NCBI GenBank assembly: GCA_014905825.1
Contig: JACGCN010000020.1
Coordinates: 124,001 to 188,000 of the forward strand
Source of the DNA: Lyophyllum atratum
Taxonomy: Eukaryota > Basidiomycota > Agaricomycetes > Agaricales > Lyophyllaceae
Reading direction: 5' to 3'
Length of the DNA: 64,000 bases
In this document: one piece after another, positions 1-64,000 of the stretch
How positions within the stretch are numbered: the first letter of the stretch is position 1
How the letters are laid out: each line of letters starts with the position of its first letter
Notes under the pieces: generated by a model
The model's database searches: none
What the model saw: the letters and a program-made list of their open reading frames with translations, nothing else
What the model was told of the DNA's origin: nothing
Made by a program: the position numbers and the translations under genes

Positions 1-683
1 GATTGTATTCTATATCAGGATCCAGAACTCCCTCGTGAGTTGTGACTGTTTTCGGGGGTCTGGCTACAACTAATTGGGATCCTCCGGCGTTGTGTCGGAT
101 TTCAAGAGCGATCAGCTCTCATTCCAAAATTCGGTCGCAGCCCGCCAGACAACGTCGGCGGCTTCAGTATTCGGCGAAGATTTTAGTCGAGAAAAGCCAC
201 GAATGACGACACATGGTCGATCGGCTTTAGTTAAACGTAGATCGATGAACGTTCCCTCTACACAGACTTGTCTTCCTGACAACGGCTGGTCACGAATATA
301 GGTGAATGTTGGTGGCAGCTCTTGTCGTATAGATATCGGTCCTACACTTGGCAAGAGAACGAACGAGTCCGCGTATCAGCCGAATTACGAAGCAGCGTCT
401 AAGCTTGAAGTAACATCCCCGGTATCGCCAATACCCTGATTCGACTCATCACACAAGAAGCAACCATGAAAAGCTTTCGATGCTAAGCCTATATGATACG
501 ACTCTTTTATTGCCTGCAAACTCGACTAATGCCCATGCGTATCCGGAATATCTTGACCGCTGGCACTCAACGCGCATAAATCGGCTTGAGCTGGCCGATT
601 TGAGGTCCCTGCCCCCTTCTCTATATGCTCATTACCGGTACCTGCTCAACGCATATCAGTTTGATCTAGGGATATCCGTAAGG
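1..683. other. Left-edge stretch without a supported gene
   Basis: I find no recognisable protein here. Short open frames exist on both strands (for example about 112-354 on the minus strand), but none has family motifs, a convincing splice pattern or a homologous copy elsewhere in the window. It lies downstream of the UstYa-like gene and may include its 3' UTR. Confidence 0.4.
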
Positions 684-1316
684 TTACTCACAGCTCCAAG
701 TACCGTTCTTCACCTTGAATTCATGGAATGCGAGATAGTTGGCTGAGATGTAATCATAGAGAGTACTCCAATTGGAGCACTGTCTAATGAACGGAGGTGC
801 GCAACCTTGTCTCTTCAGCGTTAAAGCTTTAACCACAGGCTCCTCCGTAGCATCCGCGGAGCACTCGAATACCTGGCGTAGATAATTTAAACAGTGCCCC
901 ACATGCCCATCAGAGGCTGACGTCCGGTTCGTTGCGGTCAACGCGTTACTGAGACCAGCGAGGCAATGTAACTGGTGATACATGGCGATTGCGAAGACAC
1001 GCCGATCTGGCCCAAGACGAACGATGCCCCCACTCTGGGTGTCGGTGGACTTGGTCCAAACTTCTCGCGTGACGGAGCTGTTGAGGGAGTAACGAACAGA
1101 GCAGTCGAATTGAGCTTGCACTGGCTCTAGTTTCACGGGAAGTCGCATGGGATAGTCTTCACCGATGAAAGCTGTTTTGGCGTCAGGACAGAAATGGAAG
1201 TTAATGTAATCGCTGCATACTGTGTTTCGTTCTCCCAATGCTGCATAAAGAGGTACGCGAGATAATGAAGGCAATATTCAGGAAGAGGATGATGCCCCAA
1301 CCTCGTTGGGAGAGCA
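684..1316 (-). CDS. UstYa-like (DUF3328) oxidase-family protein
   Basis: The minus-strand frame 684-1274 carries the two hallmark motifs of the DUF3328/UstYa family, HQLHC (in MYHQLHCL) and HCLNYLRQ, followed by a Cys-Ser-Ala-Asp segment. A 'RLGPDRR' block precedes the first motif, as in family members. In ascomycetes UstYa homologues act in oxidation or cyclisation of ribosomally made peptides and in other secondary metabolism; in basidiomycetes most members are uncharacterised. The 5' end is unclear. An ATG at 1316 starts a hydrophobic stretch (GWGIILFLNIAFIIS) like the membrane anchor usual at this position, but it is in a different frame. Either a ~60-bp intron joins the first five codons to 'LGERNT', which removes the anchor, or a one-base shift has damaged the gene. 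Family call solid, intactness uncertain. Confidence 0.75.
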
Positions 1317-1719
1317 TGGTTACTGACGGAGAGGGAGTTGACTCAACGAAAAATGTACAAGGACTCGAGTTAGTGATACGAACTAATTGGTGCTGTGGAG
1401 GGTGATTTGATCGTTGGTATTATGACAGTGTAGAAGGCAGTTGCCCGATGAATCTGGTCTCTGTGAAGGAGATGCATTGAATGACATTGCACAGTAATTG
1501 CATATGTGTGTCACAACATCTCATACCAGTATCAATGATGAATCGATGATTCGTGCAAGTTGATGATCAAAGGGCTCGGACGGAATCAAGTTTCGATGCG
1601 AGATCACCGTACACACGAGCAGAACCATCCACGAACAGGCAGGACCAAGGCAGGACCCCAGTCGTCTGTCCGAAAGCTGTCAATAGTGCCTCGAATTTGA
1701 CATGTTGCCATATATATTA

Positions 1720-1915
1720 TATCGAATGCTAGCGAGACCGCGAAGATGTGGTCCGAGATGAACGAAGGCTTGCATTGCCGCTGTCGGTGGACTTGTTCCA
1801 GATTTGCGCCTGCGACGGAGGTCACGGTGTTGAGGGCATACCGAACTGAGTAGTCGAACTTTGTGGTTTGTACTTTGTTCAGCCAGCTTCACGGGCTAGT
1901 CTTTACCAATGTAAA
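1720..1915 (-). pseudogene. Decayed second copy of the UstYa-like gene
   Basis: This stretch matches about 985-1170 of the neighbouring UstYa-like gene at DNA level. Shared blocks include 'gtcggtggacttg', the 'ttgagggcata/ttgagggagta' step, 'gcagtcgaa/tagtcgaa' and 'agtcttcacc/agtctttacc'. Only the segment before the HQLHC motif is recognisable, with several indels, and no open frame covers it. It reads as the remnant of a tandem duplication in the same orientation as the intact copy. Confidence 0.65.
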
Positions 1916-2329
1916 GTAAGTAGTAGTCACTTGACATTAAGCGCGAATTACCTTTAGAACAATATCCAAAGCATTATTACGAAAAGGCATTCAAGGCGTC
2001 AAGTTGAAGTTGCGCAGTCACCGAATTAGGGTACACGACCAACACGGCCCTACACGGCCTTCTGTTCTTCGATATCAACGTCCACCTACTCGTGATGTGA
2101 CTTCATCAATGTGGTAACATGCCTTCTGCGGGTTTGTAAGTGCAAGGAGGCGACAAGATGGCTGATCACTGGCAGGGCGGCTGTGCGTCGCCTGAAGTTC
2201 TCGACCTGATTTGGGTCTAATGCTCCAGGCTCAGGCTGGAAGTCAAAACCGGCTTCCATAGGCGCCTCACCGTTGCCTCACCCTCTCTGCTGCTCTCACC
2301 GCATCCCGGCTCAAAATCCCCTCTGAACC

Positions 2330-4436
2330 ATGGCATCAAGTATCCCGACATTTCTGGCGTCCCTCACGAGTACGGACACGGCTATTCTCGCTCTTGGTAG
2401 TGCGTGGGCGGTCTATCTTCTCTCAAGGACGAGAGGAGGAACGCCACTTCCGCCTGGTCCGCGTCCACTTCCTTTGGTTGGGAACATGTTCCAGATTCCA
2501 CAAAAGGATGAATGGCCTATCTACGAGGCTTGGGCGAAGAAATACGGTGGGTGGCTTTGAGTAACTTCCTGTCTAAACGCTTTATTTACCACTTTACCAG
2601 GTCCTATCACGTATCTCACCATGCTGGGGACGCCCATGATCGTGCTGAATTCGCTCAAGGCTGTTCGGGATTTGATGGACGAAAGATCAGGGATATATTC
2701 TAACCGACCATTAATGGCCATGAAAGAACTGTAAGGCTAAACATTGTTTCACATTTTTCGAGGCACACTTATAGATTACGACGCCATTCAGCTGTGACCT
2801 AGACTGGGTCCTCACGTACATCTCTGGCGAACCACAACGCATCCGACGGACCACGGTTCAACGGTATTTCTCCGGTCCGGCATCAGTCAAACATCGATAT
2901 CATCAACAGGAAGAGTCTCGTATCCTAGTCGCGAACCTTTTGAGGAAGCCTGACGATCTCGATGATCATATCAAGCAGTTGGTCACCCTTTGAACATCTT
3001 GTAAATGGACTAACAATTTCGCCATAGACATACCTCCAGCTCTATCTTGTTGGGAGCATACGGGTATCGCGTATCCGGCGCTGACGATCCTATTGTCCAC
3101 GAAATGGAGAGATCATTCAAGCAAGCCGAACAACTCAACGGACCGATAGCATTCTTGATCGAAATAGGTCCTAATCGTAAGTACTGCTCGGTCGCATTCT
3201 CGCAGCCACGCAGATGACACTCATCTAAACAGTGAAGAATTGGCCTACCTTCTTGTCACTTTCGGGCTTCAACAAGACCTTGGATGAGATCAAGAGGGTC
3301 TTCACTGGATGCAGAGTCGATCCCTTCATGCGTACCAAACAAAAGATTGTGCGTAGTTCGTGTTTTGCCTCTAGGTACCAGCTGATTTTGTTCCAATTCT
3401 GGTAGGATGACGGGACTGCTGTCCCGTGTTTCGTCTCCACGTCCCTTGACGATATTGCCTCCGACGCTTCTCTTTCTCCTGCCGAAGCTCAGCAGAAGGA
3501 AGAGCTGATCATGGATTGCGCATCCGTCATGTACGGCGCTGCTACAGACTCTGTGAGATTTCCCGTTCTTTTTTCTTCTTCACCTTAATTTACCTCGTTC
3601 TGCTGCGAAGACAAGTTGCACCCTGTGCTCTTTCTTTGCACTCATGTCACTCCACCCACGCGTTATGCAGCAAGCTCAGGAAGACATAGACCGTGTCACG
3701 GAGAGGGAGAGGCTACCTACGTTCGATGATTGGGAGAGGCTTCCATATATCAATGCGATCATTATGGAGGTCCTGAGGTATAACACTGTTACGCCGCTCG
3801 GTCAGTACCTCTGAAAGTAACGAGCATTGTGCTCATGGGCGTGACGTTGGTCCCAGGTCTGCCTCATGGCGTAGCGAAAGACGATATCTATAACGGCATG
3901 CTTATCCCCGAAGGCTCGATGATTTGTGCCAACCTATGGTGCGTCTGGGATTCGAGATATTGCACAACGAAGTAATCAACGAGTTGACACAGGCTCATCT
4001 TCCGTGATCCCGAGATCTTCGCCGATCCAGATACGTTCAAGCCTGAACGTTTCTTAGGCGATGAAGGCGCCCGATGCCGAGAAGTACTGAATATTGCTTG
4101 GGGTCTAGGAAGAAGGTATATTGGTTGCGAGGTCCTGCTTTACTCTTATCTAATGATCATTCCCGCTCCAAGATCCTGCCCTGGTCGACAATTCGCGGAA
4201 GCAGCACTGTTCATTACCATCTCGTCGGTCATCGCGTGCTTTAACATGACGCCGAAGCCTACACCCACAGGTCAAGTACCGAAGCTGACATTCCACGACG
4301 GGTTTATCAGGCGGGTTCTCTTGATTACGTCGTTGACATCCAGATTAACGATGAATATTTTGACAGGAGGCCTATAACGTTCCCCATATCTATAACACCT
4401 CGCTCGAATAAATGGGCAGAGCTTATTGATAAGTAG
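2330..4436 (+). CDS. Cytochrome P450 monooxygenase
   Basis: A heme-thiolate monooxygenase, predicted to be anchored in the ER by its N-terminus. In order: a hydrophobic N-terminal helix (TDTAILALGSAWAVYLLS), the proline-rich hinge PLPPGPRPLP, an I-helix segment GAATDST, the K-helix ExxR (EVLR in IIMEVLRYN) and the heme loop WGLGRRSCPG, where Trp replaces the usual first Phe. About ten exons with 50-60 bp introns; one intron splits the heme loop between RR and SCPG. The last splice that gives a normal C-terminus (RPITFPISITPRSNKWAELIDK split over two exons) needs a GC-AG intron at about 4313-4365; otherwise the frame ends at 4377. All diagnostic motifs are present, so it is probably functional. 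It is divergent from the UstYa-like gene. Substrate unknown, subfamily not assigned. Confidence 0.88.
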
Positions 4437-4915
4437 GGACTTTCTCGTGTCTGGAGGGAGAAGAAAGCTTTATGGTGCATATCCTCATGTGTGGACGCGT
4501 TTCAAATCAGACAGTGAGGGTGTCATGAAGATGACTGATACATACTCATAGTTCCACATTGGCTGGTGATTTGTAGTATAGATAACACTAAGTCTTATGA
4601 TAGACGTGGGCTCCGTGCTACTAGCTCGTGTAAGCTCGCGCTGCCAGTTCTGTAGCGTTGACTTTGGCACGACTAAGGGTTTTCCTGATGTTACTTGGCG
4701 TCGACCAAGGGTTGAACTTATTGCTAAATTGATCTCCTCCTCCTTCTCCTTATTATTATCTTCAATCTCGGCTGCTCAATGCTTGATTCGTTCTTCCGTT
4801 CCCTGAGACCTGAAAGCTTGCCTGACTTCTCATTACATGGTCAAATATATTCTCGGGTGTCATATTAATCTTTTACACTCTCTATCACAGAAAGCCGTGC
4901 GTGCGCATGCCGCCA
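4437..4915. other. Convergent intergenic region
   Basis: This lies between the 3' ends of the P450 and the first F-box gene. No reading frame here has recognisable motifs; it is presumably 3' UTR and terminator sequence for both. Confidence 0.4.
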
Positions 4916-6791
4916 TCATGGCTGGAGCTCCGAAACCGATGAACGAGTTGATTTCCACCCAAGACTATTCACGCTTGTTTCTCTCGCCTTCAGCATACGC
5001 ATCGCCGAAGGTCCCTCGCCGTGAACGACACTGTACACCCCTTCATGCTTGAACCGGCAGCGCCCATTCAACTGGTCATGATGATCCCAATACAACACGT
5101 CACGGATCGTGAACGACCGCAGCCCAGGGTATTGATTGGCGATGCGTATCGCACTGCTACCCATGTCACTATCCAACGATAATGGCTTGTGCGTACGTGT
5201 GACGACGAACGATTGCAGTTTCGGAGCCAGGCGAAGGGCTTGCGAGAAGTCTTTCTACATCACGGGCGAACGTAACTCGTTAGCGAAAGGGGGACGAAGA
5301 AGCGACCCTTGTGGATTAGTAGACTTACAAGGACCACGGGCCCAGTCGCTGATACTTCCAAGTGAGCCAGCTCCGGGCAGGCGGCAACGACGCGTTTGTA
5401 CAGTCCCAAACAGTCTTTCCTGTCGACGGAATCCAAGAAATTGACCGAAATAGCCAGGCTGGCGATACCTGGGAATGGCCTGAGCATCTGCGCGAATCGC
5501 GCGGCGGGGTCAAACCAGTCTGTGAGGCAGAGCTCTTTCAAGTTGGGTAAATGCGGCGCGAGCTTCAGCTGCTGCAGTCTGCCGGTGAATGATTGCAGAG
5601 ATGGAAGCGCCGGGAGGTAGAACATCGATACACGGGAGTAGTACATGCCACGGATGAATCTTACGTTCTCGAGACTGGGATGTGCGGAGATGAATGCTGT
5701 CATTTTTTCATCGTCTCCGGGATATCCCCGGAAGGAGAGACTGCCTAGATTCAAGATCTTTAAATGAGGCCACCTAGCGTTCAGGACGCGCCGAATATTA
5801 TACAGCTGTGTTGTTTCGCGGGTACCCTCGAGGGTGAGCTCTTCGAGATCTGGGCAGTTGGTGAGGAGAAATTGCCAGAAACGGGGAGGAAGGTCCTTCC
5901 CATCGAAGAATACTATTGCAGTTAGTTACAGTACACTTTCCTGTCCATGATCTGGTAAACTTACCAGGCCATTTTGCAGCAACCGAGGTTATGAAAGAAA
6001 ACGATAGCAGGCCCTGAAAGGAGAAGAGCTAAAGACATATCTTTACTTTCAGAAGTCCAATTACTTTTGAAAAAAAAGCAAATAGAGCTTACATGGCTGT
6101 GATCCTCGACATGGCAGGTCCTCGGACCAACCGTCGTCCCGATGCGCCTCAACTGGGGACAACTACTTCGTTAGTCTGCAGTACTCGTAGAAGCACCTTC
6201 ACAGGGATAGAACTCACTTTTGTCTCAACGCAACCCATAACTCGTCCTCTGGCGCCTCCGCACCTACCCAGTTAAAGGTATGAAGGCAGGCGAATCGCTG
6301 CCGTTCTAACATTCCCCGGAGAAGCAAGACGAACTCTCCTAAGTTCAGCGCTTTGCCTGAGGCGCTGCCTACCCAGTCTGCGAGTCGATAAGGTCGCACA
6401 GAAAGGGATCTAATGTACCTGATAGAGGGGTTACTGCGGAGTACTTTCATGAGGGAGCGGCATTGATCGGCAGAACGAAGGTCTATGAACTCATAAAGAG
6501 GCCGTAGAAGAATGCTATGCATACGCCTTGACTTTCAAATGGACCTTTGAGCACGTTTCAATGATATTTAGGTAGAAGAAAAGCACTCACGACTTGACAA
6601 CATTGCAGGCGCTCTAGCGTGGAAAGATGGTCCGCAATCAGGAGGATAATATCGTCGGGAATGTCCCTGTCCAGAATGAGTCGATCCTTGGAGTCCTTCT
6701 TCTGCACCCTAGTTGCCTTCTGTGTCGTGGGGACTAGGTCTGACCGCCCAGGGGTCTTCTTTCTAAAGCGTAACATATGCGCTACCAGCAC
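4916..6791 (-). CDS. F-box/LRR-like protein (paralog A)
   Basis: Spliced minus-strand gene. The N-terminus is Lys/Arg-rich, followed by an F-box-like segment (PDDIILLIADHLSTLERLQCCQ) at about residues 40-65. F-box proteins bind Skp1 and act as substrate adaptors of SCF ubiquitin ligases. Downstream exons encode degenerate leucine-rich segments, for example LRPLYEFIDLRSADQCRSL, LNLGSLSFRGYPGDD and AHLPNLKEL-like stretches. A splice at about 5329/5201 joins to 'KDFSQALRLAPKLQSFVVT'. Block by block it matches the gene at 47508-49426 (ILRPLYEFI/MLRPLYESI; DCLGLYKRVVAACPELAHLEV/DCFRFYEGLVAVCSQLTHIEV), so the two are paralogs in the same orientation on either side of the transposon block. Exon edges between about 5911 and 6214 are approximate. 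Confidence 0.7.
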
Positions 6792-7263
6792 TTGAACCGC
6801 TTGAAGATTTCGAGGAAAGGTGAAGCGGCGGAGTGTAGCAGACTTATGCAGCTCAGATGACTGGTGCCGTGCGACCCTACTTAAAACCGAGCTTCGAAGT
6901 CAGTGTAAGAAACGATTGGAGGAGGAGGAGGAGTATATTATACTGGCTAGGTCCCCAATTGGAACAGCCAGTTCACCACGGTCGCTACTTATGTAAGTTA
7001 AGTACCAAAGATGACACGATAACTAGTTCACGGTCCCGCAGTACACACGCACCCACCAGAGAGTGTGAAAACGGGCACGAAACATATGCAGAATCCCCGG
7101 CCTAAAGTGGCAGGACAACACGGGTAAAACCCTGTGGGAGTCAGACAGCAGTTCTCCACTCGCCCGACAAAACTCTCCGTGATCCAGGATTTCATGCACG
7201 CCGCACCGTAAACTCTTCTCAAGAATACGCATGCAGATATGAAAAGGTATGTATGTAGACAGT
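6792..7263. other. Region between F-box gene A and the RT remnant
   Basis: This holds the upstream region of F-box gene A and sequence downstream of the RT stop codon. The minus-strand frame at 7023-7364 has no recognisable similarity and overlaps the RT remnant in another frame. No supported gene. Confidence 0.4.
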
Positions 7264-7467
7264 TCAGCTGTCTTGGGGAGCATTTCCCCCCTGGTATAAA
7301 TATATAGGTTCGGCATAGAAAATTTGGAGGACATCATATGCAAGCTTGGCGAGGAGAGATACAATCACCCTTTGGGCGAGCAGGGCACGCAACAGCACAT
7401 CAGGCTCGCTGTGCTTGGCACGGAAGCCGGGTAGGGAAACATCCACTTGCGTCCAAAATTCCTGACG
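7264..7467 (-). pseudogene. RNase H-reverse transcriptase, C-terminal piece (3 of 3)
   Basis: The last 67 or so codons of the interrupted RT, beginning RQEFWTQVDVSLPGF and ending at a stop at 7264-7266. The left end of transposon copy 1 starts directly upstream (7468). The target sequence CCTGACG occurs at 7461-7467 and again at 20915-20921. Joining across the element with one copy of this 7-mer gives 'PLVILRQ' followed directly by 'EFWTQ' in the same frame, which shows that these residues are the natural continuation of the piece at 20915-21600. Confidence 0.85.
7461..7467. repeat. Target-site duplication of copy 1, left (CCTGACG)
   Basis: The 7-mer CCTGACG directly precedes the first base of the element (CACCTGATACTG) and is repeated directly after its last base at 20915-20921. 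Confidence 0.85.
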
Positions 7468-7499
7468 CACCTGATACTGTAATGTGTTTGCAAACAAAC
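7468..7499 (+). repeat. Terminal inverted repeat, copy 1 transposase end
   Basis: 32 bp that match the inverted terminus at 20883-20914, with mismatches confined to two blocks (bases 3-6 and bases 14-18). It ends in TGTTTGCAAACAAAC. The first palindrome starts exactly 17 bp from the tip, as it does at the other end. Confidence 0.85.
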
Positions 7500-7597
7500 A
7501 CTGTACTACAGAAAAGAAATGTTTGCAAACATGACTGTCAACTAGAGGGGTATGTTTGCAAACATTTCCTCTCGTTATAGGGCCATGTTTGCAAACA
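7485..7597. promoter_or_regulatory. Four subterminal palindromes TGTTTGCAAACA (outer end)
   Basis: Perfect 12-bp palindromes at 7485-7496, 7520-7531, 7553-7564 and 7586-7597, spaced 35, 33 and 33 bp (about three helical turns). Arrays like this at transposon ends are usually transposase-binding sites; that role is inferred. Three more lie at the opposite end. Confidence 0.8.
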
Positions 7598-7913
7598 TTT
7601 CCTGTCATTACCGTTTCAATTCTACATTCAAACCCGACACCATTACCAAATATGGATGAGCTGTCGAGCTCATCGTTCAATGCTCAAGCTCATCATTCAA
7701 TGCATCGAGCAGCACCCCGCACCTCATTTCTTCTTTTGGCTACTTCTAAGCGATTTCCCGCCCGACGATTCCCGATGATCCCATCACTGCATTGCGCCCC
7801 TTGCCGCCCTTGGCCCGTTATTGCTTACTGTGCCTCGCGCTCAAAATATCCAGAATTAGACCGTGTATGAATTAGACCGTGTATATATATAGAATTGTAG
7901 CAATAGGTACCAA
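7598..7913. other. Subterminal non-coding region of copy 1
   Basis: Between the palindrome array and the transposase stop codon. It contains a short local duplication of the type 'gctcatcgttcaatgctcaa/gctcatcattcaatgc' near 7668-7700. No gene seen; it probably includes the transposase 3' UTR. Confidence 0.5.
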
Positions 7914-10900
7914 TTATAGCCCGTCCTCATCGTCGTTATGCTCAGCATCAATGACTTCCGAGGGAATGACAACACCGCTTCCAACAAGTACATAGTCCTC
8001 TACATGTCTCCAGAGAACGTGGAAGTATCGCTCCATCTCCTGAAGCATTGCGGCCTGCTCGTTTGCATATGCCCACCGCCCGTCATGTGTTACATCATCA
8101 TCGTAACGACTGACCTGAAACACAGCAGAGGCGCGGGTATGCCACTGAGCGGCCTTACTGGAAAGGAAGTGACGTACCCGCCGCATCTCCTCCCTCAAAA
8201 GGAGTACTTCCTCCCTCCAGCGATCGGCCCGCGCCTTGCTTTTGCACCACTCAATCCGGAGGTCTGAGGTACTAGATGTATAAGAACATGAATGTCAGGA
8301 AGATAAAGCAGCTCACCGTCTCGCAGACACTCATCCTGCCGTTGTTCCAAGTCGCCAATCTTCATCCATATCCAGGATATCGTTGTACGGCCCTTCGAAG
8401 GACGGGCATCAGTCGGACGCATATACGCACTGGCCTGAGCCTCATCTAAAGCTCTGATATCACCGTCCAGGAGTACAGGGAACAGGGTCTCCCAGCCCAG
8501 CTTCTCAAGCGCGAATGCCAACGACCCCAGAGCCTTGCGAGCAGCACGATACTTCGCGGCTGCACTCTTGATCTTCGAGTCCATCCTGGTTATAATCCCT
8601 CGAGAACGGGTGTTCTGGCGTTGTCCCCGCTGGAAACGATCTTTGTCGTGGTATAGGTACGCGCGTAGTCGAAGGCCATCGCGAAGTTCAGCGAGAGCAT
8701 CACTGGCCTGTGCATTACGAAGGTCCCACTCCATTGACCGTAGGCGTAGGTCACAGGGAGGGCCGGAAGAGGAGTGTAGGTCGGAGGGAAGGTAAAGAGG
8801 GATGTCCTGGACAGGGTCTTCATTCTCACCCTGCACCTCGATGTCATGCGCACGTACAGCGGCTAGTCCCGGGACATAGAGATGTTGGACTTCAATCCAA
8901 GCAGTGATCTTCCGGCGCAAAGCATTGGCTTGCGCCTGCAGCTGGCCTTTCTGCTTGTCGGTGGCATGCTGGCCTAGAGCAGCATAATCAACAGCAAGGC
9001 GCCGTCTATGAGAGACATATTAGTGTAAGATCTGAATGATAAGGGTCTATACTCACTGCTTCTGCTCGAAATCGAGTCCCATGGTTATTAACTCGCAAGC
9101 AGATATGTCGTGGTGCAGCGCATACGCCCGGCCAGCCTTGAGGTCAGCGGCTTCTTCATTAGCCAGACGTTTACGAACTCCATCTTGCGAGATTTCTGCG
9201 AGGGCAATTTAGAGAACTGCAAGATGGATAGCGAACGCAGACATACCTTTGAACTCCTTCTCATATGGGTTTTTCTGGGTATGATTGACCTCCCACCTCG
9301 AAAGTTGCAGCCTCCAGTCGTCGACAGATTCCTTATCCAAACCAGCCTCAAATTCTGCGTGTAGGGAGTGATGTTCGTTGGCTTCCTTGACCGCTTCCTT
9401 GATCTTCCGTAATAGTGTAACACCTATGTATACAAGATAAGTAGATCAATCGAGCCAATGGAGAAACAACTTACCCATGAGACATGTCTTTTTCCAATTC
9501 CAATCACCAAAATGGTCATCCAGGGTATCGCGACGGTGACCAGGTCCCATCTCCCGAGTACTTGTAGCCACAGGGTTGATGTGTGACCATCCCCGCTCAA
9601 CACCTTCCCCATCAGTTCGGCCAACGTCCACGTTATAGTTGAAGGAGTACGTGGTCTGGCATGGGCGTATGTGGGCAGGAAGATGGAATTTGGGAATGAG
9701 GAAGCGAACGAGGACCTTGCCGTCGTGATCGATATGGAGTTTATGTGGATATTGCGCCATCCGTTCCCAGACATGGACACTCCATTGACATACAATGTCA
9801 TAAGAGACGACAATGGAGAGCAATTCGTGGTTGGATAGTGAAAGTAGGAATAGGTAGTCTACATTGATGTACCTGAGAATCGGGGGTTAGGACGATGCGA
9901 CATGTTACGGTCTATAAACTGACCGTTCGCCTTTCAATAGATCACCAACGGAGAGGGGCCGCTTGCAGTCGTGTCTTGCACAGTCAATTGCTACCACACC
10001 CGTTGCTGCCAACCCTTTGGTCGCACGTTCAGCATTGACAGCATTATGGCTTGAGCAGGTGCTTTTCTATTCGCATAATGAGTCAGTACATGAAGTATGA
10101 GCGACATGAGAACATACGGGCTGGACAATAACTTTATCAAATACTTTGAGGAACTTCTTGAAACGCTGTTCTGGGGCAAAGTACGACCATCCCTGGCTTA
10201 AACTGGGATCCATGGCCTCTGACGAGACATTCTTCCTCTTTAGACGGAAGTTCGCATCAAGAGCGAGAAACAAACAATACAGGAACCTTCAACATACATG
10301 TCAATTCGATGAAGTCACCAAAGAATGACGAACAGCTCACCTGATTTCTGGGGCCACGGTCTCCCAACCCGGAGGAAGATTAAGCCCAGGTTGAGGACAG
10401 GCGGGGCAAAGAACAGCGCATTCTCCCTGTTTTGTTGAGGTGATGCCAGCAGGGTCATGTCCCCTCCCAGCTCGCTTCGTCATCTTCAAGTGTCGATATT
10501 CCCGAACCATGACCATGAACGCAGGATATCGAGACTGAATCACCGCATCAGGACATTGAATATAAGTGGAGTAGTGGTATAATCAGTACCTTTGGCGTAC
10601 ACATGCCTGTGTTGTCAGTGAGACGCTTGACACCGTTGTAGAACTCGAGTGCTGAAGCCTTGGATTCGAAGCTGATCATCTGAAATAGCTTGAGGACGGA
10701 TAGTGTTGCGGCAGTCCTCGGTCGGTCCACAGATGCAGGAAACCATCGTTGGCGGAGAAGCTGGATGAAGGGGGGCTGCTTCTGCGTACAGTCACAGAAA
10801 TCGACACTGACTTCGTGTATGCCGTTGACGTGGATGACCATGAAGTCATCAGAGACGCGGCCGGGCGCAAAATTGCTGCAGGTTTCGCCAGGCGGGTGGC

Positions 10901-11630
10901 CTAGTTGTACCCGTAGGCCAAGCGATTTGAGGGATGTCTTCTTGAAATATGTTCCCGTCCATTCCTATAAGTTGATAACATGAGCACCTTTCAGGAAACG
11001 AAGAAAAATAAACTCACCTCGAGATGATGGAGAAAATTATGCTGATGCCTTGAAAGTATACAGGACTTGCATAGGAGCTCAACGATATCACAATCGCAAC
11101 AACGATACACCACCGGCTCGGAGTGTAATGGGCACGTGGTGTCGTTGGGGTTGCCTCGCCCCTCAAGGCGTAGAAATTCCGCAAGGAATATGTCTCGTTC
11201 CAGAAGCCATCTCTTGAGTGGGTTATACTAGTTCCAACCATATATGTTAGCCACCTGAATCGACAACAAAGTGAAAGGTTCTCACATTCATCCTGGGGCG
11301 CTTTTCGGTGACTGTCTCACCCTCGACCTGGTCGAGATACTTGGGGTCAACATCCAGAGGCAAGTCATCGGACACGTATTCGTAGTTCCACATGTCAGGG
11401 TTGTTGACAGACTCCGAGGCAGACGACGAGAGGGGATGGTCCCTGGGGATGTCAAAGCGGGTGGTCGATACGCTGAAGGACATGCTGTCAGCACGGAGAT
11501 CGTAGTGTACTGAGGGAACCGAGATGGTAGGTGTAGTTGAGGGACCAACGCCATCGGAGGGATCATCGTCGAGGGGAATGACGACCATACCCGTCTTCTG
11601 CTTCTTCCTCCCCCGGCGTTGGCTAGACAT
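7914..11630 (-). CDS. KDZ transposase with CxC2 cysteine cluster (copy 1)
   Basis: Eleven exons splice to 1062 residues, matching the copy 2 model exon for exon. The N-terminus is basic (RRGRKKQK), likely a nuclear signal or DNA contact. At about residues 145-185 lies the CxC2-like cluster (CPLH, CCDCD, CKSC, HQHNFLHH), a putative zinc-binding DNA-recognition module. The KDZ catalytic core follows. Its diagnostic strings are VDYLFLL (D484), SYDIVCQW (D504), PKFHLPAHI and RTDGEGVERGW (E571), then LDDHFGDWNWKK; the D-D-E set is the likely RNase H-fold active site. The C-terminal third is helical and charged. This copy reads HNDDEDGL near the C-terminus where copy 2 has HNNDEDGL. No stop or frameshift seen, so it is probably an active transposase. 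Confidence 0.92.
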
Positions 11631-11713
11631 TGCTGGACTGAAGTTTGAAAGATGGATGGAGAAGGAAGAACGTCTCTGATGGATGGGGGTGGGAAGGAGA
11701 TCTGCCGTTGACT

Positions 11714-11719
11714 AGACAT
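11714..11719 (-). promoter_or_regulatory. Upstream out-of-frame ATG before the transposase start (copy 1)
   Basis: A ~90-bp duplication around the start codon creates a second ATG-TCT-AG(T/C)-CAACG context 89 bp upstream of the chosen transposase ATG, near 11717-11719. Because 89 is not a multiple of three, translation from it would run out of frame across the true start. It could reduce transposase output if the transcript starts upstream. Confidence 0.5.
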
Positions 11720-11822
11720 CGCTAGACTGAAGTTCGAAGGATGGAAGGAGAAGGAGGGACACCTCTGAGGATGAGGGTGGGAGGGAGAGCTCCTCAGATG
11801 GAACAGACACTGAAAATCTGAG

Positions 11823-12202
11823 CATCGAGGAACGTGCGGATGAGTGGGGGAACACGCGCCATGAATAGACATAGCTGACGCACCCGTACCTTCTGACGCA
11901 TGGGCTCCTGCAAATTTTATTGAGGAACATGTGGATCAGCGAGTCAACGCGCACCGTAAATAGACATAGCTGATGCACCTGTACCTTCTGACGCATGGGT
12001 TTCTGCAAATTTGATTGAGGAACATGTGGATCAGCGAGTCAACGCGCTCCGTGAATAGACATAGCTGACGCACCTGTACCTTCTGACGCATGGGCTCCTG
12101 CAAATTTGATTGAGGAACATGTGGATCAGCGAGTCATCGCGCGCCGTGAATAGACATAACTGACTCACCTGTACCTTCAAGCGCATGGGCTCCTGCAAAT
12201 TT
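11823..12202. repeat. 95-bp tandem repeat x4 upstream of the transposase (copy 1)
   Basis: Four units with an exact 95-bp period; the copy 2 units start at 30316, 30411, 30506 and 30601. Each unit contains AAATTTGCAG, then GAGCCCATGCG, a GGTACAGGTGC step and CTATGTCTATTCACGG. A degenerate fifth start follows. The array sits between the TET stop and the transposase start. In transcript orientation every unit has a TTTGCAG acceptor-like and an AGGTAC donor-like string, so it may be a repeated promoter or UTR module. Confidence 0.8.
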
Positions 12203-12553
12203 GTTTGCGTGCCACCGCTTATACCTCACCCGGACTCATATGATTGGTCATGTTAAGGTACATCGCCTGGTGTGCATGTGTCGCATGCATGCAGAGGTGG
12301 TGCTGAAATATATTCCATGTAAGCGATTGGTCAACCCCTGAGCCGACTCATACCTTGCGTGGCGCATACAGAATTTATGATTGGCAATAGCTGTCGAGGC
12401 ACAATGTAACCTGGAAATGCACATCATCTGACTCGGATCATGGCTTCGAATGTGAAATTCGAGATAGGAGCTACCCCAGCTTGTGATGAGAAGCTGAGCC
12501 TGCTGAGGGTAGATTATTTGCATTAGCGTATCGAGAATTACACATGTATCGTA
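12203..12553. other. TET 3' flank (copy 1)
   Basis: Non-coding sequence between the TET stop codon and the 95-bp repeats. The short minus-strand frame here has no recognisable motifs. Confidence 0.45.
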
Positions 12554-14613
12554 TTACAAACTAGTGGCTACAAATTCCCGACAGGCCCGACGGTGCTCGC
12601 GCTCCGACTTGGGAATGCCAGTCCCCATGAACACCTGATGGCGATCCTTCACAAGCCCGGTAATTGTGGAGAACAGATGTAAAGATCTTGCCTTCCGCTG
12701 GGCACGGTCACCGTTGAGCTTTTCGATGATGGCCTTACCAGTCTTGGGGTGGTCCCGGAGAATAGATTGGGCTGTGCGAAAGCCATAGCGAACATAGCGT
12801 ACAAGACCGCCGGCACAGAACTGGGTGATAGAGTAACGCTGTTCGCCAGGCTGAATGGCTGTGTTACCATGGCGAAGCAGACCGGAGGGGAGAAGGATTG
12901 TGGAGCCAGGAGGGAATTCTATCGCGATCTTGAGATCGAAAAGGACGAGATGACCGCCCTGTTTCGGGTTGAACTTGCCGAGCGCCGTAACAGGGCACAA
13001 ACCGTGGGGTGAGTTGTGGAAATCGAGGTGGTCAAGAGTGACGGTGGAGGGGCCGAGGTTGAAGCTGATGCCGGGGTAAATTGACTCGGGGAAGTTAAGG
13101 CTCAATTCATCATCATTTAGTGTGAGACGAGTAAGGTGGTAGGAAAGATCTTCATAGACCTTTGGTGCGTATTTGGCCAAGGAGTCTGTGTCGATGAATC
13201 AACCTAAGTCAAAGGCATAGTCGAGTGAAGACTCACCTGCTTGAAAGGCAGCGATTTGCGCTATGTTGGTGTCGCTGAGAAGGTCCTTGACAAGGTGTTC
13301 CTCTGCTACTGTCGTGTGCTGGAGATTTCCGGGTTTCTGTAAATAATTTTTTGAGCAACTTGGTAGGGGTATACGGATACAAAAGCGCACCTTCTGTCCA
13401 CCACCATGCGAAATCCCACAGGGCAGAGAACTGTAATCACCGCGGCGGTTACGGTCCTCCAGAGGAGAGAACACTCCACTCCGAAGACCCCTAATGCGAA
13501 CGTCCGCCAGCTTCTGTGCAACAGCATCGACGAGGTCTGACCACTTTGATGGAGTAGAAGGAGGAGATGGAGATGTTCCTGGTGCGGGATAAGGCACGAC
13601 AATTGGCGGCTGTCCCGCAAGAAATACGATCACACGGCCCTTTTGGTCCACAATGACCTTGGGCGTCCTTATTTCAAGTCAGCAAACGCTTTGAAGAAAA
13701 AAGTTGGGGTAAAACGTACTGTCCGTCCCAGACTATGACCCGATACCCTTTCTGTTTGAGGAGCTCAATCGTCGGGATCTTGGAATTCCTTGTGAGGTAC
13801 GGACGCCCGATCCAGCCATCATACGAAGTTGGGAGGTCTGCGATGTCGATTTCGGTTCTGATGTAACGAAGCCGCTCCTCCGCAGGTGAATACACTTCAG
13901 ATATATCAATGTTGTGATTCAATTGATTGAAAGAAACAGTGAATTTTAAGGAAAGCACCTTCGATGATTGGGCGACGGCGCTTGGCAGCATCGGGGTGAT
14001 GTGAGACTATGAAAAAATATTAGTACCTGGAAGACACCTATGAGTAAACACGAGCGCACCTTCTGCATATGAGCGACGGTATCCGGAACCTGGTCGATGA
14101 CGTTGCGAGGCGTCTGGAACGGGGGTGGGGGCTGCTGCTGGTGCTGTGGATGGTGGTATGGGAAGAGGAGGGGTCCGCGGTGGCTCCGGTTCGTCTGATT
14201 GATCGATCAGGGGTGTGACTACCGGACCCAGGTGATACCGGTGATACCGACATCAACATACCTTCCACAGTTGCTCGATAGGGCCGCAATGCAGCCATGC
14301 CATCATTGGAGGCTGACGGCAAATTCAGAGAGGGAGACATAGACATATAGAAATGAAAAATCAAGACTTACCCCAGGATTTTTAAGAGAACGAGGATGTG
14401 GTCTATATTTGGATGAGGAACTTCGCGAAATATAACAGTGATGATTGCATGTGTTTGAATCGGGAGTTCCACATGGGTGATAGGAGGTGGGACGGTGGGC
14501 AGCATGTGGAAATAGTGGGAAGAAGGTGGGCGATCGGTGGGAATGGGTTGGACTCCAATGAATTTGGGTGTGCCATGTATAATCCTGTTGGACGAGTTCA
14601 TGGCTGAGGGCAT
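12554..14613 (-). CDS. TET/JBP-family 2OG-Fe(II) dioxygenase (copy 1)
   Basis: Eight exons (12554-13185, 13237-13336, 13391-13667, 13720-13894, 13959-14006, 14060-14194, 14262-14312, 14373-14613) encode 552 residues. TET/JBP enzymes oxidise 5-methylcytosine or thymine in DNA using 2-oxoglutarate, Fe(II) and O2. The core is in the last exon: HLDFHN with the iron ligands H395 and D397, distal H448 in LLRHGNTAI, and R459 in GEQRYSITQF, the expected 2OG-binding Arg. Upstream, GISHGGGQK at about residue 305 followed by PGNLQH is typical of fungal transposon-borne TET proteins. The N-terminal ~200 residues are Pro-rich without a recognised domain. Its start is 71 bp from the divergent basic-protein gene. 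All catalytic residues are present, so activity is likely. Confidence 0.92.
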
Positions 14614-14684
14614 TTTTGAACTCTTTCAGTGACAAGAAAATCAATTTACTTCCCGTCTTCCTTCGACACAAGTTTCTTTCTGCA
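14614..14684. promoter_or_regulatory. 71-bp divergent promoter between TET and basic-protein genes (copy 1)
   Basis: The ATG of the TET model (14613, minus) and the ATG of the basic-protein gene (14685, plus) are only 71 bp apart, so the two genes must share their promoter and 5' UTR region. The spacing is identical in copy 2. Co-expression of the pair is a reasonable inference. Confidence 0.6.
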
Positions 14685-15552
14685 ATGTCAACTGAAAAGA
14701 CTTCCGGTGGACCTAAAAAGGGCAAAGACGGGCTCACAAAGTACCAACGCTATTACCAGAAGTGAACTATGTTTGCATTTTATTTTAGAGCATTATTAAT
14801 ATTTCTACAGGCATCCAGAGCTTAGAGAGAAGAAACGTGAGCGTGATCGGATACGTCGCCAGAAATTGAAGGAAGAATCGCTTGCAACATCGGTCGATAA
14901 TGAAACCCTTGAACCACTCCTTCCTGACTTCCATGCTACTGCTGCACCTTATGTCGACAAGATGGTCCAAGAATCAATCGTTGCCATAACTGCAGAGGAT
15001 ACTTTACCAGAACCCGGGTCATATCGAGAGCTTGACGAGCTCAATGAATTGCGTCTGTGGGTGATACGCTGGGGAAAAGGTTGGGGGGGTATTTCGAATT
15101 GGGATACGGGTCTCGACGCATCATACAACCATGCTCTCAAGCGGGATAACGTTGCACATTGGCGAGAACAAATTAGCAAGCATGCACAGACAGGAAGGCT
15201 CTTATTGGGTCGAGTTCACACTATGGACGGCTCCTTGCCTACAGCGGGGTGGAAGATCAGGGAATTATGGCGAGAGAAGTCTACTTTGTTGGATCTGCTC
15301 GTTAGGGGAGTCACCACACTGGAGATCAAGACGTCTATCCTACCTGGGCTAGGTAGAGTAGACTCACTATACCGTGAGTTGGAGGATGCTCATACCTCAG
15401 AGGAAAGCGCGGTGGAGACAGATTCCGGGTCATTGCTCAGTGATGGCAACAGTGCTGACGACGAGGATGAGACTGTGCAGAGTTCCGACGACGAACGTGA
15501 CGACGAAGACGAAGACATGGATTTGGGGGGAGATAACAGCTACGACCTGTAG
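14685..15552 (+). CDS. 272-aa protein with basic N-terminus and acidic tail (copy 1)
   Basis: Two exons (14685-14761, 14811-15552) splice in frame through QK|HPELREKK. The first 45 residues are strongly basic (GPKKGKDG, RYYQKHPELREKKRERDR, IRRQKLKEE), a layout common in DNA-contacting helices of agaricomycete transposon proteins. The middle (WVIRWGKGWGGISNWDTGLDASYNHALKR) is globular and unrecognised. The C-terminus is acidic (DDEDETVQSSDDERDDEDEDMDLGGD). Function unknown; a chromatin- or DNA-associated partner of the neighbouring TET protein is an inference from the shared promoter. It is convergent with the viroplasmin-like gene, 39 bp away. Confidence 0.8.
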
Positions 15553-15591
15553 ATACAACCATATATGTATGTTATAGCCACTACAAAGAGC

Positions 15592-16622
15592 TCAAACCGC
15601 GGCATTGCCAGTGAGGATACTCTTCTCAATCTTGGAGACAACCTTGGTGACCATACCCGCTGCCAGTGCCACTCTATATTCCTTCCAGCCCTTTTCTTCT
15701 GATGAGGTGCGATGACCAGTTCCGCCTGATATGCCGAGGATATTAAGATTAATATGGTGGCTAGGATTGTAGTCAGTGACAGTGGACATAGATGGGGTAA
15801 GAAAGATAGACGTACTAGCCCTTGTACACACCAGGCTCACGGCCTACAGTGATGACATACCACCTTTCAGAAGGGGGGACGTCCTCATGGTCGTGCGTGA
15901 GAGGAGGTGCGGGAGTGATAGGCATCACAGCAGGCGCTGGAGCCTCAGGTGGCTCCTGGGCTTGAGTGCTATCCGACAACTCCGTAAGAAACTCAGAAGG
16001 GTCAGGCGAGAACCCTAACCCAAACTCCTGCTGCCAGTTAGTCGAGCCTGTGGAAATTGACAAAGCATCGAGATTGTCAGGGATGTCGTCCACAGGTGGA
16101 GCGCGTTCTACAAGGGGAGCGCGTGGGGCAGGGGCTTGAGCCGCAACCGGCTCGGCTGCAGGCAGCGCCACGGAGGGAACACAGCGAGTAGCAGGGATGC
16201 AATGAGGCCTTCCGTTGCCTGAGTGATGTGATCAGAGATCATATATTGTATTTGATGTATCAAAAACGTACCACGCATGACCCAGAGACCACGCTCAGCA
16301 CAATAGGCACGAAGAGCCGGAGGGAGGTCGGTAGGCTCAATTGATTTGTACCCCATAGCTACGGCTACGGCTGAGCAACGATATATGAGTGACAGACTAC
16401 TTCTCGAAGAAATACACATACCAGGGGCAAGGGGCACACTAATACGGGTAGTGGCTGAGGGATCGGATATGGTTAGCAAAAATATCAGCATAGCAGGAAA
16501 AACTAACCGTCTAGGGCAGTTTGCAATGCGACCGATAACAGCTGCAGAGCTTCAGATGATTCTGAGCATGAGCCACACATCGGCTCAGGCTGAGAACCAG
16601 CACGTCCTGAGGTTGAGGTCAT
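15592..16622 (-). CDS. Viroplasmin/RNase H1-N-like domain protein, 272 aa (copy 1)
   Basis: Five exons encode 272 residues. The N-terminal part includes GYKSIEPTDLPPALRAYCAERGLWVMRG. A Pro/Ala-rich linker follows. The C-terminus (from about residue 203) is RWYVITVGREPGVYKGY, then GISGGTGHR and GWKEYRAALAAG, the pattern of the small viroplasmin/RNase H1 N-terminal fold, which in RNase H1 binds RNA-DNA hybrids or dsRNA. The last intron splits the codon for the Tyr after VYKG. No catalytic RNase H domain follows. This copy has V where copy 2 has A in EYR(V/A)ALAAG. A nucleic-acid-binding role is inferred from the fold resemblance only. Confidence 0.75.
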
Positions 16623-17121
16623 TTAGATGATAGGGGATGTCGATCTGGTGGATTCTAGCGATAAGGTTGGCTTTTAAGATTTTTGTGATGGAATTTACCG
16701 ACATATTGTGTGTTTGCCGAGCATGCTTCGTTCGCTTGAGAGAGCCTGTTGCACATGCTCACACGATCTGGTCGACTGTGATCAAATTGGCTTTTAAGTT
16801 TTTGTGATGAAATTTACCGATATATTGCGTGTTTGCCGAGCATGCCTCGCTCGCTTGAGGGAGCCTATCGGTCATGGGGCTTCAGGGCTGTGGTGCGGCA
16901 TAGCCGGGATGTGGCGTTGTGCTCGGTGCGACTGCCAGGTGGGCAGAGGTTGGACGCATGGTTAAGTTATAAAGGGTAAAATGTACCGGTTCAACTGGTC
17001 AATTGAGCCAAAATATATATTTGAACCAGCCTGATACAGGAATTGAGACGCAGTATAATATTACAAAAATTGATTACTTACCTTGCCTCGTGAGTCGTCC
17101 TGTATCCCTCAAATCCTAAAG
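16623..17121. promoter_or_regulatory. Divergent promoter region with 120-bp duplication (copy 1)
   Basis: About 500 bp separates the start of the viroplasmin-like gene (minus) from that of the 728-aa gene (plus). It contains two imperfect ~100-bp direct repeats about 120 bp apart (starting near 16664 and 16784), each with TTGGCTTTTAAG, TTTACCGA(C/T)ATATTG and GTTTGCCGAGCATGC. No coding potential; probably a shared regulatory region. Confidence 0.55.
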
Positions 17122-19524
17122 ATGGGTAAACGCTTCACTACCGACGACCAGCTTGCATGGCTACAAACACAGCTCCCCGAATATAGGGAGGCCCAAGGCA
17201 AAAATGACACTGCTAATTTTTTGACCGCGTTCTATGGCGACTGGTACGAACGATGGCCGCACGACGAGTCTCGCGATGGGACGATAAAGGCCCATAAAGA
17301 GGTGAGTATCCTGTATCCTCTCAAGAAGATAGACACTCATCTAATGCTATATAGCGACTGCGCCAGTGGATTCAACGAGGAATCACCAAAGATGCTCGTG
17401 GATCGAAAACCGACTTCAAAAAGCTCGTAAAGATCGTGGGAAAGACAAAGCCCCGTCAGCGTAACCTTCAGGAGCTTGAGGTATACCAGATTGAATTTCC
17501 GGATCGTTGTGATGCCGCCGCGAAGGCAGCCCAGGAGGAGAAGGGGGGCGGCCGCATTGACATCGGCACACGAAAAGCAGCAGTAAAGGAAGCCTGGAAC
17601 AAAGAAGATGAGGTGACGAGAAATCATGTGAGGGATAAGATGGCAGAGTTGAAGGCGAAGAGGGAAGCTTACCTGAAGCCACCAAAGGATGGCGCTGGCG
17701 CTGCTGCCACACGTCGAACTCCGTCAGAGTACAGGGAGTAAGTCGATCACATGCCTTCATGATGACTGCGACCGTCTCACCTTTCGTGTACAGTGCCATC
17801 GATTCCATGCCTGGGATTATCAGGGCTGCGTGTAAGCCTCTTGCGGACGCTACTGGCTGCGTGATATTCGTTGCGGTTGCAGGCCCTCATCCCGAGCAAA
17901 AAGACGGAAAGATATGTATGGAAACGTGAGTAAATCATCTTTCATGTTGAAAGTGCTTCTTACCGATCGTGATCAATTTCAGTTTTTATTTCGGGGAGAA
18001 GACTTCCACTGGGAATGACTTTGTCAAGTCGTATGTCCGCTATAAGGATGCATTTGAGCTACCGTTCGCAAAACACGTTGGGATGGTGTTTCGTATGTAC
18101 CTTGAGCTGTCCACCGTGATTTGTTGCTGATTATCCGGCTAGCGCCTGAGGTCCGTCGTTCTAGAGCACTGCATGGAATGCGAGCAATCGATGACGAGGG
18201 TGACAACGCTGAGGTGCCCGATATGCATGATGTTGCCAAGAATGCCCCATACCGCATGAGCAAGTCGAGGGAGCCTTCTCCTCGGCCGAAATCCTCCAAG
18301 GCCGAAGTGAGCGATGATTCCGATGATTTCGACGAACCCGACAAACCTGTTACCATTGAGCCTACTCCGAGCGATAGCGAGGAGGACGATGATGAGGAGG
18401 ACCAGGACGAGGAGGAGGAGGAGGAGGAGGAGGAGGAGGAGGAGGATGACAAGGAGGAGGATAGTGTGCTATTCTCTCCTTTGGCTGCGCCGCTATCTTC
18501 TCATTCAAACCCCTCATCGCCCCCTATGTCATCCACAGTCGGTGATTCGCCACGTTCATCGCTTGCCCCATTACCGACTTTGTCACTCGATCCATCTGCG
18601 CGTATCGCGAAACCGCCATCAGGCGACCCATCATTTTCCCCCCGATCCTCTCCTCTGCAACGTTCCTCCCGGATCCCTGTACCCAACACTTCCATGCGGA
18701 CGGTATCTCCAACGCGTCTTGCACTAAAACGTTTGGCAGCTCATAACCTGACGCGATTGGAAGATGACGAGGAAGCGAGGTGGGAAGGGGTCATAGATCC
18801 GGCGTTGCTGAAGCTTAGCATCAACACCTCATTACAGGCGCCACGAGAATCAGCTGATGGCGGAGCGTCTGCACCCGCTCGCGTCCCTGACCAGGTACCT
18901 GTTGTTCCGCCCCCTCCAGAAACGGGTGCCGGATTTGATCACAGTCCCTCCGCTTCTCGCGCCCCCACCCCCCCAGTGATTCCTCCACCCGTACATCCCA
19001 CACCCACACCCCTACCACAGCCCCCTCACGAACCAGCTGCCGCATCCCCCGACACTCCTTCCCAGGGACCACCTACCAAGGCAACTCCAGCCGATAAGCG
19101 TAGGGGTAAGCGTAAGGCACCGGCAAAAGCAATACCACGCGATAAATCCAAAAACCCGACTGTTCTCCCGCATGACTATGTTGTGTCGGGCGCAACGGTC
19201 TCAGAGGAGCTGGTTATCACACAACCTGTCGAAGAGCCACCTAAAAAGACTCCGGCACAGAAGTCCGCTGAAACCAGACAGGCGAAGAAGGAGTTGGCGC
19301 GTATTCAGGAGGAGGAACGTCGCGCGCGTGAGGCTGTCACGGGTCCGCGTACACGCGCCGTTGCTAAGGACATAGATGGTAACCCCGTAACGATTCCTCG
19401 GAAGGGTTCTCGTGTGGCAGCTGTGAAACCATCCGCACCTACAGCAAGTGCGAGTACCACTGTTCCAGCAAAGCGAAAGGCAACGTCGTCCGGAGCCAAG
19501 GGAAGCAAAAAGAGTAGACAGTAG
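17122..19524 (+). CDS. 728-aa accessory protein with acidic Ser/Pro-rich tail (copy 1)
   Basis: Five exons (17122-17301, 17355-17737, 17794-17925, 17983-18092, 18143-19524) give 728 residues. The N-terminus (TTDDQLAWLQTQLPEYREAQ, then WYERWP) and the block RTPSEYRDAIDSMPGI...VAVAGPHPEQ...GEKTSTGNDF mark a large agaricomycete family of unknown function, abundant near mobile elements. A poly-Glu run (from the GAG repeat at 18408-18446) sits at about residues 350-380. A long disordered tail ends in KRKATSSGAKGSKKSRQ, a likely nuclear signal. Copies 1 and 2 differ at two exonic codons I noted (A/T in DA(A/T)KAAQ and S/T in SF(S/T)PRSS) and at one codon in KD(A/T)RGSK. Function unknown; it is maintained intact in both copies. 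Confidence 0.8.
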
Positions 19525-20316
19525 ATAGTCTACAGAATCAAGTCATCATTAATATACCCATGCCTTCTCATATGTAACTTGCCGAGGAATGGAGATTTTG
19601 ACATACTCTCGTTACAGAAAAGGACGTGCCTCTTGCTTGGTGCCGAGGCGTGGTAACTATGACGTGCGTAAAGTTCGCAAAACCAGTTTTGCGCGTCCCA
19701 GACACGTCATATTTCCCACCCCTTCATGCTGTTGATGGGTTTCCTTATTTGGCACAGTTGGACTTAGAAAATAATTTGATTTCTGAGGGTGGTATGAGTG
19801 GCGAGCGACGGTACGATACAGTACAGAGGTAATACGTAATACATAGTGCATAGAAATCACAGGGAGCTGTGACTTATGCATGGGCGGCCAAGGAGGGAGA
19901 GGAGTGAGGAGAATGCCGGGAAGAGCCAGCTGCTTCGAGGGGTTGTTGGCGTGGGTGTAGGGTTCAATACCAGCATGATCACTGTAGAGGTATTGTAATT
20001 TGAATGATGCATGAATAAAGCAAAGGCGCGCACCATAAAAAAGCCCAATCGTCCCCATTAATTATGCCAATGGACGAGCATACCGCGCACGGACCCTGTA
20101 GATCGCTGAGGTGGTGCGTAGGCTAAACGACGGGTGATGAGCGCGATCTGTGATCGTTCGGGTTTACGAAGCCGGGATATGGAAAGCGGCCGCCCGAAAA
20201 TTCGAGGTGAATGGAGGAGGACGATCCTAACAGCCGCCAGCCATGCAAGGCGATAAGAAAGCCGGCGGCGGGCTGCGGACCCTGATGAGATGGGTTACAT
20301 GGGAGATAAGTAATGA
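19525..20316. other. Non-coding inner region of copy 1
   Basis: Sequence downstream of the 728-aa gene. Short open frames on both strands lack motifs or splice support. It probably holds the 3' UTR and spacer before the inner terminal region. Confidence 0.5.
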
Positions 20317-20594
20317 GAAGCCAGATGAATACACACCTAGATGCCAGTGGACCAGCCGCAGAGGAGCAGAAGCTGGCAAGGCGAAGGGAGGGAGCGGAGG
20401 AGGGAGCGGAGGAACCCGGAGCTGGAGGAATTGACCGTCATTGGAAAGGAAGGAATCGAAAGCCAGATGAATACATACCTATATGCCAGTGGACCAGCCG
20501 CAGAGGAGCAGAAGCTGGCAAGGCGGGGGGGGAGGAGGAGGGAGCGGAGGAAGGAGCGGAGGAACCCGGGGCTGGAGGAATCGACGGTCATTGG
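20317..20594. repeat. Two-unit direct repeat, GA-rich (copy 1)
   Basis: Two ~130-bp units (about 20317-20444 and 20459-20594) share 'agccagatgaata', 'gccagtggaccagccgcag', 'aggagcagaagctggcaagg' and a gcggagga-rich stretch ending in 'gtcattgg'. The open frames across it arise from the GA-rich repeat and are unlikely to be genes. Confidence 0.75.
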
Positions 20595-20803
20595 TAAGCA
20601 GAGCCTAGAAAGGCAAATCTTTTTTTAGGTCAACGTAGCCCAGAATGGATGGGAGGCGGCGAGGGCGGGTGCCGGGGACGAATCGAGACGACGAATAAGC
20701 GATTCCGAATGAGGAAGGAGTTTCGTGGTGGTGTGGAACGGTGGGCGGCATATTTGAAGGTGCGGAGGCGGGTTATAAGCAAGGCTAATGGGCGCGAGCG
20801 GGG

Positions 20804-20897
20804 TGTTTGCAAACATTCCTCTAATACGAGAGGTCTGTCGTGAGAGTCGTGTTTGCAAACAATTCGACCTGTGATGACAGGCGTTTGTTTGCAAACA
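20804..20897. promoter_or_regulatory. Three subterminal palindromes TGTTTGCAAACA (inner end)
   Basis: Perfect palindromes at 20804-20815, 20850-20861 and 20886-20897. The last ends 17 bp from the element tip, mirroring the outer end. Likely transposase-binding sites (inference). Confidence 0.8.
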
Positions 20898-20914
20898 ACT
20901 AACAGTATAGCCTG
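20883..20914 (-). repeat. Terminal inverted repeat, copy 1 inner end
   Basis: The partner of 7468-7499. It terminates in CAGTATAGCCTG and is followed directly by the duplicated target CCTGACG (20915-20921). Confidence 0.85.
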
Positions 20915-20921
20915 CCTGACG
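20915..20921. repeat. Target-site duplication of copy 1, right (CCTGACG)
   Basis: Directly abuts the final CAGTATAGCCTG of copy 1 and is identical to 7461-7467. Confidence 0.85.
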
Positions 20922-21593
20922 GAGAATGACGAGAGGGCCATGAGGGCAAGTGATCACGGCATGCACTGCGTCTTCGAGGCCATCCTTACAGAACCTGCAA
21001 ACCCGGAATTGCCTAGGAACAGGTTCCCGACGTCGCTCACTCCATCGTAGGCGCTCTATGGCAAGTTCGTGGCATGACAGCACAAGATGTGTCAGGGCTT
21101 TCCTATGACTGGGAGCCTTCACTCGTAGGTAGTGACGGAAGGTCATGACCTTTTTGACGAGTCTGTCTCCATCCATCTCCAAGCGATCACTCAGGAGGTC
21201 CCGTGTCTTGTCGGAGGACGAGATAACATTGTCAATCCACTCCTCAGCGGAACGCTCGACCCTTAGGATGAGTTCCTCCACGCCCTGTCTTGTTAGGCCA
21301 CCATCCGGTAAGAACCAGAGGACGGGGACCGGGAGGTTGGCAAGTACTGTCCTCATGTCCGTGAACCAGGATCCCAGCCCGCGCAGCGCCAAATGATAGG
21401 ATTCCGACATTGCCCTGACGACCAGCCGGTCAAGAGGAAGATCAAGGATGTGGAGGAGATACTTCAGGGCCAGTAGCACCCTCCGATACCTGATGGGCAT
21501 CAAGCCTGTCTCGGAGAAGAGCACTGCTCGCATGGACCGTGCCTGTATGCCCAACATCCGTCGGACATAGTAATGTTGTACCTTCTCCAGGCT

Positions 21594-21600
21594 CTCCCTC
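21594..21600. repeat. Target-site duplication of copy 2, left (CTCCCTC)
   Basis: Directly precedes the first base of copy 2 (CAGGCTATACTG) and is repeated at 35051-35057. It differs from the copy 1 target, so the two insertions were separate events. Confidence 0.85.
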
Positions 21601-21632
21601 CAGGCTATACTGTTAGTTGTTTGCAAACAAAC
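21601..21632 (+). repeat. Terminal inverted repeat, copy 2 inner end
   Basis: Starts CAGGCTATACTG directly after the target duplication and is the inverse of the copy 1 inner terminus. Confidence 0.85.
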
Positions 21633-21711
21633 GCCTGTCATCACAGGTCGAATTGTTTGCAAACACGACTCTCACGACAGACCTCTCGTATTAGAGGAAT
21701 GTTTGCAAACA
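21618..21711. promoter_or_regulatory. Three subterminal palindromes (copy 2 inner end)
   Basis: TGTTTGCAAACA at 21618-21629, 21654-21665 and 21700-21711, at the same spacing as in copy 1. Confidence 0.8.
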
Positions 21712-21920
21712 CCCCGCTCGCGCCCATTAGCCTTGCTTATAACCCGCCTCCGCACCTTCAAATATGCCGCCCACCGTTCCACACCACCACGAAACTCCTT
21801 CCTCATTCGGAATCGCTTATTCGTCGTCTCGATTCGTCCCCGGCACCCGCCCTCGCCGCCTCCCATCCATTCTGGGCTACGTTGACCTAAAAAAAGATTT
21901 GCCTTTCTAGGCTCTGCTTA

Positions 21921-22198
21921 CCAATGACCGTCGATTCCTCCAGCCCCGGGTTCCTCCGCTCCTTCCTCCGCTCCCTCCTCCTCCCCCCCCGCCTTGCCAG
22001 CTTCTGCTCCTCTGCGGCTGGTCCACTGGCATATAGGTATGTATTCATCTGGCTTTCGATTCCTTCCTTTCCAATGACGGTCAATTCCTCCAGCTCCGGG
22101 TTCCTCCGCTCCCTCCTCCGCTCCCTCCCTTCGCCTTGCCAGCTTCTGCTCCTCTGCGGCTGGTCCACTGGCATCTAGGTGTGTATTCATCTGGCTTC
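21921..22198. repeat. Two-unit GA/CT-rich direct repeat (copy 2)
   Basis: Inverse counterpart of 20317-20594, with two ~130-bp units. Confidence 0.75.
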
Positions 22199-22990
22199 TC
22201 ATTACTTATCTCCCATGTAACCCATCTCATCAGGGTCCGCAGCCCGCCGCCGGCTTTCTTATCGCCTTGCATGGCTGGCGGCTGTTAGGATCGTCCTCCT
22301 CCATTCACCTCGAATTTTCGGGCGGCCGCTTTCCATATCCCGGCTTCGTAAACCCGAACGATCACAGATCGCGCTCATCACCCGTCGTTTAGCCTACGCA
22401 CCACCTCAGCGATCTACAGGGTCCGTGCGCGGTATGCTCGTCCATTGGCATAATTAATGGGGACGATTGGGCTTTTTTATGGTGCGCGCCTTTGCTTTAT
22501 TCATGCATCATTCAAATTACAATACCTCTACAGTGATCATGCTGGTATTGAACCCTACACCCACGCCAACAACCCCTCGAAGCAGCTGGCTCTTCCCGGC
22601 ATTCTCCTCACTCCTCTCCCTCCTTGGCCGCCCATGCATAAGTCACAGCTCCCTGTGATTTCTATGCACTATGTATTACGTATTACCTCTGTACTGTATC
22701 GTACCGTCGCTCGCCACTCATACCACCCTCAGAAATCAAATTATTTTCTAAGTCCAACTGTGCCAAATAAGGAAACCCATCAACAGCATGAAGGGGTGGG
22801 AAATATGACGTGTCTGGGACGCGCAAAACTGGTTTTGCGAACTTTACGCACGTCATAGTTACCACGCCTCGGCACCAAGCAAGAGGCACGTCCTTTTCTG
22901 TAACGAGAGTATGTCAAAATCTCCATTCCTCGGCAAGTTACATATGAGAAGGCATGGGTATATTAATGATGACTTGATTCTGTAGACTAT
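22199..22990. other. Non-coding inner region of copy 2
   Basis: Counterpart of 19525-20316. No supported gene. Confidence 0.5.
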
Positions 22991-25393
22991 CTACTGTCTA
23001 CTCTTTTTGCTTCCCTTGGCTCCGGACGACGTTGCCTTTCGCTTTGCTGGAACAGTGGTACTCGCACTTGCTGTAGGTGCGGATGGTTTCACAGCTGCCA
23101 CACGAGAACCCTTCCGAGGAATCGTTACGGGGTTACCATCTATGTCCTTAGCAACGGCGCGTGTACGCGGACCCGTGACAGCCTCACGCGCGCGACGTTC
23201 CTCCTCCTGAATACGCGCCAACTCCTTCTTCGCCTGTCTGGTTTCAGCGGACTTCTGTGCCGGAGTCTTTTTAGGTGGCTCTTCGACAGGTTGTGTGATA
23301 ACCAGCTCCTCTGAGACCGTTGCGCCCGACACAACATAGTCATGCGGGAGAACAGTCGGGTTTTTGGATTTATCGCGTGGTATTGCTTTTGCCGGTGCCT
23401 TACGCTTACCCCTACGCTTATCGGCTGGAGTTGCCTTGGTAGGTGGTCCCTGGGAAGGAGTGTCGGGGGATGCGGCAGCTGGTTCGTGAGGGGGCTGTGG
23501 TAGGGGTGTGGGTGTGGGATGTACGGGTGGAGGAATCACTGGGGGGGTGGGGGCGCGAGAAGCGGAGGGACTGTGATCAAATCCGGCACCCGTTTCTGGA
23601 GGGGGCGGAACAACAGGTACCTGGTCAGGGACGCGAGCGGGTGCAGACGCTCCGCCATCAGCTGATTCTCGTGGCGCCTGTAATGAGGTGTTGATGCTAA
23701 GCTTCAGCAACGCCGGATCTATGACCCCTTCCCACCTCGCTTCCTCGTCATCTTCCAATCGCGTCAGGTTATGAGCTGCCAAACGTTTTAGTGCAAGACG
23801 CGTTGGAGATACCGTCCGCATGGAAGTGTTGGGTACAGGGATCCGGGAGGAACGTTGCAGAGGAGAGGATCGGGGGGTAAATGATGGGTCGCCTGATGGC
23901 GGTTTCGCGATACGCGCAGATGGATCGAGTGACAAAGTCGGTAATGGGGCAAGCGATGAACGTGGCGAATCACCGACTGTGGATGACATAGGGGGCGATG
24001 AGGGGTTTGAATGAGAAGATAGCGGCGCAGCCAAAGGAGAGAATAGCACACTATCCTCCTCCTTGTCATCCTCCTCCTCCTCCTCCTCCTCCTCCTCCTC
24101 CTCCTCGTCCTGGTCCTCCTCATCATCGTCCTCCTCGCTATCGCTCGGAGTAGGCTCAATGGTAACAGGTTTGTCGGGTTCGTCGAAATCATCGGAATCA
24201 TCGCTCACTTCGGCCTTGGAGGATTTCGGCCGAGGAGAAGGCTCCCTCGACTTGCTCATGCGGTATGGGGCATTCTTGGCAACATCATGCATATCGGGCA
24301 CCTCAGCGTTGTCACCCTCGTCATCGATTGCTCGCATTCCATGCAGTGCTCTAGAACGACGGACCTCAGGCGCTAGCCGGATAATCAGCAACAAATCACG
24401 GTGGACAGCTCAAGGTACATACGAAACACCATCCCAACGTGTTTTGCGAACGGTAGCTCAAATGCATCCTTATAGCGGACATACGACTTGACAAAGTCAT
24501 TCCCAGTGGAAGTCTTCTCCCCGAAATAAAAACTGAAATTGATCACGATCGGTAAGAAGCACTTTCAACATGAAAGATGATTTACTCACGTTTCCATACA
24601 TATCTTTCCGTCTTTTTGCTCGGGATGAGGGCCTGCAACCGCAACAAATATCACGCAGCCAGTAGCGTCCGCAAGAGGCTTACACGCAGCCCTGATAATC
24701 CCAGGCATGGAATCGATGGCACTGTACACGAAAGGTGAGACGGTCGCAGTCATCATGAAGGCATGTGATCGACTTACTCCCTGTACTCTGACGGAGTTCG
24801 ACGTGTGGCAGCAGCGCCAGCGCCATCCTTTGGTGGCTTCAGGTAAGCTTCCCTCTTCGCCTTCAACTCTGCCATCTTATCCCTCACATGATTTCTCGTC
24901 ACCTCATCTTCTTTGTTCCAGGCTTCCTTTACTGCTGCTTTTCGTGTGCCGATGTCAATGCGGCCGCCCCCCTTCTCCTCCTGGGCTGCCTTCGTGGCGG
25001 CATCACAACGATCCGGAAATTCAATCTGGTATACCTCAAGCTCCTGAAGGTTACGCTGACGGGGCTTTGTCTTTCCCACGATCTTTACGAGCTTTTTGAA
25101 GTCGGTTTTCGATCCACGAGTATCTTTGGTGATTCCTCGTTGAATCCACTGGCGCAGTCGCTATATAGCATTAGATGAGTGTCTATCTTCTTGAGAGGAT
25201 ACAGGATACTCACCTCTTTATGGGCCTTTATCGTCCCATCGCGAGACTCGTCGTGCGGCCATCGTTCGTACCAGTCGCCATAGAACGCGGTCAAAAAATT
25301 AGCAGTGTCATTTTTGCCTTGGGCCTCCCTATATTCGGGGAGCTGTGTTTGTAGCCATGCAAGCTGGTCGTCGGTAGTGAAGCGTTTACCCAT
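22991..25393 (-). CDS. 728-aa accessory protein (copy 2)
   Basis: Same five-exon model as copy 1 (mirror coordinates), 728 residues, no stop or frameshift. It differs by Thr for Ala in DATKAAQ, Thr for Ser in SFTPRSS, and the codon at 25121 (T for A in KDTRGSK). A further C/T difference at 24646 appears silent. The sequence resembles the widespread agaricomycete family with RTPSEYR and VAVAGPHPE blocks and has no known function. Preservation of the frame in both copies suggests it matters to the element. Confidence 0.8.
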
Positions 25394-25892
25394 CTTTAGG
25401 ATTTGAGGGATACAGGACGACTCACGAGGCAAGGTAAGTAATCAATTTTTGTAATATTATACTGCGTCTCAATTCCTGTATCAGGCTGGTTCAAATATAT
25501 ATTTTGGCTCAATTGACCAGTTGAACCGGTACATTTTACCCTTTATAACTTAACCATGCGTCCAACCTCTGCCCACCTGGCAGTCGCACCGAGCACAACG
25601 CCACATCCCGGCTATGCCGCACCACAGCCCTGAAGCCCCATGACCGATAGGCTCCCTCAAGCGAGCGAGGCATGCTCGGCAAACACGCAATATATCGGTA
25701 AATTTCATCACAAAAACTTAAAAGCCAATTTGATCACAGTCGACCAGATCGTGTGAGCATGTGCAACAGGCTCTCTCAAGCGAACGAAGCATGCTCGGCA
25801 AACACACAATATGTCGGTAAATTCCATCACAAAAATCTTAAAAGCCAACCTTATCGCTAGAATCCACCAGATCGACATCCCCTATCATCTAA
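25394..25892. promoter_or_regulatory. Divergent promoter region with 120-bp duplication (copy 2)
   Basis: Counterpart of 16623-17121, between the 728-aa gene and the viroplasmin-like gene. It contains the same two imperfect direct repeats with GCATGCTCGGCAAAC cores (near 25672 and 25790). Confidence 0.55.
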
Positions 25893-26923
25893 ATGACCTC
25901 AACCTCAGGACGTGCTGGTTCTCAGCCTGAGCCGATGTGTGGCTCATGCTCAGAATCATCTGAAGCTCTGCAGCTGTTATCGGTCGCATTGCAAACTGCC
26001 CTAGACGGTTAGTTTTTCCTGCTATGCTGATATTTTTGCTAACCATATCCGATCCCTCAGCCACTACCCGTATTAGTGTGCCCCTTGCCCCTGGTATGTG
26101 TATTTCTTCGAGAAGTAGTCTGTCACTCATATATCGTTGCTCAGCCGTAGCCGTAGCTATGGGGTACAAATCAATTGAGCCTACCGACCTCCCTCCGGCT
26201 CTTCGTGCCTATTGTGCTGAGCGTGGTCTCTGGGTCATGCGTGGTACGTTTTTGATACATCAAATACAATATATGATCTCTGATCACATCACTCAGGCAA
26301 CGGAAGGCCTCATTGCATCCCTGCTACTCGCTGTGTTCCCTCCGTGGCGCTGCCTGCAGCCGAGCCGGTTGCGGCTCAAGCCCCTGCCCCACGCGCTCCC
26401 CTTGTAGAACGCGCTCCACCTGTGGACGACATCCCTGACAATCTCGATGCTTTGTCAATTTCCACAGGCTCGACTAACTGGCAGCAGGAGTTTGGGTTAG
26501 GGTTCTCGCCTGACCCTTCTGAGTTTCTTACGGAGTTGTCGGATAGCACTCAAGCCCAGGAGCCACCTGAGGCTCCAGCGCCTGCTGTGATGCCTATCAC
26601 TCCCGCACCTCCTCTCACGCACGACCATGAGGACGTCCCCCCTTCTGAAAGGTGGTATGTCATCACTGTAGGCCGTGAGCCTGGTGTGTACAAGGGCTAG
26701 TACGTCTATCTTTCTTACCCCATCTATGTCCACTGTCACTGACTACAATCCTAGCCACCATATTAATCTTAATATCCTCGGCATATCAGGCGGAACTGGT
26801 CATCGCACCTCATCAGAAGAAAAGGGCTGGAAGGAATATAGAGCGGCACTGGCAGCGGGTATGGTCACCAAGGTTGTCTCCAAGATCGAGAAGAGTATCC
26901 TCACTGGCAATGCCGCGGTTTGA
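25893..26923 (+). CDS. Viroplasmin/RNase H1-N-like domain protein (copy 2)
   Basis: Exons 25893-26007, 26061-26093, 26145-26243, 26297-26699 and 26755-26923 give 272 residues. The ATG at 25893 starts MTSTSGRAGSQPEPM. The splice at 26699/26755 restores VYKGYHHINLNILGISGG, linking the two halves of the viroplasmin-like domain; reading through instead would end the protein at 26700. One Val/Ala difference from copy 1. It may bind RNA-DNA hybrids or structured nucleic acid; this is fold-based inference. Confidence 0.75.
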
Positions 26924-26962
26924 GCTCTTTGTAGTGGCTATAACATACATATATGGTTGTAT

Positions 26963-27830
26963 CTACAGGTCGTAGCTGTTATCTCCCCCCAAATCCATGT
27001 CTTCGTCTTCGTCGTCACGTTCGTCGTCGGAACTCTGCACAGTCTCATCCTCGTCGTCAGCACTGTTGCCATCACTGAGCAATGACCCGGAATCTGTCTC
27101 CACCGCGCTTTCCTCTGAGGTATGAGCATCCTCCAACTCACGGTATAGTGAGTCTACTCTACCTAGCCCAGGTAGGATAGACGTCTTGATCTCCAGTGTG
27201 GTGACTCCCCTAACGAGCAGATCCAACAAAGTAGACTTCTCTCGCCATAATTCCCTGATCTTCCACCCCGCTGTAGGCAAGGAGCCGTCCATAGTGTGAA
27301 CTCGACCCAATAAGAGCCTTCCTGTCTGTGCATGCTTGCTAATTTGTTCTCGCCAATGTGCAACGTTATCCCGCTTGAGAGCATGGTTGTATGATGCGTC
27401 GAGACCCGTATCCCAATTCGAAATACCCCCCCAACCTTTTCCCCAGCGTATCACCCACAGACGCAATTCATTGAGCTCGTCAAGCTCTCGATATGACCCG
27501 GGTTCTGGTAAAGTATCCTCTGCAGTTATGGCAACGATTGATTCTTGGACCATCTTGTCGACATAAGGTGCAGCAGTAGCATGGAAGTCAGGAAGGAGTG
27601 GTTCAAGGGTTTCATTATCGACCGATGTTGCAAGCGATTCTTCCTTCAATTTCTGGCGACGTATCCGATCACGCTCACGTTTCTTCTCTCTAAGCTCTGG
27701 ATGCCTGTAGAAATATTAATAATGCTCTAAAATAAAATGCAAACATAGTTCACTTCTGGTAATAGCGTTGGTACTTTGTGAGCCCGTCTTTGCCCTTTTT
27801 AGGTCCACCGGAAGTCTTTTCAGTTGACAT
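26963..27830 (-). CDS. 272-aa basic/acidic protein (copy 2)
   Basis: Two exons (27754-27830, 26963-27704). No amino-acid difference from copy 1 was seen. Basic N-terminal 45 residues, Trp-rich middle, acidic C-terminus. Head-to-head with TET copy 2 (71 bp apart), tail-to-tail with the viroplasmin-like gene. Unrecognised family. Confidence 0.8.
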
Positions 27831-27901
27831 TGCAGAAAGAAACTTGTGTCGAAGGAAGACGGGAAGTAAATTGATTTTCTTGTCACTGAAAGAGTTCAAA
27901 A
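27831..27901. promoter_or_regulatory. 71-bp divergent promoter TET / basic protein (copy 2)
   Basis: Counterpart of 14614-14684; it separates the two start codons. Confidence 0.6.
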
Positions 27902-29964
27902 ATGCCCTCAGCCATGAACTCGTCCAACAGGATTATACATGGCACACCCAAATTCATTGGAGTCCAACCCATTCCCACCGATCGCCCACCTTCTTCCCAC
28001 TATTTCCACATGCTGCCCACCGTCCCACCTCCTATCACCCATGTGGAACTCCCGATTCAAACACATGCAATCATCACTGTTATATTTCGCGAAGTTCCTC
28101 ATCCAAATATAGACCACATCCTCGTTCTCTTAAAAATCCTGGGGTAAGTCTTGATTTTTCATTTCTATATGTCTATGTCTCCCTCTCTGAATTTGCCGTC
28201 AGCCTCCAATGATGGCATGGCTGCATTGCGGCCCTATCGAGCAACTGTGGAAGGTATGTTGATGTCGGTATCACCGGTATAATCACCTGGGTCCGGTAGT
28301 CACACCCCTGATCGATCAATCAGACGAACCGGAGCCACCGCGGACCCCTCCTCTTCCCATACCACCATCCACAGCACCAGCAGCAGCCCCCACCCCCGTT
28401 CCAGACGCCTCGCAACGTCATCGACCAGGTTCCGGATACCGTCGCTCATATGCAGAAGGTGCGCTCGTGTTTACTCATAGGTGTCTTCCAGGTACTAATA
28501 TTTTTTCATAGTCTCACATCACCCCGATGCTGCCAAGCGCCGTCGCCCAATCATCGAAGGTGCTTTCCTTAAAATTCACTGTTTCTTTCAATCAATTGAA
28601 TCACAACATTGATATATCTGAAGTGTATTCACCTGCGGAGGAGCGGCTTCGTTACATCAGAACCGAAATCGACATCGCAGACCTCCCAACTTCGTATGAT
28701 GGCTGGATCGGGCGTCCGTACCTCACAAGGAATTCCAAGATCCCGACGATTGAGCTCCTCAAACAGAAAGGGTATCGGGTCATAGTCTGGGACGGACAGT
28801 ACGTTTTACCCCAACTTTTTTCTTCAAAGCGTTTGCTGACTTGAAATAAGGACGCCCAAGGTCATTGTGGACCAAAAGGGCCGTGTGATCGTATTTCTTG
28901 CGGGACAGCCGCCAATTGTCGTGCCTTATCCCGCACCAGGAACATCTCCATCTCCTCCTTCTACTCCATCAAAGTGGTCAGACCTCGTCGATGCTGTTGC
29001 ACAGAAGCTGGCGGACGTTCGCATTAGGGGTCTTCGGAGTGGAGTGTTCTCTCCTCTGGAGGACCGTAACCGCCGCGGTGATTACAGTTCTCTGCCCTGT
29101 GGGATTTCGCATGGTGGTGGACAGAAGGTGCGCTTTTGTATCCGTATACCCCTACCAAGTTGCTCAAAAAATTATTTACAGAAACCCGGAAATCTCCAGC
29201 ACACGACAGTAGCAGAGGAACACCTTGTCAAGGACCTTCTCAGCGACACCAACATAGCGCAAATCGCTGCCTTTCAAGCAGGTGAGTCTTCACTCGACTA
29301 TGCCTTTGACTTAGGTTGATTCATCGACACAGACTCCTTGGCCAAATACGCACCAAAGGTCTATGAAGATCTTTCCTACCACCTTACTCGTCTCACACTA
29401 AATGATGATGAATTGAGCCTTAACTTCCCCGAGTCAATTTACCCCGGCATCAGCTTCAACCTCGGCCCCTCCACCGTCACTCTTGACCACCTCGATTTCC
29501 ACAACTCACCCCACGGTTTGTGCCCTGTTACGGCGCTCGGCAAGTTCAACCCGAAACAGGGCGGTCATCTCGTCCTTTTCGATCTCAAGATCGCGATAGA
29601 ATTCCCTCCTGGCTCCACAATCCTTCTCCCCTCCGGTCTGCTTCGCCATGGTAACACAGCCATTCAGCCTGGCGAACAGCGTTACTCTATCACCCAGTTC
29701 TGTGCCGGCGGTCTTGTACGCTATGTTCGCTATGGCTTTCGCACAGCCCAATCTATTCTCCGGGACCACCCCAAGACTGGTAAGGCCATCATCGAAAAGC
29801 TCAACGGTGACCGTGCCCAGCGGAAGGCAAGATCTTTACATCTGTTCTCCACAATTACCGGGCTTGTGAAGGATCGCCATCAGGTGTTCATGGGGACTGG
29901 CATTCCCAAGTCGGAGCGCGAGCACCGTCGGGCCTGTCGGGAATTTGTAGCCACTAGTTTGTAA
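27902..29964 (+). CDS. TET/JBP-family 2OG-Fe(II) dioxygenase (copy 2)
   Basis: Exons 27902-28142, 28203-28253, 28324-28458, 28512-28559, 28624-28798, 28851-29127, 29182-29281 and 29333-29964 splice without error to 552 residues with all GT-AG introns. The only difference seen from copy 1 is 3 bp inside intron 2, so the proteins should be identical. The double-stranded beta-helix core lies in the last exon with HLD (395-397), H448 and R459. There is no CXXC zinc finger, unlike animal TET1 and TET3; fungal transposon TETs usually lack one. The start at 27902 is the first ATG after the shared promoter; a second in-frame ATG four codons later is also possible. Confidence 0.92.
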
Positions 29965-30315
29965 TACGATACATGTGTAATTCTCGATACGCTAATGCAA
30001 ATAATCTACCCTCAGCAGGCTCAGCTTCTCATCACAAGCTGGGGTAGCTCCTATCTCGAATTTCACATTCGAAGCCATGATCCGAGTCAGATGATGTGCA
30101 TTTCCAGGTTACATTGTGCCTCGACAGCTATTGCCAATCATAAATTCTGTATGCGCCACGCAAGGTATGAGTCGGCTCAGGGGTTGACCAATCGCTTACA
30201 TGGAATATATTTCAGCACCACCTCTGCATGCATGCGACACATGCACACCAGGCGATGTACCTTAACATGACCAATCATATGAGTCCGGGTGAGGTATAAG
30301 CGGTGGCACGCAAAC
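29965..30315. other. TET 3' flank (copy 2)
   Basis: Non-coding counterpart of 12203-12553. Confidence 0.45.
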
Positions 30316-30695
30316 AAATTTGCAGGAGCCCATGCGCTTGAAGGTACAGGTGAGTCAGTTATGTCTATTCACGGCGCGCGATGACTCGCTGATCCACATG
30401 TTCCTCAATCAAATTTGCAGGAGCCCATGCGTCAGAAGGTACAGGTGCGTCAGCTATGTCTATTCACGGAGCGCGTTGACTCGCTGATCCACATGTTCCT
30501 CAATCAAATTTGCAGAAACCCATGCGTCAGAAGGTACAGGTGCATCAGCTATGTCTATTTACGGTGCGCGTTGACTCGCTGATCCACATGTTCCTCAATA
30601 AAATTTGCAGGAGCCCATGCGTCAGAAGGTACGGGTGCGTCAGCTATGTCTATTCATGGCGCGTGTTCCCCCACTCATCCGCACGTTCCTCGATG
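30316..30695. repeat. 95-bp tandem repeat x4 upstream of the transposase (copy 2)
   Basis: Units begin with AAATTTGCAG at 30316, 30411, 30506 and 30601, an exact 95-bp period. A decayed start (AGATTTTCAG) follows at about 30697. Unit differences are mostly single bases. The array is identical in position to that in copy 1. Confidence 0.8.
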
Positions 30696-30798
30696 CTCAG
30701 ATTTTCAGTGTCTGTTCCATCTGAGGAGCTCTCCCTCCCACCCTCATCCTCAGAGGTGTCCCTCCTTCTCCTTCCATCCTTCGAACTTCAGTCTAGCG

Positions 30799-30801
30799 AT
30801 G
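30799..30801 (+). promoter_or_regulatory. Duplicated upstream ATG of the transposase (copy 2)
   Basis: The sequence around 30799 (ATGTCTAGTCAACG) duplicates that around the transposase start at 30888 (ATGTCTAGCCAACG), including the preceding CTTCAGTC(T/C)AGC. The offset of 89 bp puts it out of frame; its frame stays open past the real start until about 31230. Confidence 0.55.
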
Positions 30802-30887
30802 TCTAGTCAACGGCAGATCTCCTTCCCACCCCCATCCATCAGAGACGTTCTTCCTTCTCCATCCATCTTTCAAACTTCAGTCCAGCA

Positions 30888-33800
30888 ATGTCTAGCCAAC
30901 GCCGGGGGAGGAAGAAGCAGAAGACGGGTATGGTCGTCATTCCCCTCGACGATGATCCCTCCGATGGCGTTGGTCCCTCAACTACACCTACCATCTCGGT
31001 TCCCTCAGTACACTACGATCTCCGTGCTGACAGCATGTCCTTCAGCGTATCGACCACCCGCTTTGACATCCCCAGGGACCATCCCCTCTCGTCGTCTGCC
31101 TCGGAGTCTGTCAACAACCCTGACATGTGGAACTACGAATACGTGTCCGATGACTTGCCTCTGGATGTTGACCCCAAGTATCTCGACCAGGTCGAGGGTG
31201 AGACAGTCACCGAAAAGCGCCCCAGGATGAATGTGAGAACCTTTCACTTTGTTGTCGATTCAGGTGGCTAACATATATGGTTGGAACTAGTATAACCCAC
31301 TCAAGAGATGGCTTCTGGAACGAGACATATTCCTTGCGGAATTTCTACGCCTTGAGGGGCGAGGCAACCCCAACGACACCACGTGCCCATTACACTCCGA
31401 GCCGGTGGTGTATCGTTGTTGCGATTGTGATATCGTTGAGCTCCTATGCAAGTCCTGTATACTTTCAAGGCATCAGCATAATTTTCTCCATCATCTCGAG
31501 GTGAGTTTATTTTTCTTCGTTTCCTGAAAGGTGCTCATGTTATCAACTTATAGGAATGGACGGGAACATATTTCAAGAAGACATCCCTCAAATCGCTTGG
31601 CCTACGGGTACAACTAGGCCACCCGCCTGGCGAAACCTGCAGCAATTTTGCGCCCGGCCGCGTCTCTGATGACTTCATGGTCATCCACGTCAACGGCATA
31701 CACGAAGTCAGTGTCGATTTCTGTGACTGTACGCAGAAGCAGCCCCCCTTCATCCAGCTTCTCCGCCAACGATGGTTTCCTGCATCTGTGGACCGACCGA
31801 GGACTGCCGCAACACTATCCGTCCTCAAGCTATTTCAGATGATCAGCTTCGAATCCAAGGCTTCAGCACTCGAGTTCTACAACGGTGTCAAGCGTCTCAC
31901 TGACAACACAGGCATGTGTACGCCAAAGGTACTGATTATACCACTACTCCACTTATATTCAATGTCCTGATGCGGTGATTCAGTCTCGATATCCTGCGTT
32001 CATGGTCATGGTTCGGGAATATCGACACTTGAAGATGACGAAGCGAGCTGGGAGGGGACATGACCCTGCTGGCATCACCTCAACAAAACAGGGAGAATGC
32101 GCTGTTCTTTGCCCCGCCTGTCCTCAACCTGGGCTTAATCTTCCTCCGGGTTGGGAGACCGTGGCCCCAGAAATCAGGTGAGCTGTTCGTCATTCTTTGG
32201 TGACTTCATCGAATTGACATGTATGTTGAAGGTTCCTGTATTGTTTGTTTCTCGCTCTTGATGCGAACTTCCGTCTAAAGAGGAAGAATGTCTCGTCAGA
32301 GGCCATGGATCCCAGTTTAAGCCAGGGATGGTCGTACTTTGCCCCAGAACAGCGTTTCAAGAAGTTCCTCAAAGTATTTGATAAAGTTATTGTCCAGCCC
32401 GTATGTTCTCATGTCGCTCATACTTCATGTACTGACTCATTATGCGAATAGAAAAGCACCTGCTCAAGCCATAATGCTGTCAATGCTGAACGTGCGACCA
32501 AAGGGTTGGCAGCAACGGGTGTGGTAGCAATTGACTGTGCAAGACACGACTGCAAGCGGCCCCTCTCCGTTGGTGATCTATTGAAAGGCGAACGGTCAGT
32601 TTATAGACCGTAACATGTCGCATCGTCCTAACCCCCGATTCTCAGGTACATCAATGTAGACTACCTATTCCTACTTTCACTATCCAACCACGAATTGCTC
32701 TCCATTGTCGTCTCTTATGACATTGTATGTCAATGGAGTGTCCATGTCTGGGAACGGATGGCGCAATATCCACATAAACTCCATATCGATCACGACGGCA
32801 AGGTCCTCGTTCGCTTCCTCATTCCCAAATTCCATCTTCCTGCCCACATACGCCCATGCCAGACCACGTACTCCTTCAACTATAACGTGGACGTTGGCCG
32901 AACTGATGGGGAAGGTGTTGAGCGGGGATGGTCACACATCAACCCTGTGGCTACAAGTACTCGGGAGATGGGACCTGGTCACCGTCGCGATACCCTGGAT
33001 GACCATTTTGGTGATTGGAATTGGAAAAAGACATGTCTCATGGGTAAGTTGTTTCTCCATTGGCTCGATTGATCTACTTATCTTGTATACATAGGTGTTA
33101 CACTATTACGGAAGATCAAGGAAGCGGTCAAGGAAGCCAACGAACATCACTCCCTACACGCAGAATTTGAGGCTGGTTTGGATAAGGAATCTGTCGACGA
33201 CTGGAGGCTGCAACTTTCGAGGTGGGAGGTCAATCATACCCAGAAAAACCCATATGAGAAGGAGTTCAAAGGTATGTCTGCGTTCGCTATCCATCTTGCA
33301 GTTCTCTAAATTGCCCTCGCAGAAATCTCGCAAGATGGAGTTCGTAAACGTCTGGCTAATGAAGAAGCCGCTGACCTCAAGGCTGGCCGGGCGTATGCGC
33401 TGCACCACGACATATCTGCTTGCGAGTTAATAACCATGGGACTCGATTTCGAGCAGAAGCAGTGAGTATAGACCCTTATCATTCAGATCTTACACTAATA
33501 TGTCTCTCATAGACGGCGCCTTGCTGTTGATTATGCTGCTCTAGGCCAGCATGCCACCGACAAGCAGAAAGGCCAGCTGCAGGCGCAAGCCAATGCTTTG
33601 CGCCGGAAGATCACTGCTTGGATTGAAGTCCAACATCTCTATGTCCCGGGACTAGCCGCTGTACGTGCGCATGACATCGAGGTGCAGGGTGAGAATGAAG
33701 ACCCTGTCCAGGACATCCCTCTTTACCTTCCCTCCGACCTACACTCCTCTTCCGGCCCTCCCTGTGACCTACGCCTACGGTCAATGGAGTGGGACCTTCG

Positions 33801-34604
33801 TAATGCACAGGCCAGTGATGCTCTCGCTGAACTTCGCGATGGCCTTCGACTACGCGCGTACCTATACCACGACAAAGATCGTTTCCAGCGGGGACAACGC
33901 CAGAACACCCGTTCTCGAGGGATTATAACCAGGATGGACTCGAAGATCAAGAGTGCAGCCGCGAAGTATCGTGCTGCTCGCAAGGCTCTGGGGTCGTTGG
34001 CATTCGCGCTTGAGAAGCTGGGCTGGGAGACCCTGTTCCCTGTACTCCTGGACGGTGATATCAGAGCTTTAGATGAGGCTCAGGCCAGTGCGTATATGCG
34101 TCCGACTGATGCCCGTCCTTCGAAGGGCCGTACAACGATATCCTGGATATGGATGAAGATTGGCGACTTGGAACAACGGCAGGATGAGTGTCTGCGAGAC
34201 GGTGAGCTGCTTTATCTTCCTGACATTCATGTTCTTATACATCTAGTACCTCAGACCTCCGGATTGAGTGGTGCAAAAGCAAGGCGCGGGCCGATCGCTG
34301 GAGGGAGGAAGTACTCCTTTTGAGGGAGGAGATGCGGCGGGTACGTCACTTCCTTTCCAGTAAGGCCGCTCAGTGGCATACCCGCGCCTCTGCTGTGTTT
34401 CAGGTCAGTCGTTACGATGATGATGTAACACATGACGGGCGGTGGGCATATGCAAACGAGCAGGCCGCAATGCTTCAGGAGATGGAGCGATACTTCCACG
34501 TTCTCTGGAGACATGTAGAGGACTATGTACTTGTTGGAAGCGGTGTTGTCATTCCCTCGGAAGTCATTGATGCTGAGCATAACAACGATGAGGACGGGCT
34601 ATAA
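30888..34604 (+). CDS. KDZ transposase with CxC2 cysteine cluster (copy 2)
   Basis: Exons 30888-31232, 31291-31500, 31554-31928, 31984-32177, 32232-32400, 32452-32594, 32646-33043, 33095-33271, 33323-33461, 33513-34201 and 34255-34604 total 3189 nt, 1062 residues, all GT-AG with phases that agree. The CxC2 cluster (about residues 145-185) straddles exons 2-3. The catalytic core with VDYLFLL, SYDIVCQW and DGEGVERGW is in exon 7. The final exon was placed at 34255 because only this acceptor joins DD|LRIEWCKSKARADRW in frame. The protein ends HNNDEDGL. Transposase of the KDZ superfamily; the nuclease fold assignment comes from family knowledge. Confidence 0.93.
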
Positions 34605-34920
34605 TTGGTACCTATTGCTACAATTCTATATATATACACGGTCTAATTCATACACGGTCTAATTCTGGATATTTTGAGCGCGAGGCACAGTAAGCAATAA
34701 CGGGCCAAGGGCGGCAAGGGGCGCAATGCAGTGATGGGATCATCGGGAATCGTCGGGCGGGAAATCGCTTAGAAGTAGCCAAAAGAAGAAATGAGGTGCG
34801 GGGTGCTGCTCGATGCATTGAATGATGAGCTTGAGCATTGAACGATGAGCTCGACAGCTCATCCATATTTGGTAATGGTGTCGGGTTTGAATGTAGAATT
34901 GAAACGGTAATGACAGGAAA
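34605..34920. other. Subterminal non-coding region of copy 2
   Basis: Counterpart of 7598-7913. No gene seen. Confidence 0.5.
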
Positions 34921-35033
34921 TGTTTGCAAACATGGCCCTATAACGAGAGGAAATGTTTGCAAACATACCCCTCTAGTTGACAGTCATGTTTGCAAACATT
35001 TCTTTTCTGTAGTACAGTGTTTGTTTGCAAACA
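34921..35033. promoter_or_regulatory. Four subterminal palindromes (copy 2 outer end)
   Basis: TGTTTGCAAACA at 34921-34932, 34954-34965, 34987-34998 and 35022-35033, mirroring copy 1. Confidence 0.8.
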
Positions 35034-35050
35034 CATTACAGTATCAGGTG
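35019..35050 (-). repeat. Terminal inverted repeat, copy 2 outer end
   Basis: Ends CAGTATCAGGTG, directly followed by the duplicated target CTCCCTC at 35051-35057. Confidence 0.85.
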
Positions 35051-35057
35051 CTCCCTC
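35051..35057. repeat. Target-site duplication of copy 2, right (CTCCCTC)
   Basis: Identical to 21594-21600; it reads GAGGGAG on the RT coding strand. Confidence 0.85.
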
Positions 35058-36985
35058 TGGCTAGTGACCGTATCCAGTACTACCTCACATCCCGCAGTCA
35101 GGTAGGGGTCAACTCGAGCCATGTACAGTGTCCGCGACTCCCATACAGGCATGTCACCTACAATGCGCTGTACGCCTAAACACATGTTTGCGACCCGCAT
35201 CGCCTTTGAGGCATTCAGTCTGTACTGTTCCACAAATGTGGAGTTGCCCGACCCGCCCCGAAAGTGGATACCGACGTATTGGAAGTCATTCACCTCTTCC
35301 AGCTTGTGTGTTCCCAGGTAGAAGTCATGCTTCCGCTTGGGCTTCGCACCCTTCATGCAGAAGACGCACTTCTCGAATTGGACCTCACACCCATTGTCAG
35401 CTGCCCATCCCACAAGGTCACTGAGCTTGCCCTGAAATGCGACAGGGCAAAGTGTTACTAGTGCTATGTCATCCGCCTGTTCCAGCTGTGATGTGGGTAT
35501 GCCATCGAGAGTGATGTCCCCTGGGTACTCACTCACCACAAAATCTGCAAGATGCACATTCCATATACCCGGCGAGCCAGGATCACCCGTTAGTAGCCCG
35601 AGCGTGCACAAAAATCTATGGGACATCTGACCGTCCATCCGCACCAGGTACGACATGCTGCGGTAGAGTTTCTGCAGCCAGCTTATGAGTGCACCTGATA
35701 TCCCCCAGGCATACAGCTTGACCCACAATGTCTCCCTGTCGGTCCACGGAAACGCGTTCTTTAGGTCAATATATGCAATGTACAGAGTCTGGTTCATTGC
35801 GCTCGCTTTGTCTGCCATGGTCCGCAAGATGAATGGGTTGTTATTCGTGCGGAACCCTGTCCGGAACCCATTCTGTGAGTCCGGGAGAATGTCATGCCTG
35901 TCCACATACTCTCGCACGCGTCTGTCAATTAGCAGAGTAAAGAACTTCAGGAGACAGCTTTCAAGCACAATTAGCCTGTAGTTCTTGGGCAGTGACGCGT
36001 CCTTCTTGGGCTTTGGGATGCCTATGACCAAGGACGCTAGCCAGCGTGACGGAATCTCCATTTTTGCAAGACATTCTGCAAACAGGGCGGCGATCTTCCC
36101 ATTGGGAATGGCCATGATGTCTTTGTAGGAATACCCATCGGCCCCCACTGCACTGTCCATAGTGTGTGATTTCACATGGCGCTTTCCCCATGCAATCTCG
36201 TCCTCAGTGAATGGGCGGGAGAATAGACCATCTGGGGTAGTGTCCACACTGCGTTCAGGCAGGGCAGCCGCCAGCAGCTTGTTAAGTTGTAGCTGTTCGG
36301 CATTGAAGGAGTCCGGGAGTTGGGCTGGTGCATTCATCCTTGCACAAAGCTCCTCCGTGAGGTCTTCCAGTGACACCTCAGGTGCCACACGGCGAGAGTC
36401 TGTCCAGCTCCGAATCAGCTTCCAGAACTCCCCTGGGGTATCACAGGCGAGCAGGTCATGGCGCCTGGACTGTTGGAGTCTGCGCGTCTTTTCCCGGCCC
36501 CGATGTGGAGGCCAGCATTGTGGAACATCGTCATCCGTCTGAGGCTCTATGATGTGGTCCTTCGGTTTCGCAACAGGAATCTCCGCTAGCGATGTAAAGA
36601 CTTTAATAGTGTCAGGAAATAGGTTGTTGCAAGGTACATCTACATCCCACGGTACATCAGGCAGGGGGACATAGTCAGCGACCCATGGCTGCAGGGCCCC
36701 AGCCTTTGCAAGACTATCTGCCGCATCCCCCCATTCATTTCCTGAGTGGCCTTTGACCCATACAAACCGCGTAGGAGCCATACGCGCCGCCAATAATCGG
36801 ACCATGTCCTTGAGGAGATCACCATTTGGACAGTCCCACCCGAGCTGAGCATGTTGTGGTGCCCAGTAGCATGCCTCTCTGATGACGAGCTCAGAGTCGG
36901 TTACAATTTGGAGGTTCCGTCGTGGGTCCGCATCTAGTAGAGATTGGAGTGCCAGCGATCGTAAAACTTGGGGGGCCGATTGTGG
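35051..36985 (-). pseudogene. RNase H-reverse transcriptase, N-terminal piece (1 of 3)
   Basis: An open minus-strand frame of about 645 codons beginning after an in-frame TAG at 36986-36988. First comes a 5'-truncated RNase H domain (IVTDSELVIREACYW, then WVKGHSGNEWGDAADSLA); the first acidic residue of that active site lies beyond the truncation. A complete RT domain follows: KNYRLIVLES, SQNGFRTGFRTNNNPF, motif A YIDLKNAFP, LTGDPGSPGIWN, and motif C LEQADDIAL, where Gln replaces the usual Tyr/Phe of YADD. RNase H upstream of RT is usual for this agaricomycete family. It breaks at SQRE, where copy 2 inserted, and continues in frame in the piece at 20915-21600. Whether the TAG marks an old 5' truncation or an unrecognised upstream intron is open. 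Confidence 0.88.
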
Positions 36986-37120
36986 CTATGCTGCTGTGAT
37001 CCAGCGTACCTGACGGTACCTCCGGACCGGTACCTTCTTGAGTCTTTCACCGCCCAACCACTTCGAAAATAATATTACAACAATGCCTCTGTCTCCACCA
37101 AGAACCCCACTACATGATCG

Positions 37121-38945
37121 TCACACACATTCTTTTCCGTCTTTCTTGTATATCACTCCTCCCTTCATCACAAATCTGACACCCTGCCTAATCGCTTGTT
37201 CGAATTCGGCAGCCTCTCCATCCAAACGTCCTTCCACGCCCACCAGATCTCCCGCCCAACCTTTCCGCACCGCACCAAACGGCACATCCCTCTCAAGGTT
37301 TGATTTCTCTGCTAACCTTTCGCTGTCCAGACCTGTCTCCGCAACTCTGACGCTTTCCGATCCACGGTCGCCCTCCCATTCCATACCACGAACACATTCC
37401 CATCCCCCTAAAGTGCCCCAGCTCAGCGCCGTCTCCCAATCTGCGCCTAACTTCCGCATCAACACCATTTCTAGTCCATTTTCGCCATGCGTAAATGCCC
37501 CGGTGTCACCCCCACATGCAATTCTTATGCCCTTCACGCTCGAACCCGTCGTTCCGGCCTGTCCTGCGGCAAGCACCTTCTGGAATGACCTTTTAGCACC
37601 TTCCCAGGCCTCTGGCTTCTGCAATCCCTGCTGCGCAAGACTATAGAAGACGGATAGTGTCGGCACCCAGATGGTGTTACCACCCACTTCAGACCATTTC
37701 TGCATGAGCGCTGTGCCTTTGCTGCCGGCGAACACGTCTCCGCCATGCTCAATGCTATTGACTCCTAGTTCGAGGAGTTGTTCGATAACCTCTGGAATAT
37801 TTGCATGCGCAGCGACCTTAACGCCCATAGCATGCGCCGTGTCAATCATGGCTTGCAACTCGGCCTTGTTGAATAGTGCAATAGGGGTCCCAGCGATATC
37901 TGAGGAGACGTACGACATACGGGAACGCACGCGATAATCTAGACTGCATGATAAGCTTGGAATTTGGGTCTAAGTAGCGGATGGAATGTACCAGCGTAGA
38001 TCTATGTGAATTTCATGGTGCCGATTCAGGTTTGTGGCGAGGAATGTCCAAATAGCCGAATGAACCTACCTTAATCCAATCAGCTCCAGCTCCGATTTGC
38101 TTTCGAACTGCTCTGATGCACCCTTCAAGCCCATCTGCGGACTCCGCACCGATGACACCCTCGATGCCGTTTTGTGATGGGAAGAGACAACTCTTCGGAC
38201 CTGCGGGAGGAGTTGAGCTGATGCAAGTTGATGTTAGAGCAAGAAGACCATCAGATACGCGCCATAACTTCCTGTGGACACGATGGCGCGATTCGCGCAG
38301 TAGTATCTGGGTCCAGGGATGATGGGTTCAGCTGCTCCGGGAAGGACAGCCAAACACTTGCGAAGCGCGATGTCAGCGTCTTCGGCGCCCTCTGTCCCAA
38401 GGTCTCTGTTGATGAAAACCGCAAATAAGGATTTATTCGAAGTTTCGAAGGCGGAAAATCATCACCTGACGGTCGTGAATCCCGCCATCAAGGTTTTCCG
38501 CGCATGTACACCCGCTCTCAGCGAACGCTCAGTAAGGCTTTCTTTAGTCAACTGGTCATTCCAAGAGGTCTCTGCGTACGAATGTAAGAATACTGTCAAA
38601 ACCGGGGTGGATCAATAGGATGATATGACAGAATTATGAGAAAAAGCACTTACAATGGACATGGGTATCCACAAACCCAGGTAGAATTGTCAAGTGTAGT
38701 AGATCAACGGTTCCTTCCACTGTTCCATCTCTCCCCCATGTGAGAAGCTCAGAGTCTGACCAGAAGTCCGTTATGTCTTGGACTTTTAGAATGATACCAG
38801 AGTCCTTGTTGATAGTGATAGCTTGGTTGACAATGAGCTTTTGCGAATGGGAGTCGAAGAGCTTTCCGGCAAAGATGTGGTAAACGTTCCTCTGCATTGC
38901 CCGACAATTGAGGCCTGTAGATGCCACAGGGGAAGTGGCTACCAT
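37121..38945 (-). CDS. Metal-dependent amidohydrolase (imidazolonepropionase-like)
   Basis: Spliced minus-strand gene of the amidohydrolase superfamily, which hydrolyses C-N bonds with one or two bound metals in a TIM barrel. It begins MVATSPVASTGLNC and has the metal-binding HxH in ILPGFVDTHVH, TTVRDLG, the metal-bridging Lys in GADWIK, His in VAAHAN and SIEHGG, and the catalytic Asp in CGGDTGAFTH. The C-terminus has the usual strand (VRFVMKGGVIYK). Two models need unusual splicing: a GC-AG intron after STGSY at about 38215-38277, and a 10-nt micro-exon at 37992-38001 that restores KIYADYRVRSRM. All active-site residues are present. Substrate unknown; dipeptidase or organic-acid amide roles are possible. 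Confidence 0.85.
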
Positions 38946-39388
38946 AGCACCAAGAAGTCTCCAAGCTGATCAGGGTCCAGGATGCGAAGGTGGATTGTCG
39001 ATTGGAACCGGCAATCGATAGCCGGATCTCGCGTGTTGCTCGCGTGTGACCAAGTGCGATTCTGAATCAATGTGTACGTCGTCCAAGACAAACGGAAATC
39101 CCGAGCGCCAGAAACCCATACTGTCCATAAGTATTGCGAAATTTCATTACCAGCCCCACCAGCCCACCCCGCACGGTGTTAGGTGATATGAAGTTTCGAA
39201 TTCGAAGGGTCCATGATATTATTTTATTTCTCGAGTATCGATAAGATATCCCCTACTGACCAAAAGCACCGCACCACCACCCTATCACCTATATACCCAC
39301 ACCACACACTCATCACCCACACCCTCCAAGTCCAAAACCAAAGTCCACCAAAGTCCTACCCGCTCTCTCTCCCATCACCTCCCTCCCA
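38946..39388. other. Intergenic region upstream of the amidohydrolase
   Basis: Contains the amidohydrolase promoter side and the 3' flank of the Gfd2-like gene. CT-rich low-complexity sequence starts near 39270. No supported gene. Confidence 0.4.
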
Positions 39389-41470
39389 TCACCTCCGCCC
39401 CCCAACACTCACATACCCTCCACCTCCACCCCCTCTCCCCCCTACCCTCCTCCCCCTCCCGCCCCCACTCCCCGGCGACCCCTCCCCCTTCTTCAAGTTG
39501 GAGTTCACGTTCATCTGCCCAAACTCCTTCGCCAAATCATATGCCCCCACCCCCACCCCCACTCCCACGGGGAGGGACGGCGACGGCACGATCGTCATCC
39601 CCATCATCTCCACCACCGGCTGCGCCCCCATCCCTAGCACCATCGACCTCGGGCGCACACCCACACCGAAATTGGCGGGACTTGCATGCGGAGGCGCAGG
39701 TGAGGAGGCCCCCGCGGTACCTTGAACACCCGGGCGGCCGACGAAGCTCTTCTTGGGGGAGGGGGGTTTTGTGTTAGAGGGGTCGAGGAGCATCTGTAGA
39801 GCGAAGAGACACATGTATGCGTCGTTGCCTGCGTTGTGCATCTTGATCTTTGGGAGCACTACCGGTACCGGGATCGCCGGTGTCGAACTTGGGGATGCGG
39901 GGGAGTTGGGAAACGAGGTGGAAGGCGAAGAGGAGGAAGGCGAAGGCGAGAGGGGGTGTGTAGCGAAAGAGCTAAGCAGGTTCTCTAGAGAGAGCGTGGA
40001 GCCGGGAGTACGCGGGGTGTTGGTGCGCGGGTCCATCATGATGCCCCGCAGCCCGGAGGAGTGGAGCACCCGCTCGTAGGTCGCCGTATCCACCACCAGC
40101 ATGTTATGTGGGAGTTCTAAACAGATTGATCTCTCATCGGTGGGAGGGACGGGAAGGGGAGGGGAGGGGAGGGAGGGGAGAGTGCTCACTGATTTTCATC
40201 TCCTCGAGACGAGCGAGGTCCCCGCTGATACCGTGCGCGACGAGGACGAGGGTGTTGGGCGTCATCTCGGAGTCGGGGCTCGCGAAGCTACTGTGGACGG
40301 ACGTTGGTCAGAGATGAGGGAGGTGGGGCTCCTATTGGGACGAAGTGGGCACTGACCTGATGACGGCCTGGATGATCTCGGGGAGCTTCGCTTTAGGCGC
40401 GATTTGGCTGTCTCCGAACTGCCTATATGTCAGCATCCCCGGCGGAGCGGAAGAAGGGGAGGGGATCGTACTGCATACTGTGAAGGATAAGTCAGAGATG
40501 ATGGGGAGGGAGGGGGGATGGGGGTGACGTACGTGCCAGGGATGGGTGGGACAGTGCTTGTTGAACACCTTGTCGACGTATTCTCCGATGATATAGTGCC
40601 CTTTCCTGTGTAAAGGATGTGTGTAAGGATCCCGGAACCTTGCCCTGGGGAATGATGAAGACGGACCGGTAGTTCGAGTCGGGGTCAGGAGGCCAATGAC
40701 CGAGGCTACGAAAGCAAAATCGTGGGTGGGAAGAGATGCACAATCGTAATGCAACTCACGCATCAAGATGCCCACACCTCACAGCCGCATACCCCCACTC
40801 TAAACAGCTCTTCTCGTTCCTCTCGCTCCACTCAAAGTCAATCGCCAAGAACGTCTTGTCCCTCCTCTCCCACAGCTCCCTCAGCGCCTTCGGCTCGCCG
40901 GCCTTCACACGGGTCTTCAGCGCAGACAGCACGACGGCTGGGAGGGTGGAGTAGAGTTTGCGGTAGGAGGCGTAGTCGGATATGTGCCGGAGGTGCCGGG
41001 TGTTGCTCTCGAATGAGGTGACTTGGAGGATGTTGGGGGCTTGTTGCAGGGTTTCTCCGAATCTGTTGAAGAGTTAGCCTAAGAAGCAGTCGTGGTGGAA
41101 GGGAAAGGTACCTCGTCTTGATCATCTTGAGAAAGGCGCCGATGGACGTCAGTCGAGTGACGATGTGTGGTTTTCCGGTCCAGACGTCGGTTACTGTGAT
41201 GACTGGCCACGAAAAGGCGAGAAACTCTTCGAAGGAAGAGAACAGGTGTCCCCAGGAGCGATCGTACCTATAAACACGTTAATATCTGTGCATTCTTTGA
41301 AAGAATTGGATTTACCAGGGTATACTGTGGAACTGGAAGTATCCGATGTACGCCGAGTACACCTGTGCGGAAAATATCAGCACTGGGGTCGGGACCCGAA
41401 ATGACTGGGACAAACGGAATGAAGATCGTATTCCCAGCCTTTGGGATCTACAAGAGTAAAATCCGACATG
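39389..41470 (-). CDS. Gfd2/YDR514C-like DEDDh exonuclease-fold protein with RGG-like tail
   Basis: Minus-strand gene starting MSDFTLVDPKGWEYDLHS at 41470. The exonuclease-fold part begins KTFLAIDFEWSERNEKSCLEWGYAAVR, where D and E of IDFEW are the first DEDD residues. It continues with HYIIGEYVDKVFNKHCPTHPWH and ends with HNAGNDAYMCLFALQMLLD, whose H-x4-D is the DEDDh signature. Between them the usual 'LPHNMLVVDTATYERVL' block is present, followed by a Ser/Pro-rich insert. The C-terminus is Gly/Arg-rich (SGGGRGRRVGGRGGGGGG), an RGG-type RNA-binding stretch. Yeast Gfd2 is linked to mRNA export. Several short introns; edges near 40400-40540 and 41065-41110 are approximate. A 3'-5' exonuclease on RNA or DNA is likely but inferred. 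Confidence 0.8.
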
Positions 41471-42586
41471 ATATCTCCCTAATTGTGGGTGGGGCGTGAG
41501 TAGGGAGTGACGAAAAAGAGGTGGACCCTCTGGTCCGCTTAAAGTACCTTAAGCAACCGAAAGACAGCCGATTAGCTCCAGAACAGCGTTAATAGGGTGT
41601 GATATGGAGCGAAAAGGAGGCCAGAAGGTATCGTGTTATTAGGAGGCTCGTCGAGAACAGGAGGGTGCTGCCAACTGGACTGCCCCAAGTGAGTGCTTCT
41701 GGAAGAATGCCGGACAAACAAAGGCCGTTCAGTCCGCCACGTTTCTCGCCGTCTTCTTCGATCGCGGCCATCAGTTCTGATCACACTAACCTCTGAGTTA
41801 TCCAGGCTGCTGCTCTCCATGCTTTGAGGAATATCCCGCTTCATTGGAATCTGGAGAAATGGGAACGGAGGCAGACGCACGGAATCTGATCAATTCACCA
41901 CGTGGCGATTGTCTGGCTAATAACATTCGCCCACAAAGATCGTCATCACAACTATAGCCTGCGCATCATGGTGACATCCATACCTTCCAAGTATGCCATT
42001 ACCGTGAGGCCGTCTCGAGCGGCTGTTGGATGAGGAACATCGGTATGTTCGGTTTGCTTATAGGAGGTGAATTACTAGCGTCGGGAGCTCACGGAATCAG
42101 CTTTACGAGTTCAATTCAGTTTTTTTTTTCGCCGAGGATCAAGAATATGCCCCATCCATGAGAACTTCCAGCGGTGTCCAGGCTGGACTCGTTCCCGCAC
42201 CAAAAACCGACGACGCTCAAGGAAATCACTTGGTCTATGAAATGTGCCCTTTGCACTTGCCCATCCAACACCCTTCATTCTTGGCCCCAAGCTGGTCTCA
42301 ACACACCTGGGTACATACATCTAGAGATAGTTCTATGAGTCGTCCCTTGCTCGCAAATCTTCTGTCAGATCGGAATGAACCGCCGGTACATCTGTTTCTT
42401 GGCGCGACCATGCCTGGGCCAAGCCTAGCCACCTCCATGACAGCTCTCCATCCAACGCAACTGGACTCCCACCCGGGTTCTAACGGGTGTCAATGACAAC
42501 ATATTCAGACATTCAGGATAAAAAGGCGAGACGACCCATCCCCTGCCCAAACCCCAAAAAAACGCCACCGCCCCTCAACTCCAACA
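41471..42586. other. Intergenic region, 1.1 kb
   Basis: Short open frames on both strands (for example 41572-41880 minus, 42158-42496 plus) show no recognisable domain. It presumably holds the divergent promoters of the Gfd2-like and protoglobin-domain genes. The T-run at 42119-42128 is low complexity. Confidence 0.4.
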
Positions 42587-43440
42587 ATGCAACACATCGA
42601 CCCCGCCTCCCTCTCCCACCTCCCAACGCGCATCCAATACCTCCGAGCCTTCATCAACTTCACCCCCTCAGACGCTCGCACCCTCCACTCCTCCAAACCC
42701 CTCATCGCACCCCTCGTCCCCCTCGTAGTCGACACAGTCTACACCAAGCTCCTCTCCTTCTCCATCACCTCCCAAGCCTTCCTCCCGCGCCAAACAGGCT
42801 ACACGGGCACCGCTCCGGCGCGGCTCGAGGATCTGGGGCAGGAGCACCCGCAGATCAGGTTTAGGAAGGACTTTTTGAAGGGGTACCTTGTGAAGCTTGT
42901 TACGATGGATTATGAGGAGGAGGGCAGCTGGGAGTATCTTGATAGGGTTGGGTTGATGCATACTGGTGTGGACGGGTTTGCGCATAGGTGAGTTCTTTCG
43001 TGTTGTTGGACGGGTTGGGAGGCGTGATACTGAATTGAATTTGAACTTGGGGTGTTTGCGCTTTGAAGGGCGAAGAAGCCGGGGTTGAGGGTTGAGTTCA
43101 TACATGCTGCGATCCTACTTGGATACGTTGAGGACATCCTCATTGAGGCTGTTATGGGACATCCTGACCTCGATCTTGAGACTAAGCAGGCTGTGCTGAA
43201 GGCTTTCAATAAGGTGAGCTACGCGACCAGCGGTATGGTACCACTTTGGGAGTGACACTGACATGGGCACCGCAGCTCCTGTGGATACAGAACGATCTCT
43301 TCGCGCGCCATTACATCACGGACGTGAATGTCCAAGCTGGCAAGATCACCCTCGAGAAGGGTACGGCGTTGATGGCAGCCAGCGGGCTCGTGGCACTAGG
43401 CGCGGTTCTCACAAGGTACTTGGCGCCGCACCTACTGTGA
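42587..43440 (+). CDS. Protoglobin-domain protein with C-terminal membrane segment
   Basis: Exons 42587-42987, 43069-43213 and 43276-43440 encode 236 residues. The body matches fungal protoglobin-domain proteins: HIDPASLSHLPTRIQYLRAF, FTPSDARTLHSSKPLIAPLV, FRKDFLKGYLVKLVTMDYE, LDRVGLMHTG and VEFIHAAILLGYVEDIL. Protoglobins and globin-coupled sensors bind heme and diatomic gases. The His in VEFIH is the best candidate for the proximal heme ligand (inference). The last exon (WIQNDLFARHYITD) is followed by a hydrophobic C-terminal helix (ALMAASGLVALGAVLTRYLA), suggesting tail anchoring in a membrane. Complete start, stop and consensus introns. Confidence 0.85.
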
Positions 43441-44444
43441 TCGTGCGTCTAGGGTGCTTTTTTCTTGTGATTTACGGTTCCTCAAGGGTTCCTTGTCGGT
43501 TGATTTCTTTCTGTAACTTATGATATCTAACATGATACATCCCCTCTCCCCTGTATTTTCTAGCAATACAATACTGTGTAATCGTCAGCCGCAGGATTAG
43601 TCGTAGTCGTGGGACAGAACACCGAAAGAGTCGTGGGCAAAGTGGACGCGATTCTGCAGCTGCGCGCCACTGAGACGAAAACGGGGCAAGTGAAAGAACA
43701 TCGCGCTTTCACCGCATGATCATGAATGACACATGAGATCGAGGCCTCGAAGAATGTCTCCACGTCCTTCCTGCGGTTTATTGAGCCAGAGCTTTACCAA
43801 GACGAGCGGATCAACCAAGGACCAATGAGTACTGTACATGGTGGACTCGTATTTGTACTTGTGTACGCGCGGCATCAGAAGCACGCGCTCCCATTTCGGC
43901 TACACGTGACCTTCCCTTTCCTGAACTCACTCGGTCACTCTGAGTCTGAGTCTCTTAAGTCTCTAAGTTAGCAAGATGGCCTCGGACGTGCTGCAAAGGG
44001 GAGATTTTCCGTGGAGAATATCGTAAGTCTAATCTACTATCTGCACAGCAAGAATAATTTAGAGCACAAGCAGGATCCATCGTCATTGACACGTTGTCAC
44101 AGAACACGATGCAGACACGCGCACAAGCTCTGATATCAGCACCTGAGTATACAGCAGCCCTGCCACGTTATTTTCCACTTCCACGATGTCGAGAGCAAAT
44201 TCACGATGGACGATGGCGGGAATGTTCATGGGGCCTCACAGACGACGGTCGACGGCGCGAAAGCGAAAGGACCAATCCGCAGCGGATGTGACAGACCAAA
44301 ATCGAACGCCACGCGGACAGAATGAAATGGCGGAGGGTAGTCAAACGGAAGGGTCATTAGCCGAAATCTTCGAAGTGCCGCAGGTAGTACCTGACACCGT
44401 GCCTGGGTATGAGCCCACCTGTAACGCAGAGGACTCGTTAACTT
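43441..44444. other. Intergenic region, 1.0 kb
   Basis: No recognisable gene. A 90-residue plus-strand frame at 44186-44458 lies just before the coiled-coil gene and could hold 5' exon sequence for it, but no clean splice joins them. Confidence 0.4.
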
Positions 44445-47252
44445 ATGAACGTTCATAGGATGGCTGCGCAGTCGAGGAACATAGAGGACCAAAGCTGGAC
44501 GAGCGTCACCACGGAGCACCAGCCGGGTTCTCCATCTGCGACGGGATCCGTAGTTCTGCCCCAAGCCGAGTTGCTAAGCGTCGAAGAAAACACAACTAAC
44601 GCATCCTCTGCATCGTTCTCCATCGAATTTATGGACAAGCAGGTCGAAGCCTCGCCCGACCAGATTGCGCCGCACGCCACCATCGAGCTTGAGAGGAACG
44701 ACACCGGGCTTACGCTCGTCGAGAATGAGAAGCTGGAGATTGAGGCCCGGTTGGGAAGTGTACTGAGCGACCTTGCTTCTGTCGATGTGCGAAGTCAGGA
44801 GTTGGAGGACGAGAATCGTCAATACAAGCAGAGGATACAATCCATGGAAGCTTCCCTGCGATCACTCCAGGACGAAATGGGGGAAGCGAAGAGGGGTGAG
44901 CAACAGGCGAGGCGCGAAGCCGAAGATACTCTCCAAAGGATTAGCGTCCTCGAGGAGCAACGTAGGCAATCGGATATGATAAAGAGAGTAGAAGGAACCG
45001 GGGAAGTGGAACGGCGGGATTGGGAAGAAGCGCGTATACAACTGGAGGAGAGCGTGAAGCGGGGCAACGACTTAGAGGCTCGGAACGTGCGTCTACTAGA
45101 AGAACGCCAGGCTGGAGTGGAGGCGATAGAGGGGCTACGCGGTCTTAACGTGAAGGCCAACTCGTCAGTAGGAGCGGCGCTTGTCGAACTGGAGAACGAG
45201 CGACGGGATCGAGAAGAGGCAGAAAGACAACTTCAGGAGAGTACGAAGCGGAGCGAGGATTTGGTGGAGCGAAACAGGACTCTCACGGAAGAGCTTCGAG
45301 CGGTAGAGGAAGAACTGGACGGGCTCCGAGTTCTTGATAATGAGAGGTTAGAATCAGCACTCAGAGATCTTCAATTGGCGCAGCAGGATCAGGAAGGGGT
45401 ACAGAGACGATTGGAGGAGAGCACGAAGCGGGGCGATGATTTGGAAGCACGAAATAGACGTCTGGTGGCAGAACTTGAGGTGGTCGAGGAAGAGCTGGAA
45501 GGACTCCGAGGCCTCAACGCCAAGGTAAACGAAACTTTGGAATTGGCGCTTGCGAATCTCGAGACTGCGCAGCAGGCTCGGAATGAGGCACATAGAGAAA
45601 CAGACGAGATTGCGAAGCGGAACGCTGATTTGGAGCAACGAAACCTGGGGCTGCTGGTCGGCTGTGAGGCAGGAGAAGAAGAGATGAAAGGGCTTCGAAG
45701 GCTCATCAGAAAGACGCAGAATATGTTGGATATGGCGCTCGCAGATCTCGACACCGCGCAGCATGATCGGGACGAGGCACATAGACAATTGGACGTGAGC
45801 GCGAAACGGGGAGATGACTTGGAGGACCGAAACAGGCGTCTTCTAGGCGATTGTCAGGCAGGGGAAGATAGAATGAAAGGGCTTCGTACTCTCAACGGCA
45901 AGGCCCAAAATGCCTTGGATGTGGCCCTCGCAGAATTGAAGAAGGCGGAATGGGATAAGGGAGAGGTCCTAGAGCAACTTGACGAGATCCTGAAGGAAAG
46001 GGAGCACTGGGAGGAGCGAAATCGACGTCTTCTGGAAGAACGTGAGGCGGTGGAGGAAAAGGCAGAGGACCTGCGGAGGCACAATGTCAAGACAACTAGC
46101 GCGTTGGAGACTGCTCTAGGAGAATTGAAGGCGGCATCGCACCAAAAGTCGGAACTTTCGAACGCAGTCGCCCGGCAAGCACAGGAGTTGGCCAAGAAGG
46201 ACAAGGAGCTAGAGAAGCTTACGCGGTCGCAACCACAGATCGTGAAGTGGCCAAACCAGCGACAACTTCACACCCTCGAACGTCACAACAGAATGCTTGT
46301 TGATCAGCTCCGACGACAATCGGAACAACTACGTCAGAAGACACTCTCCGGACAGAATTCAACACCCCAAACACCGGAGCCATGGTCGAAAGGCGAAGTT
46401 TTTTTGGGAGGAATCGCAGGCATGGTGGAAAGGCTCAATTCGGAGGTTTTCCAGGCAGCCGCACATATCGCAGACTTCCTAGACTTTACGAGTCTGATAG
46501 ATCTGGATACGCAGGAAATTGAAGAGGTGGCCGAGCGAGCTACAGTAATGATAGGAAAGCCATTGGCGCTGGTCATGGAGGCGATCTCGACCCGGGACGC
46601 TGTGGACTTCAATTATCTCCCGGTGCAAATTGCGTTGCAGGCATGTTTTGTCAGCTGCTGCGCGAAGATCATTACGTCTTGGTGTCCGGGACACTGGGAA
46701 TATGGGGATTTCCTGGCCACAATTTACACGAGGATCGTCGGTATAGGTAAGCGATCAGCCAACGAGAAGGAAGGAAAGTTTCACATGGCTAACTTCTGTC
46801 ACATAGCTCCTCCAGATATTGCAGCGTCATGGCGAACACTTACTGAACGCCAGCTGAAAAAGCCGTCAGACAATAATCTCCAGACGGAAATGGAGGAATA
46901 TCTCCTTCGGAACGTTATCGATACGCTTGTCATCTCGGGATGGCGCAAGACTCAGGCGGAGGCGCGAGATTCACTTGCGAAATTTCGCGATAGGATTAGA
47001 CAAATCGCCAAATTAGGTCTTCGGTTGAATCTTGCCATGACGGACACCTGGCAAGTTATTGTCATCCATTCCAACGAGTCTTTCGATGCGAACAAAATGG
47101 AGGATGCATATGAAGGGGAGATCAATCGACGAGGAAATCGAGTGGTCTGTACAACCGACTTAGGCTTGAGAACAGGTGGAAGTATCGTCTCGAAACCGAA
47201 GGTGGTTGTTCGAGCGATGCTGACCGAAATGACTGGATATGATTCATTCTGA
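44445..47252 (+). CDS. Long coiled-coil protein with six 63-residue repeats
   Basis: The open frame is 935 codons. A consensus 60-bp intron at 46747-46806 (gtaagc...catag) is a multiple of three; removing it gives a more natural VGIAPPDIAASW and 915 residues. Residues ~120-575 are a long coiled coil. From 45042 to 46166 it consists of six units, five of 63 residues and one of 60, each of the form L-E-E-S-x-KRGDDLE-RNRRLL-E...GLR-LN-K...AL-L..A...R-E-A-H-R. Sixty-three residues is exactly nine heptads. The C-terminal 300 residues (GGIAGMVERLNSEVFQAAAHIADFLDF onward) form a globular domain of a type common in agaricomycetes with no assigned function. The ATG at 44445 is followed by a second at 44460. 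Not a myosin or known filament. Confidence 0.8.
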   Translation: MNVHRMAAQSRNIEDQSWTSVTTEHQPGSPSATGSVVLPQAELLSVEENTTNASSASFSIEFMDKQVEASPDQIAPHATIELERNDTGLTLVENEKLEIEARLGSVLSDLASVDVRSQELEDENRQYKQRIQSMEASLRSLQDEMGEAKRGEQQARREAEDTLQRISVLEEQRRQSDMIKRVEGTGEVERRDWEEARIQLEESVKRGNDLEARNVRLLEERQAGVEAIEGLRGLNVKANSSVGAALVELENERRDREEAERQLQESTKRSEDLVERNRTLTEELRAVEEELDGLRVLDNERLESALRDLQLAQQDQEGVQRRLEESTKRGDDLEARNRRLVAELEVVEEELEGLRGLNAKVNETLELALANLETAQQARNEAHRETDEIAKRNADLEQRNLGLLVGCEAGEEEMKGLRRLIRKTQNMLDMALADLDTAQHDRDEAHRQLDVSAKRGDDLEDRNRRLLGDCQAGEDRMKGLRTLNGKAQNALDVALAELKKAEWDKGEVLEQLDEILKEREHWEERNRRLLEEREAVEEKAEDLRRHNVKTTSALETALGELKAASHQKSELSNAVARQAQELAKKDKELEKLTRSQPQIVKWPNQRQLHTLERHNRMLVDQLRRQSEQLRQKTLSGQNSTPQTPEPWSKGEVFLGGIAGMVERLNSEVFQAAAHIADFLDFTSLIDLDTQEIEEVAERATVMIGKPLALVMEAISTRDAVDFNYLPVQIALQACFVSCCAKIITSWCPGHWEYGDFLATIYTRIVGIGKRSANEKEGKFHMANFCHIAPPDIAASWRTLTERQLKKPSDNNLQTEMEEYLLRNVIDTLVISGWRKTQAEARDSLAKFRDRIRQIAKLGLRLNLAMTDTWQVIVIHSNESFDANKMEDAYEGEINRRGNRVVCTTDLGLRTGGSIVSKPKVVVRAMLTEMTGYDSF

Positions 47253-47507
47253 CATCTTAAATAGACTGTGTACGACGCTAGCCGTCTTACCCGCATATTA
47301 CGATTTATGGCCAGATTGACGCCCGGTCATGGGTGGCCTGACGGACGGCGGTGACCAGAAGATCAGCAACCTGGCACGACGAACATCGTGTTCAGGAGAT
47401 TCTCTCTAAAAGTGTTACTCTATTTACTTGGCACTCAGTGCAGTGACAACCAAGGGCAACTGATGTGTCTCACCCCTTCTGCCGTAATAAATGCAGGAGA
47501 TGATATG

Positions 47508-49426
47508 CTAGCTGTCTCCCAGAAAATACCATCGTCCCTTCGCAGAAATATTAGATTCGAATCGACGAGCAGACCAGGGACGGAGTTTCCGGGTGTAGGA
47601 ACGCGTAGAGCGTTCGCCCTGTTCGCTAACACTTATTTCGTGGACTCGCAATCTGCGCAGCGTGCCCTGCACCCCAGGTACCACATGGTATGTCCCAAGC
47701 TGCTTCAGAAGGGAGTCAATCTCGTCGCGAATCGTGAACCATTCCAAACTAGGGTTCCGCTTTGCGATTCGCAAAGCACCATTGCCCATATGGTCATTGG
47801 AGAATGCCTGCTCCTCGTGCTCTGGGCGATAGGCTGTGCACATACGAGTGATAATGAAAGAGCGTAACTTCACAGTGAGACGAAGGGAAATAGAGAAGTC
47901 CTTCTGAACACGTGAAAATGATTCAACATTAGTGGCTCCTTCGATGGGAGATGCACTGCTTACAAGAGATATTGGGATGTCTGAGGTCACTTCTATGTGT
48001 GTAAGCTGAGAACAGACAGCGACAAGGCCTTCGTAAAACCTGAAACAGTCTCCCCTGCTCCTGACAAGCAATTGGGAGCTAATCTTGACACCCACCGCTG
48101 CGACGGTTGGATAAGCCCTGAGTAGTGACTGAAGCGACTCGATGATGACTGGCGACGGAGTATACCATGTGGCCAAATCAATGCCCTCCAAAGCCGGAAG
48201 CTCAGAGGTCGACGACTGCAATCGTTCCGCTTGACCGGCGAATGTACGGAGGCGCGACAGGGGCGGTAATTGCGAAACTGTCCGTGAAAATATATCTGGC
48301 ACTCTCACACTTTCAAGCGTAGGGTGTGCTGAAAGAAATGATGCCAAATCGACTTCATCATCCGAGAGCGGCCACCCCGGCAGAGAAGTCAAAGTCATTG
48401 ACTTCAGATAACGCCATCTCGCCGAAAAGACCCTCTGTATGTTCCAGATACGGTATAGCCAGCCAGTGGAAAGAAAGGAGAGATGAAGCAAATCGGGGCT
48501 ATTGCATGAGAGCATCCGCCAAAGGCCTTCCGGTAGATCTATGACACCAGGAGAAATTTCTAAAGAAGATATAAATTCCACTGAGCGTCGAAGAGTCAAA
48601 CGACATACTCAAACCCGAAGGTGTTATATCCAAAGAAAATGAGGTCAGATTGCGGAACTCGAACAACTGGATCTTATCCTCAACATCTGAACATGGCCGC
48701 TAGAGTAGCATGAAATCATTACCTGACTGTCGGCCTTCATGATATACGTATTAACACCGACCATGGTCGAAATGTTCTTCAGCTGTGGACAGCTACAACC
48801 CTCTTAGTAATCGACCTTTACTCGACTCGAATCTGAGGGAGGCTGCTCACCAAGTTCGCAAGGCTAACCAGAGTTTGTCGTCTGGGGCGTCCCTACCCGC
48901 CCAGTCAAAGGATTGTAAAGAGGAGAACCTTCCAGTTAACGCAAGGTCATGAAGCTGCAGAGCGAACTTTGTCTCGTCCAGAACATCAGATTTGCAACCT
49001 GTCTCGGCTGCGATCCACGAAGGATGCACGGCGAAGTTGCTAATAAACGGGATGTTTGGATTCGACATGAGAATCTTCACTATTGATCGACAATGATCGG
49101 GTGATCTCATAGTAATCGACTCATAGAGTGGTCGCAGCATAACATGATACATGTATTTTGACTATCAGACGCAGTGAATATTAATCTGAGATGTAGGCGG
49201 CCGTGAATGAGCTCACGGTTTGAGAGAGATATAGGACATCCGATGTTGATAGATGTTCAACTATCGCCAGCAAGATGTCATCAGGGAGACCTCTATCCAG
49301 AAAGAGTTTTCTGTTTCGTCGGAGATGCATATCCTGCCCAGAGAGGCTGCTTTCTTGAGTTCTGGAAGTCGGTAAGCCTGCGTCTGAGCCAGTGGCTTTT
49401 GTGCGACCGGATGAAAATGTCCTCAT
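47508..49426 (-). CDS. F-box/LRR-like protein (paralog B)
   Basis: Minus-strand gene with an N-terminal basic stretch, an F-box-like segment (GLPDDILLAIVEHLSTSDVLYLSQ), then MLRPLYESITMRSPDHCRSIVKIL and DWAGRDAPDDKLWLALRTW. A long last exon (47508-48599) holds degenerate leucine-rich segments such as SAHPTLESVRVP, LPPLSRLRTF and ELPALEGIDLATW. It is homologous throughout to the gene at 4916-6791; shared anchors are the LRPLYE block, ARWRYLK/ARWPHLK, and FTIRD near the C-terminus. It probably acts as an SCF substrate adaptor. Exons between 48600 and 48850 are short and their edges are not certain. Confidence 0.75.
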
Positions 49427-49967
49427 GGACTGTTGCTATTCAAGACACCGACGCCTTCCGGTTTTCTGTGTAATGCGTTGGCACTGGAAACTGGAGAGTT
49501 GACAGAAGTAGCGCTATTAGTATATAGGCGATGTGGAACCTGGAATTCTGGATGTTCGTGGTGGTCAGCAGTGGCAACGACGAGCCTTCTTACGTAATGA
49601 CACACGATGCTGATCGATGATCACTACTCTGACCCGAGCTCCAGCTCTAAGCTTGTACTGACTCCAAACTGACTCCTGCATGCACAGTAGGCAGCTGCTG
49701 AACTAGATGGTCGTGGCCATAAAATCGTCATGTTTTGTCTATCAAAAAGAAACAAAATCTCGCCCATGATCGATGAGTAAACTAACAGATCCATTCCTAG
49801 CGCCTGGTATCTCTGTGAACAGGCGCTCTATCCGTTAGTACCCTCAGTAGGCGGACGGTGAATGAGTAGAAGTGCAAACAATCGGACTATGGTGGTCTGG
49901 GGCAGGTCTTTTCTATTCTGGACGTGGCTCAATGTTTAGTGACACCGTGCGAGGTCCTTTTTGTCAG
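49427..49967. other. Region between F-box gene B and the tRNA
   Basis: Upstream flank of F-box gene B. No recognisable gene. Confidence 0.4.
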
Positions 49968-50047
49968 GCATTGGTAGTGTAGCGGTTATCATTGGGTCTT
50001 CCCACTGGGAATTTGGCCTAGACCCGGGTTCGACTCCCGGCCAATGC
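49968..50047 (+). tRNA. tRNA-Gly (anticodon CCC) with 9-nt intron
   Basis: The acceptor stem GCATTGG pairs with CCAATGC, and A at 50048 is the discriminator. The D arm is GTGT-AGCGGTTA-TCAT, like yeast tRNA-Gly. The anticodon stem GGGTC (50,000 minus 6 to 2) pairs with GGCCT through two wobble pairs, and the loop reads TT-CCC-A. The anticodon CCC is at 50001-50003. An intron of about 9 nt (CTGGGAATT) follows position 37, the canonical site. The T arm is CCGGG-TTCGACT-CCCGG. A box and B box (GGTTCGACTCC) are present. Confidence 0.88.
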
Positions 50048-50048
50048 A

Positions 50049-51336
50049 GACGTAATCGCGCATCTCCTTTTTTGTTGCATTCGATTTTTGTGGGCAAAAC
50101 TGGCCGACAGGCTCCTGGATTCGACTTGTAAGTTCTAACTTCTCGCCGACGCAACCTTTCAAGCTCAAGGCTTCAACTCCTTTCCTCGTCTTCAAGTTAT
50201 CTTTGCTAAACCTCTGCGGAACACCACGTATATTAGGCTCGTGACCAACCGCTTCGAACTCCGCTGAGCGCTGTGTGCGAAGCGGCTGGGAGAAACTAAT
50301 CACTTTTAACCGTGTCACGCCATGTAACGTTGGACTTAGCCAAATTTCTATCGACGTACTCATTTCACACAACCCATCAACATCGTTTCTCCTCCAGTCT
50401 CCCTCGTTGCGCCTCCTGAACTACTTGGCAATAGCATGGGTTCTCCTGTCAAATTTCTTTCTGCATAACTACATCGAAATGTTGTCTTTGCTCCCTACCG
50501 GCGCGTTCAGCATGGAACTTGGATTTGATCACTGTGCCTGTCTGCTAGCGCTTCACCACTAGGGCACTGGTAGGCCACGCAAGTAATATTGGTGCCTCTG
50601 CTGCAATACATCGTATATTTCAAGTATCTGCCCGACTCGCCTTTGTTTGGGCCGTAAATCTCGAAGGTCATCCTGGTTGTAACGAGAGGCAACGGTGCAT
50701 CCTGTGAATCATATTTCTTGCGGCACTTACCGACAACTTTTAGCAGATCCCGAGAGTCGTCGTGCCTTGTCGAGACGGCCGGATGGTGACCGGACTTGTT
50801 AGAAGTTTCGATGCGACAGCTAATCGATGCTTGGAGAGTCATTTTCTATTTCTTCTTCTTTTCTCGCTAAGTCTATGTTCTGGATGTATTAATGTCATGT
50901 CCAATGTCATTTCGTAGAGAATGACCGGTTTTAGAGGTGTTGAAGTCAAAATTTCAGTTGTTGACGAGGCTGCATGTCGAATTTTTTCCAAGTCCAAGTC
51001 ACGCTTGGGGGGACACGGCTAAAAGTGAACAGTTTCTCCCAGTCCCTACGCAGGGTGTCTTTCCGTTGTCTTTGCTTGTGGTGTAAATAGAGACACACTG
51101 CGTTCGGACTGGTAGCGAGTCTACACGTATATATACTTCTATAACATAAGTATTCTACATCATACACACTGATTCTGGTGATGAAGACAGGCCTAGGTGC
51201 AGATTAGGCCGCCCCATGTAGCTTCTTCGTCTGAGCGACCATGCTCTTCGTCTCCGCCGATCTCGGCGTCATAACACAAGGGAAAGGCATGGGATGACTG
51301 AAGACTCACAATCAGAACTCCTGAACCAAAGGAAAG
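50049..51336. other. Intergenic region after the tRNA, with one possible small ORF
   Basis: No recognised family. A 111-codon minus-strand frame (50507-50842, MTLQASISCRIETSNKSG...) has a fair start context and six Cys, and could be a small uncharacterised gene, but nothing else supports it. Confidence 0.35.
50068..50073 (+). terminator. RNA polymerase III terminator of tRNA-Gly
   Basis: A run of six T about 20 bp after the tRNA 3' end, the normal Pol III stop signal. Confidence 0.7.
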
Positions 51337-51780
51337 CTAAAGGAAAAGACTAGAGCCGGAAGCGAACGCGAGCTTGCCATCCATGAGCTCGTGCACGACG
51401 ATGTTACGCGGACGGTCAGAGTAGATTGCAGAACGACGATCCAAGAGGTCAGCCGCAACTTTGTGGGTGCCCAGGATCACGGCACTGTGCCCTACGATCT
51501 TGAACACGATGGGCCCTACGGAGTATAAGGTCGCGTGAGGTTCCCATAGGAGAACGGGTAGGCTCGTGTATGACTGACCGTATTTCTTGTTCCACTCGGC
51601 GAAGGTAAGCCAAGGGTTGCTGTTCCACAGGTCGAGGACGCTGCCTAAAATGGGAAGCCCCTTAGGGCTTGGAGGGAGTTTTCCTTTGGCAGGAGGAGAC
51701 TTGGAACGCCACGCGAAGAGCGCCACTGCTACCAACAAGAAAGACCGATAGTCCCCCACGACGTATAATCAACGCCAACG
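51337..51780 (-). pseudogene. Cytochrome P450 N-terminal remnant
   Basis: Only the first ~120 residues of a P450 remain: a hydrophobic anchor (YRSFLLVAVALFAW), the hinge LPPSPKGLPILGS, and FAEWNKKYG. A normal intron (gtcagtc...ccgtag) joins to GPIVFKIVGHSAVILGTHKVA and DLLDRRSAIYSDRP. The frame then stops after LMDGKLAFASG at about 51350. The I-helix, ExxR and heme loop are absent from the region. The 5' end is also damaged: the frame before the anchor contains a TGA. It belongs to a different subfamily from the complete P450 at 2330-4436. Confidence 0.8.
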
Positions 51781-51853
51781 CTGCGTATGTTCGTACGAAG
51801 GGTGTCTTAGAACGACGCAAGATGTACATGATTTCGTTGAACTGCTCAGGCAT

Positions 51854-53532
<1,679 letters not shown>

Positions 53533-54088
53533 TCCGTATCTCACGACGGCTGCTGCTCTGGGCGTTTTTGGCGAGAGTTACAGACGGGGTACGTCGGGGA
53601 ATCACCTACTCTACGCATCCATGTACTCCTTCGACACCTCTTCATTTATGCATCATACATAAAGCATACGATCTCACCAACGGGGTTTTTTTGAGCTGTG
53701 TCGCCTGGATGTGCCGCTCCTCATCAGCCTGCTGAGATTTCGACCGACACGTTGCTTCATATTGTGGGGAAGGCAGCCTGTGGCTCATGAAGGTCTGCTG
53801 AGATTCCGACAGCCTGCTTTATATTGCTGTGAAGACAGCTGGCAAGGCGCATTATTTTCCAGCTTTGGTCATTGAAACTGTCGGTGATGTATTCGCACAA
53901 CATTTCCAACGCTACGTGGGTATCGCAGCCTGCAGGTGTACGCAGTACCGTAAGGAATATGCACTAATGGCGGCCTTGCCGAAGCTAAGTATCACGGCGC
54001 CTACCTTGACAGGCTGTGTCAGCGCTGTGTACACGGTCCTTGTCCCTGTCACCGCAATGTTCACCCACTTTCCCTGCAGGTCATCTTC
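53533..54088. other. Region between the ubiquitin-L40 and NACHT genes
   Basis: An imperfect ~60-bp direct repeat (CTGCTGAGATT...CATATTG...GAAG-CAGC) lies at about 53729-53845. A plus-strand frame at 53829-54146 overlaps the NACHT start in another frame. An unrecognised 5' exon of the NACHT gene here cannot be excluded. Confidence 0.4.
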
Positions 54089-56916
54089 ATGGCCTTTGCG
54101 CATGCCCAGAATACGGTCGTCTATGATTCCACGTTTACGCACGTAGGCGGGGATTCCAACACGTACAATTTTAGCGGCTCTGAACCAGGCAAGCTTCAAC
54201 GCCGTTCTTCAGTCTTTTCCACTAACAGGCTCACGGAGCATATAGGCATCGTAGAGTTACTCAAGGTGATCTCTCCTGGTGCTGCATATAATTCGCAGGA
54301 GCGCGAACCGCCAGCAAGATGTCATCCCGGTACTTGGAAGGACGTGCTGGAAAAAATGATGGTCTGGGTTGGTGAAGCTAAGCGAGACTGGAGAAACGGA
54401 GTACTTTGGCTGCATGGCCCTGTTGGTGCTGGCAAGTCAGCAATTGCTCAAACTATTTGCGAACGCTGTGCCGAGCAGAGACACCTCGCAGCGAGTTTTT
54501 TCTTCTCCCAAGGCCGGGCTGGTCGCGACACTAACGCTCGTCTCATCACGACGATCGCCTTCCACCTCGCAAGGTCTATCCCAGGTCTTTGGATCAAAGT
54601 CAAAAGCGTTATTGAGAGCGATCCGATGGTCATCCATAGCTCGACGGATACACAGACACAGAAGTTGATCATCGAGACGTTTCGATCAATTGATACACCA
54701 AGCTCACCGTCAGTTGTGGTCATCGACGGCTTGGACGAATGTGATGGGAATGACGCGCAGATACGGATCCTTGTCCAGATCCTCGAGATCGTCAGGAAAA
54801 CTTTCGTCCCCCTTCGTTTCATCATTCTGAGCCGACCAGAGCCACATATCCAGCACTCGTTCAGAAGCACCAGCCTTCGGGATTTCACATCATCGATCTC
54901 CCTCTACGGGGAGCACAAGTCCCTTGAGGATGTCCGTACCTATCTTGTGACGGAATTCGAGAGGATATACTCTTCTGAGCGGCATTCGGCGATATTCGAG
55001 ACCGTCCCCCTCCCTTTCCCCTCTAAAAATGAACTCGATTTGCTGGTGAAACGTTCAGATGGTTATTTCATCTACGCTTCTACCATTATCCGATATGTGG
55101 ATGAAGAGTACTATTCGCCAATTGAGCGGCTGGACACTGTACTCAAAGCGTCATCCTCAAGTTTGGAATCGGGTCCATTCGATGAGCTGGATATCCTGTA
55201 CAGAAAAGTTCTTTCAAGCTCATGCCGCAACCTGGATCTTCTCAAGAGAATCGTTGGGTATATTTTGGCGGGCCCCAAGCCACTCAATACAGGCGGAGCT
55301 ATCACGGAGATCCTGCGTCTCAAGCCTGGCCAGCTCTCACTGACCTTGCGAGGCTTGCATTCCATCCTTTGTTACGAATCCCCTTTGGACGAAATATTGG
55401 TATTCCATACCTCGTTCAGCGATTTTGTCTTCGACCCTCGCCGCGCAGGGATATTCCACGTTGATCCACAAACCAATTGCACCTTGATTTTCCGTGACTG
55501 CTGGGATTGCGTGAAAACATGGAGTAGATCACGAACAATGCATGCACTTGGCACCGCTATCATCGTTTATCTCCGGGCTTGTCTGTGTCAAAGAGGAACG
55601 TACCAAGTGCAAGATGATATCGTTCAAGAAATAACCTCCACGGACATATATTTCTGGAAGCCTCATTTTGGTGCAGCGGAGGATAAGCCGGTATCAAAGG
55701 ACACAAGAGTAATGACCTGGTTGACCGAAACAGTCAAGTTTTTTGAAGTACGTCACCAGAATTTAATGGACGACCATTGACATCGACTATATTAGGACCT
55801 TGACACCCCACACGTAGATCTTATCGGACACTTTTCTGCTTTACACGAGATTGGCCTGAGATCTAACCTCGCGTGGAATTCCGCCTTCGAGAACGGCGTC
55901 GAAGAGAACAAGAGAATTACTAACGAGTTTAAGATTAGAACGAGTTTCTTCGATCAGGCCTATGGCGGGTGGCACCCCTCGCGTGGGTCTCAAGAACTTG
56001 AAGACCTCCCCTTCAAATCCGAACGAGCCGAAACCATCGGTTATCTTTCCCAGGTACATGGTCATGTTGCAATGCAATGCATCAGAGTTCTTCCACTCTC
56101 TCCATACGTGTCAGTAAACCGAAAGTCGCTTGGTAGTGGAACACTCCGGTTTGAATCACCTTCTACTTCTCGAGAAAGATTTAGTAATGATACATTGTTT
56201 TTAGGCCAGACGTGTATGGGTATTCGAGATTATTCTGGGCAGGTCATCTCTGTCGTGCACCTCCAGGTCATGCGGAGCTTCTTTATGAACTTCAACACAT
56301 CGAAGGCCAGTTTTTTCATACGGATAACGTCTCCGATGATGATCATCCAGGGACCATCGAGCCTCTTATTATTCATGAGAGAAGCAGGGTACCTGACGAA
56401 ACCCGCACCACACACTTGCGGCGGTCAGTTTTGAGCACGAAAATCCTCCATCCGGAAACATTATTCATAATTCATCTTTTAGTATAAGAGACCCAGGCTC
56501 GTGGGTCCTTGGAGTGCTGGATGCGTTCGACCGCAGTGGTTGGCATGAGGATCCATTACAGGTCCCTATCTATTTGCCCAGGGTTAACGGCCGGAGAAGC
56601 GATTTTGTCAATGCAAAACTGGTTGTGCATTGGCTCAAGGTAAGTGTCAAAAGTTATCAACCGTCGACATGAGGTGACCTCTCCTGTCTAGAAAATGTCA
56701 GCCCCACCGGACGACCTCTTATTATGTTGGGAAAGGCACTGCGAAGAGTGTCGAAAGGCGTTGGATCTCGACGGTGATACATACGATTTTGTGGTGCATG
56801 ATGATGTAAAAACCTCGCGATCACTCCGAGTCAGTAGGATCGCAACTACAATTCTCACTCTACTTGTAGTTCTTGTCGCGCATTATATACTTATTATATA
56901 TCCTGAACTTTGGTAG
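54089..56916 (+). CDS. NACHT NTPase (NLR-like) with C-terminal membrane segment
   Basis: Exons 54089-55747, 55796-56053, 56126-56148 (23 nt), 56205-56423, 56483-56639 and 56692-56916 splice in phase to 846 residues. The N-terminus FTHVGGDSNTYNFSG is the short motif seen before NACHT domains in agaricomycetes. Walker A is GPVGAGKSAIAQT (about residue 112) and Walker B VVVIDGLDECDG (about 210); FIILSRPEPHI is the sensor strand. Fungal NACHT proteins (NLR-like STAND ATPases) act in heterokaryon incompatibility and cell death. No WD40, ankyrin or TPR repeats follow. Instead the C-terminus is an unrecognised globular part (SRLFWAGHLCRAPPGHAELL, WVLGVLDAFDRSGWHED) ending in a hydrophobic helix (IATTILTLLVVLVAHYILII) just before the stop. 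The 5' end could extend upstream. Confidence 0.82.
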
Positions 56917-57308
56917 TCTTCTCTCTTTCCGGTTCCACTTCAAGTTTTGGGAGCTTGGATTCTCGGAACTTGAACGTCCTGTGAGCCATCTAGCGACATG
57001 TATAAGACTCACATCCCAAAAAGAAACGTTCCGACCCTCATTCCATATTTCTAACGAGGTGATACCACTGAACTTGTAAGCACGCATCAATGGGCAGAGG
57101 AGATTTCATCATGCCAGTTGACAGTGTCTTCTGGTTGCCTGTAGAACTTGCGAGCCGGACCAACAGATTTCATCGCAGAGTCCGGGATCATTGAAGTATG
57201 CATGCGTCCTACTATAAAATTCCTGGATTTGATTGATAGATAAAGTCCGAGAGCTCTCGAATAGATGTCGTCTCCAACCCAATCGAAAGGTGATCGACAC
57301 ATTTCGAT
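56917..57308. other. Convergent intergenic region
   Basis: Between the 3' ends of the NACHT gene and the membrane-protein gene. No supported gene. Confidence 0.4.
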
Positions 57309-58994
57309 TCAGTAACGCCTACCCATCTCCTCTAGCGCAATTTCCGTGTCGCCGACGATCGTACTCGAACTCGACTGTAATCTAGTGTCTCCATGCCTCA
57401 GTGTCGCGATACTGTTGCGGTTCAGGCTCAAGTTGACGTGTATAGGGTTTAAACGCCTCGGTGCCGCCTGCGACCTGCTGGGGTAGTGTCGCGTCGTCAC
57501 AAAAGGATTATCCTCCTTTTCGATGTCGGCTTGAAGCTCTGGCAGAAGTGACGAAGCCGTAGTGCGCGGCTGAGGTTCTCGTTCCATTCGAATCCTTCGC
57601 CGACAGCATTTGTGATACTTGGGTGAGTTGCCCATGAAGCGACAGAAGCCGCAGCAGAGATACATAATGAGAAGAATGCCGATTACGAATGCGATGAAGC
57701 CACCGAGAAACCGGAAGAACTGGGCAGCACCGTTCACAGGCCCCTGCTTGGCTACGAGTAGCGCCGAGCGGCCGATGGTCTTGTTGAGGCAGACGAGGGT
57801 TGGATCATAGGTACTGATTCCAGGCAGGGGAATGGGAGGGGCGCCTTCGCGGAGAAAGTCGGCAGTATTGTTGTATCCATCGAGGCTGAGTGCTATGCTT
57901 GAGGCACGATAATACTGTACTGCCTGCTCTGGATGTGGATATGGTATGGAGGGATATATGATCGGCACAACGGAGGTAAAGTTGAGGAACGAGAGACACG
58001 AAACCGCAACTCGGGGAATAAGATAAGTGGCAGTGGCATTATCGGCGAGGATACGGTAGATGTTTCCAGTGACATTCGAACCGAAGGCGGCTGTTACTAG
58101 AAAGTCGCCTGGGCGCTCATTGTTAGACGAGAGGCCGTACTGAGAGAATAAGCGGTTTAATATAAGTGGGACCTGTTATGAGCTATGTGCTCACCTCAGT
58201 TGATGCATGCAGATATGCCTGGGGATCGTCGTTGCTGAGTGCGTCACCAATCCATACCACAGGCCAGAAGTAAAATGGGAATCCACGGCCACTGACGCCA
58301 TGCCCGACATTTCCAGGATATCCGCTTCCATATTCCCTAAGTTCTACGTCACTACAAGCATAGGGCTAGCAGGAACATAACTTACCAGGTGCCAAAGATC
58401 TGGTCTCGCGTTCCTCCGCCCTGCATACGACCCCCAAACGGCTTTCCTTGCTTGATGACCTTGGCCTTTCCTCCACCACTGGCATTCTCTTGAGTGTACT
58501 TCGTGTCGCCGCCCGCACTGATAGAGAGGAATTGGTCGTAGCCTGCACCAACCCAAGCAGTCCAGAAGCTTGAGCTCTTCTCCGCAGAAGTACAGGGCCA
58601 ATAGCAGTAGTGAACCATAGTACCGGTTGAATTCCAAGGTATCACTTCTGGGGATGAGGTGGATTTTGGAAGGGCTATCGATGCATATCATTGACTTTTA
58701 GTCGCCAGTGAGTGAGACAAGTTCCAGGATATGGCCATTACGTGTCGGGTGTCGGAAGAGATAACGACGTTCCGTCGTTCGCCCCTTAATGGGAGGATAA
58801 TACAAAGAAAACCCAATTCTCTTCTCGAAGAGGTCGACTGAATGCGTGGAGCTGATGGGGATGCGAGCCGTGAGGGAAAGCGGGCAGGATGGGACAAGAG
58901 GGGCGAAATTGATGATAATAATACTGGTAAAAATCCCTCCTAACTTTGGAAGACTTGTCAAACATGCGTAAAATAGGTCATAGAGCACATGCAC
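57309..58994 (-). CDS. Membrane protein of unknown function (type I layout)
   Basis: Minus-strand gene starting MHVLYDLFYACLTSLPKL with a hydrophobic N-terminal segment (GGIFTSIIIINFAPLV), a probable signal peptide or anchor. The luminal or extracellular part has many N-glycosylation sequons (NST, NAS, NVT, NAT, NFT, NNT, NKT) and the blocks GGRMQGGGTRDQIFGTW, YGSGYPGN and RGFPFYFWPVVWIGD. A single strong membrane helix follows (FFRFLGGFIAFVIGILLIMYLCC), then a Cys- and Arg-rich juxtamembrane stretch and a ~100-residue Ser/Arg-rich cytoplasmic tail. Exon joins at about 58760/58683, 58385/58350, 58190 and 58110 are approximate. I do not recognise the family. A surface sensor or adhesion role is possible but unsupported. 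Confidence 0.65.
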
Positions 58995-59757
58995 GTTGAC
59001 GTCCCGCTAACCAAACAGGCATACCCGGTTCGCATTTTTGGTTTCGCAATCGACATGTGAATCTAGTCGATAGGCTTGACTTGTGCAACGACAATCCAGG
59101 ATCGTCCACGTTGGAACTTAGCTCGATTATCGGTATTTCGCCCAGTGAGTGTTTAAATTTCTGTTGTCCCGAATCCGCGACGTATCCTGGTATCTTGCCA
59201 TAGCCTGGCTGCACGCCTTCAAAGTACGTCCCGTTTCCAAAGCGTTTCAGCGGCACATCAAAAGCTTCGTACTCCACCAATTCTTCGTGATCTGGAAGCA
59301 ACCTCAACGTCACTGGGTCCAGAGTCCACTAGCATTGCAGATTGGCAAATTTCGTAAGTTAACCACCTGTTGTAAGAAGACCTGGCGCCGCACGTCGTCG
59401 ACTCTTTTTCCTAGCTGCTATCAAGGACCCGACTGCGGGCTACTTAGTTATTCATTCAGCTTCATAAAGAGTCAGTGATTTAAGTCTGGCAGAATGACAC
59501 GTGAGGATGACGAACCTCTACCTTACAAAAGATTGAAGGGCAAGTCGATTTGAGGCAAGGGATCAGGTCAAGCACAAGTCCGGCAAATTCCGGACCCCTC
59601 GATGACAACGGCAAACAAAAAGTATGAGCTTGCCACCCGCCGTATTCTAGGCCAGCTCCGAGTCCTTAGGCCTTAAGCTTTTGCCAACTCAACGTTTCTC
59701 ACAGTCTCTAGCCTTCTAAAACTTTTTCTCCAGTGTTCGGCAGTCATCTTCCTCACA
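58995..59757. other. Intergenic region between membrane-protein and F-box genes
   Basis: Divergent promoter region. Open frames at 58978-59313 (minus) and 59149-59478 (plus) show no recognised domain. Confidence 0.4.
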
Positions 59758-61419
59758 ATGATAACAGACTCAAAGAATGGACACTCTCCAACGCCTGCTT
59801 CACCTTCACTGGCCATAGGTATTGATCCACCGTTGACTCCTGCACCGATCACCTCGATGAACTTCGACATACTCACCAACATCTGTGGATTCCTCGATGC
59901 TGGGGCGCAGCGCCTAGAGCTCGGTATCAGGCCGTCGTGGAACGATTTCTATCATATCAGGCTGTCAAAGAACGATTTGTTGTGCACAGCCTTAGTTTGC
60001 AAAACATTCGTTGGCCCCGCACTTGATTCTCTTTGGAGGTCAATGGACTCGATCGTGCCTCTGCTGCGTCTCCTTCCTACGCTTGAGGTCATCGACGATG
60101 TCTACGTGAGTATGATACTGTTTGATTATCTTACATGAATAAGGTTGTCTTATCGGCCATGTTAGATGCTTCGTGGAAAGGTTAAAGATGAAGATATGAG
60201 TCGTTTCAAATCGTATGCTCAAAGAATCAGAATATACTCTAGGATGGAGACTGGTATTCAGCTAGCACCATTTACGTTGACCCAGCTCCCTCTTCCATTG
60301 CTCCCTGCGTTACGCCATCTACGATGGTCCTCATATCGACTCATGGTAACATCGGGTGCTACGGCCCTACTCCTTTCTCCGACTCTGGAACACTTCACAT
60401 TGATGGACGTAACTTGCGAAAATCGGGACATTGGACCATTTCTACACACGTTACAAATTCAGGCACCAGATCTGAAGGCCCTTGTTTTCCATGGCACAGT
60501 CAACGCAAAGACACTGGACTCCGTATTCACCTTCGGTCAATTGCGCTTTCTGAGACTGTCAGGGAATCTCCCTTTCGTGCTTTTTCAGCAGATTGCTGCT
60601 CTCCCGGAATTACGAAGCCTCGACGTGGAACTCGTAGGTTCGAGTCTCTCGAATGCGCCGCACACCGAGAGCATCATGTTCACGAAGCTGGAAACACTTA
60701 TAATCGCCGGCTCCCCAGCCCATGTTGCTTCTTATTTCCTGCATATGCGCGGTGGTTGCTTGAAAAATATCGCATTTCTATCGAAATTCGCAGGCATGAG
60801 AGAACTAGGTCACTGGGAGGACTGTCTTTCAGCCATGAACGATCAATGGGCGGAAACCTTGCGTTTTTTAGTACTGCGGAGTTTCCGTTCTCATCAGGAA
60901 ATATCTCCTCAATTCTTCTTAAGCCTATCGAGCTTACGCTTGGAGCGGCTCCAAATCATAGGGCGGCGGCTATCAATGAGGCAATGTAAGGAACTTCTTT
61001 CGAAAATCCCCAGAATTAAAGAGTTGTGTATCTGTGTTTCATCCCACCCAATGCTTGTGTCACCTTGGTGGCTTTTGGACCTCTTCGCTCATTCCTGTCG
61101 GGATGCTACACTGCTACAGATTTATTTCGAAAAAGATATCTCAGATACCGCTGTCCCGCCGCCACACGATTATTCCGGCATCCCACATGGTTTAAAAACC
61201 TTAGTCATGAATCATGATGGCGAGCACTTCTTCGGTGACCTTACGGAACAACAGCATACTTTGAATATGGCAAGCTACTTGGACCATCTATTCCCCTACC
61301 TACAGACCCTTCGGGGAACTGGTTATGACTCCTACTCGGACTCGGAGAGCGCTGAATTTTGGGGCCACGTGTACGATATCATTCACCGCCTGCAAGGTGC
61401 CAGACGGGATGAGAGATGA
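59758..61419 (+). CDS. F-box-like protein
   Basis: Two exons (59758-60105, 60166-61419) give 533 residues. The N-terminal ~100 residues hold an F-box-like segment (ITSMNFDILTNICGFLD, then KNDLLCTALVCKTFVGPALDSLWRSM), the form common in agaricomycete F-box families. The rest is a degenerate leucine-rich array (LPALRHLRWSSYRLMV, LSPTLEHFTLMDV, LPELRSLDVELVG, LSSLRLERLQIIG). It is not a close relative of the two paralogous F-box genes elsewhere in the window. Probable SCF substrate adaptor with unknown target. Confidence 0.78.
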
Positions 61420-62392
61420 AGGATAGTTTCATAGCTCTCCGGTAGTGAGAAGATAGGGTAAAACCATTCAACTTGAACGCCCATGTGGAGCACTTACCAT
61501 CTCTTCCTCAGTACCATGCTCTACGCTAATTCCAGTCACGCAGCTTAACATAGTACAAGGGAGGCTGCCGGGCCTGGGTAGTATTGAGAGTTTTCCGGAA
61601 TCAAGGTAGCGAGGTCATCGAAGACCTTGGTCTTTCGGCGCGTCTGGCCTAAATGAGGCAATCGTTAAAATCACAGAAGGCATGATAATTATCGTCGGCA
61701 ACATCGTCCAGGGGGATGGTTGCGGCTGTTTCGAAGATGGGGATAAGAAGAGTAGGCTGCTTTGATTCCGAGCGGATGAGCGAATGAACAAAGCTTTCAT
61801 CAACAAAAGCTTTCCTGCCCGGGCCATTGGGAACTAAAAAGTCAGCTAAGTAGGATGAGGCGCCAATACCCATAAGTACGTATGGTACAGGAGGGTCATT
61901 TCCGAGGCTCCCAAGCAACTCCCCAGAACGGCTCAAGGCTTGCGCCGACATAGACGGCAAGTGATCCAGGCAACATTTTTTCAATCTCAAGTCGGTGGGG
62001 ACCCAAAGGAACCTGAAGAGCTTACCAACCCACCTACGCCGGAAGGCGATTCACAAATGAAGTCAACCGACGCGACATGATGCTTTGATTCTAAGGGTTC
62101 AGACCTGTTCTCAAAAGGGAATTGTGTGGGAGCACGAGCAGGCACCATGACCCAAGTCATGAGAAGTGTTCTTGTTCTGCTACAGCTCCATTATATACAT
62201 ATATACATACACCAAGATGTCATCTATCATTAAGTATACCAAGCGCCAAACCGTACTATAATGTCCTTCGTATTCATACACCGCTACCCGTCCATTCGAC
62301 CCACCCACCATCATCTACCCATCACCACCAAGAACCAAAACCTTTGAACCCTTCTTAAAATACTCGAGTACACCATATATCGCAGCCTCACC
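61420..62392. other. Intergenic region with an unassigned minus-strand frame
   Basis: A 113-codon minus-strand frame (61649-61990) continues upstream toward about 62150 as an open but unrecognised sequence (SAQALSRSGELLGSLGNDPPVPY...). It may be a small species-specific gene; evidence is weak. 62200-62390 is the 3' flank of the transporter. Confidence 0.35.
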
Positions 62393-64000
62393 TCAACCCC
62401 CACTCCCCCTCGCAAGGCTGATAATCACATACAAATTCGCCGCAATCACAATGAGGCAAATCGTCACCCCAACCGTCGTGCCCACGCGCCCACTGCTAAA
62501 GTCCACCATCTCGTCCTCGCCCGCGCTTTCCAGCGTCTGCGGCGTCACCGTGACATCCGACAGCGAAGGCGAGGAGGGCAGCCGCACATCGCGGGGCTTG
62601 CGCACGCTCATGATCGCCTTGGAGGACGTGCAGTACACGAGGGGGAGGGTGATGAAGGGGAGCACGATGGAGAGGACGACCTGGGATGCGACGAGGAGGG
62701 CGTCAATGCCCGATCTGCCGATGGCGATGGCGACGACCATAGAGGGGATTATGGCGATGAGACGTGTGATGATCCTACGCATTGCGGGCTGGGTGGACGA
62801 AGGTGTGAGTTTCTCCCCACATTGATTGAGACAGAGAGACTTACGGAGACGCGCCATTGCAGGAACCCTTCCGAGACAGCTTGACCTGCGACAGTGGCGA
62901 TGATGGAAGAGCTCTGTGATGGGCAGGCAAGTTAGGGGTGTTTCAAAATGATTCAAGTGGAACATGTACCTGCCCCGCTGCTAGGAGAGCTACCGCAAAC
63001 AATGTAGCCGCCGCTAAGAGGAGAATAATCACAATCTATGTGGCGTTAATATGTCCAAAAACCCTACCTGGACCAACTAGATCATGTATAAGATCATACG
63101 CATCAAACAGACTCGCAGGTACGGCAGTTCCATCTGCGCTGGTTCCGTAGTAGAACACCGCACTGGCCAATATAAGAATACTAGTCACGACGTCCTGATG
63201 AGTACAAGTCAGGGAGGCGATGAGGGTCCACTTACAGAGAATTGATTAGAACCGCAAAGCCTAAAAGGCTAGCGACCATATCCACGATCCCGTGGTAGAT
63301 ATGGGCCCTTACGAAGTCGTATGGCTTATTCTCGCGGTCTGAATGACGTGTCGCGCGAGTCGCAAACTCACTTGCGAGAGGCACCCGGAAAGGCGCGCAG
63401 ATCAGCTCCCTGAGCGCATGGACGATGCGTTGGGATCTCGATTTCGCCTCGGATGGTGCGCTGATGTCGGAGACGGACGAGCTCTTGGAATCATTGTCGT
63501 TATCGCGGAGCTTCTTCATCTGGCGCGGGGTGGGAGATATCCGGTCTTGGGTCGCGAGGGCAGAACCGAGGAACAGACTGTGGGGCATGACAGTCGCGCC
63601 AAGGATCCCGACAGCTGTAGGTTCCACCGCAATCCGTCAGGCACATTCGGCATGTCGAGAGGTAGATCTGACGTACAAGTATAAAGTGCTCCGGAAGAGA
63701 ATATGTACTTTGACGGGATGTAGCCTTCGAAGGCCTTGGCCCAGTCGACGTCAACTTTGGCAATGATGCTCGCCATGCAGATCAGCACGGCTATGACCTA
63801 TTTATAGACGGGGATGGTTTCAGAAAACTATTTTAAGCCACAGATGCGCCGGGAAGACCCACCAAGCCTGCTATGAGGAACTCAAACATCCTTACAGGTC
63901 GGCCGCGGAGAGGATCGCCAAACATGAGGAGAAGAAGGACGTCGAAGGCGGTGATAAGCACACCGTGCCAAAGCTGGAGCTTGGGGAAGAGCAAGCATAA
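62393..64000 (-). CDS. Nramp/SMF-type divalent metal transporter (partial, cut by window edge)
   Basis: The C-terminal part of a natural-resistance-associated macrophage protein (Nramp) family transporter, which imports Mn2+ and other divalent metals with protons. Exons read LFPKLQLWHGVLITAFDVLLLLMFG at the window edge, then AVLICMASIIAKVDVDWAKAFEGYIP. Next is the TM6 signature GILGATVMPHSLFLGSALATQDR, whose Met-Pro-His is the metal-site motif. A cytoplasmic loop rich in Ser/Asp, RAHIYHGIVDMVASLLGFAVLINS, SSIIATVAGQAVSEGFL, RRIITRLIAIIPSMVVAIAIG and final membrane helices end at 62393. The TM1 metal motif (DPGN) would be beyond 64000. Several introns; no frame damage seen in the visible part. 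Confidence 0.88.

Follow-up and report, generated by a model that had tools for sequence, protein, structure and literature searches.

The window, a stretch of 64,000 nucleotides, is part of contig C65 of the Lyophyllum atratum assembly (64.76 Mb, 151 contigs). A repeat search of the window yielded a 28-kb inverted structure, a long inverted repeat whose arms are two oppositely oriented copies of a TET-carrying KDZ (putatively Kyakuja-type) transposon: copy 1 at 7468–20914 (+ strand, 13,447 bp) and copy 2 at 21601–35050 (− strand, 13,450 bp). Both copies start with CACCTG and end with GCCTG. They interrupt a LINE which, including the inserts, spans 6918–36942, and the nested locus therefore records an ordered history of the LINE followed by two transposon insertions. 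The flanks of the window contain a UstYa-like ORF (687–1277) and a NACHT/NPHP3_N ORF (53954–55777).

Architecture and gene content of the transposon

The KDZ transposase gene of copy 1 is located at 7914–11630 on the − strand, where a script-made splice model of 11 exons is open over 1062 amino acids plus stop. Its mirror in copy 2 (30888–34604, +) is open under the same splice model, and the encoded protein differs from that of copy 1 by the single residue change D1057N. In copy 1 the CxC2, B-box and KDZ domains were located exon by exon, with the CxC2 cysteine cluster in exon 10551–10964 (E 1.3e-43) and the KDZ matches in exons 9449–9886 (E 2.8e-42) and 10070–10288 (E 1.9e-7). The KDZ transposase domain PF18758 scored above cut-off in both copies.

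DNA searches with both ends of the element unveiled at least four copies in the genome: the two in the window, one at C13:879002–892389 and one at C77:599219–626164, the last of which is incomplete and split by other sequence. A 7-bp target-site duplication and CA..TG termini (CACCTG or CACCTA ... GCCTG) were found for all four copies. The element ends exhibit a short imperfect similarity (CACCTGATACTGT / CAGGCTATACTGT), and the palindrome TGTTTGCAAACA is present near both ends of copy 1, with four copies at 7485–7597 and three at 20804–20897. Its core GTTTGCAAAC occurs seven times each in the C13 and C77 regions and was absent from the other fetched regions and from the remainder of the window. 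A 95-bp tandem repeat at 11824–12207 is longer in the window copies by one unit than in C13 and by two units than in C77 (alignment coordinates). Furthermore, an acidic ORF of 472 residues (18106–19521, + strand) is a predicted third gene of the transposon, for which a Pfam search gave no confident match.

For two TET-carrying Kyakuja families of Laccaria bicolor, 7-bp duplications and CA..TG ends are described (Kojima 2025, PMC12730594). As in the TET-carrying mushroom Kyakuja of that account, a KDZ transposase, 7-bp duplications, CA..TG ends and an internal gene for a TET/JBP-fold dioxygenase are combined in the present element. Unlike the Laccaria families, which are described there as devoid of terminal inverted repeats, it may have a short and imperfect inverted repeat at its ends, and unlike the Kyakuja as presented in that account it occurs as a close inverted pair; the main text of PMC12730594 makes no mention of Lyophyllum. 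The elements KDZ1–KDZ3 of Cryptococcus neoformans, which are about 9–11 kb long, shown to be mobile and present in few copies per genome (PMC12810828), resemble it in superfamily, size class and low copy number, but differ in their duplications of 8 bp (KDZ1) or 4–8 bp (KDZ2, KDZ3), their long TIRs of 139–241 bp and their CxC1 clusters, as far as described there.

The TET/JBP-like dioxygenase gene lies at 12557–13669 (− strand, with introns inside) in copy 1 and is mirrored in copy 2. Its product exhibits the TET-type double-stranded beta-helix fold with HxD...H, and its relationship to TET was settled by fold comparison. At the level of sequence profiles, the window exon reached 13.6 bits with Pfam Tet_JBP, which is under the curated cut-off of 34.9, none of the 18 places listed in a genome search with PF12851 falls into an element copy, and a precomputed Tet_JBP label was present in 7 of the 120 relatives listed (of 299). 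For residue analysis 30 sequences were aligned, namely P0001 together with 29 of the 120 listed relatives (299 in total), which were chosen by their length. H155 and D157 are invariant among these 30 sequences, so that a PE-type TET (HxE) was rejected. Position HxD+5 is occupied by N160 (at least 90% conserved) and HxD+11 by C166 (invariant), and the AG-type combination of G/S at HxD+5 and D at HxD+11 (positions 331 and 337 of CcTet) is therefore absent from this alignment. An AG-like protein of the same genome has S and D and aligns gapless at the N/C site (probability 78%). Searching solved structures by sequence, this AG-like protein matched CcTet at 7e-11, whereas the single transposon dioxygenase did not retrieve CcTet and the profile of 30 sequences gave no CcTet and one chance match at E 0.19. 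The Kyakuja dioxygenases, unlike the present one, are described as AG type, and the residues at HxD+5 and HxD+11 are held to govern 5mC and 6mA recognition in CcTet (PMC12730594). Since these two recognition residues are replaced by N and C, the substrate use of the transposon dioxygenase may differ from that of CcTet, and the enzyme possibly represents a further type of transposon-borne TET. With a TET-like fold and without the two CcTet residues, its activity is worth testing.

Two insertions into a 5'-truncated LINE

Alignment of copy 1 with copy 2 over 13,447 columns resulted in 7 substitutions and one 3-bp indel (0.052%). Five of the seven substitutions are CpG transitions. Deamination of methylcytosine would be expected to leave this pattern, even though the element encodes a TET-like enzyme. 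The duplication CCTGACG borders copy 1 at 7461–7467 and 20915–20921, and CTCCCTC (GAGGGAG on the other strand) borders copy 2 at 21594–21600 and 35051–35057, all four duplication copies being perfect. One insertion that was subsequently duplicated in inverted orientation would not account for a separate 7-bp duplication at each copy; this scenario was rejected, and the structure almost certainly originates from two separate, oppositely oriented insertions. Their insertion points are 679 bp apart; the distance of 686 bp given in an earlier reading of the sequence alone counts one duplication too.

The interrupted target runs on the − strand in three pieces. Piece A (35051–36942) is 5'-truncated and contains the remainder of an RNase H domain and the reverse transcriptase domain, piece B (20915–21600) comprises 686 bp including one 7-bp duplication on each side, and piece C (6918–7467) holds the ORF end, with the stop at 7264, and the 3' end with a (TCC)n tail. 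Paralogues reach further in the 5' direction, by 668 bp in the copy on C67 and by about 795 bp common to those on C97 and C64. The ORF pieces in the window are otherwise open and end at the same stop as the C67 copy. Reverse transcriptase, endonuclease (EN), variable 5' truncation and a simple 3' tail were all found, and the target is a LINE. The duplication made by the window LINE itself is 3–7 bp long (at most ATTGGAG); it is blurred by the tail, and some of its bases differ on C1. Evidently, the sequence-only reading was correct in placing two close and recent insertions of one TET-carrying KDZ transposon in opposite orientation here, as the inverted arms, the separate 7-bp duplications and the domains agree with it. 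Its view of the target as a reverse transcriptase gene has to be replaced by that of a truncated LINE copy, which is not an intact gene. Of the outer pieces which it had delimited, the first (35051–36985) starts correctly and ends too far out, the repeat ceasing at 36942 and 36943–36985 being flank, while the last (7264–7467) stops short of the 3' end at 6918.

The C67 copy of the LINE (L029:5857–9402) gave matches to RVT_1 and RNase H and a sub-threshold match to the endonuclease, which is clear in the relative P0121 of Tricholomella constricta. In both of them the domain order is EN–RNase H–RT. LINEs of the Tad1/I type have the order EN–RT–RNase H. The present LINE thus shares the EN, RT and RNase H domains, the variable 5' truncation and the simple 3' tail with the EN-type LINEs of the Tad1 and I group and is unlike them in the position of RNase H, which follows the endonuclease and precedes the reverse transcriptase. 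A further copy of this LINE contains an insert of ~9,187 bp (C64:1778576–1787762) with short inverted ends and a 6-bp duplication (ACCTTG); a Pfam search of 10 of its ORFs gave one match only, at E 0.04.

Uninterrupted paralogues on C67 and C97 allowed both insertion sites to be inspected without the transposons. Both sites are intact there, each 7-mer is present once, and pieces A/B and B/C abut with overlaps of exactly 7 bp, so that 3,114 bp are accounted for in each paralogue. These are the joins that had been predicted for removal of the copies together with one GAGGGAG and one CCTGACG. A stretch of C1, in addition, matches the window at about 89–96% identity on both sides of the insert and contains neither the LINE nor either transposon: its left flank corresponds to the window up to 6913, and the right flank from 36947 follows only 5 bp on. 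On C65 the flank junction lies ~131 kb in from the contig start, and on C1 it lies ~142 kb short of the contig end, distances which fit the expectation for homologous chromosome ends. Judged from its sequence, the C1 stretch is likely the allele on the homologous chromosome, a diverged duplication being the alternative. In a search for the Rpb2 domain one gene was found almost alike on C1 and C133, the remaining matches being single, which suggests that both haplotypes are held in places; the assembly seems to contain them only in part. The empty site, which the sequence-only reading had made the touchstone of its proposal, is thus seen in the joined paralogues, and the presumed allele on C1 is free of the whole 30-kb insert.

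The same comparison bears on the question of whether the structure is an assembly artefact, i.e., one real copy that was doubled or two LINE loci that were falsely joined through the shared 686 bp. Assembly is difficult for inverted repeats of 13 kb, and the locus was judged from the assembled sequence. Nevertheless, we consider an artefact extremely improbable: two different 7-bp duplications are not explained by a duplicated contig piece, and 7 sites and one indel distinguish the arms. Being contiguous on C1, the outer flanks stem from the same locus, so that a false join via the 686 bp is unlikely; as neither target nor transposons lie between them on C1, this contig also argues against a chimeric assembly.

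Origin of the second copy

Of the four copies found, copies 1 and 2 are most closely related to each other; the C13 copy comes next and differs from each of them by 0.92%. With C13 used for polarisation, copy 1 carries 3 private substitutions, and copy 2 carries 4 together with the 3-bp insertion. With four copies in 64.76 Mb, about 1.3e-4 pairs within 679 bp are expected by chance, where the four copies are a lower bound set by the DNA search; the expectation rises to 6e-4 pairs if only one fifth of the genome is available. Chance proximity thus has a probability of about 1e-4. We estimate the probability that the second copy arose by local transposition from the first at roughly 70%. Local hopping, one of two causes that the sequence-only reading had put forward, accordingly gains support from the divergence of 0.052% versus 0.92% and from the second KDZ pair described below.

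Recombination readily occurs between long inverted repeats that are separated by a short spacer. The two insertions could therefore be older, with gene conversion between the inverted arms having kept the copies alike, which could make them seem younger and closer kin than they are. Consistent with this explanation, the window LINE has 6 private changes versus C67 and C97 in 3,114 bp (0.19%; 4 of the 6 are CpG transitions), versus 3 and 4 private substitutions in the two 13.4-kb arms; the LINE must predate its inserts, however, and its extra changes consequently do not date them. Gene conversion appears very unlikely in view of the private changes that were retained in each arm and range over element positions 467 to 11170, the perfect state of all four duplication copies and the spacer, which is still collinear with the paralogues.

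A second KDZ family of ~10,973 bp provides a further pair, with copies at C72:531185–542157 and, inverted, at C72:579740–590712. These copies are 37.6 kb apart, much farther than those in the window, and identical over the compared 1,716 + 896 + 100 bp (2,712 of about 10,973 bp). Each has a 7-bp duplication, TATCTTT or TGGTTAG, and contigs without the insert were found for both, the former 7-mer being single on C89 and C109 and the latter on C141. The ends of this family are CACC...CCCCG and thus deviate from the CA..TG rule.

For the genome as a whole, 109 profile matches were merged by eye into 65 KDZ loci, which form 14 pairs within 60 kb versus 3.9 expected under random placement. Three of these 14 close pairs share the same profile signature, compared with a mean of 0.09 for shuffled labels (0 of 20,000 shuffles reached 3), the 60-kb limit having been picked after the pairs were seen; without the window pair 2 of 13 remain (P 0.0018). 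At a limit of 100 kb P is 0.00005 (0.0035 when the window pair is left out), and at 200 kb it is 0.00045 (0.0052 when it is left out). At 20 kb the result is weak (1 of 7, P about 0.04), because the KDZ domains of the window pair are 23 kb apart and only the pair on C13 counts. Evidence from the flanks is available for two of the same-signature pairs, those in the window and on C72.

The clustering of KDZ loci in general, irrespective of signature, would also be in line with independent arrivals from one distant source, the LINE or its surrounding chromatin being a preferred target. The LINE copy on C64 is likewise interrupted, though by the different ~9,187-bp insert with its 6-bp duplication, and both window copies could descend from one element at another place that has since been lost or is missing from the assembly. 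We regard independent arrival as rather unlikely. The C13 and C77 copies, i.e., two of the four found, lie outside the LINE, with no LINE match in 2.6–4.0 kb of flank per side in a search that detected a diverged LINE copy as positive control. Furthermore, the element was absent from all 7 other LINE-bearing regions fetched, and the duplications CCTGACG, GAGGGAG, CTACCAC and AATCCGT show no common motif by eye. The LINE is hence not a required target, the idea that the element inserts into this LINE family exclusively was rejected, and the target preference for the reverse transcriptase family that had been proposed from the sequence alone found no support in these copies.

Local transposition would have proceeded as follows. 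A 5'-truncated LINE would first have inserted into one haplotype, and a single 13.4-kb copy of the TET-carrying KDZ transposon would then have entered it through a cut-and-paste reaction that staggers the target cut by 7 bp. The resident copy or its sister-chromatid twin would soon have re-inserted 679 bp off in opposite orientation, the second insertion thus probably deriving directly from the first. The extra copy may have been gained because excision was coupled to replication or because the donor site was repaired from the sister chromatid, and both transposon copies would have ended on one chromosome. Other cut-and-paste transposons are known to gain copies from a replicated donor or by sister repair. 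Re-insertion near the donor is frequent for Ac/Ds, P elements and Sleeping Beauty, which also move by cut-and-paste; local transposition was demonstrated experimentally for these systems, whereas here it is deduced from sequence. In the open-licence literature searched, no paper combined Kyakuja with either local transposition or local hopping.

Nested transposons are ordinary in fungi. Less ordinary is one low-copy 13-kb element that inserted twice 679 bp apart, along with a second KDZ family that behaves similarly over a longer distance. Inverted sister pairs with junction evidence in two KDZ families of the same genome make it possible to test whether KDZ elements transpose locally. Resistance to methylation-based silencing has been ascribed to TET-carrying transposons, and their destinations on moving are little described in the literature found. 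One might speculate that the dioxygenase oxidises methylcytosine near the resident copy and thereby opens nearby silenced repeats, such as the truncated LINE, to re-insertion of the sister copy, often inverted. We give little credence to this idea; if true, close inverted pairs would be the signature of TET-carrying KDZ transposons that prepare their own landing zone. The same-signature pair on C13 consists of KDZ stretches at C13:388728 and C13:393847, which are 100% identical over 881 bp in direct orientation and 5.1 kb apart; this pair may be a tandem duplication or a second hop.
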